Shown here: positions 1 through 64,000 of the stretch, one piece after another
Layout of the letters: each line of letters starts with the position of its first letter
How positions within the stretch are numbered: the stretch's first letter is position 1
DNA from: Capitulum mitella
Taxonomy: Eukaryota > Arthropoda > Thecostraca > Pollicipedomorpha > Pollicipedidae
Assembly: GCA_030062745.1 (NCBI GenBank)
Contig: CP099846.1
Coordinates: 7,685,432-7,749,431, forward strand
Direction of reading: 5' to 3'
Length of the DNA stretch: 64,000 bases
The notes under the pieces: generated by a model
Told to the model about the DNA's origin: nothing
The model's database searches: none
Seen by the model: only the letters and a program-made list of their open reading frames with translations
Made by a program: the position numbers and the translations under genes

Positions 1-224
1 GGCGTTTGACTACGCCTTTCATAATATTCTCTAACAACGGCTCGGGCAAGCATGAACCGTCCAAGGGGTCTCAGGACATTCTGCAAATTACTGAAACCCT
101 TCGGAATATTCCGTAATCCTTAAATTTAGGGAGCGTTTATACGCTTCTGACGGCACACTGGGAAATGATCTTCAGCAACAAGATAGCTGTATCAACAGTC
201 AGCTGGACGTCGTGATCGCGGACA

Positions 225-335
225 CACCCTGAACCCTTCCCCCGAGACCTCGGACACTCCTTTGAGACCATGGACCCTCCCCTAAGACCCTGGACCCTTC
301 CCCGAGACCCGGACCCTCCCCTGGGACCCGGCCCG
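225..335. repeat. Short tandem repeat, ~23-bp unit
   Basis: About five imperfect copies of a unit like GACCCTGGACCCTCCCCTA, just 3' of laminin exon 22. It does not resemble the exon sequence. Positions 1-224 show nothing else. Confidence 0.7.
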
Positions 336-348
336 CCGGGAGCCTGAC

Positions 349-523
349 CGGTGGAGGTGACGACCCGGACGACGGCGTTGCGCGGCGCCGGCTCGCCGGG
401 CGGGGTCAGGTAGTGCACGGCCAGCACGTAGCGGCCGGGCCCGTCCACGGTCAGCGGCACCGTCACGCTCTCCTGGGAGTCGTCCAGCCGGGCCAGCGCC
501 GGCGTCTCCACCTCGTCCAGCAC
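349..523 (-). CDS. LanA: Laminin alpha exon 22 (cysteine-poor domain), last exon in window
   Basis: 175 bp from GTCGCCAG|GTGCTG, phase 0 to 1. Encodes [19 protein letters not shown] and [15 protein letters not shown]. Exact ends are uncertain: another AG lies 33 bp further 5', and the donor G|GTCAGG is non-consensus. No further exon is seen in 1-348; the rest of the gene is outside the window. Confidence 0.8.
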
Positions 524-3500
524 CTGGCGACAGCCGCGGCGGCGTCGGCGCACTGGTCGGATCGAGGCCGTGGAACATTCATGGTGGTGTTACATCGTAA
601 AGGCATTTTGCTCTTGACTTCTTTAGGCTCTGTCAGTGACATAAGAAGTGTCAAGTCGCTTGACACCACTGAGGCCAATAGTGAAGGGCAATTAAGTTTA
701 TGGTAAAATCTACCTGGTTGCATAAAATGAAAAACCGCGCGTGATGTAAAAAAATAGCAGTCCATGGTGATGTCATACCCAAGAGGGAAGCACTGTCCGT
801 GGACTAAAATGGTGTGTCTCAGTAGGTTCCACTAGAGTCCCTGTTGTCAAAAGTGACTAAGATTACTCTTGGTCTTGTTAACGATTTGAGAGTGCACCAG
901 CCTACTGGTCGTCGTAAGACCATCACACCGCCGCGTTTTGACCAAGCAGCCGGGGCCACAGAACGGTGCCGCAGCTGCGTTTCGTAGCACAAAGCCATGC
1001 CTCCTTGCTGTCGCAGACTCTACAGTCTCGTCCGGCCAAATGGAGTCCCTAATCATCGCACAGTCAGGTCAAAAGCTCCGGCCAGTTGCGGCAGGGTCTG
1101 GACAGGACACCACGGCGCCTCGCGGCTGCAGATGCCGGCCGGCCGTACCTCCTGGTTGTCGTACAGCTGAGTGGCGCCCCCGTCTGGGGACAGGCCGCCG
1201 GCCGCCCCCGCGCCGGCCGCCCACGACAGGTCCGGGTAGGCGTAGTGCAGGCAGAGCGGCTGGCCAGCCTGCAGGTAGCACGGCTCGGTGGCGCGATCCT
1301 GCAGAATCGTGGCCTCGTAGTAGGCCGCCGGCAGCAGGGCGAAGTAGTCCTGTCGGAGCGCCGAGCGGCCGTCAGTCCGGACAGGCCCCGCACACAGACA
1401 GACACACCCGTCATAATTCAGCTTCAATGCGGGAATAATACACTGACACTACTGGTGTTTTCCATGCTCGGGTTCCTGAGAGTCAAAATCGCTTTTAAAC
1501 GCTAAAATTTCGGAAATTTGGAACAATAGCATTTACATGGGGCCATTTGGCTTTGCTCTTTATGTCTATCGCCCACCTAAAGGCATGGTGTCACGATCGA
1601 GATTCGTGAAATCGCAATCGCAAAAAGCAAGTCGAATAACAAGATCACCTACGAATAAGAGCAATACGAATTCGAATGAATTCTGGTTCTGCGTGGACCG
1701 ACGTCTTCAGTGGGAGTACACCCAGCCCGTAGAGCTGGTGCGGTCGTGCTGTCTCACCAGTCGGAGTCCCTCGATCTCGTTCTGGACGGTGATTGTCCAG
1801 CGGCCCGGGTTAAGCACCAGCGGCGCGGGCAGGTCTCCAGCCGTGCCGGACACCGTCACCAGCGCTGGCTCGCGGCTAGGCTCGAACCGAACCTGTCGCA
1901 GCCAGAAAACAGATGTCACTAGTGCTGCTCAGCAAAGCAACATTCGACCGCGGCGGCGGTTATTCACTAAAAATGAAGCCAGTAACTTGCTCACACAAAA
2001 CATCAAAGTATCGGAAAGCATTACACACCAATATAGTTAGTATTTAACGCGTCAGAAGGCAGAGAACGCCACAGGTTCCACAGACTAGTTAACCACATCA
2101 CATACGTAGCAAAAGCAGTCAGCTGGAACTTAACTGGCTGAAATGCAGTACTTGTTGCTTTTTACGGCAATCGACGAAGAGTGTAGTTGGATGACACTAG
2201 GGCAGATTGACGCTGTGTTTCAGTCACAACTTTTAATTGCTTAATAGCTACGTAAACAAGAATCAAGCAGCAGGAACACAGCTACCGTGGCAGCGCTCGC
2301 ACCTTGACGTTCTGCGGGATATCCAGCGGATTCTCGGGTGTCATCTGGACGTCGCCGATGATGGGAGACGGCATCGGGTTCACGTAGCGCATCACCAGCC
2401 GGTACAGGGACGGCTTCTCCACCCAGATGTCGTGGATGATCTCCCTCTGAAAATCCCACCATCGGTCACATCCATGACCCCCTGCTCCAGTTATCCTTGC
2501 ACCATCCATATCGTGTCCAAAACGAAAACCGAGCCTCTTGTCTGCACCTCACTTTGGAGATCTTGCAGCGGCGTTTGAGAGACTGATCGGGAGCACAAAA
2601 CCTTCATGAAGACAGGCTCGATACAAGCAGGCAAAGATCACGGCGTACTCGACAGTTACCTCGCCTGCAGCAGTGAGACGGTTGTAATGTAACAGTGATT
2701 TCGCCTGCAGCGGTGAGACGGTCGTAATGTGACAGTGATCTCACCTGCAGCGGTGAGAAGACGGCGTAGCCGCGCCAGCTGTATCCGGGGAACTCGCGCT
2801 CGTCGTAGCCGAACCGGACCGCAGAGTTGGCCGGCGTCCGTCCGTCCTCCGCCTCGTACTGGCACACAAACAGGTCAGGTCAGGTCAGGTCAGGTCAAGG
2901 TACGACAGGTCAGAGCAGGGCAGGGCAGGGCAGGGCAGGGCAGGCCAGGGCAAGCCAGGCCAGAGCAGGCCAGGCCAGGCCAGGCCAGGTCAGGTCGGGG
3001 CAGGCCAGGTCAGGTAAAGTCAGCCAGACCAGGTGAAGTCATGCCAGTACAGGCAGGCCAGGCCAAGGTAAGGTAAACTACAGTAAGGCGCAGGAGGATA
3101 GAGCATGGTAGGATAGAATGCGGCAGGGCAAACCACGGCGGAGCAGGGCAGGGCACGATAGGGTAGGATGGGGGAAGAGTAGAGGAGGGTAAGGAATACC
3201 AGGGAAAGGTAGAGAAACTCAGGACCAGATTATCACAGTCCGTATGCCACTTCAGAAGATCGTCGTCACTGAACTTGAGCCATGATCTTGAAGTTAAGAT
3301 GGATCCACGCGCCACAGTGAAGGCGTACAGCCCGTGGCGCATTAATGTCTGGTACAGGTCAGGGGAGACGTTCGGCGAACACAATACGGAATCTGGATTG
3401 AACCCGTGGCACGCTGGACTGGCGCCATCTAGGACAATGGTGCAGATAACACATGACATAACAGAGCCGGTGTAGGAGACGCAGTACCTTGTACTGGTGC

Positions 3501-6500
3501 AGGTCGGGGAAATAATGTAGCTGGAGCGGCTCCTTGCAGCTGGGTCCAGTCACGCGCGGGCGGCAGGCACACTGGCCTGTGTATTTGTCGCAGAAGTCGT
3601 TGATGGCGCCACCGATGTCACAGTTGCACGCTGGAAAGTGGAAGGCGAGTTGCGGCGTTCTGCGTGTTTAGTTATCGTAGTTGCACTCAGCTGGTTAGCT
3701 GTGACGCAAGAATCCTCCACGGAGATTACCGCTGTGGGATTACTCTCTGTGTATCGATCATAAATTAACTGCGTGAGAAATTTCTGCTTACCGTAGTAAT
3801 TGGTAGGCCAGCATTAGCAAAAGTGGAGCAGAATAAAGATGAGCATGCCCGAACGCAGACAGATCAGACTCCTTTTAAATATTAGTCCTGCTGTTGTCTA
3901 GCGCGTTTACCTCCGTCACACACCAGATAAGCAGGTAGGCTTCTGAGGTAGCCATAATTCCGAACGACGAATGGGTGGCAGCGGCAAATTAGGCTTCTTT
4001 TTGTCAGACCACTTGGCTTTCAGCAGTCAGTCGCCAGCCAAGATCGCGGTGGTTCCCAAACTGCACTCACTCTCGCAGCCCAGCAGGTTTTCGGCGGTGA
4101 GTCGGTACGAGCCGAGACTGCACTCCTGACACTGGCGTGAGGTCACGTGAGCCTTGCACGGACACTGGCCGCTCTCGGTGTCGCACACCCGCACACCTCC
4201 CACCGTGCCGGACGGGTTACAGTCGCAGTCTGTCGGCGGGAGGCGAAGTCATCTGAAGCACGAACACTCGGCAGCCGACTGGGCTGCTCACATGAAGCCC
4301 GCATTTTGTTATGATGTTGCCAATACCAGCAGCGAAGAAATTTCCCTCATTTTATTGGGATGACCTTCAAATGAGCAACGCTTGGTCCAGTAGCTGTAAC
4401 AGCCTCAGGACTTCATAGATATATTCGTAGACATATAGGCACAATACGTTAATATTTGCAGATAAAATAATGCATCACATGGGACTACGAATGCTATATT
4501 GTGCTTCAAAACTTCCAACAACAGAGGCAAAAACAATCATGGAGCTCGAATGAAACCGTATTAGTTTCACGACACTTATACCGTATTTCCAGTTTTGAAT
4601 TGAGACATTTTGGACGGGTAAAAAAGAATAAGAAGTCCATCATCACATCCGTCACGCGGTCGTGATCGCGCAACACACAGCTGGTCACGTGATCCAGACC
4701 ATCCGATCGCTCATTGGATCGTATGGCAAGACCTCTACAGTGCGGGGAAGGTCACGTGGCCGGACCGGGCCGTACCTTCGCAGCCGTCCGGGTTCAGCAG
4801 CTGCAGGTTCCAGAACAGCGGCCGACACGTGTCGCAGATACGGCCCGTCACGTGCGCCTTACACTCGCACAGCTCGCCCAGATGTTCCAGCGCGCCGCAG
4901 CCGGCGAACGATGACGTCACGCCGGCCGGGTCACAGTTACAGCCTGCCGGGGACAGTCAGGTCCACAGTTACAGCCTGCCAGGGGGGGGGGGGGTCAGGG
5001 TCAAAGTTATAGCCTGCCGGGGAGGGTCAAGGTCAGAGTTACAACCTGCCAGGAAGGGTCAGGGTCACAGCTACAGCCTGCCGGGGAGGGTCAGGGTCAC
5101 AGTCACAGCCTGCCGGGTAGGGTTAGGGTCGCGGTTACAGCCTGCCCGAGACGGTCAGGGTCACAGCTGCACCCCAGGTAAAGGTCACAGATCCGTCCCA
5201 CGGTTACTGTTGCTGCCGCGGAGACAGAGTCAGTTCAGAACGCGAAACATTGTCAGATGGCCGTAATTCATCGTTAGCCCAGCATAAGACAGCTACGTAC
5301 GGAGACTTCTACGAAATCCGATTTGAAAGCAGACAACAGTTTACAAACGATTAGCTCGTAATTGCCTTAAGTTTCATTATCAGTGAACGGTTGCGTTGAA
5401 ATTAAAATGCAGAATACCGTCGTTTTCGTCAGCGGCAACAAAAAATCCGGGAAGATATTGGTCATTGCCTATTACAAACCGATATTCGAAACGCCTTTAT
5501 GGTCGCAGCTTCAGAGAAAAGTGCATCAAACGTCGGGCGTAGGCCCAAGTAAAGAACACAACGTCTCACCTTCGCAGAGCGGGAAGTTGTAGAAGTTTTC
5601 GCGGCACATGTCACACTTGTCTCCGTCAAAGTTGGGCTTGCACTGGCATGTTCCGTCGCCGTTGCAGGACAGACCGATGGAGCCGGAGGGGTCGCAGTTG
5701 CAAGCTGCCGTGACAAGGGTGTTGATCGACTGCCAGGCCACCCGAAGATGCAGCAGTACACAAAGTCCACATGGCAGAAACAAAAACCTGGCATGTATTT
5801 CGACTTTCCGACCGCCGAACATTTCTGTAACATTATTATCCTCTCCAGCAATCCCAGAAACTTATACATGGATATTCCTTTCATCTGACGGCCATCGTCT
5901 GAAGGCCAGACGAAGGTAAGGCCTACCCATCGTTTGTTCGGGGTCATGACTTGTGCTGGAGATATGAACGTTCTGTTCGTCACCAATCGGAATTTATGAA
6001 ACAAAAGACAAAAATTACCAGACGGCCCCTAACCACTCGTGAGACACCTTTCAGGTAAGCTTTCCACAATTCCACAAAGACACCCGAATCTGCGGCTTGA
6101 CCCGGTGTCGACGCATCGAACTGCACTCACGCAGGCACTCTGGGAAGTTGTAGTATCCGGGACTGCACTGGTCGCACTGTTGGCCGGAGAAGCTGGACAG
6201 ACAGGAGCACTTGCCCACGGCGCTGCACGACGTCGACGTGCTGCCGTCCACGTAGCCTGGGGACGGTGACGTCGCCGAGGTTATCCACAGTCACAATCGT
6301 GTGCATTACATACGGAAAATCGTAAGAACAGTCTGAATGCACACTTAACATCAGCTAACGGTCGCCGTCACAGCTGTGCAATTCGAAAGCGGTACCGGGA
6401 AAACATTTTTTTGCTTTCAATACCCTTCAGGGACTGTGAACGTGATTATCGGACTCAGCCGGCAGTTAGGACAAGTAACAACTATATAAAGTCCTGTTTA

Positions 6501-9500
6501 GATTTTAATGTGCGGATCCAGTAGTAAGGACGCGATACCGATTAATGTGGCCATGTTCGGCCACGGGCCCCGCAGTTTGAGACATCTTCCATTGCAGAGG
6601 TGCTCTGGCTTCTGAGTGATAGCTGTTAGGAACAACAACCACACGAAACTCGCGAGAGCTGCTGTTATCAGGTTCATAACAATGGCTCCAACGTTGGCGA
6701 TGCACACTCCCGCGCACACGCGCTTCTGATGGCACATATTGTCCCAGCGTTGCGGTGACACAGTGGCGGGAGGATGGTCATCTGTGAGAGGTGCGCTTCC
6801 TGCCGAGGGCGGCCGGCGCCGCCGCGGCGACCACTCACAGTCGCAGAGGCCGACAGTTGGGGTAGCCGAAGAAGCCAGAGGCGCACTGGTCGCACAGCTC
6901 GCCGCCGAAGCCTTCCCGACACTGGCAGACGCCCAGCTCCTTGTCGCAGATGCCGGGCTCCGTGCCGGAGCTGTCACAGTTGCAGTCTGCGGGCACCGAG
7001 CGACGGTCCAGACTGGGGCGAGTCAGAACCGATCCAGACTGGGGCGGACTAGACGTGATCCAGACTGGAGCTGGCCGGAACTGGTCCCGACTGAGGTGAA
7101 TCATTACTGCTCCAGACTGAGACAGAATTGATCAGGACTGGGGTGATTCAGGGGCAACAGATCAGTGGTTGCAAAGTCATCGGGCCCGACCCAGACTACC
7201 GACGTAGAGAGCCAGTACCAGTAGCCCTAATTAGAGTCGAAACGGCTAAACAGTAATCTAAAGGATGAAGCAAAATCGCAGCTTCTTGATCACAAGGACG
7301 AGGCCTAGTTTTTCCAAGTCAGACGGAAAGACGGTGCCAGAGGCTGAACTGATGTAAAGACATACAAAAAAGGTGCAACACTTCATGAATTATCACAGTA
7401 CAAATGCCACGACTGCCGTCAGTCATATACGAGTGGCAAAGGGAAAGCAAAGAACCATTACACTCACTTCTAGTCATCTAACATCATCCCCGCAACACTA
7501 CAATTGGAATAGCAATCAATTTTTTTTTACTTTTAAGGCTACTAATGCCAGCACGCCGATACAGCGAAGAGAATTATTCGCGCGTCTTAGGAAAATTTCT
7601 AAACCCAATACCATTCAGAACAGCTTCACACATACAACAAATGTCTGTGGACCGGCACCAACACAGGAACGGTATTTAAAAACGCACACGAAGTCCGAGC
7701 GGCCTTCCACAGTTTCCGCCGTCTGAACAGACCGGGGACATGTCGGCCCTAAAACTGGCGCCCGCCCGGCGCGGGCCTCACAGTCGCAGTCGGGGTAGCC
7801 GAAGTAGCCGTCCTGGCACTGGTCGCACTGGCGGCCGCCGAAGTTGGAGAGGCAATCGCACTGGCCGCCGTCCACGGCACAGACGTCCACCGGCGCGCCG
7901 GCCTCGGACACCGAGCCCACCGCGTTACACTCGCACGCTGCCGGGCAGAAGAGAGGGACAGGTGACGCCCGTCCCAGACCCCGCGCACCAGCTGCCGTCT
8001 CCGGCCAGTGGGCAGTGTAGGAGGCGTGAGATGGCATCACCCTGGAGAGCGTGCATAATTTAAAAAATTATGTATATATGTATGTAAAAAATAATAAAAT
8101 CGAACTTTTAGGTATATGTTCATAACAAATTGCGAACGCATGAACCAGGAAATATCCTAGGCATTAATCAGGGGCGTATCGCGCCAGAACATCAACCACA
8201 CTGTCACGACAGAAAAAAACAACGAAAAGAATATCTCATTTGTAAAACCAAACATTACACCAGTTCACATGCATTATGCTTGAGCTCACGTTCGCATGCC
8301 GGGAAGTTGAAGAAGCCTGGTGCGCATCTGTCGCAGTTCTGTCCCTCGAAGTTGGGCTTGCAGGGACACTGGCCGCCGCCAACCTCGCACACGTTGGCCC
8401 GCGTGCCATTCTGAAGCAGCAGCAGGCGCTCGGTATACGGGAGCACAGCCAGTTTCAACGCAATGCGTTTACGGACGACCTAAATGACAACGCACCGCAC
8501 ATCACGCCGGAGAAAATATGCTTCCTTACTCCCATGCCCGTGTTAGAGATTTCATTCACGACGCGGATACAGCGGAGGCGCATTAAGTCATCAGCGTAGT
8601 GCCAGAAAAGGATTTCGCGGCACTGAAACACGTGATAATTCTGCGAGAAAGTTGCTATTTACGCCTGGCACTAACACTGTCCTGAAGCTTTCGTTCGTTG
8701 CTGCGTTGGTGGAGACAATGCAAAACAGGCCCAGAACGGCTACAGTTTCCGCTACGACAAAAGCCTCCCCCTCCCCCTCCGGCCCGGGGATCCGTACCAG
8801 GTTACAGTCGCAGGGCCGGCAGTCCGGGTAGCCGTAGAAGCCGAAGCTGCAGTCGTCGCAGTTGGGCGGCTGGAACTCGGGCCGACACTCGCACTGGCCC
8901 GTGCCCTCGGCGCAGTTGCCGGTCGAGTAGTAGACGCCGCAGTCGCACTCTGCGGTCGCCGACAGAGGTCAGCAGCGGCGCAGCGTCACGGCAGTCACGA
9001 GACGGGTCACAAAATGAGCCGCCGTGTGTCAGCGCAGTCACACTCTACGGTCACCAACAGAAATCACCAGGGGAACAGAGTACCGATGCAGTCACCAGCC
9101 GCGTCACGAACAGGGAGATGAGTGCCGTTTTAGTCATGCGCTGTCTCACAAATAGGGGCATCAGTGTCGTTTCCGTCACGAACTACGTCACGGGCGGGGG
9201 CGCCGAATGTCAGCTCAGCCCCGAACGGCGTCACGCACAGGGGCGCCGAGTGTGACTTCCGTCATGAGCTGTCATGAACAGAGGCTATCATAGTCACATA
9301 GTCATGCGACACTGTTGTTATATTCTGGACCAACAATCATGTTTGTGTCCTGGAAGTCACAGGGGCTGTCAAACCGTACCTATGTGCAGGACACCGCAGC
9401 ATAAAAACTGCACTCCGGAACTGCTTACTGGACGCGGGTCACCAAACACGCTGACAGTCACCATGGCCACGGACATGGACTACGCCTCGAACAGGGTGTA

Positions 9501-12500
9501 CAATCAGCGGTCGTCAGAAAATGGTGCATGCCAAAAGGAGTAAAAGTGACGCAAGTGACGCAAATGCACCCATGTCGATAGTCTCCGACGTGCATCGCTG
9601 TCGACAGACAGAGGCAGGCGCCAGCAGGTATCGGCCATCAGAGCGGTCCTGTCCGCTCAGGACAGGCACAGTCGGGGAGTGGGAGGGGGACACGTACGCT
9701 GGCAGACGTTCGGGTCGTCCAGCGGCACGCCGAACGGTCTAAAGTAGCCGTCCTCGCACTGGTCGCAGTTGATGCCGGTCGTGTGGTGCTGGCAATTCTG
9801 GCACACTCCGCCGCCTGGAGGCAAAACGACGCGTTGCACGGGTCCCGCGGCTTCAGGGAGTTCGGCTGGGGATTTCGGGTTCCTTTCCAGGACGCCTGAA
9901 GAACGCTGGGCCACTGAGTTGATTTGCTCAGCCATCTTGTCGGACTTACCTCAAAATGAAGGTGACCCCGATTTCAGCTTCGAGAGAGCTCGGTTGAACA
10001 TATCTTTAAGTGGAACGTGTTTAATACCTAATGCTGCAAGCATGACTCAGTCACGTAGCCAAGATTTTCCTCAGGGGGCCAAATGTCAAATTTTGTCATA
10101 TGGCCCAGGCATATGACGAAATTTACAAAAAAGGCAGCAGTTTAGGCAATTTATCTGGCATTTAATGCACAGAACATAGAATGTTTGCTTTTGCAACATA
10201 AACCTGACCACTATCGCGTATTCAAGCAACATCGCCATGTATCTAGTGCAGACCGCTTGGCTCGGGGGGGGGGCCAGGGCCCCCATGCCCCCCCTCGGCT
10301 ACGTCCCTGGCATGACTAAACATTGTTAACGACAAACACATTTCCTTTAACCAGTTTCAGAGCAAGTACCATTCCCAATTATGCGAAAACGGTATTCCTC
10401 CCCAATAACATGAGTTTCTGTCGCTCTGATCTGGGCCAACAACTTTACACTAAATCCCCACTCCCTTGCTCCATCTGCCCGTGTTCTCCTGGAGCCTGAC
10501 GAGACCCACCTTCGTAGTTGCCGTGCATGTCCAGAGAGAGGCCCTGGGCCTCCACTTCCTCGCTATACTCGCACTCGTTCGAGTGTCCGTGACAGTTGCA
10601 GGCTGCAACGCACCGCACAGACACAGATCAGCGAGTGAACATGGAGAACGGACCTGGCCGCGGCCGTTTACGGCCCATGACTCGTGCGTTGAGCCCGCTC
10701 GTTCCAGAACGGCATCCGAATACTTAGTTGAAGGAAACGTGGCGACAATTAACGGCGTTAAAAGTAAGCACTAACGTCCATATAGAGAGACATTGATGTT
10801 AATCTCACGCAGAAATAAATGTGTTGGTATAAAAAGGGCCTTCGGAGCAGCTTCCGATGCTGAAATGCCGGCATAAGCTTATAACAACGCAGTCTAAAAG
10901 CGTAATGAAACTTTTTCATTCGCTTTATTGTTCTACTAAGACAGCAGACCAGATGAATAAATGAAAAAAAACGCGTATCATTTGAAGGTAATGTAAAAGG
11001 GCGTATCATTTGCAGGTAATGGAAAAACACCCTAGCACCACTTATAGTGCCCCTTACTACATCAGAATTAGTACTATAATTTCCGTAGAGGAGGGCACGG
11101 GGTTTTACTCACGTTCGCATTCGAAGGAGTCGGTGTAAGTGGCTGGCTTTCCACTTTTTCTGGACGAACGGCGGACAGCAGACCTCACACTGCGGTCCGC
11201 AGGTGTTGTGCTGGCAGCGGCAGAGCAGGCGGTACTGGTCCTCGGCAGACGGGTCGCACAGGTCGGCGTGACCGTTACACACGCACCGGCCGCCCACGCT
11301 GATGTCCTTGATCGAGTAGAAGTACTGAAAGTCGCCGCCAGATGTCAGTAGTTAAAGTGCGGAATGGCACAGTAGGTGTCGCCAGGGGTGACGACGGCGG
11401 TGCGGAGGCTGCAGTTGAGCGCTTGCGGATTGTGACCCGACGGGGACTGTTCTTGTTACTGATAGGAGCGCGTCCCACCCCTGTCCATGGGAATGAAACA
11501 CAAGCAAAGCAGCAACAAAGTCATGGGTTTCAATTTCAAGTTTTACAACGTGTCGACTGATGGACCATTTAGTTCTGGTGGACATGCACTGAGAGGAACC
11601 TCATTGTCATTATTCGGCACGCTCATTGTTTGTGAAGATTACCCGGACTGAAGGCTGTCCGTCACCCGTGTAACGCCATCCATAACAAGGCACCACAGCC
11701 GCAACGGGGCTCATCTGGCGACGGCTCCTCATCATCCGGCCGCGCAGCACTGGCCAATCCCCCCCCCCCCCCCACCACCGGCCCGGTGACGGTGGGGACC
11801 TGCTGCCGCTCAGCACCACTGCAGCGACTCACCCGCCGGGTGACGGTGGGCACCTGCTGCGCCACCGACATCAGGTGGCCGAGCAGCGTCTTGGCGCGCA
11901 GCAGGCGCAGCCGGATGTTGGTGGCGCGCGTCCACTCGCGCAGCACGGACGAGTTGTAGAAGTTGTCCTTGGACGGCCGCCCGTTCAGCAGGGAGTAGGG
12001 GATCTGCGGCCGCCGGGGAAAGTCAGCGCGGGCGGTCACCGCGCGGGCGGGGCTCAGTCCGCGCGTGGCCAACAGAGAGAAACGTTGGCGGGTCACGGAT
12101 GTGAGTGCCCCAAGATGTATCTGATGGGTTTTTAATGTCTGCCAGCTTTGAGCGGGTTGGTAGAAACTTGGCATTGTCGGCTTGGATTTGTTCGGGGTGA
12201 TACAGGGCCCACGTGTCGCAAGCCTCGTACACAGACAAATTAAATTATAGGCCACCGTGGCATTGACGCTGTATAGTACGGTACGCAACTTCCATTTTGT
12301 TTTCCGGAAAGCCTCGAAGAAGATAGTTTAACTCCATTTAAAAGAGTGCATATCACAGGTGGTACTAACCCGTATTACACTAAACATATCTAAACCGTGG
12401 ATTTTTTCTTTCTTCCAGTTTTTTTGTGGGGAACAAATCAAAACTACCAACAGGAGTGTTAACAAGACCAGTTCCCGTGGATTGTGCCTGTAATTCTGCA

Positions 12501-15500
12501 TCATGTGCACCCACCTCTCCATCCTCCAGAGGCACAACCTTGGAGTACTCGGTCTCACATCGAACATCGTCGTCTCTGACGATGGGCTTCAGACTCTCGC
12601 TCCCGAAGTAGGCCTCGCAGTCGCTGGAGAGGGAACGCAGAGTCGGATGGCGAAGTGAATCGAAACACTGAAGAGCGTTGACAACAGCCGTTATAATTCG
12701 TGCAGCACAACCATAAACAGGTTCAGCCAGTGAAGCTGGGACTACATCGAATGTCTCGTTTAGTGTTTTGATACAAACACAGTGCATAGTTCATTTTATG
12801 CAAACCCTGGTAAAAAAGCCTAAATTTTCTGCATTTCCTTATCACAAAGACCAACAAACACGACCAGATTTGCTATTCATTCATAAAACGCTACACAACT
12901 AAAAGAAGCGTACGTCAGGAGGCCCTGTCAACGGGCCCAGACCCAGGGCCAGGCATCATACCGTTCCCCGCAGTGGTGCAGATAGAGTCCTGCTCGTCAG
13001 GCGCCGGAACCCGTCATCAGACGCAGCCGTCCGCTCACCTGGAGGTGTCGGCGAAGTAGCTCCAGGGCTCGTACGTCTTGCCGTGGTCACGTGACCTCTC
13101 CAGCACCCAGACGCCTGGTCGCGGCGAGTTGGCCATGCGGATGAACACGTAGGCGACGTGGAACTCCTGCGGGCGCAGAGGGATGTGTAGATTGTTGGCA
13201 GTGTCGTCATCACTATTAGCGCTTCTTTCATCTAGCAGGGAACGCACGCTGTAACAATGAACGCAGCAAAGGCTCCCCAGAAGCAGGCCCGCCGAACGGA
13301 ACTTTCCCGGGCGTTTAAAAACACGTCTTTTGTTGTGACGGTACTTGACCCCTGACAATGGATTTCATGAGCTCTCTCTCATAAGGCTCAATTTAGGCCC
13401 AATGGTTAAGCCACGATTGTTTCAAACATATCGGCTCAACGCCTTTTTGTACGATTACACGTCAACGATCATTTCAACGACATCGCCTCTTTCCTGATCC
13501 AACTGCCGCTCTGCGCCACATTTGACGCTGTGCGTACGGCGGGGGATGCGGAAGTATATTCAGACCAGACCATTCAACGCTGCCGCACGACAACGACCCT
13601 GCAGACGAACCCCCCGGGAGGCGCAGGGTGGTGGGTGGGGGGGAGTCGACCCGCCAACAGGCCGGGGGGGGGGGGCAGCCCGCCGACACGGCCGCCGGAC
13701 GCGCCGCCGGCACCGCTGCTGATATAAACGCAGCAGGACGCAGGAAGCGGCGCCAAGCGCGTCTGCTGGACGTCCGGAGACAGTCGGCGCCGCACACGTG
13801 CAGTCCACCCCCAAGGACCCCCTCTCTCGGCCGGCGGCGCTTCTTCCGCCCCCGCTAGCGGTCCCCGCCCCCTCCCCTTCCGGCCCCCTGAGGCAGAGGT
13901 CAGTGTGAGGTCACGCAGCTGGTGGCCGGAAATATCTTCATCACGGAGTGCTCAGCGGTCCTGCGGTGCACGAGAGACGAGGTGACGCCAGAGGGTGCGG
14001 TGAACGTGCCGGTCATGCCCAGTCCAAGGAAATCTGGTCCACGAGATGACATCACCGCGTCATTGCGCGCTTACCAAGACAACATCGCGTCTTCAGCGGC
14101 TGGACGAAAGCGTGGGTCGTGGGAGACCGCAACGGACCATGATCCCCCGCATGGTAAGACTGGCACAATCAGCTCCCTAGCTTAGGAGATATGTTCATAT
14201 TTATTGGTCGGACATATAGAAACGCCCATTGAGCAATTCATGCCGTATTTGGAAAAAGTGCGTGACACCCATTCCGTCATTACGCTCAGACGTTTCAGTC
14301 CCTTTAAGATGGTCATCAATATCCACCGCTTTCTAGACGACATTATTTTTTTAGTTTCTGCCATCCAACCACAGTGGACGCCGTATACAACCCATAGGGG
14401 CCCACGTTAGGGCTGGTTAGGGCCGGGCTCTCCTGGTTGTGGTGAGTTTAAGGCACTCCAAGAACAACTGTTCCCCACTGCAGATAGATGAACAAAGAGG
14501 ACATCTGACATCAAACTGTGATTAGGAAAACAAGCCGGCCATGTCAAGAGAAAGAAATTTTCTGGGTGATTTTCCGGTTGTTGAGACAATTTCGGTTGCT
14601 TTCCTTCACTCACGCATCCAACGATCCCATTAACTAAACGACTTAACTACGTGACCAGGATATCTGAAGGAGCAAGCAAGTGTGCTTCTGATGACAAGTT
14701 TGCTGCCAGAGCAAGGGTACTCCATACCTAAAATGACACCAGCGGGCGGTGCGCCGTTGGACTGAATGAAGTCCAATGACGTGCCAGAGCCGACGTGCCA
14801 GGGATGACACGTCCCAGCCGACGGTGGCCTATGTCCGTCGGGTCATCTGTTTACACGGGACACGGACGGGGAACCGGCCGGCGGGCCAGACCCCTCCAGC
14901 TGCAGCCGGGCACGCGCGAGTCTAGGAGCGCTCCGGCGACGGACAGGGGCGACCACGGGACAGACGGACCAACCGGCGACGCTCAGCGAACGACACGCCG
15001 ACCCTGGTCAGGGAGGAGCACGCGGCGTCCGACCCAGGAGCCCGCCCCTGCTGCCGTCCCTGGTCTGACGTCTGGAGCCGGTGTAACGCGCTGCTCCTGA
15101 CCAGGGGAGTACAGGAGGTCCGACCCAGGAGCCAGCCCCTGCTGCCGCCCCTGGTCTGACATCTGGAGCCGGTGTAACGCGCCGCTCCTGACCAGGGGAG
15201 TACAGGAGGTCCGACCCAGGAGCCAGCCCCTGCTGCCGCCCCTGGTCTGACATCTGGAGCCGGCGTGCCGCGCCGGCGGCCGACCGGAGGGCTCTGGGGC
15301 GGCTCAGAGCGGCCGCCCGTTCTGCTCTGTTCCCTCTCAGGGCGACGTCCGAGCCGCGGTCCCCGCCCGCCGCTCTCTGCATACAGTCTCCTGGTGGATG
15401 GCGTGGACTCGCGTAGATGTGTGTCCCCACTGGCCAAAAACCACACCGTGCCTCTTCAGCAAGGGGCTTAGTAAGGCGGCAGCTGAACTCGTTCATACCA

Positions 15501-18500
15501 AACAAATGGCGCGGGCGCGAAACACCACGTAATAGAAATATTTGCTTAAAACAAGCCTCGACCTGAAGATCTAAGATTTTGAAATATGTCTCCTGTTCCA
15601 GGTTCGGATGCATCTAAGCAAACTAGAAAAACCAAAATATTGTAAAATGTACAGAAGGGGCTGTTAGATGGTACTCATTATGCTGTCTTCTCTGTGCGCG
15701 TGAAGTCCTATGTAACCGAAAAGAGACAACGCTTAAAACGATGCATGACCAACAAAATAATAAAAGCTCCATCACATGATATTTTACATCTTCTTTGTCA
15801 GTGTTATTTGTCCTTTCGCCATGATCCTATTTTACGACGACCCTGTTACAGCCGACGACTGTTTTATGATGTATGGTGACTCGAGTCTAGCGATCCACTT
15901 ATACGGATGATTTATCCATAAACCGAAACTGAAACCGACGACTCTCCGCATTCACTGTAAGTTTTAAGGATTCTTCATTCGGCCGCGCACCAAACAAAGA
16001 GCAGCAAACCGACGAGCTTCATGTCGACGGTTTCGACGCGAATTGCCGCATGATAACGCAACGGTATTTCTACTCAGTTGTTAAATAAAGTTTTTTCGTA
16101 CATGCGTTAGTAAAGGGGTCGGTCTACACGATAAAAGGTCAAAATATTGTGACAATGTGTCGGAAATATTCATGATTTTTATAACATCAAACGACACTTT
16201 TCTTCAAGTACATAAAAAAAAAACGTAACACAGTGATGTGAATATTTGCGTACGAATTGCCATTTTAAGAGGCATTTCCGGCATGAGTCGTCTGTTTGAG
16301 ATAAACAGAGTGTAATTAACCTCCCGAACAGCATATTAAATATGGCAAACGCGGTATTAGACGTCTTCAATACGCATTTGTATATCTTCAAGTCCGCTGA
16401 GCACTGCTGCCATGAAATGCGACCTTGAGCGGCCTGCCATCAGTAGAGCGACTGCCGCCAGCTGTGTAACCCGAGACGTGCCGTCGGCGGCGGAGTCCAC
16501 CCTTCCTTCCCCTCTCTCCAGTGGAGACCACCCTGCCGGCAACAGACGCCGGCCAGCGGCAGGTCCAGGGTTACGGAAGGGGGAGCGGTGTTGGTAATGA
16601 GCATCTCGAGCTGCGGTGGTTTCACGGAAGCCGGGAGGAAGAGGGTCCGGGTCCGCCTCTGGCGGCGAGGGGATGTGCGTGGGGAGGGGGGAACAGATGC
16701 GGGCTGCTGCCGCCGCTCGAGAGGCTGGCAGCGGCGACAGGGAGGCGCCGTTACCGGGCCGAGCTCCGGCCGGACACAGCCGGGCCGGAAACCGCCGGAG
16801 ATACGGCACAGCGACGGCGGCTGACCGACGGACGGAACGACGGACGGAACGACGGACGAACCGACCGACCGACCGACCAACCCACCGACGGACCGACCGA
16901 CGGGCCGACGGGCCGACGGGCCGACCGACCGACCGACCGACCGACCGACGGAGCGACGGACCGTCGTGATCAGAAAGGTTTAATCTGCGGCACTGATAGT
17001 CAGACATGCGACTTGGCTGGCTCGGAATTACGCAGTGGAGGAATCCAGGCAGCTGCATTGACTAAAGCGAAGCTCGGAGCAGGAGGCAACCTGATTCGGG
17101 TGGCTCTCATTTTGACCTAATTCGGATGGGGACACTGTGTAAAGGTGGTCCATTCCTCAACAGTTTGCCGTACCTTATTATCATAAGTTACTAAGTATGT
17201 GCGCAGAGCAATATGGGGCACGGCACGTTCAGTTTCCCTTTTTGATGAGATCGCTGACCGTTATCCAGCACCCGTGTCCGGCGGCCAGCCACCACCCACG
17301 GCCGTCGGAGTCCCCTTCCCCCCGTGGCTCTGCGTCGCTGACTGACCTGGCCGAGGTCGAGAGTGACGTTGACCTCGTTGTAGGCGCTGCCGCGGGACAA
17401 GGGCGGAGACTGCCACCACCTCTCCGAGCCGTCGATGGCGTATTCCGGCGGGTGAGCCCGCTCTGGGTCACTGGGGTCACAGTAGTCGCACACCTGCGGT
17501 CACAAACAGGTCACCATGGAGGTCACTGGGATCACGCTTGCGGACAGGCATGTCATCAACGGCGGTCACTGGGGTCACGGTAGCAAAATCCTGGTAAGGA
17601 AAAGTCGTCACTTGGTGCGTCGTTTGCAAAAAGACTCGCGCCAAAAGGCACGTTTACAAGCATTATACTCATCACAAATATTTAATCGATTGCTTTATGT
17701 CCACAGAGGTCCTTCTCCGGTGAATACACACAAATAATCACTGAGGGACACTGGTGGTTTGGAGTTATGCCTTTGCGGGTGCAGACGGCTAACCAGTGAT
17801 GGTTTCCGACGTCATAGTCTAATATGCGTGACTGACCAATACCGAACCGGCAACATATAATCCTACGAGCCACAAACTGGTAATGGTGCCAGCTGTAAGC
17901 AATCACCTGAATTTTGACGTTTCACATGCATATATTATGAGTCATCAGCCATGATTCTAGACCGAGATAGCTTGAATAGCTTGTAGAGATAGCCTGAGCT
18001 CCTTTGAAAAATGAAGGTACAAGCACAGTATTCGCCTACGGCAGGGCTTCCAAAAATATCTGTGGTGCCCAAGACTTTCACATCATAGGCATTGTTTCGA
18101 ATAAAACCCAGCAAGCGCAATATTACAAAAACAGCATCCTAAACATGCTGTTATTTTATCGTAACTGCAAGGAGTTGCATATTTGACATAATGTGTTTAC
18201 TTGATTACAAGCGAGGCCAAAAGCCCAGTGAGTCATACTTCAACAAGCAGAAAAATGAAATTGAATGCCCCGGCCCGGCCAGACCATAACGTTTTGGAGG
18301 CGAATAACTTCCGATCCAGTGGGCGCGAAATCACGAAATTTCCACCATAAGATGCCTAATTTCTTTGAATTTCCTCCACTTCCATGGGCAATGCATCAAC
18401 CTATAAATTTTTTCTTCCACACGACTATTCCGGCAATAATGTTTTCATTCCTAGACCCATTTTTTCATGCGTATTTTGAACAGCTCAGTAACAGAAACGA

Positions 18501-20738
18501 ACCGTATTAAGGGTGCGCGTGACATTTAAACAGGCAATGTCTCGGATATAGAACTGTGAAATAGATCGATAAATCTCCTTTTGCTGTGAACAAGGCATGA
18601 AGGAAAAGTAACTGTGCCAACAGGAACGAAGTAGGCCGTGCCCGCCATGTGTCCCACAAAGCATGTTGTTGATAGTCAACAAATGATCCTTATTTATGGT
18701 GACGACCTCAGCTTTGTGCACGGGCACCCACAAAGAGGGCATGCACGAAACAATGAGCATTCCGCCCACGATAGGCACCCGCGGGCACATGACTGGAAAT
18801 CCCAACCTGTTTGCGCTGGTATGATCATCGACTTTTAGATTTTATTATAAGACCTAGGGCGTTGACTGGAAAACTGACCGAAATTCAGGAGGCTTCCCGG
18901 CATTCCCGAGATTTTTCAAAACATCTGACTACTACACTGAATAAGTTACATTAGACGGCTTGAAAAAACACCGTCACAAAGTTGCCTTCAGAAATTCATA
19001 TAGTTCTTTTAATTGCAAGGCATGACTATGTCATGTTGCAAGCCTTCCGCATATCTGAAAATTGAGGAATTTCTTTTGTAACTACAGGCTGTCGACAACG
19101 TTTGTGACTCACGCAAGACGGTTTTGACGCCAGGTCCACTGCCATAACACACTCAAAACAGAACGTCACCGGAAAGCTGCCACATCCGTGATAGCTGATA
19201 TGGTGAAGAACTAGGAGTGAAACCGCACTGCTGGCAACGATACGGTTACACTCTCGTTTTTAGTTCAGATATAGCGGGACAACGATCAAAAGTATCCTTT
19301 ACTCTGTTATTCACTCGCATATTGGACGACGGAGAGAAACAAAATTTAAGCAAAGTCCGACAGAAACAAAACGAACAAAACAAAACAAACAAAACAAAAC
19401 AAAACAAAACAAAACGACAAAGTCCAAGAGAAACAAAATTTAAGCAAAGCCCGACAGAAAGGTCGGACCACTTGCCTTCATCATCGAGTCTTCGGATACC
19501 TTACTTCCCGGTGGCCTTCAACACTTGTCATAATTACTGCTTCAGAATTACTTGCAGAACCACGATTTGCCTTGAAACCTTCGGAGCATTTCCAAGTGCC
19601 GAAAAATACTTTAATTCTTCACAACGCTAATTTCCTTAACGGAATTACGAATGGTCTTTACGAGATGCCATAATTTCGCCATGACTGGAAGCGCCGTACA
19701 ACCCTCCTCATGCTAGCAGATACTTGTTTTAGATGTTGTGTAGTTGTTCCCTTCTCATATGTACGTGGGGACGAATCCAAGATTTTGCCAACGGGAAGAT
19801 TTTGTAGGGGCGCCAAAACAATATTGTGGGGGCGCCAAAATCACACCGAAAGGTCCTCAAAATCTCACCGGAAGGGCACTAAATTCGACTGGTACTTTCC
19901 TGGGAGACCATACGACATCGCAAGGACGTCTCAGTGTCCTCTGCGTCCTGTCTGTGTGAACGGCACCTTTTTCAGAACGGGGCGCACATAAGGTATGTTA
20001 TGGCTGTTTCCTCTTTGTAGTAGGAGCTTCTTTTAAATGTAACTAGGCCCATGTCCAGTTGCAAGGGTGCATAATGTCACATGTGCACTCTTTAACGGCA
20101 GGGTGCCTTTGTATCCACGGGCAGCATTCGTCCGTGAACGGCTTCCATGTTTTTCCCCGCCTTCGGCGACTAAGCATTGAACATTTGGCGCCCTTAGAGG
20201 GCCGAAATGCGAGGGGGAGGGGCGGCTGCCCCCTTCCCCTTGGATTCGTGTCTGTATGTATGTAGTGCCCAAGAACGTCTATAAATTGTTCATAATCTTC
20301 GAAGTACTGTTTTTTTACGAGGACTGTGGCGCACTTCTGCTCTCATCCTGTCTTAGCACACTACTTTCATTGTGACGAGCAACGTCTCTGAGTTCTATTT
20401 GTTCCATTCGGGGTCCAGGTGGCAGACCTGTCTCAGAGCGGGTCCGGTCAGCGGAGTCAGCGGGATCAGCTGCTGCGGGGGCCGGTCAGGTCAGCAGGAT
20501 CAGCTGCCGCGGGGCCGTTCCCATCACTCACCTGGCCCTGGATCAGCTGCACCTTGACCTCCTTGTCGGCGTTGCCGCCAGTCAGCCGGCAGTACAGCTC
20601 CGGCTCCGACACGTCCTCGCCGCAGGTGGCCGTGGCCGAGATCTCCTTGTTCTCGGCCAGGTTGAAGATGGGCGGCGTGAGCACCTGAGCCGAGGCGGCC
20701 CCGAGGGCGGCCAGGAGGGCGGCGGCGCGCGCCCACAT
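349..20738 (-). CDS. LanA: Laminin subunit alpha (LanA / alpha-3/5 type), N-terminal part, 22 exons
   Basis: Secreted basement-membrane laminin alpha chain; the N-terminal domain drives laminin network assembly (family knowledge). About 1,115 codons can be chained through GT/AG introns. In order: signal peptide, laminin N-terminal domain (exons 1-5), LE modules (exons 6-17) with CxC, CDxC and GYPDC/NFPxC signatures, then a cysteine-poor domain (exons 18-22) with [16 protein letters not shown] and LNPGRW motifs. The stretch from YFPDLHQYK into YEAEDG is typical of LanA/LAMA5 rather than LAMA1/2. Most LE exons begin and end in phase 1, so modules can be shuffled. The gene continues beyond the left edge; whole family members are about 3,300-3,700 residues. 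Exons 6 and 12 each hold one surplus base that breaks the frame although flanking splice phases and protein match are intact. A sequencing error, polymorphism or a decaying copy are all possible; I favour error because everything else is well conserved. Confidence 0.93.
1062..1349 (-). CDS. LanA: Laminin alpha exon 21 (cysteine-poor domain)
   Basis: 96 codons, phase 0 to 0. Encodes [37 protein letters not shown] and an alanine/glycine-rich piece ending GAFDLT. Acceptor CCGACAG. The donor (CT|GTGCGA) is weak, so the 3' boundary is less certain than the others. Confidence 0.85.
1758..1892 (-). CDS. LanA: Laminin alpha exon 20 (cysteine-poor domain)
   Basis: 45 codons, phase 0 to 0. Encodes [16 protein letters not shown] and [13 protein letters not shown], the LNPGRW motif of this domain. 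Donor CTG|GTGAGA. Confidence 0.92.
2303..2446 (-). CDS. LanA: Laminin alpha exon 19 (cysteine-poor domain)
   Basis: 48 codons, phase 0 to 0. Encodes [19 protein letters not shown] and [13 protein letters not shown]. The donor is AAG|GTGCGA after PQNVK; this reads straight into VRFEP of exon 20, which a later GT would not. Confidence 0.92.
2650..2757. repeat. Three ~43-bp tandem copies of the exon-18 donor junction
   Basis: The junction CACCTGCAGCGGTGAGA (+ strand; donor CAG|GTG on the gene strand) recurs as CGCCTGCAGCGGTGAGA at ~2702 and CGCCTGCAGCAGTGAGA at ~2661, with GTCGTAATGTGACAGTGAT spacers. The outer copies have lost the CAG|GTGAG match (CAGGCGAA / CAGGCGAG). Confidence 0.85.
2745..2858 (-). 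CDS. LanA: Laminin alpha exon 18 (cysteine-poor domain)
   Basis: 38 codons, phase 0 to 0. Encodes [20 protein letters not shown] and [18 protein letters not shown], diagnostic of LanA/LAMA5-type alpha chains. Donor CAG|GTGAGA; the donor region is tandemly repeated downstream in the intron (2650-2757). Confidence 0.94.
2871..3075. repeat. CAGGT / CAGGC pentanucleotide array in laminin intron
   Basis: Starts as pure CAGGT repeats and degrades to CAGGG and CAGGC variants. It begins 12 bp 5' of the exon-18 acceptor on the gene strand. On the plus strand every CAGGT is an AG|GT, but on the gene strand it reads ACCTG. Confidence 0.9.
3488..3630 (-). CDS. LanA: Laminin alpha exon 17 (last LE module of this run)
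   Basis: 143 bp, phase 1 to 0. Encodes [31 protein letters not shown], then [14 protein letters not shown], which leads out of the LE run into the cysteine-poor domain. Donor AAG|GTACTG. Confidence 0.93.
4071..4229 (-). CDS. LanA: Laminin alpha exon 16 (LE module)
   Basis: 159 bp, phase 1 to 1. Encodes [35 protein letters not shown] and [13 protein letters not shown]. Donor A|GTGAGT. Confidence 0.92.
4776..4943 (-). CDS. LanA: Laminin alpha exon 15 (LE module)
   Basis: 168 bp, phase 1 to 1. Encodes [36 protein letters not shown] and [13 protein letters not shown]; the NPDGC end is typical of LE modules near the end of this run. Its acceptor is the first of about eight tandem copies stretching into the 5' intron (to ~5175). 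Confidence 0.93.
4930..5175. repeat. Minisatellite of ~31-bp units built from the exon-15 splice acceptor
   Basis: About eight copies of CACAGTTACAGCCTGCCGGG plus a GGAGGGTCAGGGT spacer; the first copy is the real acceptor and first bases of exon 15. Most copies keep CTGGCAG|GCTGTAAC or CCGGCAG|GCTGTAAC on the gene strand, so they are potential decoy 3' splice sites. One spacer has expanded to a 14-G run. Confidence 0.9.
5570..5704 (-). CDS. LanA: Laminin alpha exon 14 (LE module)
   Basis: 135 bp, phase 1 to 1. Encodes [33 protein letters not shown] and NFYNFPLCE. Donor G|GTGAGA. Confidence 0.93.
6131..6256 (-). CDS. LanA: Laminin alpha exon 13 (LE module)
   Basis: 126 bp, phase 1 to 1. Encodes [18 protein letters not shown] and [19 protein letters not shown]. 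Acceptor CCCCAG, donor C|GTGAGT. Confidence 0.91.
6839..6986 (-). CDS. LanA: Laminin alpha exon 12 (LE module), one surplus base
   Basis: 148 bp where phases 1 to 1 need 147. Encodes [34 protein letters not shown] and [10 protein letters not shown]. The conserved continuation CDC is reached only if one base of CCTCTGC (about 6845-6851) is dropped; exon 13 then joins in frame to give CDCYVDG. Exon 9 has the same [10 protein letters not shown] wording intact. Donor CT|GTGAGT. Confidence 0.88.
7010..7130. repeat. Degenerate repeat of GATCCAGACTGGGGCG type
   Basis: Four to six diverged copies of a ~22-35-bp unit 5' of laminin exon 12. No clear exon-derived sequence. The rest of this intron (7131-7781) shows nothing. 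Confidence 0.65.
7782..7937 (-). CDS. LanA: Laminin alpha exon 11 (LE module)
   Basis: 156 bp, phase 1 to 1. Encodes [33 protein letters not shown] and GYFGYPDC. Donor T|GTGAGG. Confidence 0.92.
8290..8410 (-). CDS. LanA: Laminin alpha exon 10 (LE module)
   Basis: 121 bp, phase 0 to 1. Encodes [20 protein letters not shown] and [20 protein letters not shown]. Acceptor TTCAG, donor C|GTGAGC. Confidence 0.92.
8798..8949 (-). CDS. LanA: Laminin alpha exon 9 (LE module)
   Basis: 152 bp, enters phase 1 and leaves phase 0. Encodes [47 protein letters not shown]. It runs over a module border: the RPCDCNL tail joins exon 10. Its acceptor region is repeated in the intron just 5' (up to ~9250). Confidence 0.91.
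8940..9250. repeat. Diverged tandem repeats including a copy of the exon-9 acceptor
   Basis: The real junction GCAGTCGCACTCTGCGGTCG is echoed at ~9030-9050 as GCAGTCACACTCTACGGTCA, followed by further ~50-bp copies rich in GTCACGAACAGGG. The copy retains an AG acceptor on the gene strand (CGTAG|AGTGTG). Confidence 0.75.
9698..9814 (-). CDS. LanA: Laminin alpha exon 8 (LE module)
   Basis: 117 bp, phase 1 to 1. Encodes [20 protein letters not shown] and [16 protein letters not shown], a textbook laminin LE segment. Donor C|GTACGT. Confidence 0.93.
9815..10509. other. Laminin intron 7 (contains a MITE)
   Basis: No coding signal apart from the 262-bp MITE at 10048-10309. The intron is flanked by well-supported exons 7 and 8. 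Confidence 0.6.
10048..10309. mobile_element. hAT-type MITE, 262 bp, with 8-bp target-site duplication
   Basis: Flanked on both sides by GCATGACT (10040-10047 and 10310-10317). Ends are CAGTCACGTAGCCAAG on the left and, read inward from the right, CAGGGACGTAGCCGAGG. CAG-type termini and an 8-bp duplication are the known hallmarks of hAT transposons. No transposase; the inside is AT-rich with a G-run near the right end. A related copy in opposite orientation lies at 48861-49141. Confidence 0.88.
10510..10602 (-). CDS. LanA: Laminin alpha exon 7 (LE module)
   Basis: 93 bp, phase 1 to 1. Encodes [20 protein letters not shown] and ends DMHGNYEG, standard for the second N-terminal LE module. Acceptor TTGCAG, donor G|GTGGGT. 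Confidence 0.92.
11113..11324 (-). CDS. LanA: Laminin alpha exon 6 ([12 protein letters not shown] linker and first LE module), one surplus base
   Basis: 212 bp where the splice phases need 211. Encodes [20 protein letters not shown], the universal laminin junction, then [19 protein letters not shown]. After VQKKW the frame slips. Removing one base near the A-run at about 11147-11156 restores [12 protein letters not shown], the expected end of the LE module, and gives the phase-1 exit that exon 7 needs. A homopolymer sequencing error is the simplest explanation. Donor C|GTGAGT. Confidence 0.9.
11771..11832. repeat. Partial duplicate of the end of laminin exon 5 in the intron
   Basis: GGTGACGGTGGGGACCTGCTG (one base different from the exon's GGTGACGGTGGGCACCTGCT) lies ~55 bp past the donor; on the gene strand both read QQVPTVT. 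A 12-C run is next to it. Confidence 0.8.
11833..12003 (-). CDS. LanA: Laminin alpha exon 5 (end of laminin N-terminal domain)
   Basis: 57 codons, phase 0 to 0. Contains [31 protein letters not shown] and GHLM, the conserved end of the N-terminal domain. Donor CGG|GTGAGT. A partial copy of its last ~28 bases lies about 50 bp downstream in the intron (11774-11801). Confidence 0.92.
12515..12623 (-). CDS. LanA: Laminin alpha exon 4 (laminin N-terminal domain)
   Basis: 109 bp; its first base completes the serine split with exon 3. Encodes DCEAYFG, then [21 protein letters not shown], matching the Sxxxx-PLEDGE region of laminins. Donor GAG|GTGGGT. Confidence 0.92.
13039..13166 (-). CDS. LanA: Laminin alpha exon 3 (laminin N-terminal domain)
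   Basis: 128 bp, enters in phase 0 and leaves in phase 2. Encodes [20 protein letters not shown], then [21 protein letters not shown], the conserved core of the domain. Donor AG|GTGAGC. Confidence 0.93.
15000..15270. repeat. 91-bp minisatellite, three copies
   Basis: The marker TCCGACCCAGGAG recurs at 15028, 15119 and 15210, with nearly identical GCCCCTGCTGCCGCCCCTGG and ATCTGGAGCCGGTGTAACGC segments between. High similarity suggests recent duplication. Confidence 0.9.
16828..16965. repeat. GACC/GACG tetranucleotide microsatellite
   Basis: Runs of GACCGACC with GACG and GGCC variants inside laminin intron 2. The long reading frames across it are repeat artefacts. Confidence 0.95.
17347..17493 (-). 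CDS. LanA: Laminin alpha exon 2 (laminin N-terminal domain)
   Basis: 49 codons, phase 0 to 0, CGCAG|GTGTGC acceptor and CAG|GTCAGT donor. Carries [29 protein letters not shown] and NVTLDLGQ, all hallmark laminin N-terminal motifs. Separated from exon 1 by a 3-kb intron. Confidence 0.93.
17440..17580. repeat. Tandem duplicates of the exon-2 acceptor region
   Basis: Exon-2 text GGGTCACTGGGGTCACAGTA recurs at ~17520 as AGGTCACTGGGATCACGCTT and at ~17562 as CGGTCACTGGGGTCACGGTA, all in the intron just 5' of the exon on the gene strand. Confidence 0.78.
19334..19460. repeat. AAAAC microsatellite flanked by ~30-bp direct repeats
   Basis: AAAACAAAACAAAAC array at ~19365-19415, bracketed by GAGAAACAAAATTTAAGCAA at ~19334 and again at ~19428. 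Confidence 0.85.
19766..20254. mobile_element. Candidate MITE with ACGAATCCAAG inverted ends
   Basis: ACGAATCCAAG at 19771-19781 is matched in reverse complement by CTTGGATTCGT at 20239-20249. Flanks share a TATGTA-like motif, but an exact target duplication is not clear. No coding capacity. Confidence 0.45.
20404..20531. repeat. Short repeats containing exon-1 3'-end sequence
   Basis: GGATCAGCTGC from the end of exon 1 recurs twice in the adjacent intron (about 20463 and 20499), within GC-rich repeats of GGGGCCGGTCAGGTCAGC type. Confidence 0.6.
20532..20738 (-). CDS. LanA: Laminin alpha exon 1: start codon, signal peptide, start of laminin N-terminal domain
   Basis: 69 codons. The start is the ATG directly before [16 protein letters not shown], a good signal peptide likely cut after SA. 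Mature sequence begins [25 protein letters not shown], the conserved laminin N-terminal opening (shown here as adjoining motifs [14 protein letters not shown] and ISATATCGE). An open frame extends further 5' but lacks signal-peptide character. Ends CAG|GTGAGT in phase 0. The flanking intron has extra copies of a short motif from the exon end. Confidence 0.92.
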
Positions 20739-20940
20739 CCTTCCAGCTCCACCGCCGGGCCGGCAATGGTGCGGGCCGGGCGGCACGCTGCCGCCGCCGG
20801 CGCCGCCCGGCCGGCCACCGCCGCCGGCCAGCACAGTCGGCCGGCCGAGCCTGCCAGAGCTGAGCGCAGACAGTCGGGGGGTCACCGGTACCAGCTGGAA
20901 GTGGGGTCTGGGGGACAGTTGCGTTTCTTGCACTGCATGA
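20739..20940 (-). promoter_or_regulatory. GC-rich 5' flank of the laminin gene (likely 5'UTR/promoter)
   Basis: A CpG-dense block lies directly upstream of the laminin start codon, in contrast with AT-rich DNA beyond 20940. I see no TATA box. It is called only by position and composition. Confidence 0.4.
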
Positions 20941-21879
20941 AGGAGACGGTTGCTTTGATCGCCCTGAATTTTTATATGGCGGAGTCTAAAACCTTCTGTC
21001 TAGTTATTCTCCCACATCATCTGTTAGTTAATTACATGACTACGGACAAAACCGACTGTGTGATGCCCCTCAACTTATTATATCTACCCGACTTTTATGC
21101 AAAAAAGTGTTTGCCCAGGCCAAAGGCCAAATCTTCATCAATATTCACACATTTCCAAAAATAGGCGCGGGAGCTATCGGGCCAGGGGGCTTCAGCAGCC
21201 ACAACTTTTTTAAATTTAATATTGACCCTATGGGCGCCGACTGGAAAGAACTGACCCTAAGTGCTTCTCGCCCCTCTCCCCCCAACTAAAAAAGAGTTTC
21301 CGTGCCGCTGCTTCCACATCCCACATTGCCTCATTACAGTGTTGGCAAAGAACAAATGCAATTACGGCTGTCATTCCGTAAAGCAAGTCAGCGTACGTCT
21401 AACAATGCCAAATTCAATTTTGCCTGTTCGAATGCATCGAAACAAATTCGACAAGTATGCAAATCGTGGTTTGGTTTGGCCTTGACTCTGAGCTAAATCT
21501 GGAGATCGTTACTCAATTTGCACTTTGAGACACCCGTTTGCGGCATGGAATACGTTCCGGTATTAACAGAACGAGATATGTGTCGTCGTGGTTCTGGTAG
21601 CTGGAGCACTCGACATCCTTCCCATCTCGCACCGACATCGCCCAACTAATCACACGAGTCAAGTGAGTCATGCGAGAGACGCATCTTCTATGGCGTGCTC
21701 TGTGGTGCTTCATATTTTGTTTTGCCCGAACGGCGCGCGCGGAATTTCGCTCATCTTGACTTGACCTTGGTCTTCGACCAAACCTGCGCTCTGTTCTCAA
21801 CCGATTTGCTTGGTTCTGCACCGATTCAGGAATTCCGCACTTCCGTCATGAACCACAAACCACAATCGGAATCGACTCA

Positions 21880-22075
21880 CATCAAAACCGCAATGAACCA
21901 GAATCGAATCGCTGACGGAGTGTTTCTGTGGCCTGGTCGCGGTATCAGAATCGAATCTGACATGGTGTTTCTGTAGCCTGATCGTCGTATCGGAATCGAA
22001 TCTCTGACGTAGTGTTTCTGTAGCCTGGTCGCCGTATCGGAATCGAATCTCTCGCGTAGCCTTTGTGTGGCCTGG
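21880..22075. repeat. ~50-bp tandem repeat, about four copies
   Basis: Units with TATCGGAATCGAATCTCTGA and GTGTTTCTGTAGCCTGGTCG. It abuts the left arm of the inverted pair at 22082-22405. Confidence 0.85.
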
Positions 22076-22081
22076 CTGCCG

Positions 22082-22405
22082 TAATTTTCGGTCCAGACAG
22101 GAGACTGGGTTTGTCGCGCTAGCAAGACCAGGGACTTGAGCGGACGTCGCGGCCAATGGCCCTCTTCAGCGCTCACAGAAAAAAAAAAACTGAGTGTGGT
22201 TGTAACATATGTTCCTCAGCTTGTTGTAACACACTTAGATATAACAATTTGTCAGGGCCAAACCGAATGCTGGAACAGTGAGGGCGAAATGGTCAGCGCC
22301 GAAGGTCAGTGGCCGAGACGCCCGCTCATACCCCCGCTCTTGTTGGAGTGGAAAACCCGTGCTCCTTTCGGCACCGAAAATTACGGCGAGCAGGCCACGG
22401 AAACC
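22082..22405. repeat. Inverted duplication with ~100-bp arms
   Basis: The left arm (22082-22175) and right arm (22295-22405) are diverged reverse complements. Both, read inward, spell a similar peptide (SAEEGHWPRRPL / SAEGQWPRRPL, then TENYG-QAT), so both may be relics of one short repeat family. Family not recognised. Confidence 0.6.
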
Positions 22406-22599
22406 CCACATCAAACAAACCCTCGTATTACATTCATTAAGCTCTGCACAAACTGAAGTCGATATTCTGACTTGTCATTAAATGCTGATAACTGAATTGG
22501 TTAATTTTTGAAAAGCTGCTGTGAACCAAATCGAAAGAAATCCCCGGCCCTGTGGATCACGTGATTAATAACTTAGCGATGAAGCAAGTACAGGCGCGT

Positions 22600-24560
22600 G
22601 TTTGACCTTATTCGACATTCTCAGATCATCAGGGGCAGTAGCGCAGCTAGGGGGGGGGGGGGCGCTGTGCATGCGTCCCCCGTCAGATTCGAGGTAAGTG
22701 GCCGACCTAATACGAGGGTAGCATATGTACCACTCGTTTGGAAATTTACAGGGACATCATTTAGAGCCGAGAATTCGGATATACTTCTGGATTCCAATAT
22801 TCGCATGTATGCATTCGAATATTCGAGTCCAATCTTCGAATCTTCTGAAGCTGGTGTCATTTCATCTCAACAGGTACGATCCGAGCAATCTGTCAGACTC
22901 ATACTGATTCACGACTGCATGAACAAGCTACAAAAATTATATGTTTCGGCCAGCGTCGAGCACCGGGCGGACGGCGGACGGGCTCCACTGGAGAGGGGGC
23001 GGGCCATTACGGCGAAAATTGCGAACTTCGGGAAGTCTAAAATGCGAATAAGAAATAAAATCAGAGCAGTCGAACATAGGAGTACAAGTCTTTAACCCTA
23101 TTCCCGGAGGGCTAGACGGTATGGTCGATTCCCGGTAGCGGGGGGACCGATTCGGCTCCTCCCCTGAGATCTCAAGAACCTCTCATCCGATTTCATCGCA
23201 ACAAACGATAACCGATTTGCCATGACGTAAACTACAGTTTTATAAAAATAAATTTTCAAAATGTTCAAAGCGGTGGATAGGTACGGGGGGGGGCAAAAAT
23301 ATCAAAATTTGAGGTATTTTTAGACTTCTTATAACTAGGTTGTTTATGGACCGATTTCGATGACACTGGCATGAATCGAGAGATTATTGATGGAACTTTT
23401 ACCCTTGGTACACACATTTTAAATTTTGAGGAAATTCATAGGCATTCACAGGTTTTCAAAAATAGGAGGATTAGTTTTTCAACAGCTGAATGAATAAAAG
23501 AAGCAAAACACTTTTTTAGCTTCTGCTAGTCATGTTAGGCTGAAGAAGTGCAGATCACATTACAATGTTTGTATAATGCTAGCACAGGCGGTGCCAGGGA
23601 CATGAAAAAGGGGGAACTGTCATGGTTACACATTCTTCAGATCAGCTTGTGACCTCCAGTAACTTTGGAGTCGCTTGAAATGATCTCGTGTGCATTTAAT
23701 ATTATTTGTAAACGTTTTCAATCATTTGAATTCACTCTATTTCAAAAATTCCATTTTACGGCTGTTGTGATATAGGGTACGCGCACTGACATTTCAGGGC
23801 ATAGCTCCGTGACCCGACCTGACATCAAGCTGAAACTTGATACACAAGTAGAGGACACCCTCCTGCGTCACATATATTCCGGGTCTGGCATTTGAAAAAA
23901 AAAAACAGCGCCGAAATTATTGTTATAAAACCAAACTTTGACTTTCGACCTTGACCTGACATTGTAAAGTGACATCACATGAAGAAAATTGCATCTGCAC
24001 GTTGCCCACCTATTTTGCTATACAGCCATATAGTGTTTTAAGTTTTATCTTAAAAACGCTATTTTTGGCAGTCATTTTCCTTTTACCCTGAACAGGGCCA
24101 AAAATGGCCTGAAGTGTCTCCCAAAAACGTTGCCTGGCTCCGCACCTGAGCAAAACCGAATTTTGAAATTTTGTCACAGGACGTAGAAAGAATAGCTAGG
24201 TATAGCTAGCTAGGGGTCAACAGTAAGATTTTGACCGAGCGCTTACTTCGAGGGAAAATAATCGTAGTAGTGGTTGCATGGCGTTTTAAATGCAATACTG
24301 ATAAGTATTACTTACGATTTCAGCCGGAAAAACCTGAAACACACATTACTCCCCCGAAACAGATTGCGTCGTCACTGGTATGCTAACCGCCAGACGTTCG
24401 CGTAGGGATTTTTGACGGTTCTGCGTTAAATAGTTTGTTTACGTGAGATCTCGATGCTGATTGGTCGTCGGTCGGACTCAAGGTCCAAACAAGAGTAATA
24501 AAAAAGTTTGGGGAAATAACTAATGTGATATAAATTATCTTTAAAATAAAAGAGTTAACC
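22600..24560. other. Unrecognised intergenic DNA
   Basis: No gene or element could be supported. A C/G-rich end-like motif at 22626-22655 (GGGGCAGTAGCGCAGCTAGG followed by a G-run) resembles MITE termini, but no partner end was found. Confidence 0.4.
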
Positions 24561-24575
24561 GTTGTGAAAATAATA

Positions 24576-24578
24576 AAA

Positions 24579-24631
<53 letters not shown>

Positions 24632-24667
24632 TATAATAATAATAATGATAATAATAATAATAATAAC
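24576..24667. repeat. AAT trinucleotide microsatellite
   Basis: Near-perfect AATAATAAT tract with a few interruptions. Confidence 0.97.
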
Positions 24668-24769
24668 AAAGTAAAAATATTATAAAGATGGCAAAGCGTA
24701 GTTGCAATTTGAAAAATACAAAAAAATAAAAAGCAGTGAAATAAAATATCTCAAAGAAAATCACGGAAC

Positions 24770-25095
24770 AAAACTGGAAAACATTAGGAATAGAAATAAA
24801 ACAGTAAATAAAAATTTACCCTAGCCTAACATAGTAACCAAACCTAACCTAACCTAACCTAACCTAGCCTAGCCTGGCCTAACCTAACCTAACCTAACCT
24901 AACCTTATCTAACCTAGCCCAGCAGAAGAAATCACGGAACAAAACTGGAAAATATTAGGAAGTGAAATAAAACAATAAATAAAAATTTACCCTAGCCTAA
25001 CATAGTAACCAAACCTAACCTAACCTAACCTAACCTAACCTAACCTAACCTAACCTAACCTAACCTAACCTAACCTAACCTAACCTAACCTAGCC
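24770..25095. repeat. Duplicated unit with interstitial telomere-type CCTAA (TTAGG) arrays
   Basis: Two ~165-bp direct copies each start with AATCACGGAACAAAACTGGA, continue ATTTACCCTAGCCTAACATA and end in a CCTAA array (24840-24906 and 25010-25092). TTAGG is the canonical arthropod telomere unit, read here on the minus strand. Confidence 0.93.
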
Positions 25096-25439
25096 CAGCA
25101 CAACCCAACCTAGCAACCTAACCTAACGAGTATTAAATGTCATAATGTAATAATACCGAGATCAGATATCCCAACAATTATCTAATACAATAATATAACG
25201 GCGTAATAATTCAGCAGTTCCTCCAAGTTCAGTCTGTGACAACAGAATAGAATTTTTATTTACATCACGTCATTAATCGCTTGAAGATGCATGCAGGGTC
25301 TACACATCCTTGATGTCAATAACCTTAACCTTGGCGGCACTACATTTTCCGCCGCGGAATAATGTTGTTCTCCGCCAGTCGACTGCAGCACGGTATTACT
25401 GTGTAGTACGTTATCGTTACGATTTTGTTGTTATTTTTT

Positions 25440-26040
25440 AGAAAATCAAGTAGTGGAAAGTAGGGTTAGAAACAGGGTGATACATTCTTTACATTGGTGG
25501 AAATTATACAAAGGATTGTTTGCGATTTCGTCGGGCAGAAACTTACCTTTAGCCAATACCAAGTTTCGTGAAGCGACCAAGTTTCGTGAAGCTGAGTCAA
25601 AAAGCCTGGAATTGCAAGCAAAAAACCCGACAGGGGTGGATTCAGCCCCTCCTGCCGGGAACAGGGTTAAAGTAACGGAATTTTCCCCGTTTGTTGTACG
25701 GCACTGCATCGCTGTCCAGCCTAACAAGTTCTTCGTAAGTCATTTACTCGCCTTTAAGAGGGTGCATCACACCTTACGTGGCTATGATGCAACCGTGTCT
25801 TGTTCTTGTGGAATTAGGGCGCACAGCCGCTCGGGCTCAAGCGTCTGCGTCGACTCTTGTCTGAAAGGCCTGGTGGTATGAGAAGTTATTTTACAGGAAT
25901 CCTGGTTGCTAAATAGTGTATGTTTTAACTAAAGAGTGGAGGAGAGAAATATGTGGGAAAATGTATCGTCAGAGGTGAGAGAACAAGTGCGTTTGTTTGA
26001 GAAAACACATCAGGGCTTTTATAACCGGTTCGTTGTTTCC
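25440..26040. other. Unrecognised stretch with a short direct duplication
   Basis: Includes the adjacent duplicate ACCAAGTTTCGTGAAGC at ~25558 and ~25577. A 142-codon plus-strand frame here has no recognisable domain, so I do not call it a gene. Confidence 0.4.
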
Positions 26041-27180
26041 TAGTATACCGTGTAATGAGAATGGTAGGTTTAAGCTTCGGCACGTCAGTCATAGTTTTTC
26101 TCTTTCTCTCTGATACCTCTGGCAGTCAAAGAGAATGTGCCATACTGAAAGGAAGGAGTGACATGGGACACATAGAGGTCTGTCTGAGTGATTTATTATG
26201 TGAGAATGAGTCAGTCTTGTGTCTCCCAGTCGTAAGCGTGCCAAAACAGTTTCTTCCCGGCGGTTTTGGTGGTAGCTGGTATCCCAATCAGCAACCGAGT
26301 TTTCTATGTGTTTTAAAAGTGCTGGACGAGGGCGGCTGCGCCAATATCCATCAAAGTACTAATATATCAGTTTCCTTATTTCCGGAAAAAAATTCTCTGT
26401 GACCAACTGGGACCGGGGTGACTGGTTATTTGTAAGGCTTCCTTTGCTCGCATATCTGCTCTTTCGTTACTATGTATGCCTTGGTGACTGGGAACCCATA
26501 AAAATTTAACGATGATGCCCTTCTCTGTGATGTCGCAATACAAGTCGAATATAAGGACAGCGAGGGGATCAGGTTTGCGCAATGACTGTAGGGCCTGGAG
26601 AGCAGAGAGTGAGTCAGAGCAGATAACCGATTTCCGGATGCCTTGAACCTGAATAAATTTCAGGCTTTGATGAACTGCGCTAAGTTCCGCGGTGAAAACG
26701 GAAATTTTGTCCGGTAATCTGTGTCGTCCGGTGAGTTGTTGGTACACAAAAGCGTACCCTACTGTGTCGTGTTCTTTGGAGCCGTCGGTAAAAAAGAGGT
26801 GGTAGTCCGAATGATTTTCAACAAACTGCAAGAACATCTACACTTTATCATGGTCTAGGGTGCTCTTGTTTTGTGAGGTGAGCGTTTGGAAACTGATCTG
26901 CGAGATCGTCCAAGAAGGGTGGCTACTGTGAATTTTGCTCACGTTGGTCGGCACCAAGAAGCCTATGTCTCTGCAGACTGTAAAAACGTAGTGACAGGGG
27001 AAAACCACAGAGTCGATAAATTCTTTGTTGGTCCAAGTGTCTGAGGTATTCCGTAAAGTGTTTCAGATGGCAGCAAGGGTGTTCTCGGTCGCTTAGAATC
27101 CGCAGCAAAAACCGTGTGGTCATCTCCCACCTTCTCGGCGACAGTGGCGACACTGCAACCGTGTCGATGTGCGCTCATGT
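26040..27180 (-). mobile_element. 3' fragment of an RNase H-bearing LINE (I/Jockey-like)
   Basis: Intact RNase H module at 26376-26837: FTDGSK, TAELSAVHQSLK, CSDSLSALQALQ and WVPSHQGIHSNERAD supply the catalytic D-E-D-D set. Upstream is the typical linker (SHPSWTIS at ~26915). Downstream, in a shifted frame, come RREETVLARLRLGDTRLTH and C-x2-C ... HILFDC, the C-terminal zinc knuckle of this LINE group. It has several disruptions: an in-frame stop between linker and RNase H and a frame change between RNase H and the knuckle. Reverse transcriptase is not recognised, so it is 5'-truncated or too decayed. Confidence 0.88.
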
Positions 27181-27508
27181 CGATGCGTTAAACTTTCGCC
27201 GCAGAACCATGTCGCTGATGCAGAACTGCGTAATTGGGTGTGGGGATCAGGGTCTGTGCTTTATTTCCCTGGCTGGCTCTGATTCGAGAGCATCGTAACA
27301 AAACACTGTCATCAGGTTTGTGAAAAATATTCGCCCGAAGTGGATGCACTAATATTCACTAATGGATTCGTATTTATTGCCCAACATGTTGTCCAAAATG
27401 GTTTTGCCCTCCCTGAAATGAAGTTCTGGGATGACCTCATTGTTACAATTAGCGCCGAGAAGGGAGTGCTAACGGGTTGGAGTGAACCTATGGAATCCAC
27501 CTATGACA

Positions 27509-30500
27509 TCCGTTAACTTAACACACATATTCATATTCGTTTTCAACACACATCGCAGATTTTGCCCAAATTACTCTGTTTGGTCAACCTGTCCATGCCA
27601 TTTCCGAATCTGGAGTTCTTTCTGCCATAAGTCTGACCATTTGACCTCTAGAGGTCAAAAACGCAAATTCAAGATCAACGACATGGACAAGCATGGCCGT
27701 CCACGTATGACATCAAACTGTATAAATAAGACACCAGACCAAAAAGAGGAACCGTCCACAACTTCGACGACCCAAAGGACCAAGGTCAAGGTCCGTCGTC
27801 AAGGTCATAGTTAAAGTCAAAAGACGGGGACAAACATAGCCACCGGTCTTTTGGTATCAAACGGTACAAATCCCGTATCAGACTTAACAGGAGAACAGAC
27901 CGCAACTCTGACGACTTAAAATATCAAGGTCAAGGTCCGTCGTCAAGGTCATAGTCAAGGTCAAAGGATGGGGACGAGCATAGCTGCCGATCTATGGCAC
28001 CAAACTGTACAAATGAGGTATCGTACTACAGAGGGCAGCAATTCGCAATTTTGACGACCAGAAGGGTCAAGGTCAAGATCCGTCGCCAAGGTCTTAACCA
28101 AGGTCAAAGAATGGGGACAGAGTTGCCGCTCAATGGCACCAAATTGTACAAATAAGATATCGTAATAAAGAGGGGAAAATCCGCAACGTTGCTGACCACA
28201 AAGGTCAGTGCCAAGGTCCGTCATCAAGGTCCTAATCAGGGTCAAAAAATGAAGGCAACGATAGCGGCTGGCCTAAGGCACCAGCAGGACAAATGACTTA
28301 TGAAAGCAAAAAGGGATGTGTCCGCGACTTTGACGACCCAAAATTTAAAGTTCATGGTCCGTCGTTAAGGTCCTGATGAAAGTCAAATGACGGCAATAAG
28401 CATGGCCGCCGTGTCATGAAGGTCCTATTCAAGGTCAAGGAATGGAGATGAGCAAAGCCACCGACCTATGACATCAAACAACGGACCTTGGCCTTGATCT
28501 TTTGGGTCGTTAAAGCTGCGAATAGTTTCCGTATTTGCTGTGATGCCTCATTTGTAGAAATGAGTGCCACAAGTTGCTGTCTATGCTCGTCCCCATTGTT
28601 TGACTTTGACTATGACCTTGACGACGGACCTTGGCTTTGAACTTTTTAGTCGTCAAAGTTGCGGACTAGTCTCCTCTTTTGTCTGATACCCCATTTGTAC
28701 AGTTTGGTGCCATAGGGCGGCGACTATGATTGTCCCCGTCCTTTGGCCTTGATGAGGACCTTGATGACGGACGGTGACCTTGACGTTTTTTGTCGTCAAA
28801 GTTGCGAATTGCTACCCTCTTTAGTACGATACCTCAGTTTGGTGCCATAGATCGCTACCTATGCTTGTCCCCATCCTTTAACCTTGACTATGACCTTGAC
28901 GACGGGCCTTGACCTTGACCTTCTGGGTCGTCAAAGTTGGGGCTATTCTCTTCTTTGGTCTGATACCTCATTTGTACAGTTTGGTGTCATAGGACGGCGG
29001 CTATGCTTGTCCTCGTCCTTTGACCTTGATTATGACCCTGACGACGGAACTTGACCTTGATCTTATGGGTTGCCAAAGTTGCGGACTATTCCCCTCGTTA
29101 GTCTGATACCTGATTTGTACACTTTGACGCCATAAGACCGGTGGCTGTGTTTGTCCTCCTTCTTTTGACTTTGACTATGACCTTGACGACGGACCTTGAT
29201 CTTAGCCCTTTGGGTCGTCAAAGTTGCGGACGATTCCTCCTTTGGTTTGGTATCGCATTTGTACAGTCTGATGTCATAGGTGGACGTCTATGTCTGTCGT
29301 TATGAGGCGTTAGATCACTCATGGAGCTAAGCATTTCCCTGCGAAACTTGAGGTGCAGATCAGTGCCGACCAAAGAGAAGAACCGTCCACAACTTTGAGG
29401 ATCCCAAGGATCAAGATCAAGGTCCGCCGTCATGGTCATAATCAAGGTCAAAAGACGGGGACAAACATAGACGCCGACCCTACGGCACCAAACTGTACAA
29501 ATGAGGTATCACACCAGACAGGAGAATAGTCCGCCGTTTTGAAGACCCAAAGGGTCAAGGTCAGGGTCCGTCGTCAAGGCCCTCATCAAGGCCAAAGGAC
29601 AAGCATAGTCGCCGCCCTAGGCACCAAACTGTACAAATGAGATATCTTGGCAAAGAGGGCAGAAATCTGCAACTTTGGCGACTAAAAACGTCAAGGTCAA
29701 GGTCCGTCGTTAAGGTCATAGTCAAGGTCAAAGGATGGGGACAAGCATAGCTGCCGATCTATGGCACCAAACTGTACAAATGAGAAATCAGACTAAAGAA
29801 GAGAGTAATCCGCAACTTTTACGACCCAAAAAGTCATGGTCAAGATCCGTCGTTAAGGTCCTCATCAAGATCAAAGGACGGGGACAAGCATAGCCGCCGC
29901 CCTATGACGCCAAACTGTACAAATGAGGTATCAGACCAAAGAGGAGAATAGTCCGCAACTTTGACGACCCAAAAGGTCAAGGTCAGAGTACGCCGTCAAG
30001 GTCTTAATCAAGGTCGAAGGACGAGAACACGCACAGCTGCCGTTCTATGGCACCAAACGGTACAAATGAGGTGTCGTGATAAAGAGGGCAGCGATGCGCA
30101 ACTTTGACGACCAAAAAGGTCAAGGTCAAGGTCCTAATCAAGGTCAAAGAACGGGACAAACATAGCCGCCGATTACACTCATTTGTACAAATGAGGTATC
30201 GCAGTAAAAACGGAAACTTTTCTCAGCGCTAACGACCCAAAAGATCAAGGCCAAGGTCCGTTGTTTGGTGTCAAAGGTCGGCGGCTCTGCTCATCCCCAT
30301 TCCTTGACCTTGAAAAGGATCTTCACGACAACGTGGCTATGCTTGTTGTCGTCATTTGACCTTTATCAGGACCTTAACGGCGGATCATGAACTTCAAATT
30401 TTGGGTCGTCAAAGTTGCGGACGCATACCCTCTTTGGTTTCATAACTCATTTGTCCTGCTGGTGCCTCAGGCCTGTCGCTATGGTTGTCCCCCTCCTTTG

Positions 30501-31095
30501 ACCTTAATTGTTGCCGTGACGACGGACCTTGACATTGACTTTTTTTGGTCGAAAAAGTTACGGATTTCCTCTTCTTTACTACGATTCCTTATTTGTACAG
30601 TTTGGTACCATAGGGCGCCGACTATGTTTGTCCCCGTCCTTTGACCTTGATTAAGACCTTTACGACGGACCATGACCTTGGCTTTTTGGGTCGCCAAAGT
30701 TGCGGGCTATTCTCCTCTTTGGTCTGATTTCTAAATTTTACAGTTTGGTGCCATGGGGCAGTGGGTATGCTTGTCCCCATCCTTTGACCTCGACTATGGC
30801 CTTGACGACGGACCTTGACCTTGACCTTTTGGGTCATCAAATTTGCGGACTATTCTCCTCTTTAGTATGATACCTCTTTTGTACAGTTTGGTGCCATAGG
30901 TGGACAGCTTTGCTTGTCTCTGTTGTTGGCCTTGAATATGCGTTTTTGACCTCTATAAGTCAAATGGTTAAACTTATGGCAGAAAGAACTCCAGATTCGG
31001 AAACGGCATGGGCAGGTTGGCCAAATAGGGTATTTTGGGCAACACCTATGATGTGTGCTGAATACGAATATAAATATGTGTGCCAAGTTAACGGA
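27509..31095. mobile_element. 3.6-kb foldback-like element with long inverted termini and internal satellite
   Basis: The termini (about 27509-27720 and 30885-31095) are reverse complements over ~200 bp at roughly 80% identity, starting TCCGTTAACTT and sharing CGAATCTGGAGTTCTTTCTG. The inside is ~140-bp repeats with AAGGTCAAGGTCCGTCGTCA and CACCAAACTGTACAAATGAG, arranged forward (27.65-28.48 kb), reverse (28.48-29.27), forward (29.38-30.27), reverse (30.29-30.9). A ~110-bp non-repeat core is at 29275-29385. No protein is encoded. Long, repeat-built inverted termini are known from foldback elements; assignment here is by structure only. Confidence 0.85.
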
Positions 31096-31734
31096 CGTGG
31101 CAAAACCTCGCATTCATGCAGATGCCGCAAATAATGAAAGGCATGGGATTGCTGTTATATTTCCCCTTCTCCGGGACAAAGACAGATTAAAAGCACGCGT
31201 TGGAATGGATATGCAGGCCAAACGGTAACGACATTGCACAGTCAATAAAAACTTCAGTAGAAACTGTAAGGCGGATAAGATGGGAGTTGCCAGAAATGGC
31301 AGTTCATAAAAAATATATAGTGCCTACATTTGCCTAGTCCAGTAACCCTACGTTCCTCATGAGATGAAAAATGCTGACAAAACAATGACTGAGAAAACGC
31401 AAATCTACTTTTTTGGCAGCATGATCATCAGTATGTTCCTGGCCGACATAACAAAAGACGGGGAAGTATTTCCAGTTTATTTTGATTCTGGGAGGACAAA
31501 GCGAATTAAAAACCCATGCACAAGAAAAATAACGTCTCTATGTAGTATTTACACACTAGTGAAATTGTGCGCCAACGGCGAGGCCAAACAGGGGGGCGCT
31601 TCTTCGGGTCTCCACAGCCACCGGTACCAGGACAATCGCCCACGGCGTTCAGGGTAGTCCTGCTGAGTTTGGTCGGGCCCCGCCTGCCAGTGCAATCCCC
31701 AGCCGTGAGAACAGGAAGGTCCCAGCACCGCACG
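31096..31734. other. Unrecognised flank between foldback element and FUN14 gene
   Basis: AT-rich to about 31560, then GC-rich. TTTATT at ~31477 could be a minus-strand poly(A) signal for the FUN14 gene, but it lies ~850 bp past the stop, so this is weak. Confidence 0.3.
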
Positions 31735-31960
31735 GGCACCAGCGGCCGACCGGACCACCCACAGACTCGCAGAACCAGGGCAACAGCTAATACACTGACG
31801 GAGCTCGGGTGCTAGCAGCCAACCGGACCAGCCACAGGCTAGCAGAGCCAGGGCAGGAGATGATACACTGACGGAGCTCCGGTGCCAGCAGACAATCAGG
31901 CCAGAGTCTCGCAGAACCGAGGCAAGAGCTGACACACCAGCGGAGACCGGGCGACGACGG
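31735..31960. repeat. ~75-bp tandem repeat, three copies
   Basis: Diverged copies with CAGCCAACCGGACCAGCCAC and GATACACTGACGGAGCTC. Lies in the 3' flank of the FUN14 gene. Confidence 0.85.
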
Positions 31961-32325
31961 TGGGGGTGGCGAACGGTCCGAGTCTCGCCGGCAAACCGAA
32001 ATCGGCTATCGACGAAGAGCACAGGGCGACGCAAGAGCTGAGCGAACTGAAACGACGCCAGGAACGCCGCGGCCTACCGCTTCGCACGCACGCACAGCAC
32101 ACGACGGACGAGCCCTAAAACAGATCGTCCCGCACGTACGACCGACCCGGCCCCGGGCACGTGAGGTCGCCAACGGGGAGGTCCACACTGCGGCGTACGC
32201 CACTACACGCACTTCCTCTCCCACGGCCGACAGGCGCGGTCACCGCCGGGAGACGCGGCGACTGAGGGGCCGGCGCGCGCGGACCGGCCGCCGCTCCGAC
32301 CAACCTCCGGAGGCGCCGGCGCCGC

Positions 32326-32406
32326 TCACGAGCAGGAGAGCCCGATTAGGAAGCCGCCCGTGAAGCCGGCCGCCACGTACTTGTTCTCGCCGGCGAACTT
32401 CTTCAC
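32326..32406 (-). CDS. FUNDC1: FUNDC1 exon 3 (C-terminal membrane segment and stop)
   Basis: 26 codons plus TGA: VKKFAGENKYVAAGFTGGFL, then IGLSCS. Acceptor GTCCCAG. Confidence 0.93.
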   Translation of the reverse strand: MKKFAGENKYVAAGFTGGFLIGLSCS

Positions 32407-33662
32407 CTGGGACGCAGCGGGCGGGCAGGGAAACCGTCAGCACCGACGGGACGTCAGGCGACGGCGGCACTCGGCCAGCGGCGCCATCTGGTGACCGCCA
32501 GCTCGCCACAGCGCGATCTTTACCGCGATCATTGCAAGCTATACAGTGAATGAAGGAATCAACAAGGCTCACGGCCATCGCAACACACGGCGCTTCACTT
32601 GAGCAGGAAAAGAGACGCCCTTGCTGGCGTTTAAAGTCCGATCTCAGCCCGGCAGCCCGATGAACACGACCACGCATGTGCGCAGCAACTCAGAGGGGTT
32701 GGTACGCAGAACTGCAGGCATTGCATAAACTGCGCTCCACATGCCAGGTATGGAGCCAGCCTAACCCACTTGATGGTAGCTATACCAATTTAGGATAATT
32801 CTAACATCAGCACTATGGTATCGAATAGAACGAAACTGCCTCAAAACGGCTCTAACGCAGCCAGCACTGCATATGCTCCAAAACTGATGCGTCCATGCCC
32901 CACCACCCACGCTTAGCCGTGGGCCGCTAGCTCACCTCGGCGACGGCGCCGGGCGCCGACTTGTGGACGTCGTCCTGCACCTTCTCAGTCATCTGCTGCA
33001 GGTCGCTGTTCACCTTCTTCCAGTTCACCCGGATGTAGCCCTTGTGCGAGGCGACCTGCATCACGAGCAGGGAGCCGCCCAGCGCCAGGGCCGCCAGCTT
33101 CCCCACCTTCATGCCCAGGTAGCCGGTGACCCTGTCCGGGCGGCGCAGACGGCGGTGTTGGCGTCACGTCACGTCACGACAACCTCGCAGAGACCGAACT
33201 TAGACGAGCAGGCTGCGCACTTCCAAACAACCACATTCCACCTTTGGATGACCCTTCTGGAGTTTGGAACCAGAGCCAGTTTTGGGTACTGGAGAGAACA
33301 GTGGCGAGTTTGGGACATTTACCGCACATTTGCAAACCTACGAAATTCAAAGGCCAGCGATTACTTCATAACTCAGCGGCCCGACCGTCACGTTCGTCCT
33401 CCGGTCGGACCAAGCCACCAGCAGGCGATGGTCCGGCCCCGCCGGCGGCCAAACAGAGACAACGCCGACGAGGTGACCGACCGCAGCCCGCCCGGGCGGA
33501 CACCCACCACCCGGCGGCGGCGCCGACGCCCAGCTGTTTGTAGGTGGAGCCGCGCTGGACGTCGCGCAGGGCGCGGCGCAGCAGCGACTCGGCCTCGGCC
33601 GCCGCCCGGTCCATGTCGACGATCGACGACACGCCGTCACCGTTCGCCGTGGCAGAGGGCAT
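32326..33662 (-). CDS. FUNDC1: FUN14 domain-containing protein (FUNDC1 family), complete, three exons
   Basis: Predicted 143-residue mitochondrial outer-membrane protein. In animals FUNDC1 is a receptor for hypoxia-induced mitophagy and sits at ER-mitochondria contacts (family knowledge). Exons: 33508-33662, 32936-33131 and 32326-32406, with phases 2 and 0 matching at the joins. Conserved parts: GAAAGW-VTGYLGMKVGKLA, LALGGSLLVMQVASHKGYI (membrane segment), VNWKKV, and the closing GFTGGFLIGLSCS (human GFVGGFLLGLAS). The start chosen is MPSATANGDG, within CpG-rich DNA; an in-frame ATG lies 57 bp upstream. The N-terminus lacks the acidic DDDSYEVL LC3-binding motif of the human protein; the only YxxL is YKQL beside the membrane segment. 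Length is close to human (155). Confidence 0.93.
32936..33131 (-). CDS. FUNDC1: FUNDC1 exon 2 (FUN14 core)
   Basis: 196 bp. Carries VGKLAALALGGSLLVMQVA and SHKGYIRVNWKKVN. Acceptor CGGACAG, donor GAG|GTGAGC. Confidence 0.94.
33508..33662 (-). CDS. FUNDC1: FUNDC1 exon 1 (start codon)
   Basis: 51 codons plus two bases; TG|GTGGGT donor leaves phase 2 and completes the conserved GW. The N-terminal ~35 residues are poorly conserved. Confidence 0.85.
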
Positions 33663-35539
33663 CCTGGTGGCTCCTGTAGAGACATGTTTCTTTAACAGAC
33701 ATGTTTCTTTTGATGACATGAAACATCTGGTTGTGTGCTGATAGTTTGAAGAGTAACAGGTAAGCAGTATCTATAATCCATTCATATTCATATCTTGCTC
33801 CATTTAACACTGCCATGCTCAGTAATGGTGGAACTTATTTGTGGGGTTCAGGCAAGCAACATTATTTCTGCATTTTAGGTCTACTTGTACAAAATACATC
33901 AGAATTACCAGTCACTTCTTCCTATCATGTACTTCTTTATAATTTGATTCACAATGCAATGAGTGCAACCTGTACCACCTCTACAAGACTTAAACTTGCA
34001 GAATAAACAAATGACCCAAACAACATTTATCTTGATGTGTGTGTCCTTGGTGTCACATACTGTATTAGAAAGGAAATAACTCCCTTTGTCTTTAATAATG
34101 AAACAATCACAACACTGTCTGGAACAAACTGCAAATGTATAAGTTGTCATTCTGGACAGGCTTCATTTATTTATAAATATAATTTGAGTGCTTCTGCTTG
34201 GGAGATTTCTGGGGCCACAACCCATCTTTACTACAGTTCATTACATAAATGAGGTTGTGGATCTTAGTCTCCATTATAAATCCCTCTATAAATGACTGTT
34301 TTCTGGCCAAAGACCATGACAACAAAATAAAATACCACATTGTAAGCATGACCCTCTGCCAACTCCAGCTAATCCACAAGGAGACATGGGAGCAGAATCA
34401 GCCTGAGCCCACACTGCTAAGACAATGACATCAGCACCTATCAAACTGAGACACCAACTAGAATGTTACAGTGTGCAATGTCTTGTAATTGCACTGAAAT
34501 TCAAATAATACCATTAAGTTTGGCATTATACCACATTTCTACCTTTTCACAGGCCAGTTTCACTAAATATAAGATGCAAATGGGCACATTAACTTTCCTA
34601 CAAAAGAATAAAATGGTGACACTACCAGCATAGTTCCTGCAGGAAATGGAGTTAAAGTTCACCATAAGTAAATGCAACTGGCACTGGCTGCAACCAGCAG
34701 CATCATCTCATTTACACTGCCTTTGCTCCACAGATACCCCATATACTGCATAACATTCGATGATGTCATCAGTAAACAATACTAAAGGCCACAGGCTGAT
34801 AAAGGGTGCAGTCAATTTTGGCTCTCTCCAGGAAGGTTAGGTCACACAGCTAAATAGGTTTGGTTAGGTGAGGTTAGGCTGAATTGGGTTGACTGAATTT
34901 AGTTGCTCTTGTTAATTTTATTTACTACTAAGTTCAATTACAATGATGACACCACAAGACCCAAAATCCCCCAACATTGACAAAAACTTTCTTTTTGATT
35001 TGTTACTGCAGAATCCCAGCAGAAATACAGGAGACAAGTGGTGGGAAGGTCAGCATCAAAGGGAAGGCCAGTATTGTTTGGTTAATTTTGCACATTTTTC
35101 ATCATGAGATGATATGCAGCAATGCCTTGCAAGTATTTGCCTTGAACACTGTCAGTAGTATGGTTTTTATGCCATTTATGCTATTTTTACTACAAAATAA
35201 GTGTTAAGCAAAAACACACTGCATAGCCTCATGTTTCACTAGTCTGAAATAAACATATAACCAATGAAAGGAAAAACAGCATACAATCCTTTTTCTATCC
35301 CCCCCCCCCCCACATTCTGGATATGCAGAGGAACCTTCGGCGAGGTGATGACGACGGGTCACGAAGATCTTACCGAATAAGCGACTTACAAAGAAAAGCT
35401 CCCTTCCTCTTTACCAGCAGCCGGTATCACACCCCTTGTATTGCTGCAAATCCCCAGTTTCTAGCTCTGATCTCAGTCGAGACGTCGTCGACTAGGCGTC
35501 GAGAAAACTCCAGCAGCGTCCAAGAGTGAGAAAAAAGGG

Positions 35540-35560
35540 CCCTCGAGAAGAGGGCCCCTT
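35540..35560. repeat. Hairpin with GGGCCCTC arms
   Basis: GGGCCCTC-GAGAA-GAGGGCCC: perfect 8-bp arms in otherwise mixed sequence. No function can be assigned. Confidence 0.8.
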
Positions 35561-37617
35561 CCCGACAGACGCTGCCGTCACAGAAATGACGCAACGCGGA
35601 CGAAAATTGATCTTGACCGAAAACCGTTTTTTATTTTTTAACCCCCTTTCTTTAGTTAGTAAAATTTCTTTTAAAAAGTTTTTTCGGTAAAGAAAACCCT
35701 CACCGTCATCAAAAACAATATTGACGGGGATCATAATAAGCGCTTTTTTGGGTGGTCTTTAAAGGGGCCCTAAAGTGGCGGGGCAGGGCTTGTTTTTGGT
35801 AATGTTTTTTTGGGGGCCAAAGAGGGGGGAGGGGGGGGGGGGGGGTGGGGGTTGGGGGTTGTTTTTTGTACAGGGGTGTTTGGGGTGGATTAAAGAAAGT
35901 TGTTTTTGGTGTTTTAAAGCCACTTTTTTATCCCCCTTTACGGGAGTAGTCGTCCTCAGTCCAACTGACCTCAGTCCTTTTGGCGATTCATAAAATATGT
36001 CCGAAAAACTCGCTGTTTTTAGCTGCGACCATTGGCTAACCCATCTGAATGAAATTTTTCTTTAAATGTCTACTAATCACAAACAATTTGAAGGTGAAAA
36101 GTGAATTGAAATTTTACTGCGCCATCTATTATCCCTCTGCAAATCCACGTTTCACTTCATTTTGGTGCGACATCTGTGAAAAGATGGCACTACCTACAGT
36201 TTCTTCAAGGCTTTCAGTGGATGTACTAGCAGAAACACTGCTCCTAGTGCTGCGCCTGGTAACTGTTAGAATGAGAGACTGACCATTATTATTTGAAAAA
36301 ATTGCAGTAACTAGTCTATGGTGTCACTCTCACAAGCTATCGACTTCGGAACAATAGGCGAGCTCAGATGGGTTGGGAGGTAATCCACCGATATGGGACG
36401 TAATTTTTACCACAGATCTACGAAGAGTGCAGGATAAGACTTGCCTATCTCAGTTTAAAACATGTTTAAAGGTGAAAAATTTCGTTTGACTTGGGCTAAG
36501 GATAACAGGAGAAAAAAAATGATGTTATTAATAGTTTTTGATGAGAGATTTCGCGCGCTTTCTGTAGGAGTACAAGGTGGCGTGCTGAAGACGACTTGCG
36601 TCACTTGCGAATTTACATGCTTCCGTTGGTTGCCGCTGTCGGAGTCATTCCGATAAAAGTAACTGGTTTATACGGAAAGTTTAAGGCCGATTTACACCAC
36701 GACAGGTATGGAATGCCACGGGGCCATTTTGATTTAAATATTTAGTTTAAGGGTTTTGCTTCCTGTGCATTGGGCTTGCTGCGTTGTAGGCATACGTATA
36801 GATGAAGTTAGATTAAGGCTGCTTACCTTGGTACAGCAACAGTTATTCATGCTGCACGGCCTGGGTAAAATCTTCCAGATATCTCTGCAGTATAATAGAG
36901 TCGAGCCATCCATGAGACTTGTGTTTTTACCATACATTAGGGCAAACAAGTTATAATAGGCTTATGATGCTGAGAATACTGGGCTGAAGTGCACCACTCA
37001 CAATTGTACTCGGAAAAGAAACAAAAAATGCAGCATTTCCATGCCAAAAGGTAGCTGTTTTGTCACTGTGGTAAATGTTCACTTTGTATCTCAATTTTTG
37101 GAGTTATGAGAAGCAGGAGGTCCCATGCCTAGAATATTGTGGCAGGTTATTTGACCACTTTGGGTGATTACATTGGAGAAGTTGTCATGTTTAAAAGGCA
37201 TGAAATGCCATAGATCAAGCTATTTTCTCATGGCACATCTTTTGGCAACAATATGGCTTGGCAAGTACATGGATTTCTGGAACTTCTGAAAAGTGGGGAG
37301 TTGCTTAGAATATCTCCATCCTTTTTGGTGGGGCCAAAATAATTAGTGATCTGCAAATAAATGTAAGTATGAAGGATGTAAATGTCATTAACAGAAATAT
37401 GACTTAAAAAACAGAAAAGGATGGATACTTTCCCATTATTTAACTTCATTTCTTTGTCACAGTAAATACCCCATGATTAAATGAAATGGCAATATTAAAC
37501 ACTAAAAAATTGCAAATACATTGTTAATTGAAAGGCAAGTAAATAGACATGGCAACAGCAGTTTACCAAGTACAATAAAATTAAGTTACAAATATGCAGC
37601 TTGTTTTGCTAATGGTA

Positions 37618-37722
37618 CATAACCTTACCTCACCTTACCTAACCTAACCTAACCTAACCTAAACTAACCTAAGCTAACCTAAGCTAACCTAACCTAACCT
37701 AACCTAACCTAACCTAACCTGT
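37618..37722. repeat. Interstitial CCTAA (TTAGG) array
   Basis: About 20 units, a few diverged to CTTAC or CTAAG; same orientation as the 25-kb arrays. Confidence 0.95.
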
Positions 37723-39211
37723 GCCCACACAACCTGCCTACCATGGCTGTGGCAACCTGATTTGTATGCCTACATCAAAGTGATCACTAAACATATGTTA
37801 AACCAGTTACCATGCATGCTGCAAATTGATTACTATGCCTGTCACAAACTGATTATTGGGCCTACAGGAAACCGGTTAATTTGCCCACAGCAGGCCAATT
37901 ACTGCAGCTACAGTAAATTAATGTCATAAAAAGTGGTTTGTGCTGCAAAGCAGATATGGGCCATGAAACAAGGTGTTCTTTCTTGCTGGTATTTAATTCT
38001 TGCCTTCCCTACTTTTACCTTCATCCTAAGCATTCTGTCCCTTATATCTTACCCATATTGCATGATTGTACACCTACTGCCACTCTGAACCACCTTTTTC
38101 CAGCAGTGTCCCTGTATTGGATACATCTAGTTCCTGGGGAGTATTTCTATGGATTGGGCATTTATTTCTTGTGTGTCACTGGCCATTTAAATGTCATGTG
38201 ACCATGAACACAGTGATTGACACCATCTTTGGCTATACTGGTTTCAGCAGTGAGGAATACTGCTGTTCTGTGTCAGCCAGCTTGAGTAACCCAGTGATGT
38301 GATCATGATATTATTTTGATTCTTTGAGAAAGGATGGTTGTTTTGAATCTGAGAAGAAAGAGCATGAAGTATTTTTTTTTTTAATGGTGGCAATCATACA
38401 AGAGAATTTTGTGTTCTTAGTTAGATATAAATCTTGTAGATATCAGAGACCACACAAATTCTTGGAGATGGCCTGGGATCATTTTTTGTGTTATTTCTCC
38501 CCAAATCCCCTCACTCAGCTGAAGAAACTCTTGGTATGATTGGTTCTGACAGAAATGCCATCTGTAGTAAGTGCTCTTATCTATATGACCTGGAATGCCT
38601 TATCAAAAATATAGTTCTGTAAGGTTTAGTCATCCTTGATTGTTAGGCACAAGCCAATGCTTTTGAAAGATGAATGTTGTGGGGACCAGGCAGGTACAAA
38701 AACTTTTTTTCACAAAAGCATACCTTGATGTTGGTGTTAGACACAATGTAATCATAACTAATTTCCTACTGCATATGGTCACCATTTTCTGGAACAAAAA
38801 TTTGCCATATTCATCCAATGCAATGTTGTGTAGTGCTCCACTGGACTTTATATAACAAGTTATATCACTGGCCAGTATTTGGCACCATTGTCCTGAATAT
38901 TCATGCAGTGATTTGCCACAAAGTCAGCAGACCTTTGTCTTATTGATTTCAGTTAGAAAATAGTTAGGTCTGAAATTTTACTTGTTATGTAGACCACATC
39001 AAGTTGTCTGATCTACATGGGTAGCTTTGATTTCCCTTTGTAGGTTATATTATGTTAAAACTACTGGGATCTGAGTTTGCCATGAATGAGTTTGCCATAA
39101 ATGAAAGAAGAGACTGCTTGGATTGTTATCAATTTATTTTTTTTAAGTGCGGTATAGTTGCGCTGCAGTGTCTCACATAACAGTTGTATGTCTCCACCTG
39201 ACGTCGCAGCG

Positions 39212-40568
39212 ATGCCTGCCGAGGGTGCTGAGCAGACGGCGGCCGACGGGAACGCCTGGCTGGCGGCGCCGCTGGACCAGCTGGCGCGCCACTTCGCCGC
39301 CGGGCTGGCGGCCGGCCGGACCGCCGCCGACGCCGAGCGCGAGGCGGCCGCCGCGCTGACCGAGTTCGCCCGCAGACCGGACGTCTGGCGGCGGCTGCCG
39401 CTGCTGAACGCCGCGCCGGCGCACGCCTGGCGCGCCGGCCGTCTGGCGCGCTTCCGCGGCATGGTGCAGGACATGTTCGACCCGGAGTTCTACCTGCGTG
39501 CGTACGGTGTGCGCGGCCCGGGCGACGCCGTGCGCTCCGGCTGCGGCCGCTACCGGGACGTGGTCGGCTGCGGGCCGGACGAGCGGCTCGAGCCGGCGCT
39601 GGCCGTCACCGGCGACCGGCAGACGCTGCGCTGCGTGTCTGTGCCGGGCCGCACGCCGTGGGTGCGCCGCGCCGAACGGGAGGCCGCGCCGGCCCAGTGG
39701 GCCGACGCCGGCGAGGCCCGGCCGGCGCCGGCGGCGCCCAAACGGCCCCGCGAGGACGACTGCCAAATGGAGGAGGTCGCGCCCGAGGGCGCCGAGGAAG
39801 CCGATAAGAAGTTCAAGGAGGACGCGCCGGCGCAAGCCTCGGATCTGGCGGCGCCTGGGGGCAGGCCAGACCCCGCCGCCGCCGCCGCCGTGACGTCGCC
39901 GCCGGGGACCAACATGCCGCTCCCGGACGACGAGGCCATGGCCTGTCTGGTGAAGATCTACGAGGACGAGCACCAGCTGTCGCTGAACGACGCGGTGGAG
40001 TTCGTGGGCGTGCTGTCGCTGGACCCGACGCTGGCTGCAGCGCCTGCCGACGCCGAGGACGCCATGGAGGCGGACGAGCTGGTGGCGCACCACCCGCCGC
40101 CGTCAGTGGCGCCGCGGCTACACGCCCTGGCCTGGCGCCGGCTAGAGCACAGCAACCCGCTGCTCGGGCCGGAGACGGCGCCGCCGGCCGCGGCCGAGGC
40201 GACCGCCGCTCGCCGCCAGGTGCTGACCGTGCTGGAGACGGCCTTGCTCGGCGACACTCTGGCCGCCGAGCTGCTGCTCTGCCACCTGCTGTCGTCCGTG
40301 TACGCCCGGCACGACGTCATGGCGCTGGGCAAGTTCGCGCTGAACCTGGCCGCGGTGCCGGCCGCCGGCGGCCTGTTCGCCGGCCGACTGTTCGGCCTGT
40401 TGGAGCGGCTGACGGAGAAGGCGCTGCTGGTGCCGGTTTCGCTCGACAACATGAACCGGATGACGCTGGTGCCGCGGAAGGACTACCGGCGTAACGTGCT
40501 GGTGTCGGGCGCGCTCCAGCTCAGCTCCAGCACTCACCTGGTGCTGGACGAGACGGCGCTGACGCAGG
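39212..40568 (+). CDS. MCMBP: MCMBP exon 1
   Basis: 452 codons plus one base; ACGCAGG|GTAGGA donor, phase 1. A CRE-like TGACGTC at 39200-39206 sits 6 bp before the ATG. Confidence 0.94.
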
Positions 40569-42172
40569 GTAGGAGCGCCGTGTCGGCCGGCCGGCCGCTG
40601 GCTCTCGCTGCTCGGCGCGGCCCTGCTGAGTGGTTCTCTTCGCTGTAACAACTAAATAGTCCACTGCTGCAGAGTGCTCTTACCTAATCCGCCTGCGGTG
40701 CTCGTTTGAACCACGAAGAATAGATTTGTCATCGGGACTAATGGTGTCGCGTGGGCCCTGAGCCCACGGTGGCCTAAAGTACGTGATGCGGTGAATGTGT
40801 AGCAGAGTGAGTGTCGTGTTGTTTGACGTGTACAGTTAAACTATGTATTTTTTGCTCGTTTTGTAATGCCGCTGCGGCTGTCGGCAGGCCAACTGGACGA
40901 ACGCGGCGTGAAAAACGTGGCGGCGCTCGGCCACCTCATCACGTGGCAGAAGGTCGAGTACGACTTCGACTTCCACAAGCTGGCCTACACGGCCGACGTG
41001 CCGGTGCTGGTGTTGTCCGAGGGCCGCTCGCTGTTGCCGTGCGACTGCCGCCTGCCGCTGGAGCCTTCCCGGCCGGCCGATCAGCTGGCCGACCAGCACA
41101 ACGCACTGGAGCAGTACCTCACGCCATCTTTGCTGGACCAGATCCGCAGGTACGGTGCCTCGCACTGTCACTGTTGCACCAGATTCCTGGCCTGGCAATT
41201 CCCACTTCCACTGTTCCACCAAACCTTCAGCCTGGTACCTGATACCAGCCCTGCTTCTCCAGGTCTTCAGCTAGACGCCTCATATCTTCACTGTTCCTCC
41301 AGATCCCAAACCAGATACCGCATATTGTCCCTGGTCCACCAGATCTACTGCCAGGTGTCTCGCCTTCAGTGCTCCAGCAGATCCGGCGAGGCGCATGTCT
41401 GTCGATGATACGACGCCATGTATCCGAGGAACTGGGTGGATTCTCCCGTGTTCGGCAGGTACCTGACGTCAGGTGTTTGTGTGTCTGAGGGGACTGTCTT
41501 GTATCCTGTAGGCTCCTGACGTCAGGCTGGCTTCTGTGTGTCTGAGGGGACTGCCCCGTGTTCGGCAGGTACCTGACATCAGGTGTTTGTGTGTCTGAGG
41601 GGACTGTCCTGTGTCCTGTAGGCTCCTGACGTCAGGCTGGCGTCTTTGTGTCTGAGGGGACTGTCCCGTGTTCGGCAGGTACCTGACGCAGGCTGGCGTC
41701 TGTGTGTCTGAGGGGACTGTCCTGTGTCCTGTAGGCTCCAGACGCCAGGCTGGTGTCTGTGTGTTTGAGGGGACTGACCTGTGTCCTGTAGGCTCCAGAC
41801 ATCAGGCTGGTGTCTGTGTGTCTGAGGGGACTGTCCCGTGTTCGGCAGGTACCTGACGCAGGCTGGCGTCTGTGTGTCTGAGGGGACTGTCCCGTGTTCG
41901 GCAGGTACCTGACGCAGGCGCGCCTCCTGCCGTACTCTGTGCCGGAGCGGCTGCAGGCGACCGTGCAGCAGGAGTTCGTCAGCTGGCGGCAGCAGGCCGG
42001 CACACAGGTGAAAGCGGAGGACCTGCACCAGCTGCTGGTGCTGGCCCGGCTGCTCAGTCTGTCTCACGGCCGCACGGAGCTGACCGAGGACGTGTGGCGT
42101 CACGCCCGCCATCTGGAGGAGCAGCGTCGCCAGCGGCTGGACCGACTCGGACCGTCGCCGGTGGCCGCCTGA
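39212..42172 (+). CDS. MCMBP: MCM complex-binding protein (MCMBP), complete, three exons
   Basis: 628-residue nuclear protein (human 642) that binds MCM3-7 and acts in MCM assembly and unloading at replication and in sister-chromatid cohesion (family knowledge). Exons 39212-40568, 40888-41149, 41905-42172; phases 1 and 2 match at joins. Motifs in order: FRGMVQDMFDPEFYL, YRDVVGCGPDE, CVSVPGRTPWV, a charged KRPRED linker, MPLPDDEAMACLVKIYEDE, LLGDTLAAELLLCHLLSSVY, LGKFALNL, GVKNVAALGHLITWQKVEYD, SEGRSLLP, and AEDLHQLLVLARLLSLS. The start was picked because it gives a length like homologues; an in-frame ATG at 39188 is an alternative. Alanine/arginine-rich wording reflects high GC. Intron 2 and the 3' flank are filled by minisatellites made from exon 3's own ends. 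Confidence 0.96.
40888..41149 (+). CDS. MCMBP: MCMBP exon 2
   Basis: 262 bp from TCGGCAG|GCCAAC. Carries GVKNVAALGHLITWQKVEYD and LSEGRSLLPCDCRL. Donor CGCAG|GTACGG, phase 2. Confidence 0.95.
41440..41904. repeat. 53-57-bp minisatellite of copied MCMBP exon-3 acceptors
   Basis: Eight units plus the real junction. The base after AG falls at 41459, 41512, 41569, 41622, 41679, 41735, 41792, 41849 and, for the true exon, 41905. Two unit types occur: TTCGGCAG|GTACCTGACG and TCCTGTAG|GCTCCTGACG, each followed by GTGTGTCTGAGGGGACTGTC. Confidence 0.95.
41905..42172 (+). CDS. MCMBP: MCMBP exon 3 and stop
   Basis: 268 bp from TTCGGCAG|GTACCTG. Carries YLTQARLLPYSVPERLQ and AEDLHQLLVLARLLSLSHG, ends GPSPVAA and TGA. 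Eight look-alike acceptors precede the real one in intron 2. Confidence 0.95.
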
Positions 42173-43045
42173 GGAGCGGAACAGTCACCTGTGGTCTGAG
42201 GAGCTGGACCGTCACCTGTGGTCTGAGGAGCTGGACCGTCACCTGTGGTCTGAGGAGCTGGACCGTCACCGGTGGTCTGAGGAGCTGGACCGTCACCTGG
42301 TGGTCTGAGGAGCTGGACCGTCATCGGTGGTCTGAGGAGCTAGACCGTCGCTGGTGGCCGCCTGAGGAGCTGGATCGTCACCGGTGGTCTGAGGAGCTGG
42401 ACCGTCACCGGTGGTCTGAGGAGCCGGACTGTCACTGGTGGCCGCCTGAGGAGCTGGATCGTCACCGGTGGTCTGAGGAGCTGGACCGTCACCGGTGGTC
42501 TGAGGAGCTGGATCGTCACCGGTGGCCGCCTGAGGAGCTGGCCCGTCACTGGTGGCCGCCTGAGGAGCTGGACCGTCACCTGTGGTCTGAGGGGCTGGAA
42601 CGTCATCGGTGGTCTGAGGAGCTAGACTGTCACTGGTGGCCGCGTGAGGAGCTGGATCGTCACCGATGGCCGCCTGAGGAACTGGCCCGTCACCGGTGGC
42701 CACCTGAGGAGCTGGACCGTCACCTGTGGTCTGAGGAGCTGGACCGTCACCAGTGGTCTGAGGAGCTGGACCGTCACCTGTGGTCTGAGGAGCTGGACCG
42801 TCACCGGTGGCCGCTTGAGGAGCTGGACCGTCACCGGTGGTCGCCTGAGGAGCTGGACCGTCACCGGTGGTCTGAGGAGCTGGACCGTCACTGGTGGCCG
42901 CCTGAGGAGCTGGACCGTCACCTGTGGTACTGGACCGTCACCGGTGGTCTGAGGAGCTGGACCATCACCGGTGGTCTGAGGAGCTGGGCCGTCACCGGTG
43001 GTCTGAGGAGCGGGACTGTCACCGGTGGTCTGAGGGTCTGGACTG
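42160..43045. repeat. 27/30-bp minisatellite seeded by the MCMBP stop-codon region
   Basis: About 30 copies of GTGGTCTGAGGAGCTGGACC GTCACCG type, in a 27-bp form (GGTGGTCTGAGG) and a 30-bp form (GGTGGCCGCCTGAGG). The 30-bp form equals the end of the coding exon (ACCGTCGCCGGTGGCCGCC then TGA). Because unit lengths are multiples of three, nearly every copy repeats an in-frame TGA. Long reading frames across it on both strands are artefacts. Confidence 0.95.
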
Positions 43046-44140
43046 CGGATGAATCCTTGGTGATAGAAACTGGCCGCTGTGTGATCTGATGTATGCGGTG
43101 GCAGTGGCCGTCTGGTGCCGAGGCCAACTTGGGTCTGTTTATGCGTGTACTGAGAGTGTTTTGCAATGTGCCAAGACCTGTTCTGATGAGCTGTTGTTCG
43201 AGCAGGCGGCGGTTTCGACAGTTCCCCGTCAATACTTTCATGGACCAATATGCTGTGGTGTTGTGAGGCGCAGCCACGGCAGTGACTGATAGATTGGCGA
43301 TGAAGAGTCCATGATTTGTGTGGCAAGTAAACTTTATTTTGCAATACACCAGCATTTCTTGTCATTTTTCGGTCTCCAAAATGCGTGTTTCTGGCCGTCA
43401 GTTAGCACGTCCCCAAGCTGTTCTCAACTTTTGTTTGTGTTGAGAAACGTACGTTCACATTCAAATCAGGAATCTTTAGGAAATCACGTGTATCGATCGA
43501 AACTCACGTCGACAATGAATCGCGCCCCAGGTACGATTCGTTGCCAATGTCCACGTTTTAGTGCCTCGGGCAATATGGTGTTCGCGACGATGTAGCGCTC
43601 CAAATGGTCAGGTACGTTACGTGTGGTCGTCGAATTGTAACCAGTTTTTTGCCAGTCGGTTCAGCTGACTGAGCTAACGAAGGCTTCGTTTATCCCAAAA
43701 GGCGCCCCTTCACGTACATCCTCCGACTGACGGCGTCTCAGTGTTCCGAGGCGAACGATGGGCTGTGCGATAGCCTCGTTTTGGTGGCTGAGCCTTGTAG
43801 CCAGAACTGGTTCTAATCAGTGGGCGGAGGGCGTCCCCTCTCCAGAGTTTCGGTAGTCTAGGTGAGATCGGCAGGTTTTCTCGGCTCAGGGTGGATTTGA
43901 GAGCGATTGCAGTGACAAGAAGCGGGGCTTCCCTACAGCTACGCGTCACGTATGACCGTTATCTCACGTGACGTAAATGTTAGGATCTCGGAGCGGCCTG
44001 CGATTATTTCGCCAGCGTCTTTACCAGGGCCTATTTTAAGGAAAAATGACTGCGGGGGCAATTCTGCGAACGAGACGCATTGGCCGAGACCACCCCCCCC
44101 CCGGGCATTTGCGTTCTCCTTATTGAATTTTGTCCACTTC
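43046..44140. other. Unrecognised DNA 3' of MCMBP
   Basis: No domain or element could be supported. Likely holds the MCMBP 3' end, but no clear AATAAA near the stop is seen. Confidence 0.35.
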
Positions 44141-44141
44141 A

Positions 44142-44142
<1 letters not shown>

Positions 44143-44182
<40 letters not shown>

Positions 44183-44191
44183 CTAGGGAAA

Positions 44192-44237
<46 letters not shown>

Positions 44238-44248
44238 CTAGGGAAAGG

Positions 44249-44275
<27 letters not shown>
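44143..44275. repeat. Three AT dinucleotide tracts separated by CCTAGGGAAAGG
   Basis: Two identical spacers TTCCTAGGGAAAGGATAT split long TA tracts; a third diverged spacer TTTCCTAAGGAAGG follows at ~44280. The spacers are near-palindromic, so the whole can fold. Confidence 0.9.
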
Positions 44276-44279
<4 letters not shown>

Positions 44280-44739
44280 CTTTCCTAAGGAAGGCATACA
44301 TATATAAGGGCGCATTACGATGAACACTTTACAGAGTGCTGTCTCATTAACTGATATGTCTTTTGGAGAAAATCATGTGTGCAAAATATGGCCTTGGTTC
44401 AACACTCTTAACAACTTTCACAGGAAGATTGTATGTCGTTTGTCCTGGATTTTATTTTATTTTGATGAAATTCGCGCCGGCTTTTGTGCATTCCGAGCCC
44501 ATTAAAGTCAAAGAACACCATTCCATTTATCCCCAGCAAGAACTCATTCTCCGTCGACTTGTGATCCCTGGGAGATTCGTTCAGGGAGAGGTGTGTCTGA
44601 AATGCCCCCAAACGTGTTTTGTGCTTCAGTTTTTTAAACCAAGTGCACGATATGCATAAAATGCACATCATAGTACTCCTTTTGACACACTGGATCGAAA
44701 GACACTTCACATTCTGCCTCAGGTCATGGGTCACTGGTC

Positions 44740-47010
44740 CTGTCGGCAGCAGTGTGGCTTAGGTGGGAATGATACTTCAACCCTCTTTGTGGTCTCGGGG
44801 TTCTGGCGACGATGCTATTCGACGACTTGCAGCAGGTACTGCTTTTGCCCTTCATCCTTCGTCAGTACCTTATTGTATACTTGGATAAGAGCCACAGCTC
44901 GTTCGGCGAAGTCGCTAACTACCGCGATCCCGCACAGGACTTCCTTAGCGTTCTTGGAGCCAGGTGCTGTCTCCCGATCAGCGGGATCGGCGGCAAGGAA
45001 GTCCATGTTGATGCCGTAGGCTTGCAGGTTGGCCACCGACTTTGCGGTAATGAAGTCGACGATGATCTTCCTGAGACGAGAACCTCCTTTGCTGCGAGAT
45101 CCACCCGCGCTCGCTGTGAGACCTCTCCGATCCCTGTTCCTGGAATGACGCGATCCTCTTCCTCTTCATCTCACATGGCACGCCCTCGTCGAAGAACAAC
45201 ACACCAGCCAGTTCTTCGCTGGGATACCATAATAGGTGATTGTTATGATAAATTATATGTTATATATAATGTTATAATAGATAATAGGTGATTGGCAAAG
45301 TCCCCATCGAGATCTCAGCATTCAAATCAGGCTTTGCAGAACGGCCAGGTCGTGCACGGGAGCGTTGACCGCCGATGAAGAGCAGAACCATGCACTGACG
45401 TACAGAACAACCATGAAAGAGACGAAGTGCTTGAGTGCTCCCAATTCACTGAGAGTCACGGAGAACTGATGGCAAAACAAGAAGAACTTGATCCCGCAGA
45501 TTATGCGCCCCATCCATCTGGCACTTTGGAGAGCACCGGGTTGGGGAACTTGATTCCCCGTGGAGGCTCTTGACCAAAGGGGATGATCGAGACCTCAAAG
45601 AACTCACGATAATCATCGCTAGGCTGGATTTCGGCGAGCTTCTCACGGCAGAAGGCGACGACACGACCCTTGGAGGAGAAAACGTCTCGGCCACTGCTGG
45701 CTCCAGGTCTTCATACATCATGGGTTCAAACTTGTTCCAGTCAATGAGCCTCCATCTCTTCTTGAAGCGCTTGAACAAGGAGATTCCGGTCCCGAGGACG
45801 GACCGAAGCGCGTGGAGAAAGCCGCCTTTGCCACCAGTTCGAAGATATGATGACGACAAGCGACGTGAATAGGCTGTCACTCAAGCTTCTGTTGAAGAAG
45901 CGTGCTTGCTCCCACAACTTGTCCAGTATTGCTGGAGGTGGTGTCGAAGCTCATGCCGACGACCTTGTCCGAAACCTCCCAGTCTTCCAGACAATGCGCG
46001 ACAACGTCAGCTGGCGTTGCTCCGGCTCTACTTGCAAACTTCGGAACACCGCCGAAGAGCTTGGCGGCATTTCTTGGACCGGTTAAAATGACAGGGAGTC
46101 GATCCACCTTTTCCTTTCCATCGTTATGTAACAGTTTTCCGTCCCAGTGGACCACCAGGTTGAGTGGCACGGAGAAAGAATGCTAGATTTCGTCCGCAAT
46201 GGCTTTCCTCTGCGATCTACGTGCCCGCCTGGCCGAGCTTCTGTGATCGCCAGTTCAGAGGAGTCGTGGCCGAGGGCCGAAGCCGTCGCCGATAGGAAAT
46301 GAATTGCAGAGCGATCATTGAGTTTGGTCCGATCGAAGGCTGTTGCCTGATCAGGAGTGGCGATGTTCTTGGCTCTCCTGCAGGGCCGCTTGGAAGGCAT
46401 GGTCAAGGGTTGCGGGTCATCCTGATATGTCAGTTGTGTGTTGTCGGTAGACGAGTATTCCAACTGGGCAGTTGCCTCCTGCTCGGTCTGCTGTTTAGTC
46501 TAACGGCGGGCCCTTTAAAGCTTCGGCCTACTGTTGTCGTTGAAGAGCTCGCTCCTCCTTCTCAGAAGGGAACTTATCGAATACCACGATGACGCCTCGG
46601 CGACCTGGCTCCATTTGGGCCTGGAGAATGTCTTTATTCTCTTGGTTTTGATGGTCTTAATGGTGCCGACAAGGGCAAGGTCAAAAAGGTTTTTGAGGTT
46701 GTCGATTATTCTTCTTGTCAATTTCCGGGGTGGACCTCCAGAATTTGCCTTTGATGACAGTTGGTACTGGTCAAGCTTTCTGTTGAGCTTCTTTATGACG
46801 TTCCGCTCCGGTGCAGTGAGAATACGGGCTTTGTTCCACACCTTCATCATTTTGCGGACGATCTGTGTTTTGACCCACCTCTGGGTAAGTCTATCCACAT
46901 GGTGGGACTGAAAATATTGCTGCAGCACTTCTCCCCGCGAAGGCAGTTCTGAGCACCGGTCAACCAAAGTTCGGCTTTTTTTCTCGTGGTGCAGCCATAG
47001 TGGCACAGAC
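44740..47010 (-). mobile_element. Degraded transposase-like gene of an abundant, unclassified arthropod family
   Basis: Several frames on one strand together resemble a repeated uncharacterised protein family I recall from arthropod genomes. Pieces in order: EVLQQYFQSHHVDRL with KKLNRKLDQYQ (46.9-46.75 kb); LFDLALVGTIK; DQATAFDRTKLNDRSAIHFL (46.4 kb); LVVHWDGKLL-KEKVDRLPVI and MSFDTTSSNTG (46.15-45.9 kb); LFKRFKKRWRLIDW (45.75 kb); MGRIICGIKFFLFCHQFSVT (45.5 kb); ELAGVLFFDEGVPCEMKRK; FAERAVALIQVYNKVLTKDE (44.9 kb) to a natural-looking end at ~44790. It is broken by multiple changes. The DTTSSNTG motif hints at an RNase H-like transposase core, but I cannot assign a superfamily. Terminal repeats were not found. 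Confidence 0.7.
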
Positions 47011-48860
47011 TTCCGTTATAAAAGGTACTTTCTGCATTGACGCAGGTGGTCCTTAAATTTACTGACGTCTAAGAACGCGCGGGAAATTGCCACACCGGCT
47101 CCGTGGGTTACCGTGGCATGGCAGGGTGTCGTACTTCAGATATATAAGTCAGTCTGCAAACGATGGCCAGAATACTGACGAGATGTTGCGGCAGCTTCGA
47201 TTCTTTCCTAAATGAGGCAGTAGGCTGCCTGTTCGGGATAGTTTCTGTTGGTCTAATGTATCCCCAAAATACAGTTTCTCACCGAATTTTGGTCATATGT
47301 TTTTCAACACTGCGCAAAAGTGCAAAAGCTGTCCCAACACAGGCAGAACAAACTGCTCCATTTCCAGATTATCGGCTCCAAAATAAAAATCATCTCAAAT
47401 TGAAGTATTCGCCTTAGCCCCGCCTCAGTGAGATATCATCAACACTCGTCATTATCTGCAGTCTGAGCTATGCCATGTTCGTGAAGCAGATGAAGCATGC
47501 TCATAGGATGCACAAACCCATGCACAAGGGCAGCAAGAGTGACGGTTTCAATATATGACTGATTAATTTTCTGTTTTCATCGCGTAAAACTCGGGTTTAA
47601 CCGCCTAGTTCAATGAAGTTCTACCACTTACATACTGGGATTTTAGCAGGGCGTTCGGATCAGGATGATTGGTGATGACTACAGCACTGCTGGACTGTTG
47701 CCGCGTTCATATCAACATTATCCCACCACAGCGAAACCGCCCTGCCCACCAGCTCACCCTTCAGTTTTCTTGAGCTTGAACACATCAGAGATGGTCATCA
47801 TCATTTTTAACGTGCTTACGATGCAATGAAACGCCTTGGCCGCCCACCAGACAATCGCGGCATCGGGTGCCGGGGTACTAATTACGAAACACGCTCGCCA
47901 GCAGTCATTAGGTGTGCCTGCAATACGTATTATAAAGTGATGGTTCTAAGTGTGCTCCCACATTACTCAATGATTCACACATCCTTCGCTGATAAGAAGC
48001 TGCTTCGCGAGACTTTCATGCGCAGCGCTTTATGGAATACTCTCCTGGTTACGCTAGTACACCTGGCCGTTTTTTTTTCTTTGCATGGGCAAAGGCTCTT
48101 GACTGGGGGGGCAAAGTGCCCGACTGGGGGGGCATTTGCCCCCCCAGTTAACATGTTAAAATAGGCCCTGGTCTTTACCCTAACGCTTTAAACCATACCA
48201 TATGTTGGGTTTGACCTGTCCTAGTCTGATCCGATTTGGCTACGCAATTTGAGGCACGGTGTTAGTCTTCGCGGACACAAGAAACCGTAGTGTGCCCCGA
48301 CTGAAACGTCGCGAAAAATTCCTGTAAACCGCTGTTACTTTAAGGATTGTTTCCACTCGTGGACCCAGACGGCAAGGCTACGGACAAGTTTTCGTTCAGC
48401 AAACCTGACCTAAACCAAAATTATGATTTCTCGTGGAATTTTGGCTACTTTATTTCACTATATTCAAAGTAACTGATAATGTAAATGAACATTAATGAAC
48501 AGGGTTTCCATTTCCATATGGTGCTTGCTACGTTTATCATTTTCATGCTTGTAGAATTGGGGCAAGTTTTGGCAGGGAAAAATAAATTCATCAAACCTTA
48601 AAATGTGGCACTGATAACATATTCAAAGCGTTTTGGTTTATAGAGCAAGAAAACATGAACGACTGAAGATACTGATGTGGAATTCTAAACCAATAATTTT
48701 CTGTGGTATAGAATTCTATATCAATGATTCCCGCCAGTATGGAAGCTCCTTACCAAAGGTGCACATTGTCACGTCCCTGTTCATTTTTGGTCGCTGCCCA
48801 CAGGAACATATACAAGGCTCCGCGAATAATCACGATCCAGGAAAGTCGAGGTGCCGTAGG
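47011..48860. other. Unrecognised intergenic DNA
   Basis: No gene supported. 48095-48150 has a GC-rich symmetrical patch (GACTGGGGGGGCA ... TGCCCCCCCAGTT) that may be an end of an old MITE. Confidence 0.35.
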
Positions 48861-49141
48861 CAGGGACGTAGCCAAGGCTGGGGGCCCTTGGGGCCATGGG
48901 CCCCCCTGAGCCGAACGTTCTACACTAGATATACGTCGATTTTGCACGAATACGAAATAGTATTCATATATATGTTGCAAAAACAAACATTATATGTTTT
49001 CCTGTGCGTTAAATATGAGGTAAGTTACATAAAATTGCGGCTTTTGCGTATACATTCCGTCATATGCCAATGGCATATGGCAAAATTTGACATCTGCCCC
49101 CCCCCCCCCGAGAAAAATCCTGTGTGTTCAGACACGTGCTT
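48861..49141. mobile_element. hAT-type MITE, second copy, inverted relative to the 10-kb copy
   Basis: Starts CAGGGACGTAGCCAAGG; shares the CATATG...CAAATTTTG-type core, the ATATATGTTGCAAAAACAAAC segment and a C-run with the 10048-10309 element in reverse orientation. Flanks GCCGTAGG and GCCGCAGG match at 7 of 8 positions, fitting an old 8-bp duplication; the right terminus is diverged. Confidence 0.72.
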
Positions 49142-49914
49142 GGCCGCAGGTGTCTGAACCGCCCCGGTATCTGATCGCCTCGCCCGTCCATACAACTGGT
49201 GCGTGACGCCCAACCTTAAAGGGGGCAATGCTCCACCTTCAACATGTGTTTTGCACAGGAATAGTCAAAAGCTATAACCTACAGTCCTAGTAGTCAACAT
49301 GAAACATGTGTTATTTCTTTAAACATTGCATTTCCAGAGGTTTAAACTGACCTCTGACGGGTTTCCCGTGGGTCCTATTCGGATGTGTCCTATTTCTCTT
49401 CAGCCGTTGCGTGTAGTCACAAGTTGACGCGAACAAACAAACGTTCATTGGGCTGTTCTGACCCGTGTTATGTGACATCGGCAGATGTTTATACGGAATA
49501 CGTATTTTGATAACGACAGTTATTGAAACTTCTAAGCATTCTTCAGAAAAGATCAGTAATGAAAAGCGATCAGCGACATTTCAAGACCAACGAAGTTCAC
49601 CTATGAAAAGTCGGCGATCTCCCTACAAGAGAGTTGGTTTTGACCCCACACCCGATTTCTCTGCAGTTCTGGAACGTCTCGGAACAGCTGAGTGAAACCT
49701 AGATACGGCGGCTGAGTTCTGTTCCATGCTGCATATTTTGGGGCCTATCCCGGCCTTGGGTCATGCCACGTCACAAGGGTCATTTTCAAAGGCAACGTCT
49801 GTGATCTCGCAGTTTTTCGTGCAAGCTAAGGCATGGCCTGTCGAATAAGAGGCCAAAGCTAGTAACCAGCAGAGCAATGCCTGTTTTTCTGGCAGCTTAA
49901 CCCGGATCCCTCCT

Positions 49915-50093
49915 CTCCTGAGCGCTGACAACCCGCCGGATCTTCCCTCTCCTGAAAGTACCGACAGTTCGGGTCCCGGCACTACCGACGTCCGGGTCCC
50001 CTCTCCTGACAGTAATGACAGTCCGGGTCCCCCTTTCCTGGCAATACCGACAGACCGGGACCCAGCAGTACCGACAGACTGGGTCCCCTCCTC
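49915..50093. repeat. ~33-bp minisatellite interrupted by a transposon
   Basis: Units of CCTCTCCTGACAGTAATGAC plus AGTCCGGGTCC. The array resumes at 52811-52885 on the other side of the 2.7-kb insertion. Confidence 0.88.
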
Positions 50094-52810
50094 CAGGGGC
50101 GTAACCAGGACTTCCGCCCGGGGGGGGGGGCAAATCGGATCAAGGGGCCCTCGTAACCAATGTGGGGCCCTCGCCAAGAGCGGATGGCGGATCCAGGATT
50201 TCGCCAAGGCTGGGGGAGGGGGCAGGTGGAGACGGGAGAAGGGTAAGCGCGGGGTCCCCATTTTTTGCCTTTCAGATAAAAAAAATGGTGTAATTTTGTT
50301 TTTTTGCCATATCAAGTGGCCAAAAAATTCAAATGCATTACCTTATTTCAGAAAATTCTGCGTTTTGTTCCCAAGGAAAGTGACCGAAATATGACAAAAA
50401 AGGCAGGATTTTAGGCGGTTCCGTCCCTCCATCCACCTGAAATGTGGTGTCTGTATCTGGTCCAGGAGCCCGCCTGTCCCCCCCCCCCCATCCCGTAGCT
50501 TCTGGGGATATTTTTGCAGCTTTGTTTAGGTTCCCTCTTGCAGTTACAGGGGAACTCTTGGTGGTCTCGGGCCGTCTGCCGTGCCAGGACCTTCTAGTTG
50601 GTCTCAGGTTCCTTTCACAGTTTCACGTGTCCCGCGGGACGTCTCAGGCGCTCCTTTGGGCAGTTTCAGGGGCACCTCAAACAGTCTCAGGGACCCGTCT
50701 GCCAGTTTCAGGGACGCTTAAGCCATCGTGGGTTCCCTCCTGTCGTTCCTGGGATGTTTTTGCTGTCTATGGAGCCCTTCGGGCACTAAAAAGGCCCTCT
50801 AGAAGTCTCTCTCTGCCGTGACAGAGGTGCCTCTGGCAACCCTCTAGGTCCTTTGGCCGTTTCAGGAACAGTCTGGACGTCTCAAGGTCTAGTAGTTTCA
50901 GGGGCCCCTCTGGTCGTCTCAGGGGCCGCTGTTGCTCGAGACTTCTAGTTAGCAGTCTCAAAGATCTCTCTCTAGCAGTCTCAGTGGGCCCCCTGTGGTC
51001 CTGGGTATCCATCTTATCGTCTCTGGGGAACATCTTTGCCATCTCAGGGGCCTTCTGGCAGTTACAAAAAAAAACTTTGGCAATATCACGGCCCCTGTGC
51101 AGTGTCATAGGCCCTCTGAACGTCTCCGGTGGTCCCCATGGCTGTATCAGGGGTCTTCCTCTGTTACATGAGGTATATCTGGCACTCTTTTAGGGCCCCT
51201 CTAGCCGTAACAAGGGGCTTTTGTTGACGCCTTAGGGGCTGCACTGGCAGTCTCAGTGGGACTTTGCATGTACCAGGAGTCCGCTCATTACACTCGGGAC
51301 CCTCTGGCCGTCCAGCGCCCCCATAAAACCCAAATGCCGTCTCAGAGGCCCTCCTATTGTCTTTGCGTATTAGTGCCCTGCGATCTTTTTGGCGGTCTCA
51401 GGGGTCATCTGCGGTTTACGGGCCCATCTTGCCGTCTCAGAAACCACCTGACCTTCCCGGGGGCCCTTGACAGAATCAAGAACCCCTCAAGGTTTCAAAA
51501 AGGCCAGTGTAGCCCATTTGTGGCTCCTCTCGAGGCTGAGAAGGTCACTGACGAATTCCCCGTTCGGGGGTCCCTCTGGCTGGGCAGGGTCTCCTTATGC
51601 CGAGCTAGGCACCCTGTTAAGTTTTTTTCCGTCTCAGGTGCCACTCAGGCAATTTTAGCGGTCTCATGGACCCTTTGCCGTGTTGAGATCCCTTGCGACT
51701 CAAGGGGCCCTTGAAGAGTTTCAAGGGCCCTTCTTTCCATCTTAGGGGCCATCTTACCGTGTCAGGGTCTCATTAACCCTCCCGGAGGCCCTCTGACTAT
51801 ATCAAGAGCCTTGACCTTTTCACTCACAGGGACCCCCTGGGGACTCAGTCCTCATTTTGGCCGTCTCAGGGGCCCAATGAGCCATCTGACGGTCTCAGGG
51901 ACACTCTGCCGTGTAAGGGCCCTGTTGTGGTCTTGGGGCCCTTTGGGAGCTTCAGGGGTCTTCTATGCGTCTCAGAGGTCATCTAACCTTCCAGGAGGCC
52001 TCCCTGACTGCATCAGAAGCCCTTCAGGTTCTTATAAAGGCCCACGAAGCTCATAAAGGGCCCCTTCGGGGCCTCTTTTAAGTCTGGCAGGGGCCCCTTC
52101 TCAGGCCTCAGCGGGGAGGGGCGATCGCCCCAATTGTTCCCCCTTTGGATCCGCGCCTGGCCCTCGTAATCATTGGGGTCCCCATGTGGTTAAAATTACT
52201 GTCGGTTAGTAAAGGGGCCCTACTGAAGTGTAAAGGGGGCCCATGTTCGCATGTAAAGACATTTGCGGGTGCCTCTTACGGGTTGGCAGGGAGAGGGGAC
52301 CCCTGAATGATCGTTTAGGGGCCCCTGTTGGCCAGGGGGTCACTGTCTGTCTGCAGAAGGCACGTTATCCGCCTGCAAAGGGCTCCTGTCGACCTCTGGA
52401 GGCAGGGGCAGGGGCCTTCTTCCAGACCGAAAGGAGGTCCCTTCAGAGGCTGACAGGAGCCCTTTATGGGCCGACAGAGGGCCCTCCCCAGACAAGTAGT
52501 TGAACTCCCTACAAGCCAGCAGGGGCCCCTTAACGCTCATTCAGACCACGGGCCTCCGTTCATAGCACACAAAGCCGTCTTGTATATTCAGAGTGCGTTT
52601 TCTTTAGGTTTGTAAGCCTTCTTTAATGCTAAAAATATTCTTGTTTTGCTTTAACTGTCTGTTTCGGACATTGCAAGACGCTCTGTGGGGGCATCACGCT
52701 ATCCAAAGAACTAGGGCCTTCGGCCCCAGGGCGCCCGCTCGGCCTCCAGGGAGCCCCGCTTGGCCTCCAGGGGGGCCATGGTCCCTTAGGCCCCCTTGGC
52801 TACGCCACTG
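50094..52810. mobile_element. Outer hAT-like non-autonomous element (2.7 kb, includes a nested element)
   Basis: Left end CAGGGGCGTAACCAGGA; right end read inward CAGTGGCGTAGCCAAGG. Flanked by CCCTCCTC and CCCTCTCC, an imperfect 8-bp duplication, and inserted into the CCTCTCCTGACAG minisatellite. Without the nested element its own sequence is about 0.7 kb of G/C-run-rich DNA with GGGGCCC motifs. No transposase. Confidence 0.75.
50175..52159. mobile_element. Inner hAT-like element (2.0 kb) filled with degenerate ~30-bp repeats
   Basis: Ends CAAGAGCGGATGGCGGATCC and, inward from the right, CAGGCGCGGATCCAAAG. Flanked by GCCCTCGC (50167-50174) and GCCCTCGT (52160-52167). Removing it rejoins the host repeat GGGGCCCTCGTAA. 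The inside (about 50450-52080) is dozens of diverged units of the CTCAGGGGCCCCTCTGGCCG type. No coding region. Confidence 0.78.
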
Positions 52811-53300
52811 CCCTCTCCTGACAGTAATGACAGTCCGGGTCCCCCCTCTCCTGACAGTACCGACAGTATGAGTCTCCTCCCTACCTGTTTCGTGCACGGC
52901 TGCTCCCTCCCTGCCCCCCTCCGTTAGCCGAGGCAAGGTCACCAGGAGGCCGGATTGGCGGGTACGCGTCATAACAGAGCCAGGACGGGACGCTCTGCCG
53001 CTGCTGCGGAGCTGCGGCCGAGCTTCGAGCCCAGCCGCCGACAGCTGAGCAGACCACCCTTCACTGCTGCGACCCAGCACCCTCAGACGGTGACCACCCT
53101 CCGAGTCTGCCTGAGCCGTCAGACCAGCATTGGGAGGCGGCCGTCCCGGGTCTGGCAGGCCCAGTAGTGCCGGCCGCAGGAATGCCGTCACTGTAGGCTG
53201 CCCGGGGCCGAGTGTCCAGCAGCGGCCTCGGAGAGCTCCCCTCCCCCCCCTCCCAGTGGACGTTCATCAAGCCGGCCGCAGACGCCGCGGGGGCGTGGCC
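52811..53300. other. GC-rich stretch after the nested elements
   Basis: The remaining minisatellite copies run to ~52885, followed by CpG-rich DNA with several frames open on both strands but no recognisable domain. Confidence 0.4.
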
Positions 53301-53342
53301 GGGGAGAGAGCGGGGCGTGGCCGGGGAGAGAGCGGGGCGTGC
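53288..53342. repeat. ~25-bp tandem duplication
   Basis: GCGTGGCCGGGGAGAGAGCG occurs twice in tandem, with a third partial GGGCGTG. Confidence 0.85.
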
Positions 53343-53788
53343 TGAGACAGGTGGGCGCCAGGACCGCTCGACTCCCGGCCGCAGTCGGCCGCGAGAGGGC
53401 GCAGCGAGTCGGTCGGCCCACCGCGGCGCCGGATCCTCTCCCGGCCAGCGGGGTCCAGCAGCGGCGCACGGCAGCTCTGCCTGTAACCCGGGCCCTCTCC
53501 TGGTCCGGCGGACGGCGCTGACGGTTGGAAGGACCGCCGGCTCCTTATTCCTGCTTCACTCCTTGCCCGGTGGCCGGCGCTGGCCGTCTGAGGGACTGCT
53601 GGCCGCTGACCCCTGCTCCGGCGGAGGATGGGGTCACCTGGAAACTGGTCCGACCGGCCTCAGCTCGAGCCGGGCTGACCGGGCCGCCAGCGGGAGCGTC
53701 TTCCAGTCGGCAGCGGCAGTCGACCCCTGAACACCACATTCTGCCAGCTTAGAGCCGCGCGGGATTTACTTTCGTCTTGTCTGTGATG

Positions 53789-53946
53789 GATGTAAACATG
53801 GCCGGAGCTCCTGCGGACGGGGAGGGTCTAGACACCACTTTGCGGGCGCGGACACGCACCACGAAGCCGGGCAATGCCCAGGAGGGGACGTCGCAGCATG
53901 GACCGAGCGGACGGGGCCGTGCCCCCGGGCGGTCGGCTCTTCGCAG
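53789..53946 (+). CDS. Possible first exon of an unrecognised gene
   Basis: Open from ATGGATGTAAACATGGCCGG to a CAG|GTCACC donor, encoding MDVNMAGAPADGEGLD then ARTRTTKPGNAQEG. It sits at the edge of a CpG-rich block, as a first exon would. No homologue recognised and no second exon found, so this is speculative. Confidence 0.25.
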
Positions 53947-54402
53947 GTCACCCAGCGGTGTCGATTTGTACGCTCTTCGAGGGGTTATACTCCACTCGTC
54001 CAGTTTGGGTTTGGACTCCTTCAAAATTGATTTCGGTCTCCCCAACACTCTCTGTCGGTTTTACCAAAGGAAATAGGCAACATTGTCGAAAATTACGGCC
54101 GCAGTGAACAGGAAACAAGCAGGAAGTTCTGTGGTCAAACGAGCGCACTGTTCAGGAGCGTCGTTATTTGCAGGCCTGATAGTACTAAGGGCCTAAAGAT
54201 ACTGATTTGAGCCCTTCCAATGTTCCTCTGAGCCTCATTTATAATGCATTTTTATATATACATTTAAAACGCAAATTTTAGCTCACAGTTGTATGTAAAA
54301 AAGGCAGCAATAATAAAAAATGGAACCAAAAATTATGAATTCCATGCAACAGAGTGGTATAACAGATATATAGATGCCGTATGTATCTGTCTGTCTATCG
54401 AT

Positions 54403-54508
<106 letters not shown>

Positions 54509-54629
54509 TTTTTTTTAGATAGGCAGATTGTTTAGTAGCGTGCCTATGTCATCATCCCGCATCATCCCGTAACACTTCGTTGTATCTCACATCATCAGAC
54601 ATACGGAAACACATCCACATTAGCAAAAA

Positions 54630-55887
54630 TAAATACATTCGTTGCGACGATTATCGGGTCCGTGGACTCATTTTTCAGAATACTCCTTTCTGTTTTCACG
54701 ATAATACAGTACCATTCGTATTCACGATAATACGGTACGGTATGCATCTCTGATATAGTTATATACAATCATGAACTTATGCTGAATTTGCTACAAATAT
54801 CAGTACACTGAGGGGACTATGACACGCTAGTTCCTTGGTTCCAGAGGCTGTCCATCAGACAAAAATTGAGAGTTTTGGAGGCTGTCCACATCAAAGAAAG
54901 AGACCCCATCATGAACGGACAAATGGATATGAGAGGTACCCTTTCTCTGCATGATGGACGCCCTCTGGAGCCAAGGCACTAGCGCATTATAGTCCCCTCA
55001 GTGTACTAATGTTTGAAGCATGTTCAGGATTCGTTCATGGTTGTATATACTATACTTTGGGAGTAGATTCTCATTAATGCAAGCTTGATTAAATATGACA
55101 GCGAGGTTAGTTGTGATAATTTTCTTCCTTAAGCTTTCTGTTCTTTGTACAAGTTTCCGCTTTTTTTCTTCCCGGCAGAAAACAGTCCTCCAAAATCGTG
55201 CAACGTTTCGTTCATTTTCCATGAACATCATCAGGCAAACATTCAACACATTACACATACGTACGGCATATCTAGCTAACAATGTGATTAAAATATCATA
55301 AATACGAGGAATCTCTGGGTAAGGGTCCGTTTCTCATCGCGATCGTTGGCTTTTAAAGAATTGACACAAAATTAACGGAACAGTGCTTTCGGCAAACAAT
55401 TCGAAAACGTATGATTCCTAAAATTTCGGACACTTCCGGTTCATTACGAACAAAAACATAACGTTACAAATCTGAACAGCCTCTCAGACTCTGGCTCCAA
55501 TCGGAGGTCCATCAAAGAGAGAGAGGGTACCCCGCGCGTTGATCTGGTTGCTGATAAAAGGATCGCAATCTCTGAAGTATACAGCTTCCAGTATTTTCAA
55601 TTTATTTTTCTTTTCTGAACTGCGAGTGAGCATGGCCGTCTGATTCAGGAAGGTTTCTCTAGTGATGGTGACATGGTGAACGTCTCCGAGATGTTCCATA
55701 CGTCCGCCGTCTTGAAGATGTCATTCTCCTCCCTAGGGTCGTGGTAGTACATAGCTATATAAGATTGATTGTGTATAACTATATCAGAGGTGCACATCGT
55801 TTTATCATGAATGCGAAGTGTAAATAACCATAATTTTCAGAAGTATTCTGAAATGAGCCCACTGACCCGATAATCGACACAACGAAT
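54630..55887. mobile_element. Penelope-like element remnant bounded by inverted ~140-bp repeats
   Basis: Boundaries 54630-54775 and 55750-55887 are reverse complements sharing CGATTATCGGGTC and CTCTGATATAGTTATA. Inside are minus-strand protein relics: an N-terminal-like piece (55000-55282, with IFNQACINENLLPKY) and a C-terminal-like piece (55484-55699, with VHHVTITRETF, LKILEAVY and RGTLSLFDG). These resemble Penelope-like proteins near the end of the endonuclease region. Broken; reverse transcriptase core missing. Inverted terminal repeats are known in this group. Confidence 0.6.
54806..55003. repeat. ~200-bp palindromic unit flanked by TA, containing a Penelope-like tail
   Basis: Both ends read CACTGAGGGGACTAT inward with arms of ~52 bp, flanked by TA. 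The plus strand encodes LRVLEAVHIKERDPIMNGQ and RGTLSLHDGRPLEP, matching the Penelope-like tail nearby. It could be a small TA-inserted element or a foldback derived from that retroelement's 3' end. Confidence 0.6.
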
Positions 55888-56260
55888 GTGCTTTTGCTAT
55901 TGTACTTATATTTTCGTATGTCTGGTGATGCTGCGAAATATAACGAAACGTTGCAGGATGATAATATAGACACACTACTGAACAGTCTGACTATCTCAGA
56001 AATGGTGGTGAGGAAACTAGAAAGCCAATCCAAAAAACAAATTAGCTACCAATATTCCGTCATATTTAATGAAACATGCATTGGGGAAAATGTGCTCCCA
56101 GCCTTCACGAATATTGATATAAATGTAATATGTAGTATGTATATATGTGTAATACCACTCTTTTGTACAAATTCCATGATTCTTATTTCACACATGGGGT
56201 CTATATACAATTTGCATTTGATGAATGATAATAAGAAAATAAAAATTGTCGTTCGTAAAA
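55888..56260 (+). mobile_element. Second Penelope-like N-terminal fragment, opposite orientation
   Basis: Includes KLESQSKKQISYQYSVIFNE then TCIGENVLPAFTN, similar to the 55.0-55.3 kb piece (IFNQACINENLLP). A broken remnant; the family call rests on the neighbouring C-terminal-like pieces. Confidence 0.5.
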
Positions 56261-56379
56261 GAAGTGGGCTAAATCCGCTGAGAAACCCACATTCGCGGGG
56301 AGGTAAGCTTGTCGATCCCTCGGCTCGGTCCCTTCAGCCATTTGCACGGGACGATACCCGTGAGGTGACGTGACCGGCT

Positions 56380-58730
56380 GCGGCGTTATTTGCTCCAGTC
56401 GAGCCGATTAGCCGGCGGCCGGCGACGGGCCGCCGCCAGACGCCGCAGCGGAGCCGTCGGCCAGCAGGCGCTGTTACCGTGAGCACCGGCAGATAGCGGC
56501 GTCACGGTCCACCAGCCCGGTGACGCCCCCGCCCGCCGTCCGCACCGCCAGGGCGTCTTCACCGCCGGACGGGCGGCCACCAGAGACCGATTATCACGAG
56601 CCGGGCCCGCGCTGACCGCTCGGCTTCGCACGTTTTCCGCCCCGCCCAGGAAATGAGCGGGATAGTTTACCGCGGCAGGCTGAAGTCGACCTTGCTCTAT
56701 CGTTCCGGCCAGCGCCGGATCCTCGGCGGTCCGTGTCGTGGTCAGTTCTCGACAGTCGACCTCACGGACGCTGAGGCCGCCCTCGAGACCGCAGCGGAAG
56801 CGAGCTGTCTGGTGGTGATGGGAGCCGCTGCTGTGATCGTTTCTGGCGCAGGTTCCCGGCGCTGTTGAATGCAACTTTGCCAGTTGACATCCGAACCTCC
56901 CAATGTTACATTTAAGCGAACTCATCCGCAAGGATCAAAAGAGATCCAGCCGACAGTGAGTAACCACTCGGCCGCAGAGGAAGATCTGAAAGACCGTTGT
57001 AAACCTACCGTAATTATTCCCCTGGAAAAGGCATGATCTCGATATGGGATGCATCCATAAGTCATGACGACCGGACAAGAGCCTAAAGGGAAAGACTGAC
57101 ATGGGGACGGCGCGCCGTCTGGATGATTCGAAACGCCGCGACAATAGCGCAAAACTGACTCATTTAGGTCTGTCGGCCAGAGCCTTAGCTGACATCGGAT
57201 CAGATCTTCAGTTTCTCTGCTACAAAAACATCTAATTAATTACCGGTCGTTACATGTGCGGCGTTTCACCGCGCTCCACTCCCACCACTCCGGCCTCTGG
57301 AGGGGCTGGTATGCTTTGGAGAGACGCGGCTATCTGATTCGATCTCCGTGGCCCGCGGCAGATGCGGTGCCGCGTAACAGGGACAGACGATTGACCGGCA
57401 GACCCAGATGTCGCCGACAGCCAATATCCCCGTTAAACCCACACCACTTTTCCGCATGTGATCGCTGGCAATGCACATGCCAAATGTGTGTCACTTCTGA
57501 GACGTAATGGACATTACAGACTAACTCTAAGATCAGGGATGTCGATTTCTACAAATGATTAGAAGGGGTGGGGGAACCGAGAAACCGACAACCCAACATC
57601 TCCCCAAAAGTGGGTTTCCTCGTCGGATTTCGCTCACTTTATTTTGGTCAGCGGAAACTTCCAATTTTTTCGTTACCATTTATCGGGAGTATAAATAAAA
57701 GATAGAAAAATAGATAGATGGATTGCTTTAGACTTTACTCTTTACTTTCTGCCTTTTTCTTATCTCCTGCGGCCGTTCTTTTTGATATTATAATTCATTT
57801 CCTTTTAAAATCGGCAGAAAATGTAGGGGGACAAAAATCAACATTGGATGGGCCCGAATCAACATTGGGTGGGCCAGGGCCCTCTCAAAAGAATACAGAT
57901 CGACAACACCCCTGTCCGAGATTACGGCTGCAGTTTTGCTATCTCAGCTCAAAACACATCCAAAAAGTGGAATGTTAATTTTAAAGGTCAGGCAACATAA
58001 CAGTTTGGAACATCAGGTTCGCCAAGATCGTTACTCCAGGCATCGTCGCCTCATGAGGACTGCCCCCGAAAGTTCACTACCTGACTTGGAAGTTTGACAA
58101 TCTAAGGATTACCCGTCCAATATTCCATGTTTATGAACATTCGTCGTGCCGAAGGCGTTCACACACGCCACGAGCAGTGATCAGGACCACACCATGTGAT
58201 CGACAGTGCGAATCTCGTCGCAGGAAGCCTTCTTGAAAGGATGATGTTGCGACGTGCGAAGTCCAGGGCAACAAACCGCCTTGCATCCAGTACACACTGA
58301 CACAACACACACCGACACCGCTCCTATCGCGGCTGCCAGCCGGCGCGAAGGCCTCGTGCTCTCGGCACGAAGCCAGTCACACGATGCCGTCTTCGTGCGC
58401 GCGCGTCGGAGTTCGATAATCGGACGCCCGCGGCCGGTCCCCGGCTGGCCGTAACGGCTGAGGCGACCCGCCGTGATTCGGCCAGAATGACCGCACTGGA
58501 ACACAGCGTGTCGAGCCGCGGTCAGTGCACCACAGTGCCCAACCCCAGACTGCAGCTGACTGGTCGGCCGGGGCCGGTACGGCACGGGCCTCTTAACTCA
58601 CCGGGCCTCTTAACTCACCGGGCCCCGTAACTCACCGGGTCTGGTAATTCGCCAGGCGACGCAGAGGCGCGGTGCCCGTGAAAACGCCAGCGCGGCCAGG
58701 GTCTTTCCCTGCAGCCTCCGACAGAGGACC
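56380..58730. other. Unrecognised DNA with GC-rich islands
   Basis: CpG-rich patches at 56380-56870 and 58260-58590 keep long frames open on both strands but show no domain or splice chain. The rest shows nothing. Confidence 0.4.
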
Positions 58731-58734
58731 GAGA

Positions 58735-58930
58735 TTCGGAGAGAGAGAGAGGCAGTGAGACAAGGCCAGACACGATCAGAGGCAGCGAGGCAAGACCAGA
58801 CACGGACAGAGGCCTCGAGACAAGGCCAGACACGGAGGACACGGAGTCAGAAATAGCGAGACAAGGTCAGACTCGGACAGGCAGCGAGGAAAGGCCAGAC
58901 ACGGTCAGAGGCAGCGAGACAAGCCCAGAC
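58735..58930. repeat. ~30-bp minisatellite
   Basis: Six or more copies of GAGACAAGGCCAGACACGG with AGGCAGC variants. Confidence 0.9.
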
Positions 58931-59859
58931 ACGGCCAGAGGAAGTGACACAAGGATGGACATGAATCGATACATGGACGATTTGCCACGCAAGTAAAATA
59001 CGATCAGCGTCCTCTGATACTCTCGGAAATAAACGGTAATCTTTCCGTCTGGAGATGGACGTACCTTCGAAAGATAAAAAGGTAGAAGTACAACTGACAC
59101 TTTGTGCGCCGTACCAAAGAGTGTGGTTACGAACATGTGCGCCCTGTAAACATGGTGGCGACGTCTGTGCACCTAGAATAATGCCAACACGACCAAACCA
59201 GCTCAGAACAAACACGAACAGGCATTGAAAAACATCCAGATGTCATCATTGCTAGAAAAGATCGGACACAAACAAATACATACAAATCCGGGTTCGGAGG
59301 CAGCCAAACTTGACAAACCAAGCATGACTCAGCCGATCTTGGCAGAATGTGATCCCTAACCTATCAGCCCGTCCCTGCGCTGGCTGATGGTCTCGAACGC
59401 TGGCAGCTTTGGCTGATCGTGCGGGGTTAACGGACCGACTTCCTCAGGGGTTTACCGTCATGACCACAGCTCCAGTTGGCATTCCTGACACGTTACGAAC
59501 GCATCACACGCACTGGTGAACCCAGTCGACTCGAACATGTTGCCGCGCTCGAGGCTGGTTCCCGTTACCGCGGACTCCTAATTAAACAGGCCGGTCTTGG
59601 TCAGCCGTCTGAAACGTCGTCGAAATGCCTCTCGTGTTTAAAGCGCTGAGTCCGGTTCGTTGGTTTTCCGGTCCGATGGGAAATCAGGACGCTGCACACC
59701 GTCTGCTGGCGCCTCCCCCGCCGTTCGGGGAGCGCCGGAGGTGTGCAACACGGTGGGTGTAGGCGAGATGGACGCACCCTTGCGTGTTGCGCCAACCGCC
59801 TACTTTCACTGGCGAAGCCGTTCGGAGAAAGCCCGCCGGTCTGGCCATCGCAGAATGGA
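58931..59859. other. Unrecognised DNA
   Basis: No gene, element or repeat can be supported in this stretch. Confidence 0.4.
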
Positions 59860-60090
59860 TCTGTGGAGGAGGAGGAAGAGGGGAGAGGCTCCTGTGAGAC
59901 CTGCAATCAGCTGGGGGAGGGGAGGAGGGGGGAGGCTTCTGTGATCTGAGGTCATCTGGGGGAGGGGAGGAGGGGGAGGCTTCTGTGATCTGAGGTCAGC
60001 TTGGGGAGAGGGAGGAGGGGGAGGCTTCTGTGATCTGAGATCAGCTGGGGAAGGGGGAGGAGGAGGAGGAGGCTCCTTTGACATGGGATG
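59860..60090. repeat. ~43-bp purine-rich minisatellite
   Basis: Five copies of GAGGCTTCTGTGATCTGAGG followed by TCAGCTGGGGGAGGGGAGGA-like text. Confidence 0.92.
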
Positions 60091-62450
60091 AGCTGAGGGA
60101 GGAGGACTGCTTCACTCCAGCACGTACGGCCCGGCGTGCCCCCAGCTGTACCGACAGCGAGTCGTCCCGCGGGGAAGCCGGCCCCGGCCAGTCGCCCTCA
60201 CTGGCTGAAGAGACTCCGACCGCGCGTCAGACCGCAATAGCTGAGCTGTCCCCCTCAGGTCCCGACCGGCAGTCGGGGACGACACCGGCTCGGCGAGGGC
60301 GGGCCCCGCTGCCGGTGACTTGGTCCGCCGAGCCGCGGGCGGCCCTGACCCGCCGTCCGGCACTCAGACGTGCCCAGCTGACGGCAGCCACGTGACTGAC
60401 GTGGCCACTGTGATGACGCCCACGCGGCGCACTGAAGCCGACACGTGCCGGCTGCAGCTCGCCCTCGGGCGAGGTCGCTCGAACGTACGTGCCGAACGGG
60501 CGACGTTATCCGCGCTGTGGTGGCCGTATGGTCGCCCTTCTAAAGCGAATGTTTCTGGGACATCGACACCTTGAAAACAACGGTATGCATGCTGCAAAGT
60601 TTTTTTTGTGAGGCTCGTTACATAGTTCTTAATGCGCGTAGAAATTGCCCAACAGTTTTAACAACAATTTTATCATTGCAAGAAGGCTCCAATGACGGCT
60701 ACAATTTAAGCAGGTATGTAAGAGGTGTCCTCATGGTAAACATAACCTGTGACCAGACATCTACGTTGAACCCATTGTACAATTTGGAAGGAAAGCCCAC
60801 TTAGGTCAGCTTTCATAGACCTGGCCGCCTGTCTGAAAAAATGTCGTCGATAACGTTTCGAGGAAAAAGGTTCCTGTACAATGTCTAGAAGTTTCAGGAA
60901 ACATAATTCATTAAAAATCATCTTCTGTAACCATCCGCAAATATGACGTAACAAAGGCCCGCGCAGGCCAATGAACGCAAGCATTCGTTGGTCTACGCCT
61001 GTTCGTGTCGCCACGCAACAGCTACAGTTAGGACACGGCCCAATAGGGCAAACGAGAAAGCCGCTGGAAATCGTTCCCAACCACATAGGTTGCTGCTGTC
61101 GCTTCCCGTAACGCTCGAGCTTTGGTGACATAATGTTTTTTACAAACTGCGGCTTCTAAGACTGCAGGTCACGACTTGGGCATCTCAAGTTTAAGCGTGT
61201 GCCCAGGTGGCACATTCTCTTTACGCAAGTACGTTCAAGACAGGAGCCGATACTCGTTCATCGGCGAACAAACTGCGAGTCTGATTTTATCCAACTGCTG
61301 GTTTACTGTTATAGATGTTGGCGGTAGGAGCTGACTGAAGGTGGTAAATGGGGTTCCGTGGATACAGTATTCGGGCTGAGACTGGGACGTGACAGGGACC
61401 AAGAAAGGGTTTCTCCCGACACTGTGTGATACCTCGTCCCCTGGGCTTGTGTCGCAACGACACCAGAGCCTTTTTGAAGATCCGGACCGGCAGTGAAGGT
61501 CCCTGAATTCAGCTGCCCACTTATATACATTTACCCTTGTTTGTGTTATATACGACAGTTGTCTGTCGGAGTGCGGTGGCGGTGGTGGGGGGGGGGGGGT
61601 AGGGAGTTATGGACCCAGGTCACCAACTCGAGTCCGGCACTGGCCCTGCAGGAGATCGGCACACCCAGCAGGAGCCGCCGGCCGGCCCTTCACGTGCCTG
61701 GGCCGTGTTGGCGGCGCTCAGGACCGGTTGCTCTGGGCCGGGGTAATGTAGCCATTCTTCATCGCCCGATGGACGTTTATGAGACGGCCTCACAGGTGGA
61801 CCGCCCCGCTATATGCCACTGTGTCCCTTCTATGTCCTCTAGACTCTCAGCTGACATTGGATTTTGACTAGGCTGTTAACGGTTTTTTCCAGCCCATAAG
61901 ACAGGAGTTAGCTGGTGAAACTCTTGAAACGTTTTCGAGCGGAAGTTGTCGAACGACCGCTTTACACAATTTCTATGAGTACTAGAGAGGTCCAGTGATT
62001 CCTAGCTGACCATCCGTTACTGGTTATTTGGGAGGCTTAGTGATCCATAGCTGATTATCCGTGATTGGGTAGAACCATTCTCTTCAAACTATGAATTAGT
62101 TTCTTTGATTATTCAAAAGAAAACCTCCTTCATGACGGAAGATTATGAGTCGCACATATGAAAAATACATGCTTTGATATTCCACATGTTGTTTCGGCTC
62201 TAGGCACTGATCTCGAGGCTGAATAAGGCGTAGATCCAAAACGTCGGGTCTTATACTAGTACATGTATTCTCCATTTAAAGCTCAGCCCCTCCTGAGAAA
62301 GAGGAGCGTGTTCTCTATTCAACAACCATGGCAATTATCCTGGAGCCAGTTAAAGCTATTTTTACTTCATTAATTTAACGTTTTCTTATTCTGTTTATTT
62401 GACGGTTCCTTATTCCGTTTATTTGACGTCTTCTTATTCTGTTGTCCGCT
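60091..62450. other. Unrecognised DNA with GC-rich islands
   Basis: GC-rich at 60110-60520 and 61600-61720. A 141-codon minus-strand frame at 60706-61131 with many cysteines has no recognised domain, so it is not called as a gene. Confidence 0.4.
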
Positions 62451-62452
62451 AT

Positions 62453-62453
62453 G

Positions 62454-62525
<72 letters not shown>

Positions 62526-62545
62526 ATGTATGTATGTATGTATAG
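62453..62545. repeat. TA dinucleotide and TATG microsatellite
   Basis: Long pure TA run ending in TATGTATGTATG. Confidence 0.97.
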
Positions 62546-62794
62546 AATTTAGCCTCGTTTCCAGTGTGTCTTGTTTCTATCAGAAACGATATATCTCCAT
62601 AGCCCACATCACTTCTGTTAGCACACAGGTAGCGCAGCAAGATTTGCGTGATTGTGTCTTACATACATGTCCATGTCTGGGCATGTGCTAAAAGGGAGAA
62701 AGAAACTACCAGGGTCAAATGTTCTCAACGGCGTGTCTGTGCAGCACAGTGACGGCAAACCCTGATCCAGCTTACACACGAACGACCACCTCAG

Positions 62795-63120
62795 GCCGAG
62801 CTCTATACACGACCGTCCTTCTGAGAACAAACTCCGCACACGAACGTCCACCTCAGACCGAGCTCCGTACACGACCGTCCTCCTGAGAACAAACTCCGCA
62901 CACGAACGTCCACCTGAGCCGAGCTCCGTACACTGGTGTATACCTGAGACCGAGCTCCACACACGGACGTCCACCTGAGACCGAGCTTTGTACACGGACG
63001 TCCACCTGAGGCCAAGGTCCGCACACGGACGTCCGCTTGAGACCGAGCTCCGTACACGGACATGAGACCGAGCTTTGTACACGTACGTCCACAGCAGAGA
63101 CCAAGTTTGTACACGCCAGC
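62795..63120. repeat. ~31-bp minisatellite
   Basis: About ten copies of ACGTCCACCTGAGACCGAGC then TCCGTACACG. The several overlapping minus-strand frames here (VDVRVRS-like) are repeat translations, not genes. Confidence 0.93.
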
Positions 63121-64000
63121 CGGGCAGAACAGTCGAGTCGGAGACTATGGGAACCCCGGTCTGCACGTGACCTGATGCCGGCTGTTTGTGAGTTGGTCCT
63201 TTTTGGGCTCAGGCGGCCAGTCCTGTGACCAATCTCGTGTCTCGTCGGGCGTCAGTCGGGCCACATGACGCCGGGCCGGCGGCCCGCTGAAGATCGTCTC
63301 GACATCAACACGGCGCCGCCACCAGCCGCAGGGCGACGGTCGTCGTCGGCCCGTCAGATCCGCAGGGGCGAGGCCAGGGACGGCGATTGGGGGAGTCAGG
63401 CTGTCGGCCGCCGCGTCCTGGTGCCCGATGGCACGGGGCGCCGGGTGCAGTGCACGGACGGCTGGCGCAGTGTCTGACGTCACACGACGCGGCGGCAGGA
63501 CGCCAAATCACGGGAGTCACGAGCGGGGCGAATCGTTTTTCCTTATCTCATGGGTCCGTTAGCCCTCCGACGCTGCTATCAGACGCAGGTCGAGCTTTGG
63601 CCGAACGTATTCTACATCGTTATACAAAGTCGTTTCTATATTGAGGCTTTGCTGGTCTTCGACCTTTATCTTTCTCGCTCGTTTGTGTCATTCCAGTATC
63701 GTTAACGTTCAATTCAAAGGCAACGTTGTTACAAAAATTGTGTTTGTGCCGACCAAAATCGTGTTACTAAGATGTCCTACAAAAATGTTCCACCACTTCT
63801 ACCGATGGTATCGGTATAAGAGCACTTACAAAGCAGGCATTGTTATACTTAATTCTCGGCAATTGCATTCCGCGCAAGGGGACAGAGCCAATGTTGAATT
63901 TATTCAAAGTTCAAGGGGCGCCGCAAAATGGAAAAACCACTGCCCTACCTGCCCCATGGGCTGTTGAACACACGTCCGACACTGGAGTTGTGCTTTACAT
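63121..64000. other. Unrecognised right end of window
   Basis: GC-rich to ~63540, then AT-rich. No domain, splice chain or element recognised. Confidence 0.4.

Follow-up and report, generated by a model that had tools for sequence, protein, structure and literature searches.

The window, by which we mean the whole stretch of 64,000 nucleotides of the Capitulum mitella genome that was analysed, contains a laminin-alpha gene on the minus strand, with exons e1 to e22 running from position 20738 down to 350, and an MCMBP gene with three coding exons on the plus strand (39187..42172). Both gene models were built by hand. The laminin-EGF matches extend past the left end of the window, beyond e22; the e21 donor is not set and the e22 donor is 1 base off. 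The MCMBP start codon is not fixed and lies near 39187 or 39211 (an approximate 39192 was used in the control masks), exon 1 ends at 40567 or 40568, its donor being uncertain by 1 base, and the later exons occupy 40888-41149 and 41905-42172. The names laminin alpha, MCMBP and, for loci considered below, GSK3 rest on Pfam matches and on presumed relatives.

At several laminin exon edges, the adjoining non-coding DNA carries copies of the edge itself, all on the minus strand. An array of 2.7 copies of a 40-bp unit (2652..2758) begins in the final bases of e18 (last exon base 2745) and extends into the intron; the donor is present in three copies, the two intronic ones reading CAG|GC, not CAG|GT. 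About seven copies of a 32-bp unit (4928..5166) end within the first 16 bases of e15 (exon start 4943), and CAG|G is kept in all seven aligned acceptor copies, the working one counted; in both e15 and e18 the working site has the top splice score. Two 49-nt copies, 78% identical and 95 bp apart (8938..9081), span the e9 acceptor (exon start 8949), while two 31-nt copies, 90% identical and 54 bp apart (11776..11860), repeat the end of e5 (last exon base 11833). A 24-nt stretch from the start of e2 (exon 17347-17493) occurs three times within 17463..17584, two copies lying in the upstream intron; these copies are 67-100% identical to the reference copy and repeat mostly exon sequence, and the AG|G site in one of the two intronic copies scores 6.2 vs 10.9 at the working site. 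The e1 donor (last exon base 20532) is a weak case, represented by an 11-mer of the exon end that recurs in the next intron (20456..20550; p=0.026).

In MCMBP, on the plus strand, an array with a 53-57-bp unit fills 41444..41919 in intron 2 and reaches just into exon 3, which starts at 41905. Nine acceptor copies can be aligned in it, the working one among them, and four intronic copies score equal to the working acceptor, so that site strength does not explain the presumed use of the outermost copy. A second array, with a 27-bp unit (42140..43043), starts at the stop-codon end: its first, diverged unit is formed by the last ~30 coding bases with the TGA (42170-42172), and a unit 170 bp further on agrees with the coding end at 22/23 bases. 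The end of exon 2 (last base 41149) has a diverged copy ~208 bp into intron 2 (41119..41385; score 14, p=0.008).

Two tests were applied to the edges. The exon-only test compared 40 bp of exon edge, ungapped, with up to 400 bp of adjoining non-coding DNA against 500 dinucleotide shuffles, while the junction-spanning test used 20 exon and 25 intron bases. In the former, p≤0.02 was obtained at 10 of the 47 window edges, with ~1 expected, and seven edges had a score of at least 14 as well (the e2 and e15 acceptors, the e5 and e18 donors, and the MCMBP exon-2 donor, exon-3 acceptor and stop end). The latter was passed by 6/46 edges (e5 and e18 donors, e9 and e15 acceptors, MCMBP exon-3 acceptor and stop end), whereas e1, e2 and the MCMBP exon-2 donor remained below the pass level. 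The e9 acceptor has p=0.12 in the exon-only test, yet its 49-nt repeat crosses the junction. These data confirm as largely right the first-pass annotation, which had described arrays copying the edges of laminin exons 1, 2, 5, 9, 15 and 18 and of MCMBP: e5, e9 (as the 49-nt repeat), e15, e18 and both MCMBP cases stand, while e2 is mainly a repeat of its exon part and e1 is weak. Its statement that the copies often include an AG|G or AG|GT splice signal is borne out, as most of the arrays do.

However, p≤0.02 in the exon-only test (here with 200 shuffles) is reached also by 8.7% of 275 laminin-region and 15.7% of 1591 whole-window non-coding positions, and much of the edge signal therefore represents the general abundance of tandem repeats. 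Compared with array ends as the control, the window edges give 7/47 vs 3.5% of 1881 (p=0.0012), in a window chosen since the pattern was noticed there.

The pattern had been proposed to recur beyond one gene, and it was indeed found in laminin, in MCMBP and at further loci of this genome: at acceptors of kinase loci (four cases) and of an RRM locus (one case), and at two stop codons (loci L015 and L079). Exon bases are copied at 31/32 positions at the L036 kinase acceptor and at 33/34 at the L053 acceptor, the L078 kinase has six junction copies, and acceptor copies occur in L077 and L081, presumably GSK3-like genes. Including the window, units that span an exon-intron boundary were detected at e5, e9, e15, e18, MCMBP exon 3, L036, L053, L077, L078 and L081, and within the window both boundary types are affected (donors of e5 and e18; acceptors of e9, e15 and MCMBP exon 3). 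L077 and L081 have a common intron position, which makes that intron older than the split of these paralogues, and their array units are related but turned over; the array there is possibly as old as the intron.

To place these cases, exon edges outside the window were predicted with a model trained on the window exons, which recovers 21/22 left and 20/22 right sides there. We kept 265 of 344 exon sides, requiring 400 flanking bases and either a splice score that could be used or a stop codon; L005, L049, L056, L058 and L064 were dropped as overlapping or near-identical loci, and L008, L039 and L060 were left out of one early count for a stop inside the match. The sample is small and uneven, and the pooling of its first 211 edges with the next 13 loci was our choice. 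A first sample gave 3/106 edges at p≤0.02 vs 78/1168 non-coding positions, and 6/211 edges at score ≥14; many of its loci were kinases with the entire domain inside a single open reading frame. In the following 13 loci, 5/54 edges reached score ≥14. Altogether a strong exon-edge copy (score ≥14) was found at 11/265 edges (4.2%). One acceptor counted here, in L074, turned out on inspection to be a repeat lying within an open reading frame; leaving out this case and one of the paralogues gives 9/263. The junction-spanning comparison at score ≥18 (9/182 at the loci vs 13/2285 array-end controls) was set aside as unfair, since an exon forces an array to end beside it and the 25 intronic bases may fall inside such an array; for these bases the proper null is simply the coverage by arrays (6.1% of 3660).

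The first-pass annotation suggested that the arrays may show intron gain, or splice-site turnover, under way. On this view, duplication of an AGGT-bearing coding segment made, or is making, the introns or else alternative splice sites that are new. The AGGT model requires the donor and acceptor regions of an intron to be duplicates of one another; the potato RdRp gene is reportedly an example of an intron gained when an AG|GT-bearing exon segment is duplicated in tandem (the Rogers model). As in this model, the arrays have exon sequence repeated in tandem together with splice signals, AG|G being kept in the copies and four intronic acceptors of MCMBP intron 2 being at full strength, and the model has been published for amphioxus globins, for some novel Drosophila introns and for human segmental duplications with boundary repeats. 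However, the copies adjoin existing junctions, and the expected similarity is absent: same-intron donor and acceptor regions match at 9.1 of 36 positions (22 introns) vs 9.5 of 36 in 462 mismatched pairings, on which ground recent intron birth was rejected; this speaks against recent gain only, since an old one would have faded. Phase 1 is found in 10/11 introns preceding laminin e7-e17, with the array-bearing introns of e9 and e15 no different in register from their array-free neighbours; the intron shared by L077 and L081 speaks against gain as well. In MCMBP (8), e15 (6), L077 (1) and L078 (5), every copied acceptor that was checked would, if used, cause a frameshift or run into a stop, and use of the two e18 donor copies checked would add 40 and 80 bases. 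We consider this explanation very improbable as a whole; within it, splice-site turnover is possible. The earlier interpretation is partly supported: exon-edge arrays recur, while intron gain in progress is unsupported.

Two other readings concern the excess at exon edges. The simpler one, which we regard as doubtful but the less improbable of the two, is coincidence, i.e., random arrays touching exons by chance with zero excess. It is favoured by the rate at any non-coding position outside the window (223/4633, 4.8%; 9.1% when GC-matched), which the edges do not exceed, and by exon interiors, which match the same flanks in 4/184 cases (p=0.30 against edges, not significant) and in the first set did no worse than edges at p≤0.02 (8/139 vs 9/211). 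Internal exons alone have an array-end ratio of 1.8 (0.8-3.4), and the GC-matched lower bounds drop to 0.8 at score ≥16 and 0.9 at score ≥18. Against coincidence, array ends in non-coding DNA reach score ≥14 in 65/4318 cases (1.5%; edge ratio 2.8, bootstrap 1.4-4.8), or 55/2598 when GC-matched (2.1%; ratio 2.0, bootstrap 1.0-3.6), and at score ≥16 there are 8/265 edges vs 1/184 interiors. The enrichment at exon edges is about twofold over array ends, but it is not above the rate at any non-coding position and not significant against exon interiors. The argument that exon borders are no natural starting point for ordinary minisatellites fails in part, since selection for an intact exon forces any array spreading through the neighbouring intron to end close by; what survives is an approximately twofold excess over that null, carried by acceptors and stop codons. 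The excess at exon edges is at most modest. The other reading, a specific mutational bias in which tandem duplication would favour 3' splice sites, for example via splicing- or transcription-linked breaks, is unlikely in our estimation. It is suggested by the types of edge at score ≥14 (acceptors 9/129, donors 0/99, stops 2/37), acceptors alone being at 3.3x the GC-matched array ends (1.6-6.2) and, after removal of L074 as a coding repeat and L081 as one of the paralogues, at 7/127 (ratio 2.6, p=0.019). However, copies occur at the window donors of e5, e18 and MCMBP exon 2, and pooling window and sample leaves acceptors 12/152 vs donors 3/122 (p=0.06); p≤0.02 without the score cut gives 10/129 acceptors and 4/99 donors; interiors are not significantly under edges, stops are affected too, and the edges are predicted, not annotated. 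The acceptor-donor asymmetry in the sample (p=0.006) is not predicted by purely random duplication, though donors in the window carry arrays.

We suggest, with a probability of about 75%, that the arrays are junction-spanning minisatellites, formed by ordinary tandem duplication across existing junctions and of the "mirage" kind known from amphioxus. A short segment straddling an existing splice junction or stop codon would be duplicated in tandem, presumably by slippage or repair, in the same process that makes tandem repeats genome-wide. Such a duplication would be tolerated because one complete junction remains beside the intact exon, the outermost copy staying the working site, probably the only one used. 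The extra copies of the exon edge would turn into intron or 3' flank, and then, confined to the non-coding side, expand and drift as a minisatellite, since selection may hold the exonic copy fixed. The duplication view is supported by the units themselves, which combine intronic bases with the exon edge at e5, e9, e15, e18 and MCMBP exon 3. The acceptor excess may partly reflect the conserved exon copy, which would keep old duplications recognisable for longer, or a real 3' splice-site bias. An assembly artefact was judged unlikely as the main cause, given the divergence of the copies in e9 and e5 and the recurrence of the structure at other loci.

The amphioxus mirages are boundary minisatellites in the Adh3, TnC, globin and PGBD5 genes (PMC3087553, PMC3902484). 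Their units, like ours, span the exon-intron boundary at the 5' or 3' side and range from ten to ~160 bp; many copies keep AG/GT signals, and the copies are of unequal age. For the mirages, length instability and undisturbed splicing are reported, whereas the present arrays are known from the sequence of one assembly; on the other hand, they occur also at stop codons and were counted over a sample of edges, in which acceptors and stops were the only boundary types at score ≥14. In human segmental-duplication genes, variable internal tandem repeats include expanded minisatellites, some of them located at exon-intron boundaries, for which activation of cryptic splice sites has been proposed (PMC2812944); they were found by comparing recent paralogues and lie mostly within exons, while the arrays described here lie in introns beside intact exons. 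For Drosophila near intron pairs, some novel introns have been attributed to gain by tandem duplication (PMC2891723). Ordinary intronic minisatellites elsewhere in the window resemble the present arrays in unit size, divergence and array length, but the last unit of the present arrays is a functional exon edge.

Among the sources consulted, such boundary minisatellites are reported from lancelets, and related boundary repeats from human segmental duplications; here a further genome is added. A bolder generalisation, to which we give little credence, would make 3' splice sites a preferred site of tandem duplication: approximately one acceptor in 14-18 would have a strong boundary copy, and the arrays would be long-lived (related units in paralogues, turnover of copies), forcing the spliceosome to choose the outermost of equal acceptors and forming a standing reservoir for shifting intron ends. 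In MCMBP intron 2, one of five equal-score acceptors must serve, which represents a natural test of outermost 3' splice-site choice. With ~4% of the 265 edges affected (acceptors 7%), it becomes a testable idea that such arrays may feed intron sliding or alternative acceptors.

The source genome comprises 477 Mb in 16 contigs, and Pfam hits place a laminin gene, presumably of an alpha chain, on the minus strand of the window (C8:7685432-7749431) and MCMBP on the plus strand. The exons of both were delimited by hand reading, from laminin exon 1 (e1, 20738-20532) to e22 (523-350) on the minus strand, and with the MCMBP coding start near 39187 or 39211 and its exons 2 and 3 at 40888-41149 and 41905-42172 on the plus strand; the exon numbering of the first-pass annotation agrees with these models. 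Laminin e6 (about 11150-11165) and e12 (about 6850-6860) each seemingly carry one base over the conserved reading frame, either assembly slips or real lesions. The window also has (TAACC)n runs at 24835-25127 and 37620-37720, far within the chromosome, TAACC being the pentamer of arthropod-type telomeres, and several arrays of 143-bp satellite units at 27755-30918, with the unit consensus oppositely oriented between adjoining blocks.

The exon-edge copies described earlier are found at laminin e2, e5, e9, e15 and e18 and at the MCMBP exon-3 acceptor and stop end, but the e1 case is weak (p = 0.026). The e15 intron arrays consist of 32-bp units, typically CTGACCCTCCCCGGCAG followed across the splice site by GCTGTAGCTGTGACCC; the final unit is the working acceptor plus exon start, and CAG/G (slash, splice site) is kept in 7/7 aligned copies, the working one counted. 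At e18, the exon end and donor recur at 40 bp, giving three junction copies; GC replaces GT in both intronic donor copies (2652-2758), the working donor being GT, whereas the acceptor copies of e15 and MCMBP keep AG. This GT to GC change possibly reflects selection against copied donors, or chance. A 49-nt repeat (78% identity) straddles the e9 acceptor, a 31-nt repeat (90%) occurs at the e5 donor, and the e2 exon start is present in three copies. MCMBP intron 2 holds nine aligned acceptor copies spaced 53-57 bp apart, four intronic ones scoring equal to the working site (11.6), and a 27-bp-unit array opens at the stop codon with a diverged unit formed by the 3' end of the coding sequence.

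When 40 bp of exon edge were compared with adjacent non-coding DNA, 10 of 47 window edges reached p ≤ 0.02, seven of them also scoring ≥14; the junction-spanning test was passed by 6/46 edges, e1, e2 and the MCMBP exon-2 donor not among them. Tandem copies are thus far above the base-composition expectation, but this is true of the window generally, since p ≤ 0.02 is also often reached by non-coding positions, namely 8.7% of the 275 from the laminin region and 15.7% of the 1591 from across the window. An array filling an intron must stop near the exon because selection preserves the exon. The fair control for copies entering an exon is a non-coding position at which an array stops inside the same 40 bp, the 100 bp behind it being without copies. 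Such control positions have a copy in 2.2% of 315 cases for the laminin region and in 3.5% of 1881 for the window, the latter rate against 7/47 edges (p = 0.0012) in a window chosen for its pattern.

An independent sample of 77 sources totalling 276,470 bp, made up of kinase, RRM and laminin-EGF loci together with the adjoining laminin-gene part, gave 172 predicted exons with 265 usable edges. Enrichment at junctions, the check proposed in the first-pass annotation, is here at most modest against array ends and absent against non-coding positions in general: a score ≥14 with p ≤ 0.02 was reached by 11/265 edges (4.2%) and 65/4318 array ends (1.5%), a ratio of 2.8 (locus bootstrap 1.4-4.8), and by 223/4633 non-coding positions of any kind (4.8%). 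The ratio is 1.75 (0.9-2.8) at score ≥12 and 2.0 (1.0-3.6) against GC-matched array ends (55/2598, 2.1%), with lower bounds of 0.8 at score ≥16 and 0.9 at ≥18; it is 1.8 (0.8-3.4) for internal exons alone, and the GC-matched any-position rate is 268/2946 (9.1%). Exon interiors set against the same flanks do not differ significantly from edges (4/184 at score ≥14, p = 0.30), with 1/184 versus 8/265 at score ≥16 and 10/184 versus 17/265 for p ≤ 0.02 alone. Without a coding repeat (L074) and a paralogue (L081), the count is 9/263, a ratio of 1.6 (p = 0.11) to GC-matched and of 2.3 (p = 0.02) to unmatched array ends. The excess varies with sample composition, since the first 211 edges yielded six cases and the last 54 yielded five. 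Acceptors are possibly preferred in this small and uneven sample (9/129 acceptors, 0/99 donors and 2/37 stops at score ≥14; 10/129, 4/99 and 3/37 for p ≤ 0.02 alone).

Among these loci, L077 (C9:875400-878900) and L081 (C7:14357100-14360600), paralogues which we take to be GSK3-like, both have an exon beginning CTGTACATGTACCAGCTGTTC. L077 carries a near-perfect 60-bp unit (36 exon and 24 intron bases) and one older copy, and L081 a 62-bp unit of related sequence. Their alignment (345 positions, 89%) extends over about 100 positions into the intron beside the exon; the intron therefore predates the paralogue split. Both paralogues have related array units, which have turned over after it. Six junction copies, the working one counted, occur in the kinase locus L078; 31/32 exon bases are copied in the kinase locus L036 and 33/34 in a predicted exon of the RRM locus L053. 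Copies extend to the stop codon in L015 (19/19) and L079 (38/40), and L001, L008 and the laminin remainder have weaker, diverged matches.

Duplication of an AGGT-bearing exon segment, proposed earlier as intron gain in progress, predicts that the donor and acceptor surroundings of one intron are copies of each other. Their likeness is not raised (9.1/36 positions matching over 22 introns, 9.5/36 in 462 mismatched pairings), which rules out recent gain, the only kind this comparison covers. Introns before e7-e17 are in phase 1 in 10/11 cases, array-bearing and array-free alike. If used, each of the copied acceptors checked, in MCMBP, e15, L077 and L078, would shift the frame or introduce a stop, and the e18 donor copies would add 40 and 80 bases. 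The arrays are best explained by ordinary tandem duplication spanning junctions that were already present.

PMC3902484 adds TnC and PGBD5 to the lancelet genes with boundary minisatellites ("mirages"), PMC2812944 describes human segmental duplications with boundary repeats and possible novel introns, and PMC2891723 discusses sliding or tandem duplication for novel Drosophila introns. Our literature search, covering little of the subscription literature, met "mirage" in this sense in two lancelet papers. Exon-edge arrays are real and recur among loci; their kind is already known, but may be new to this lineage. The intron and the related array units common to both GSK3-like paralogues suggest that such an array can persist through the duplication of its gene.
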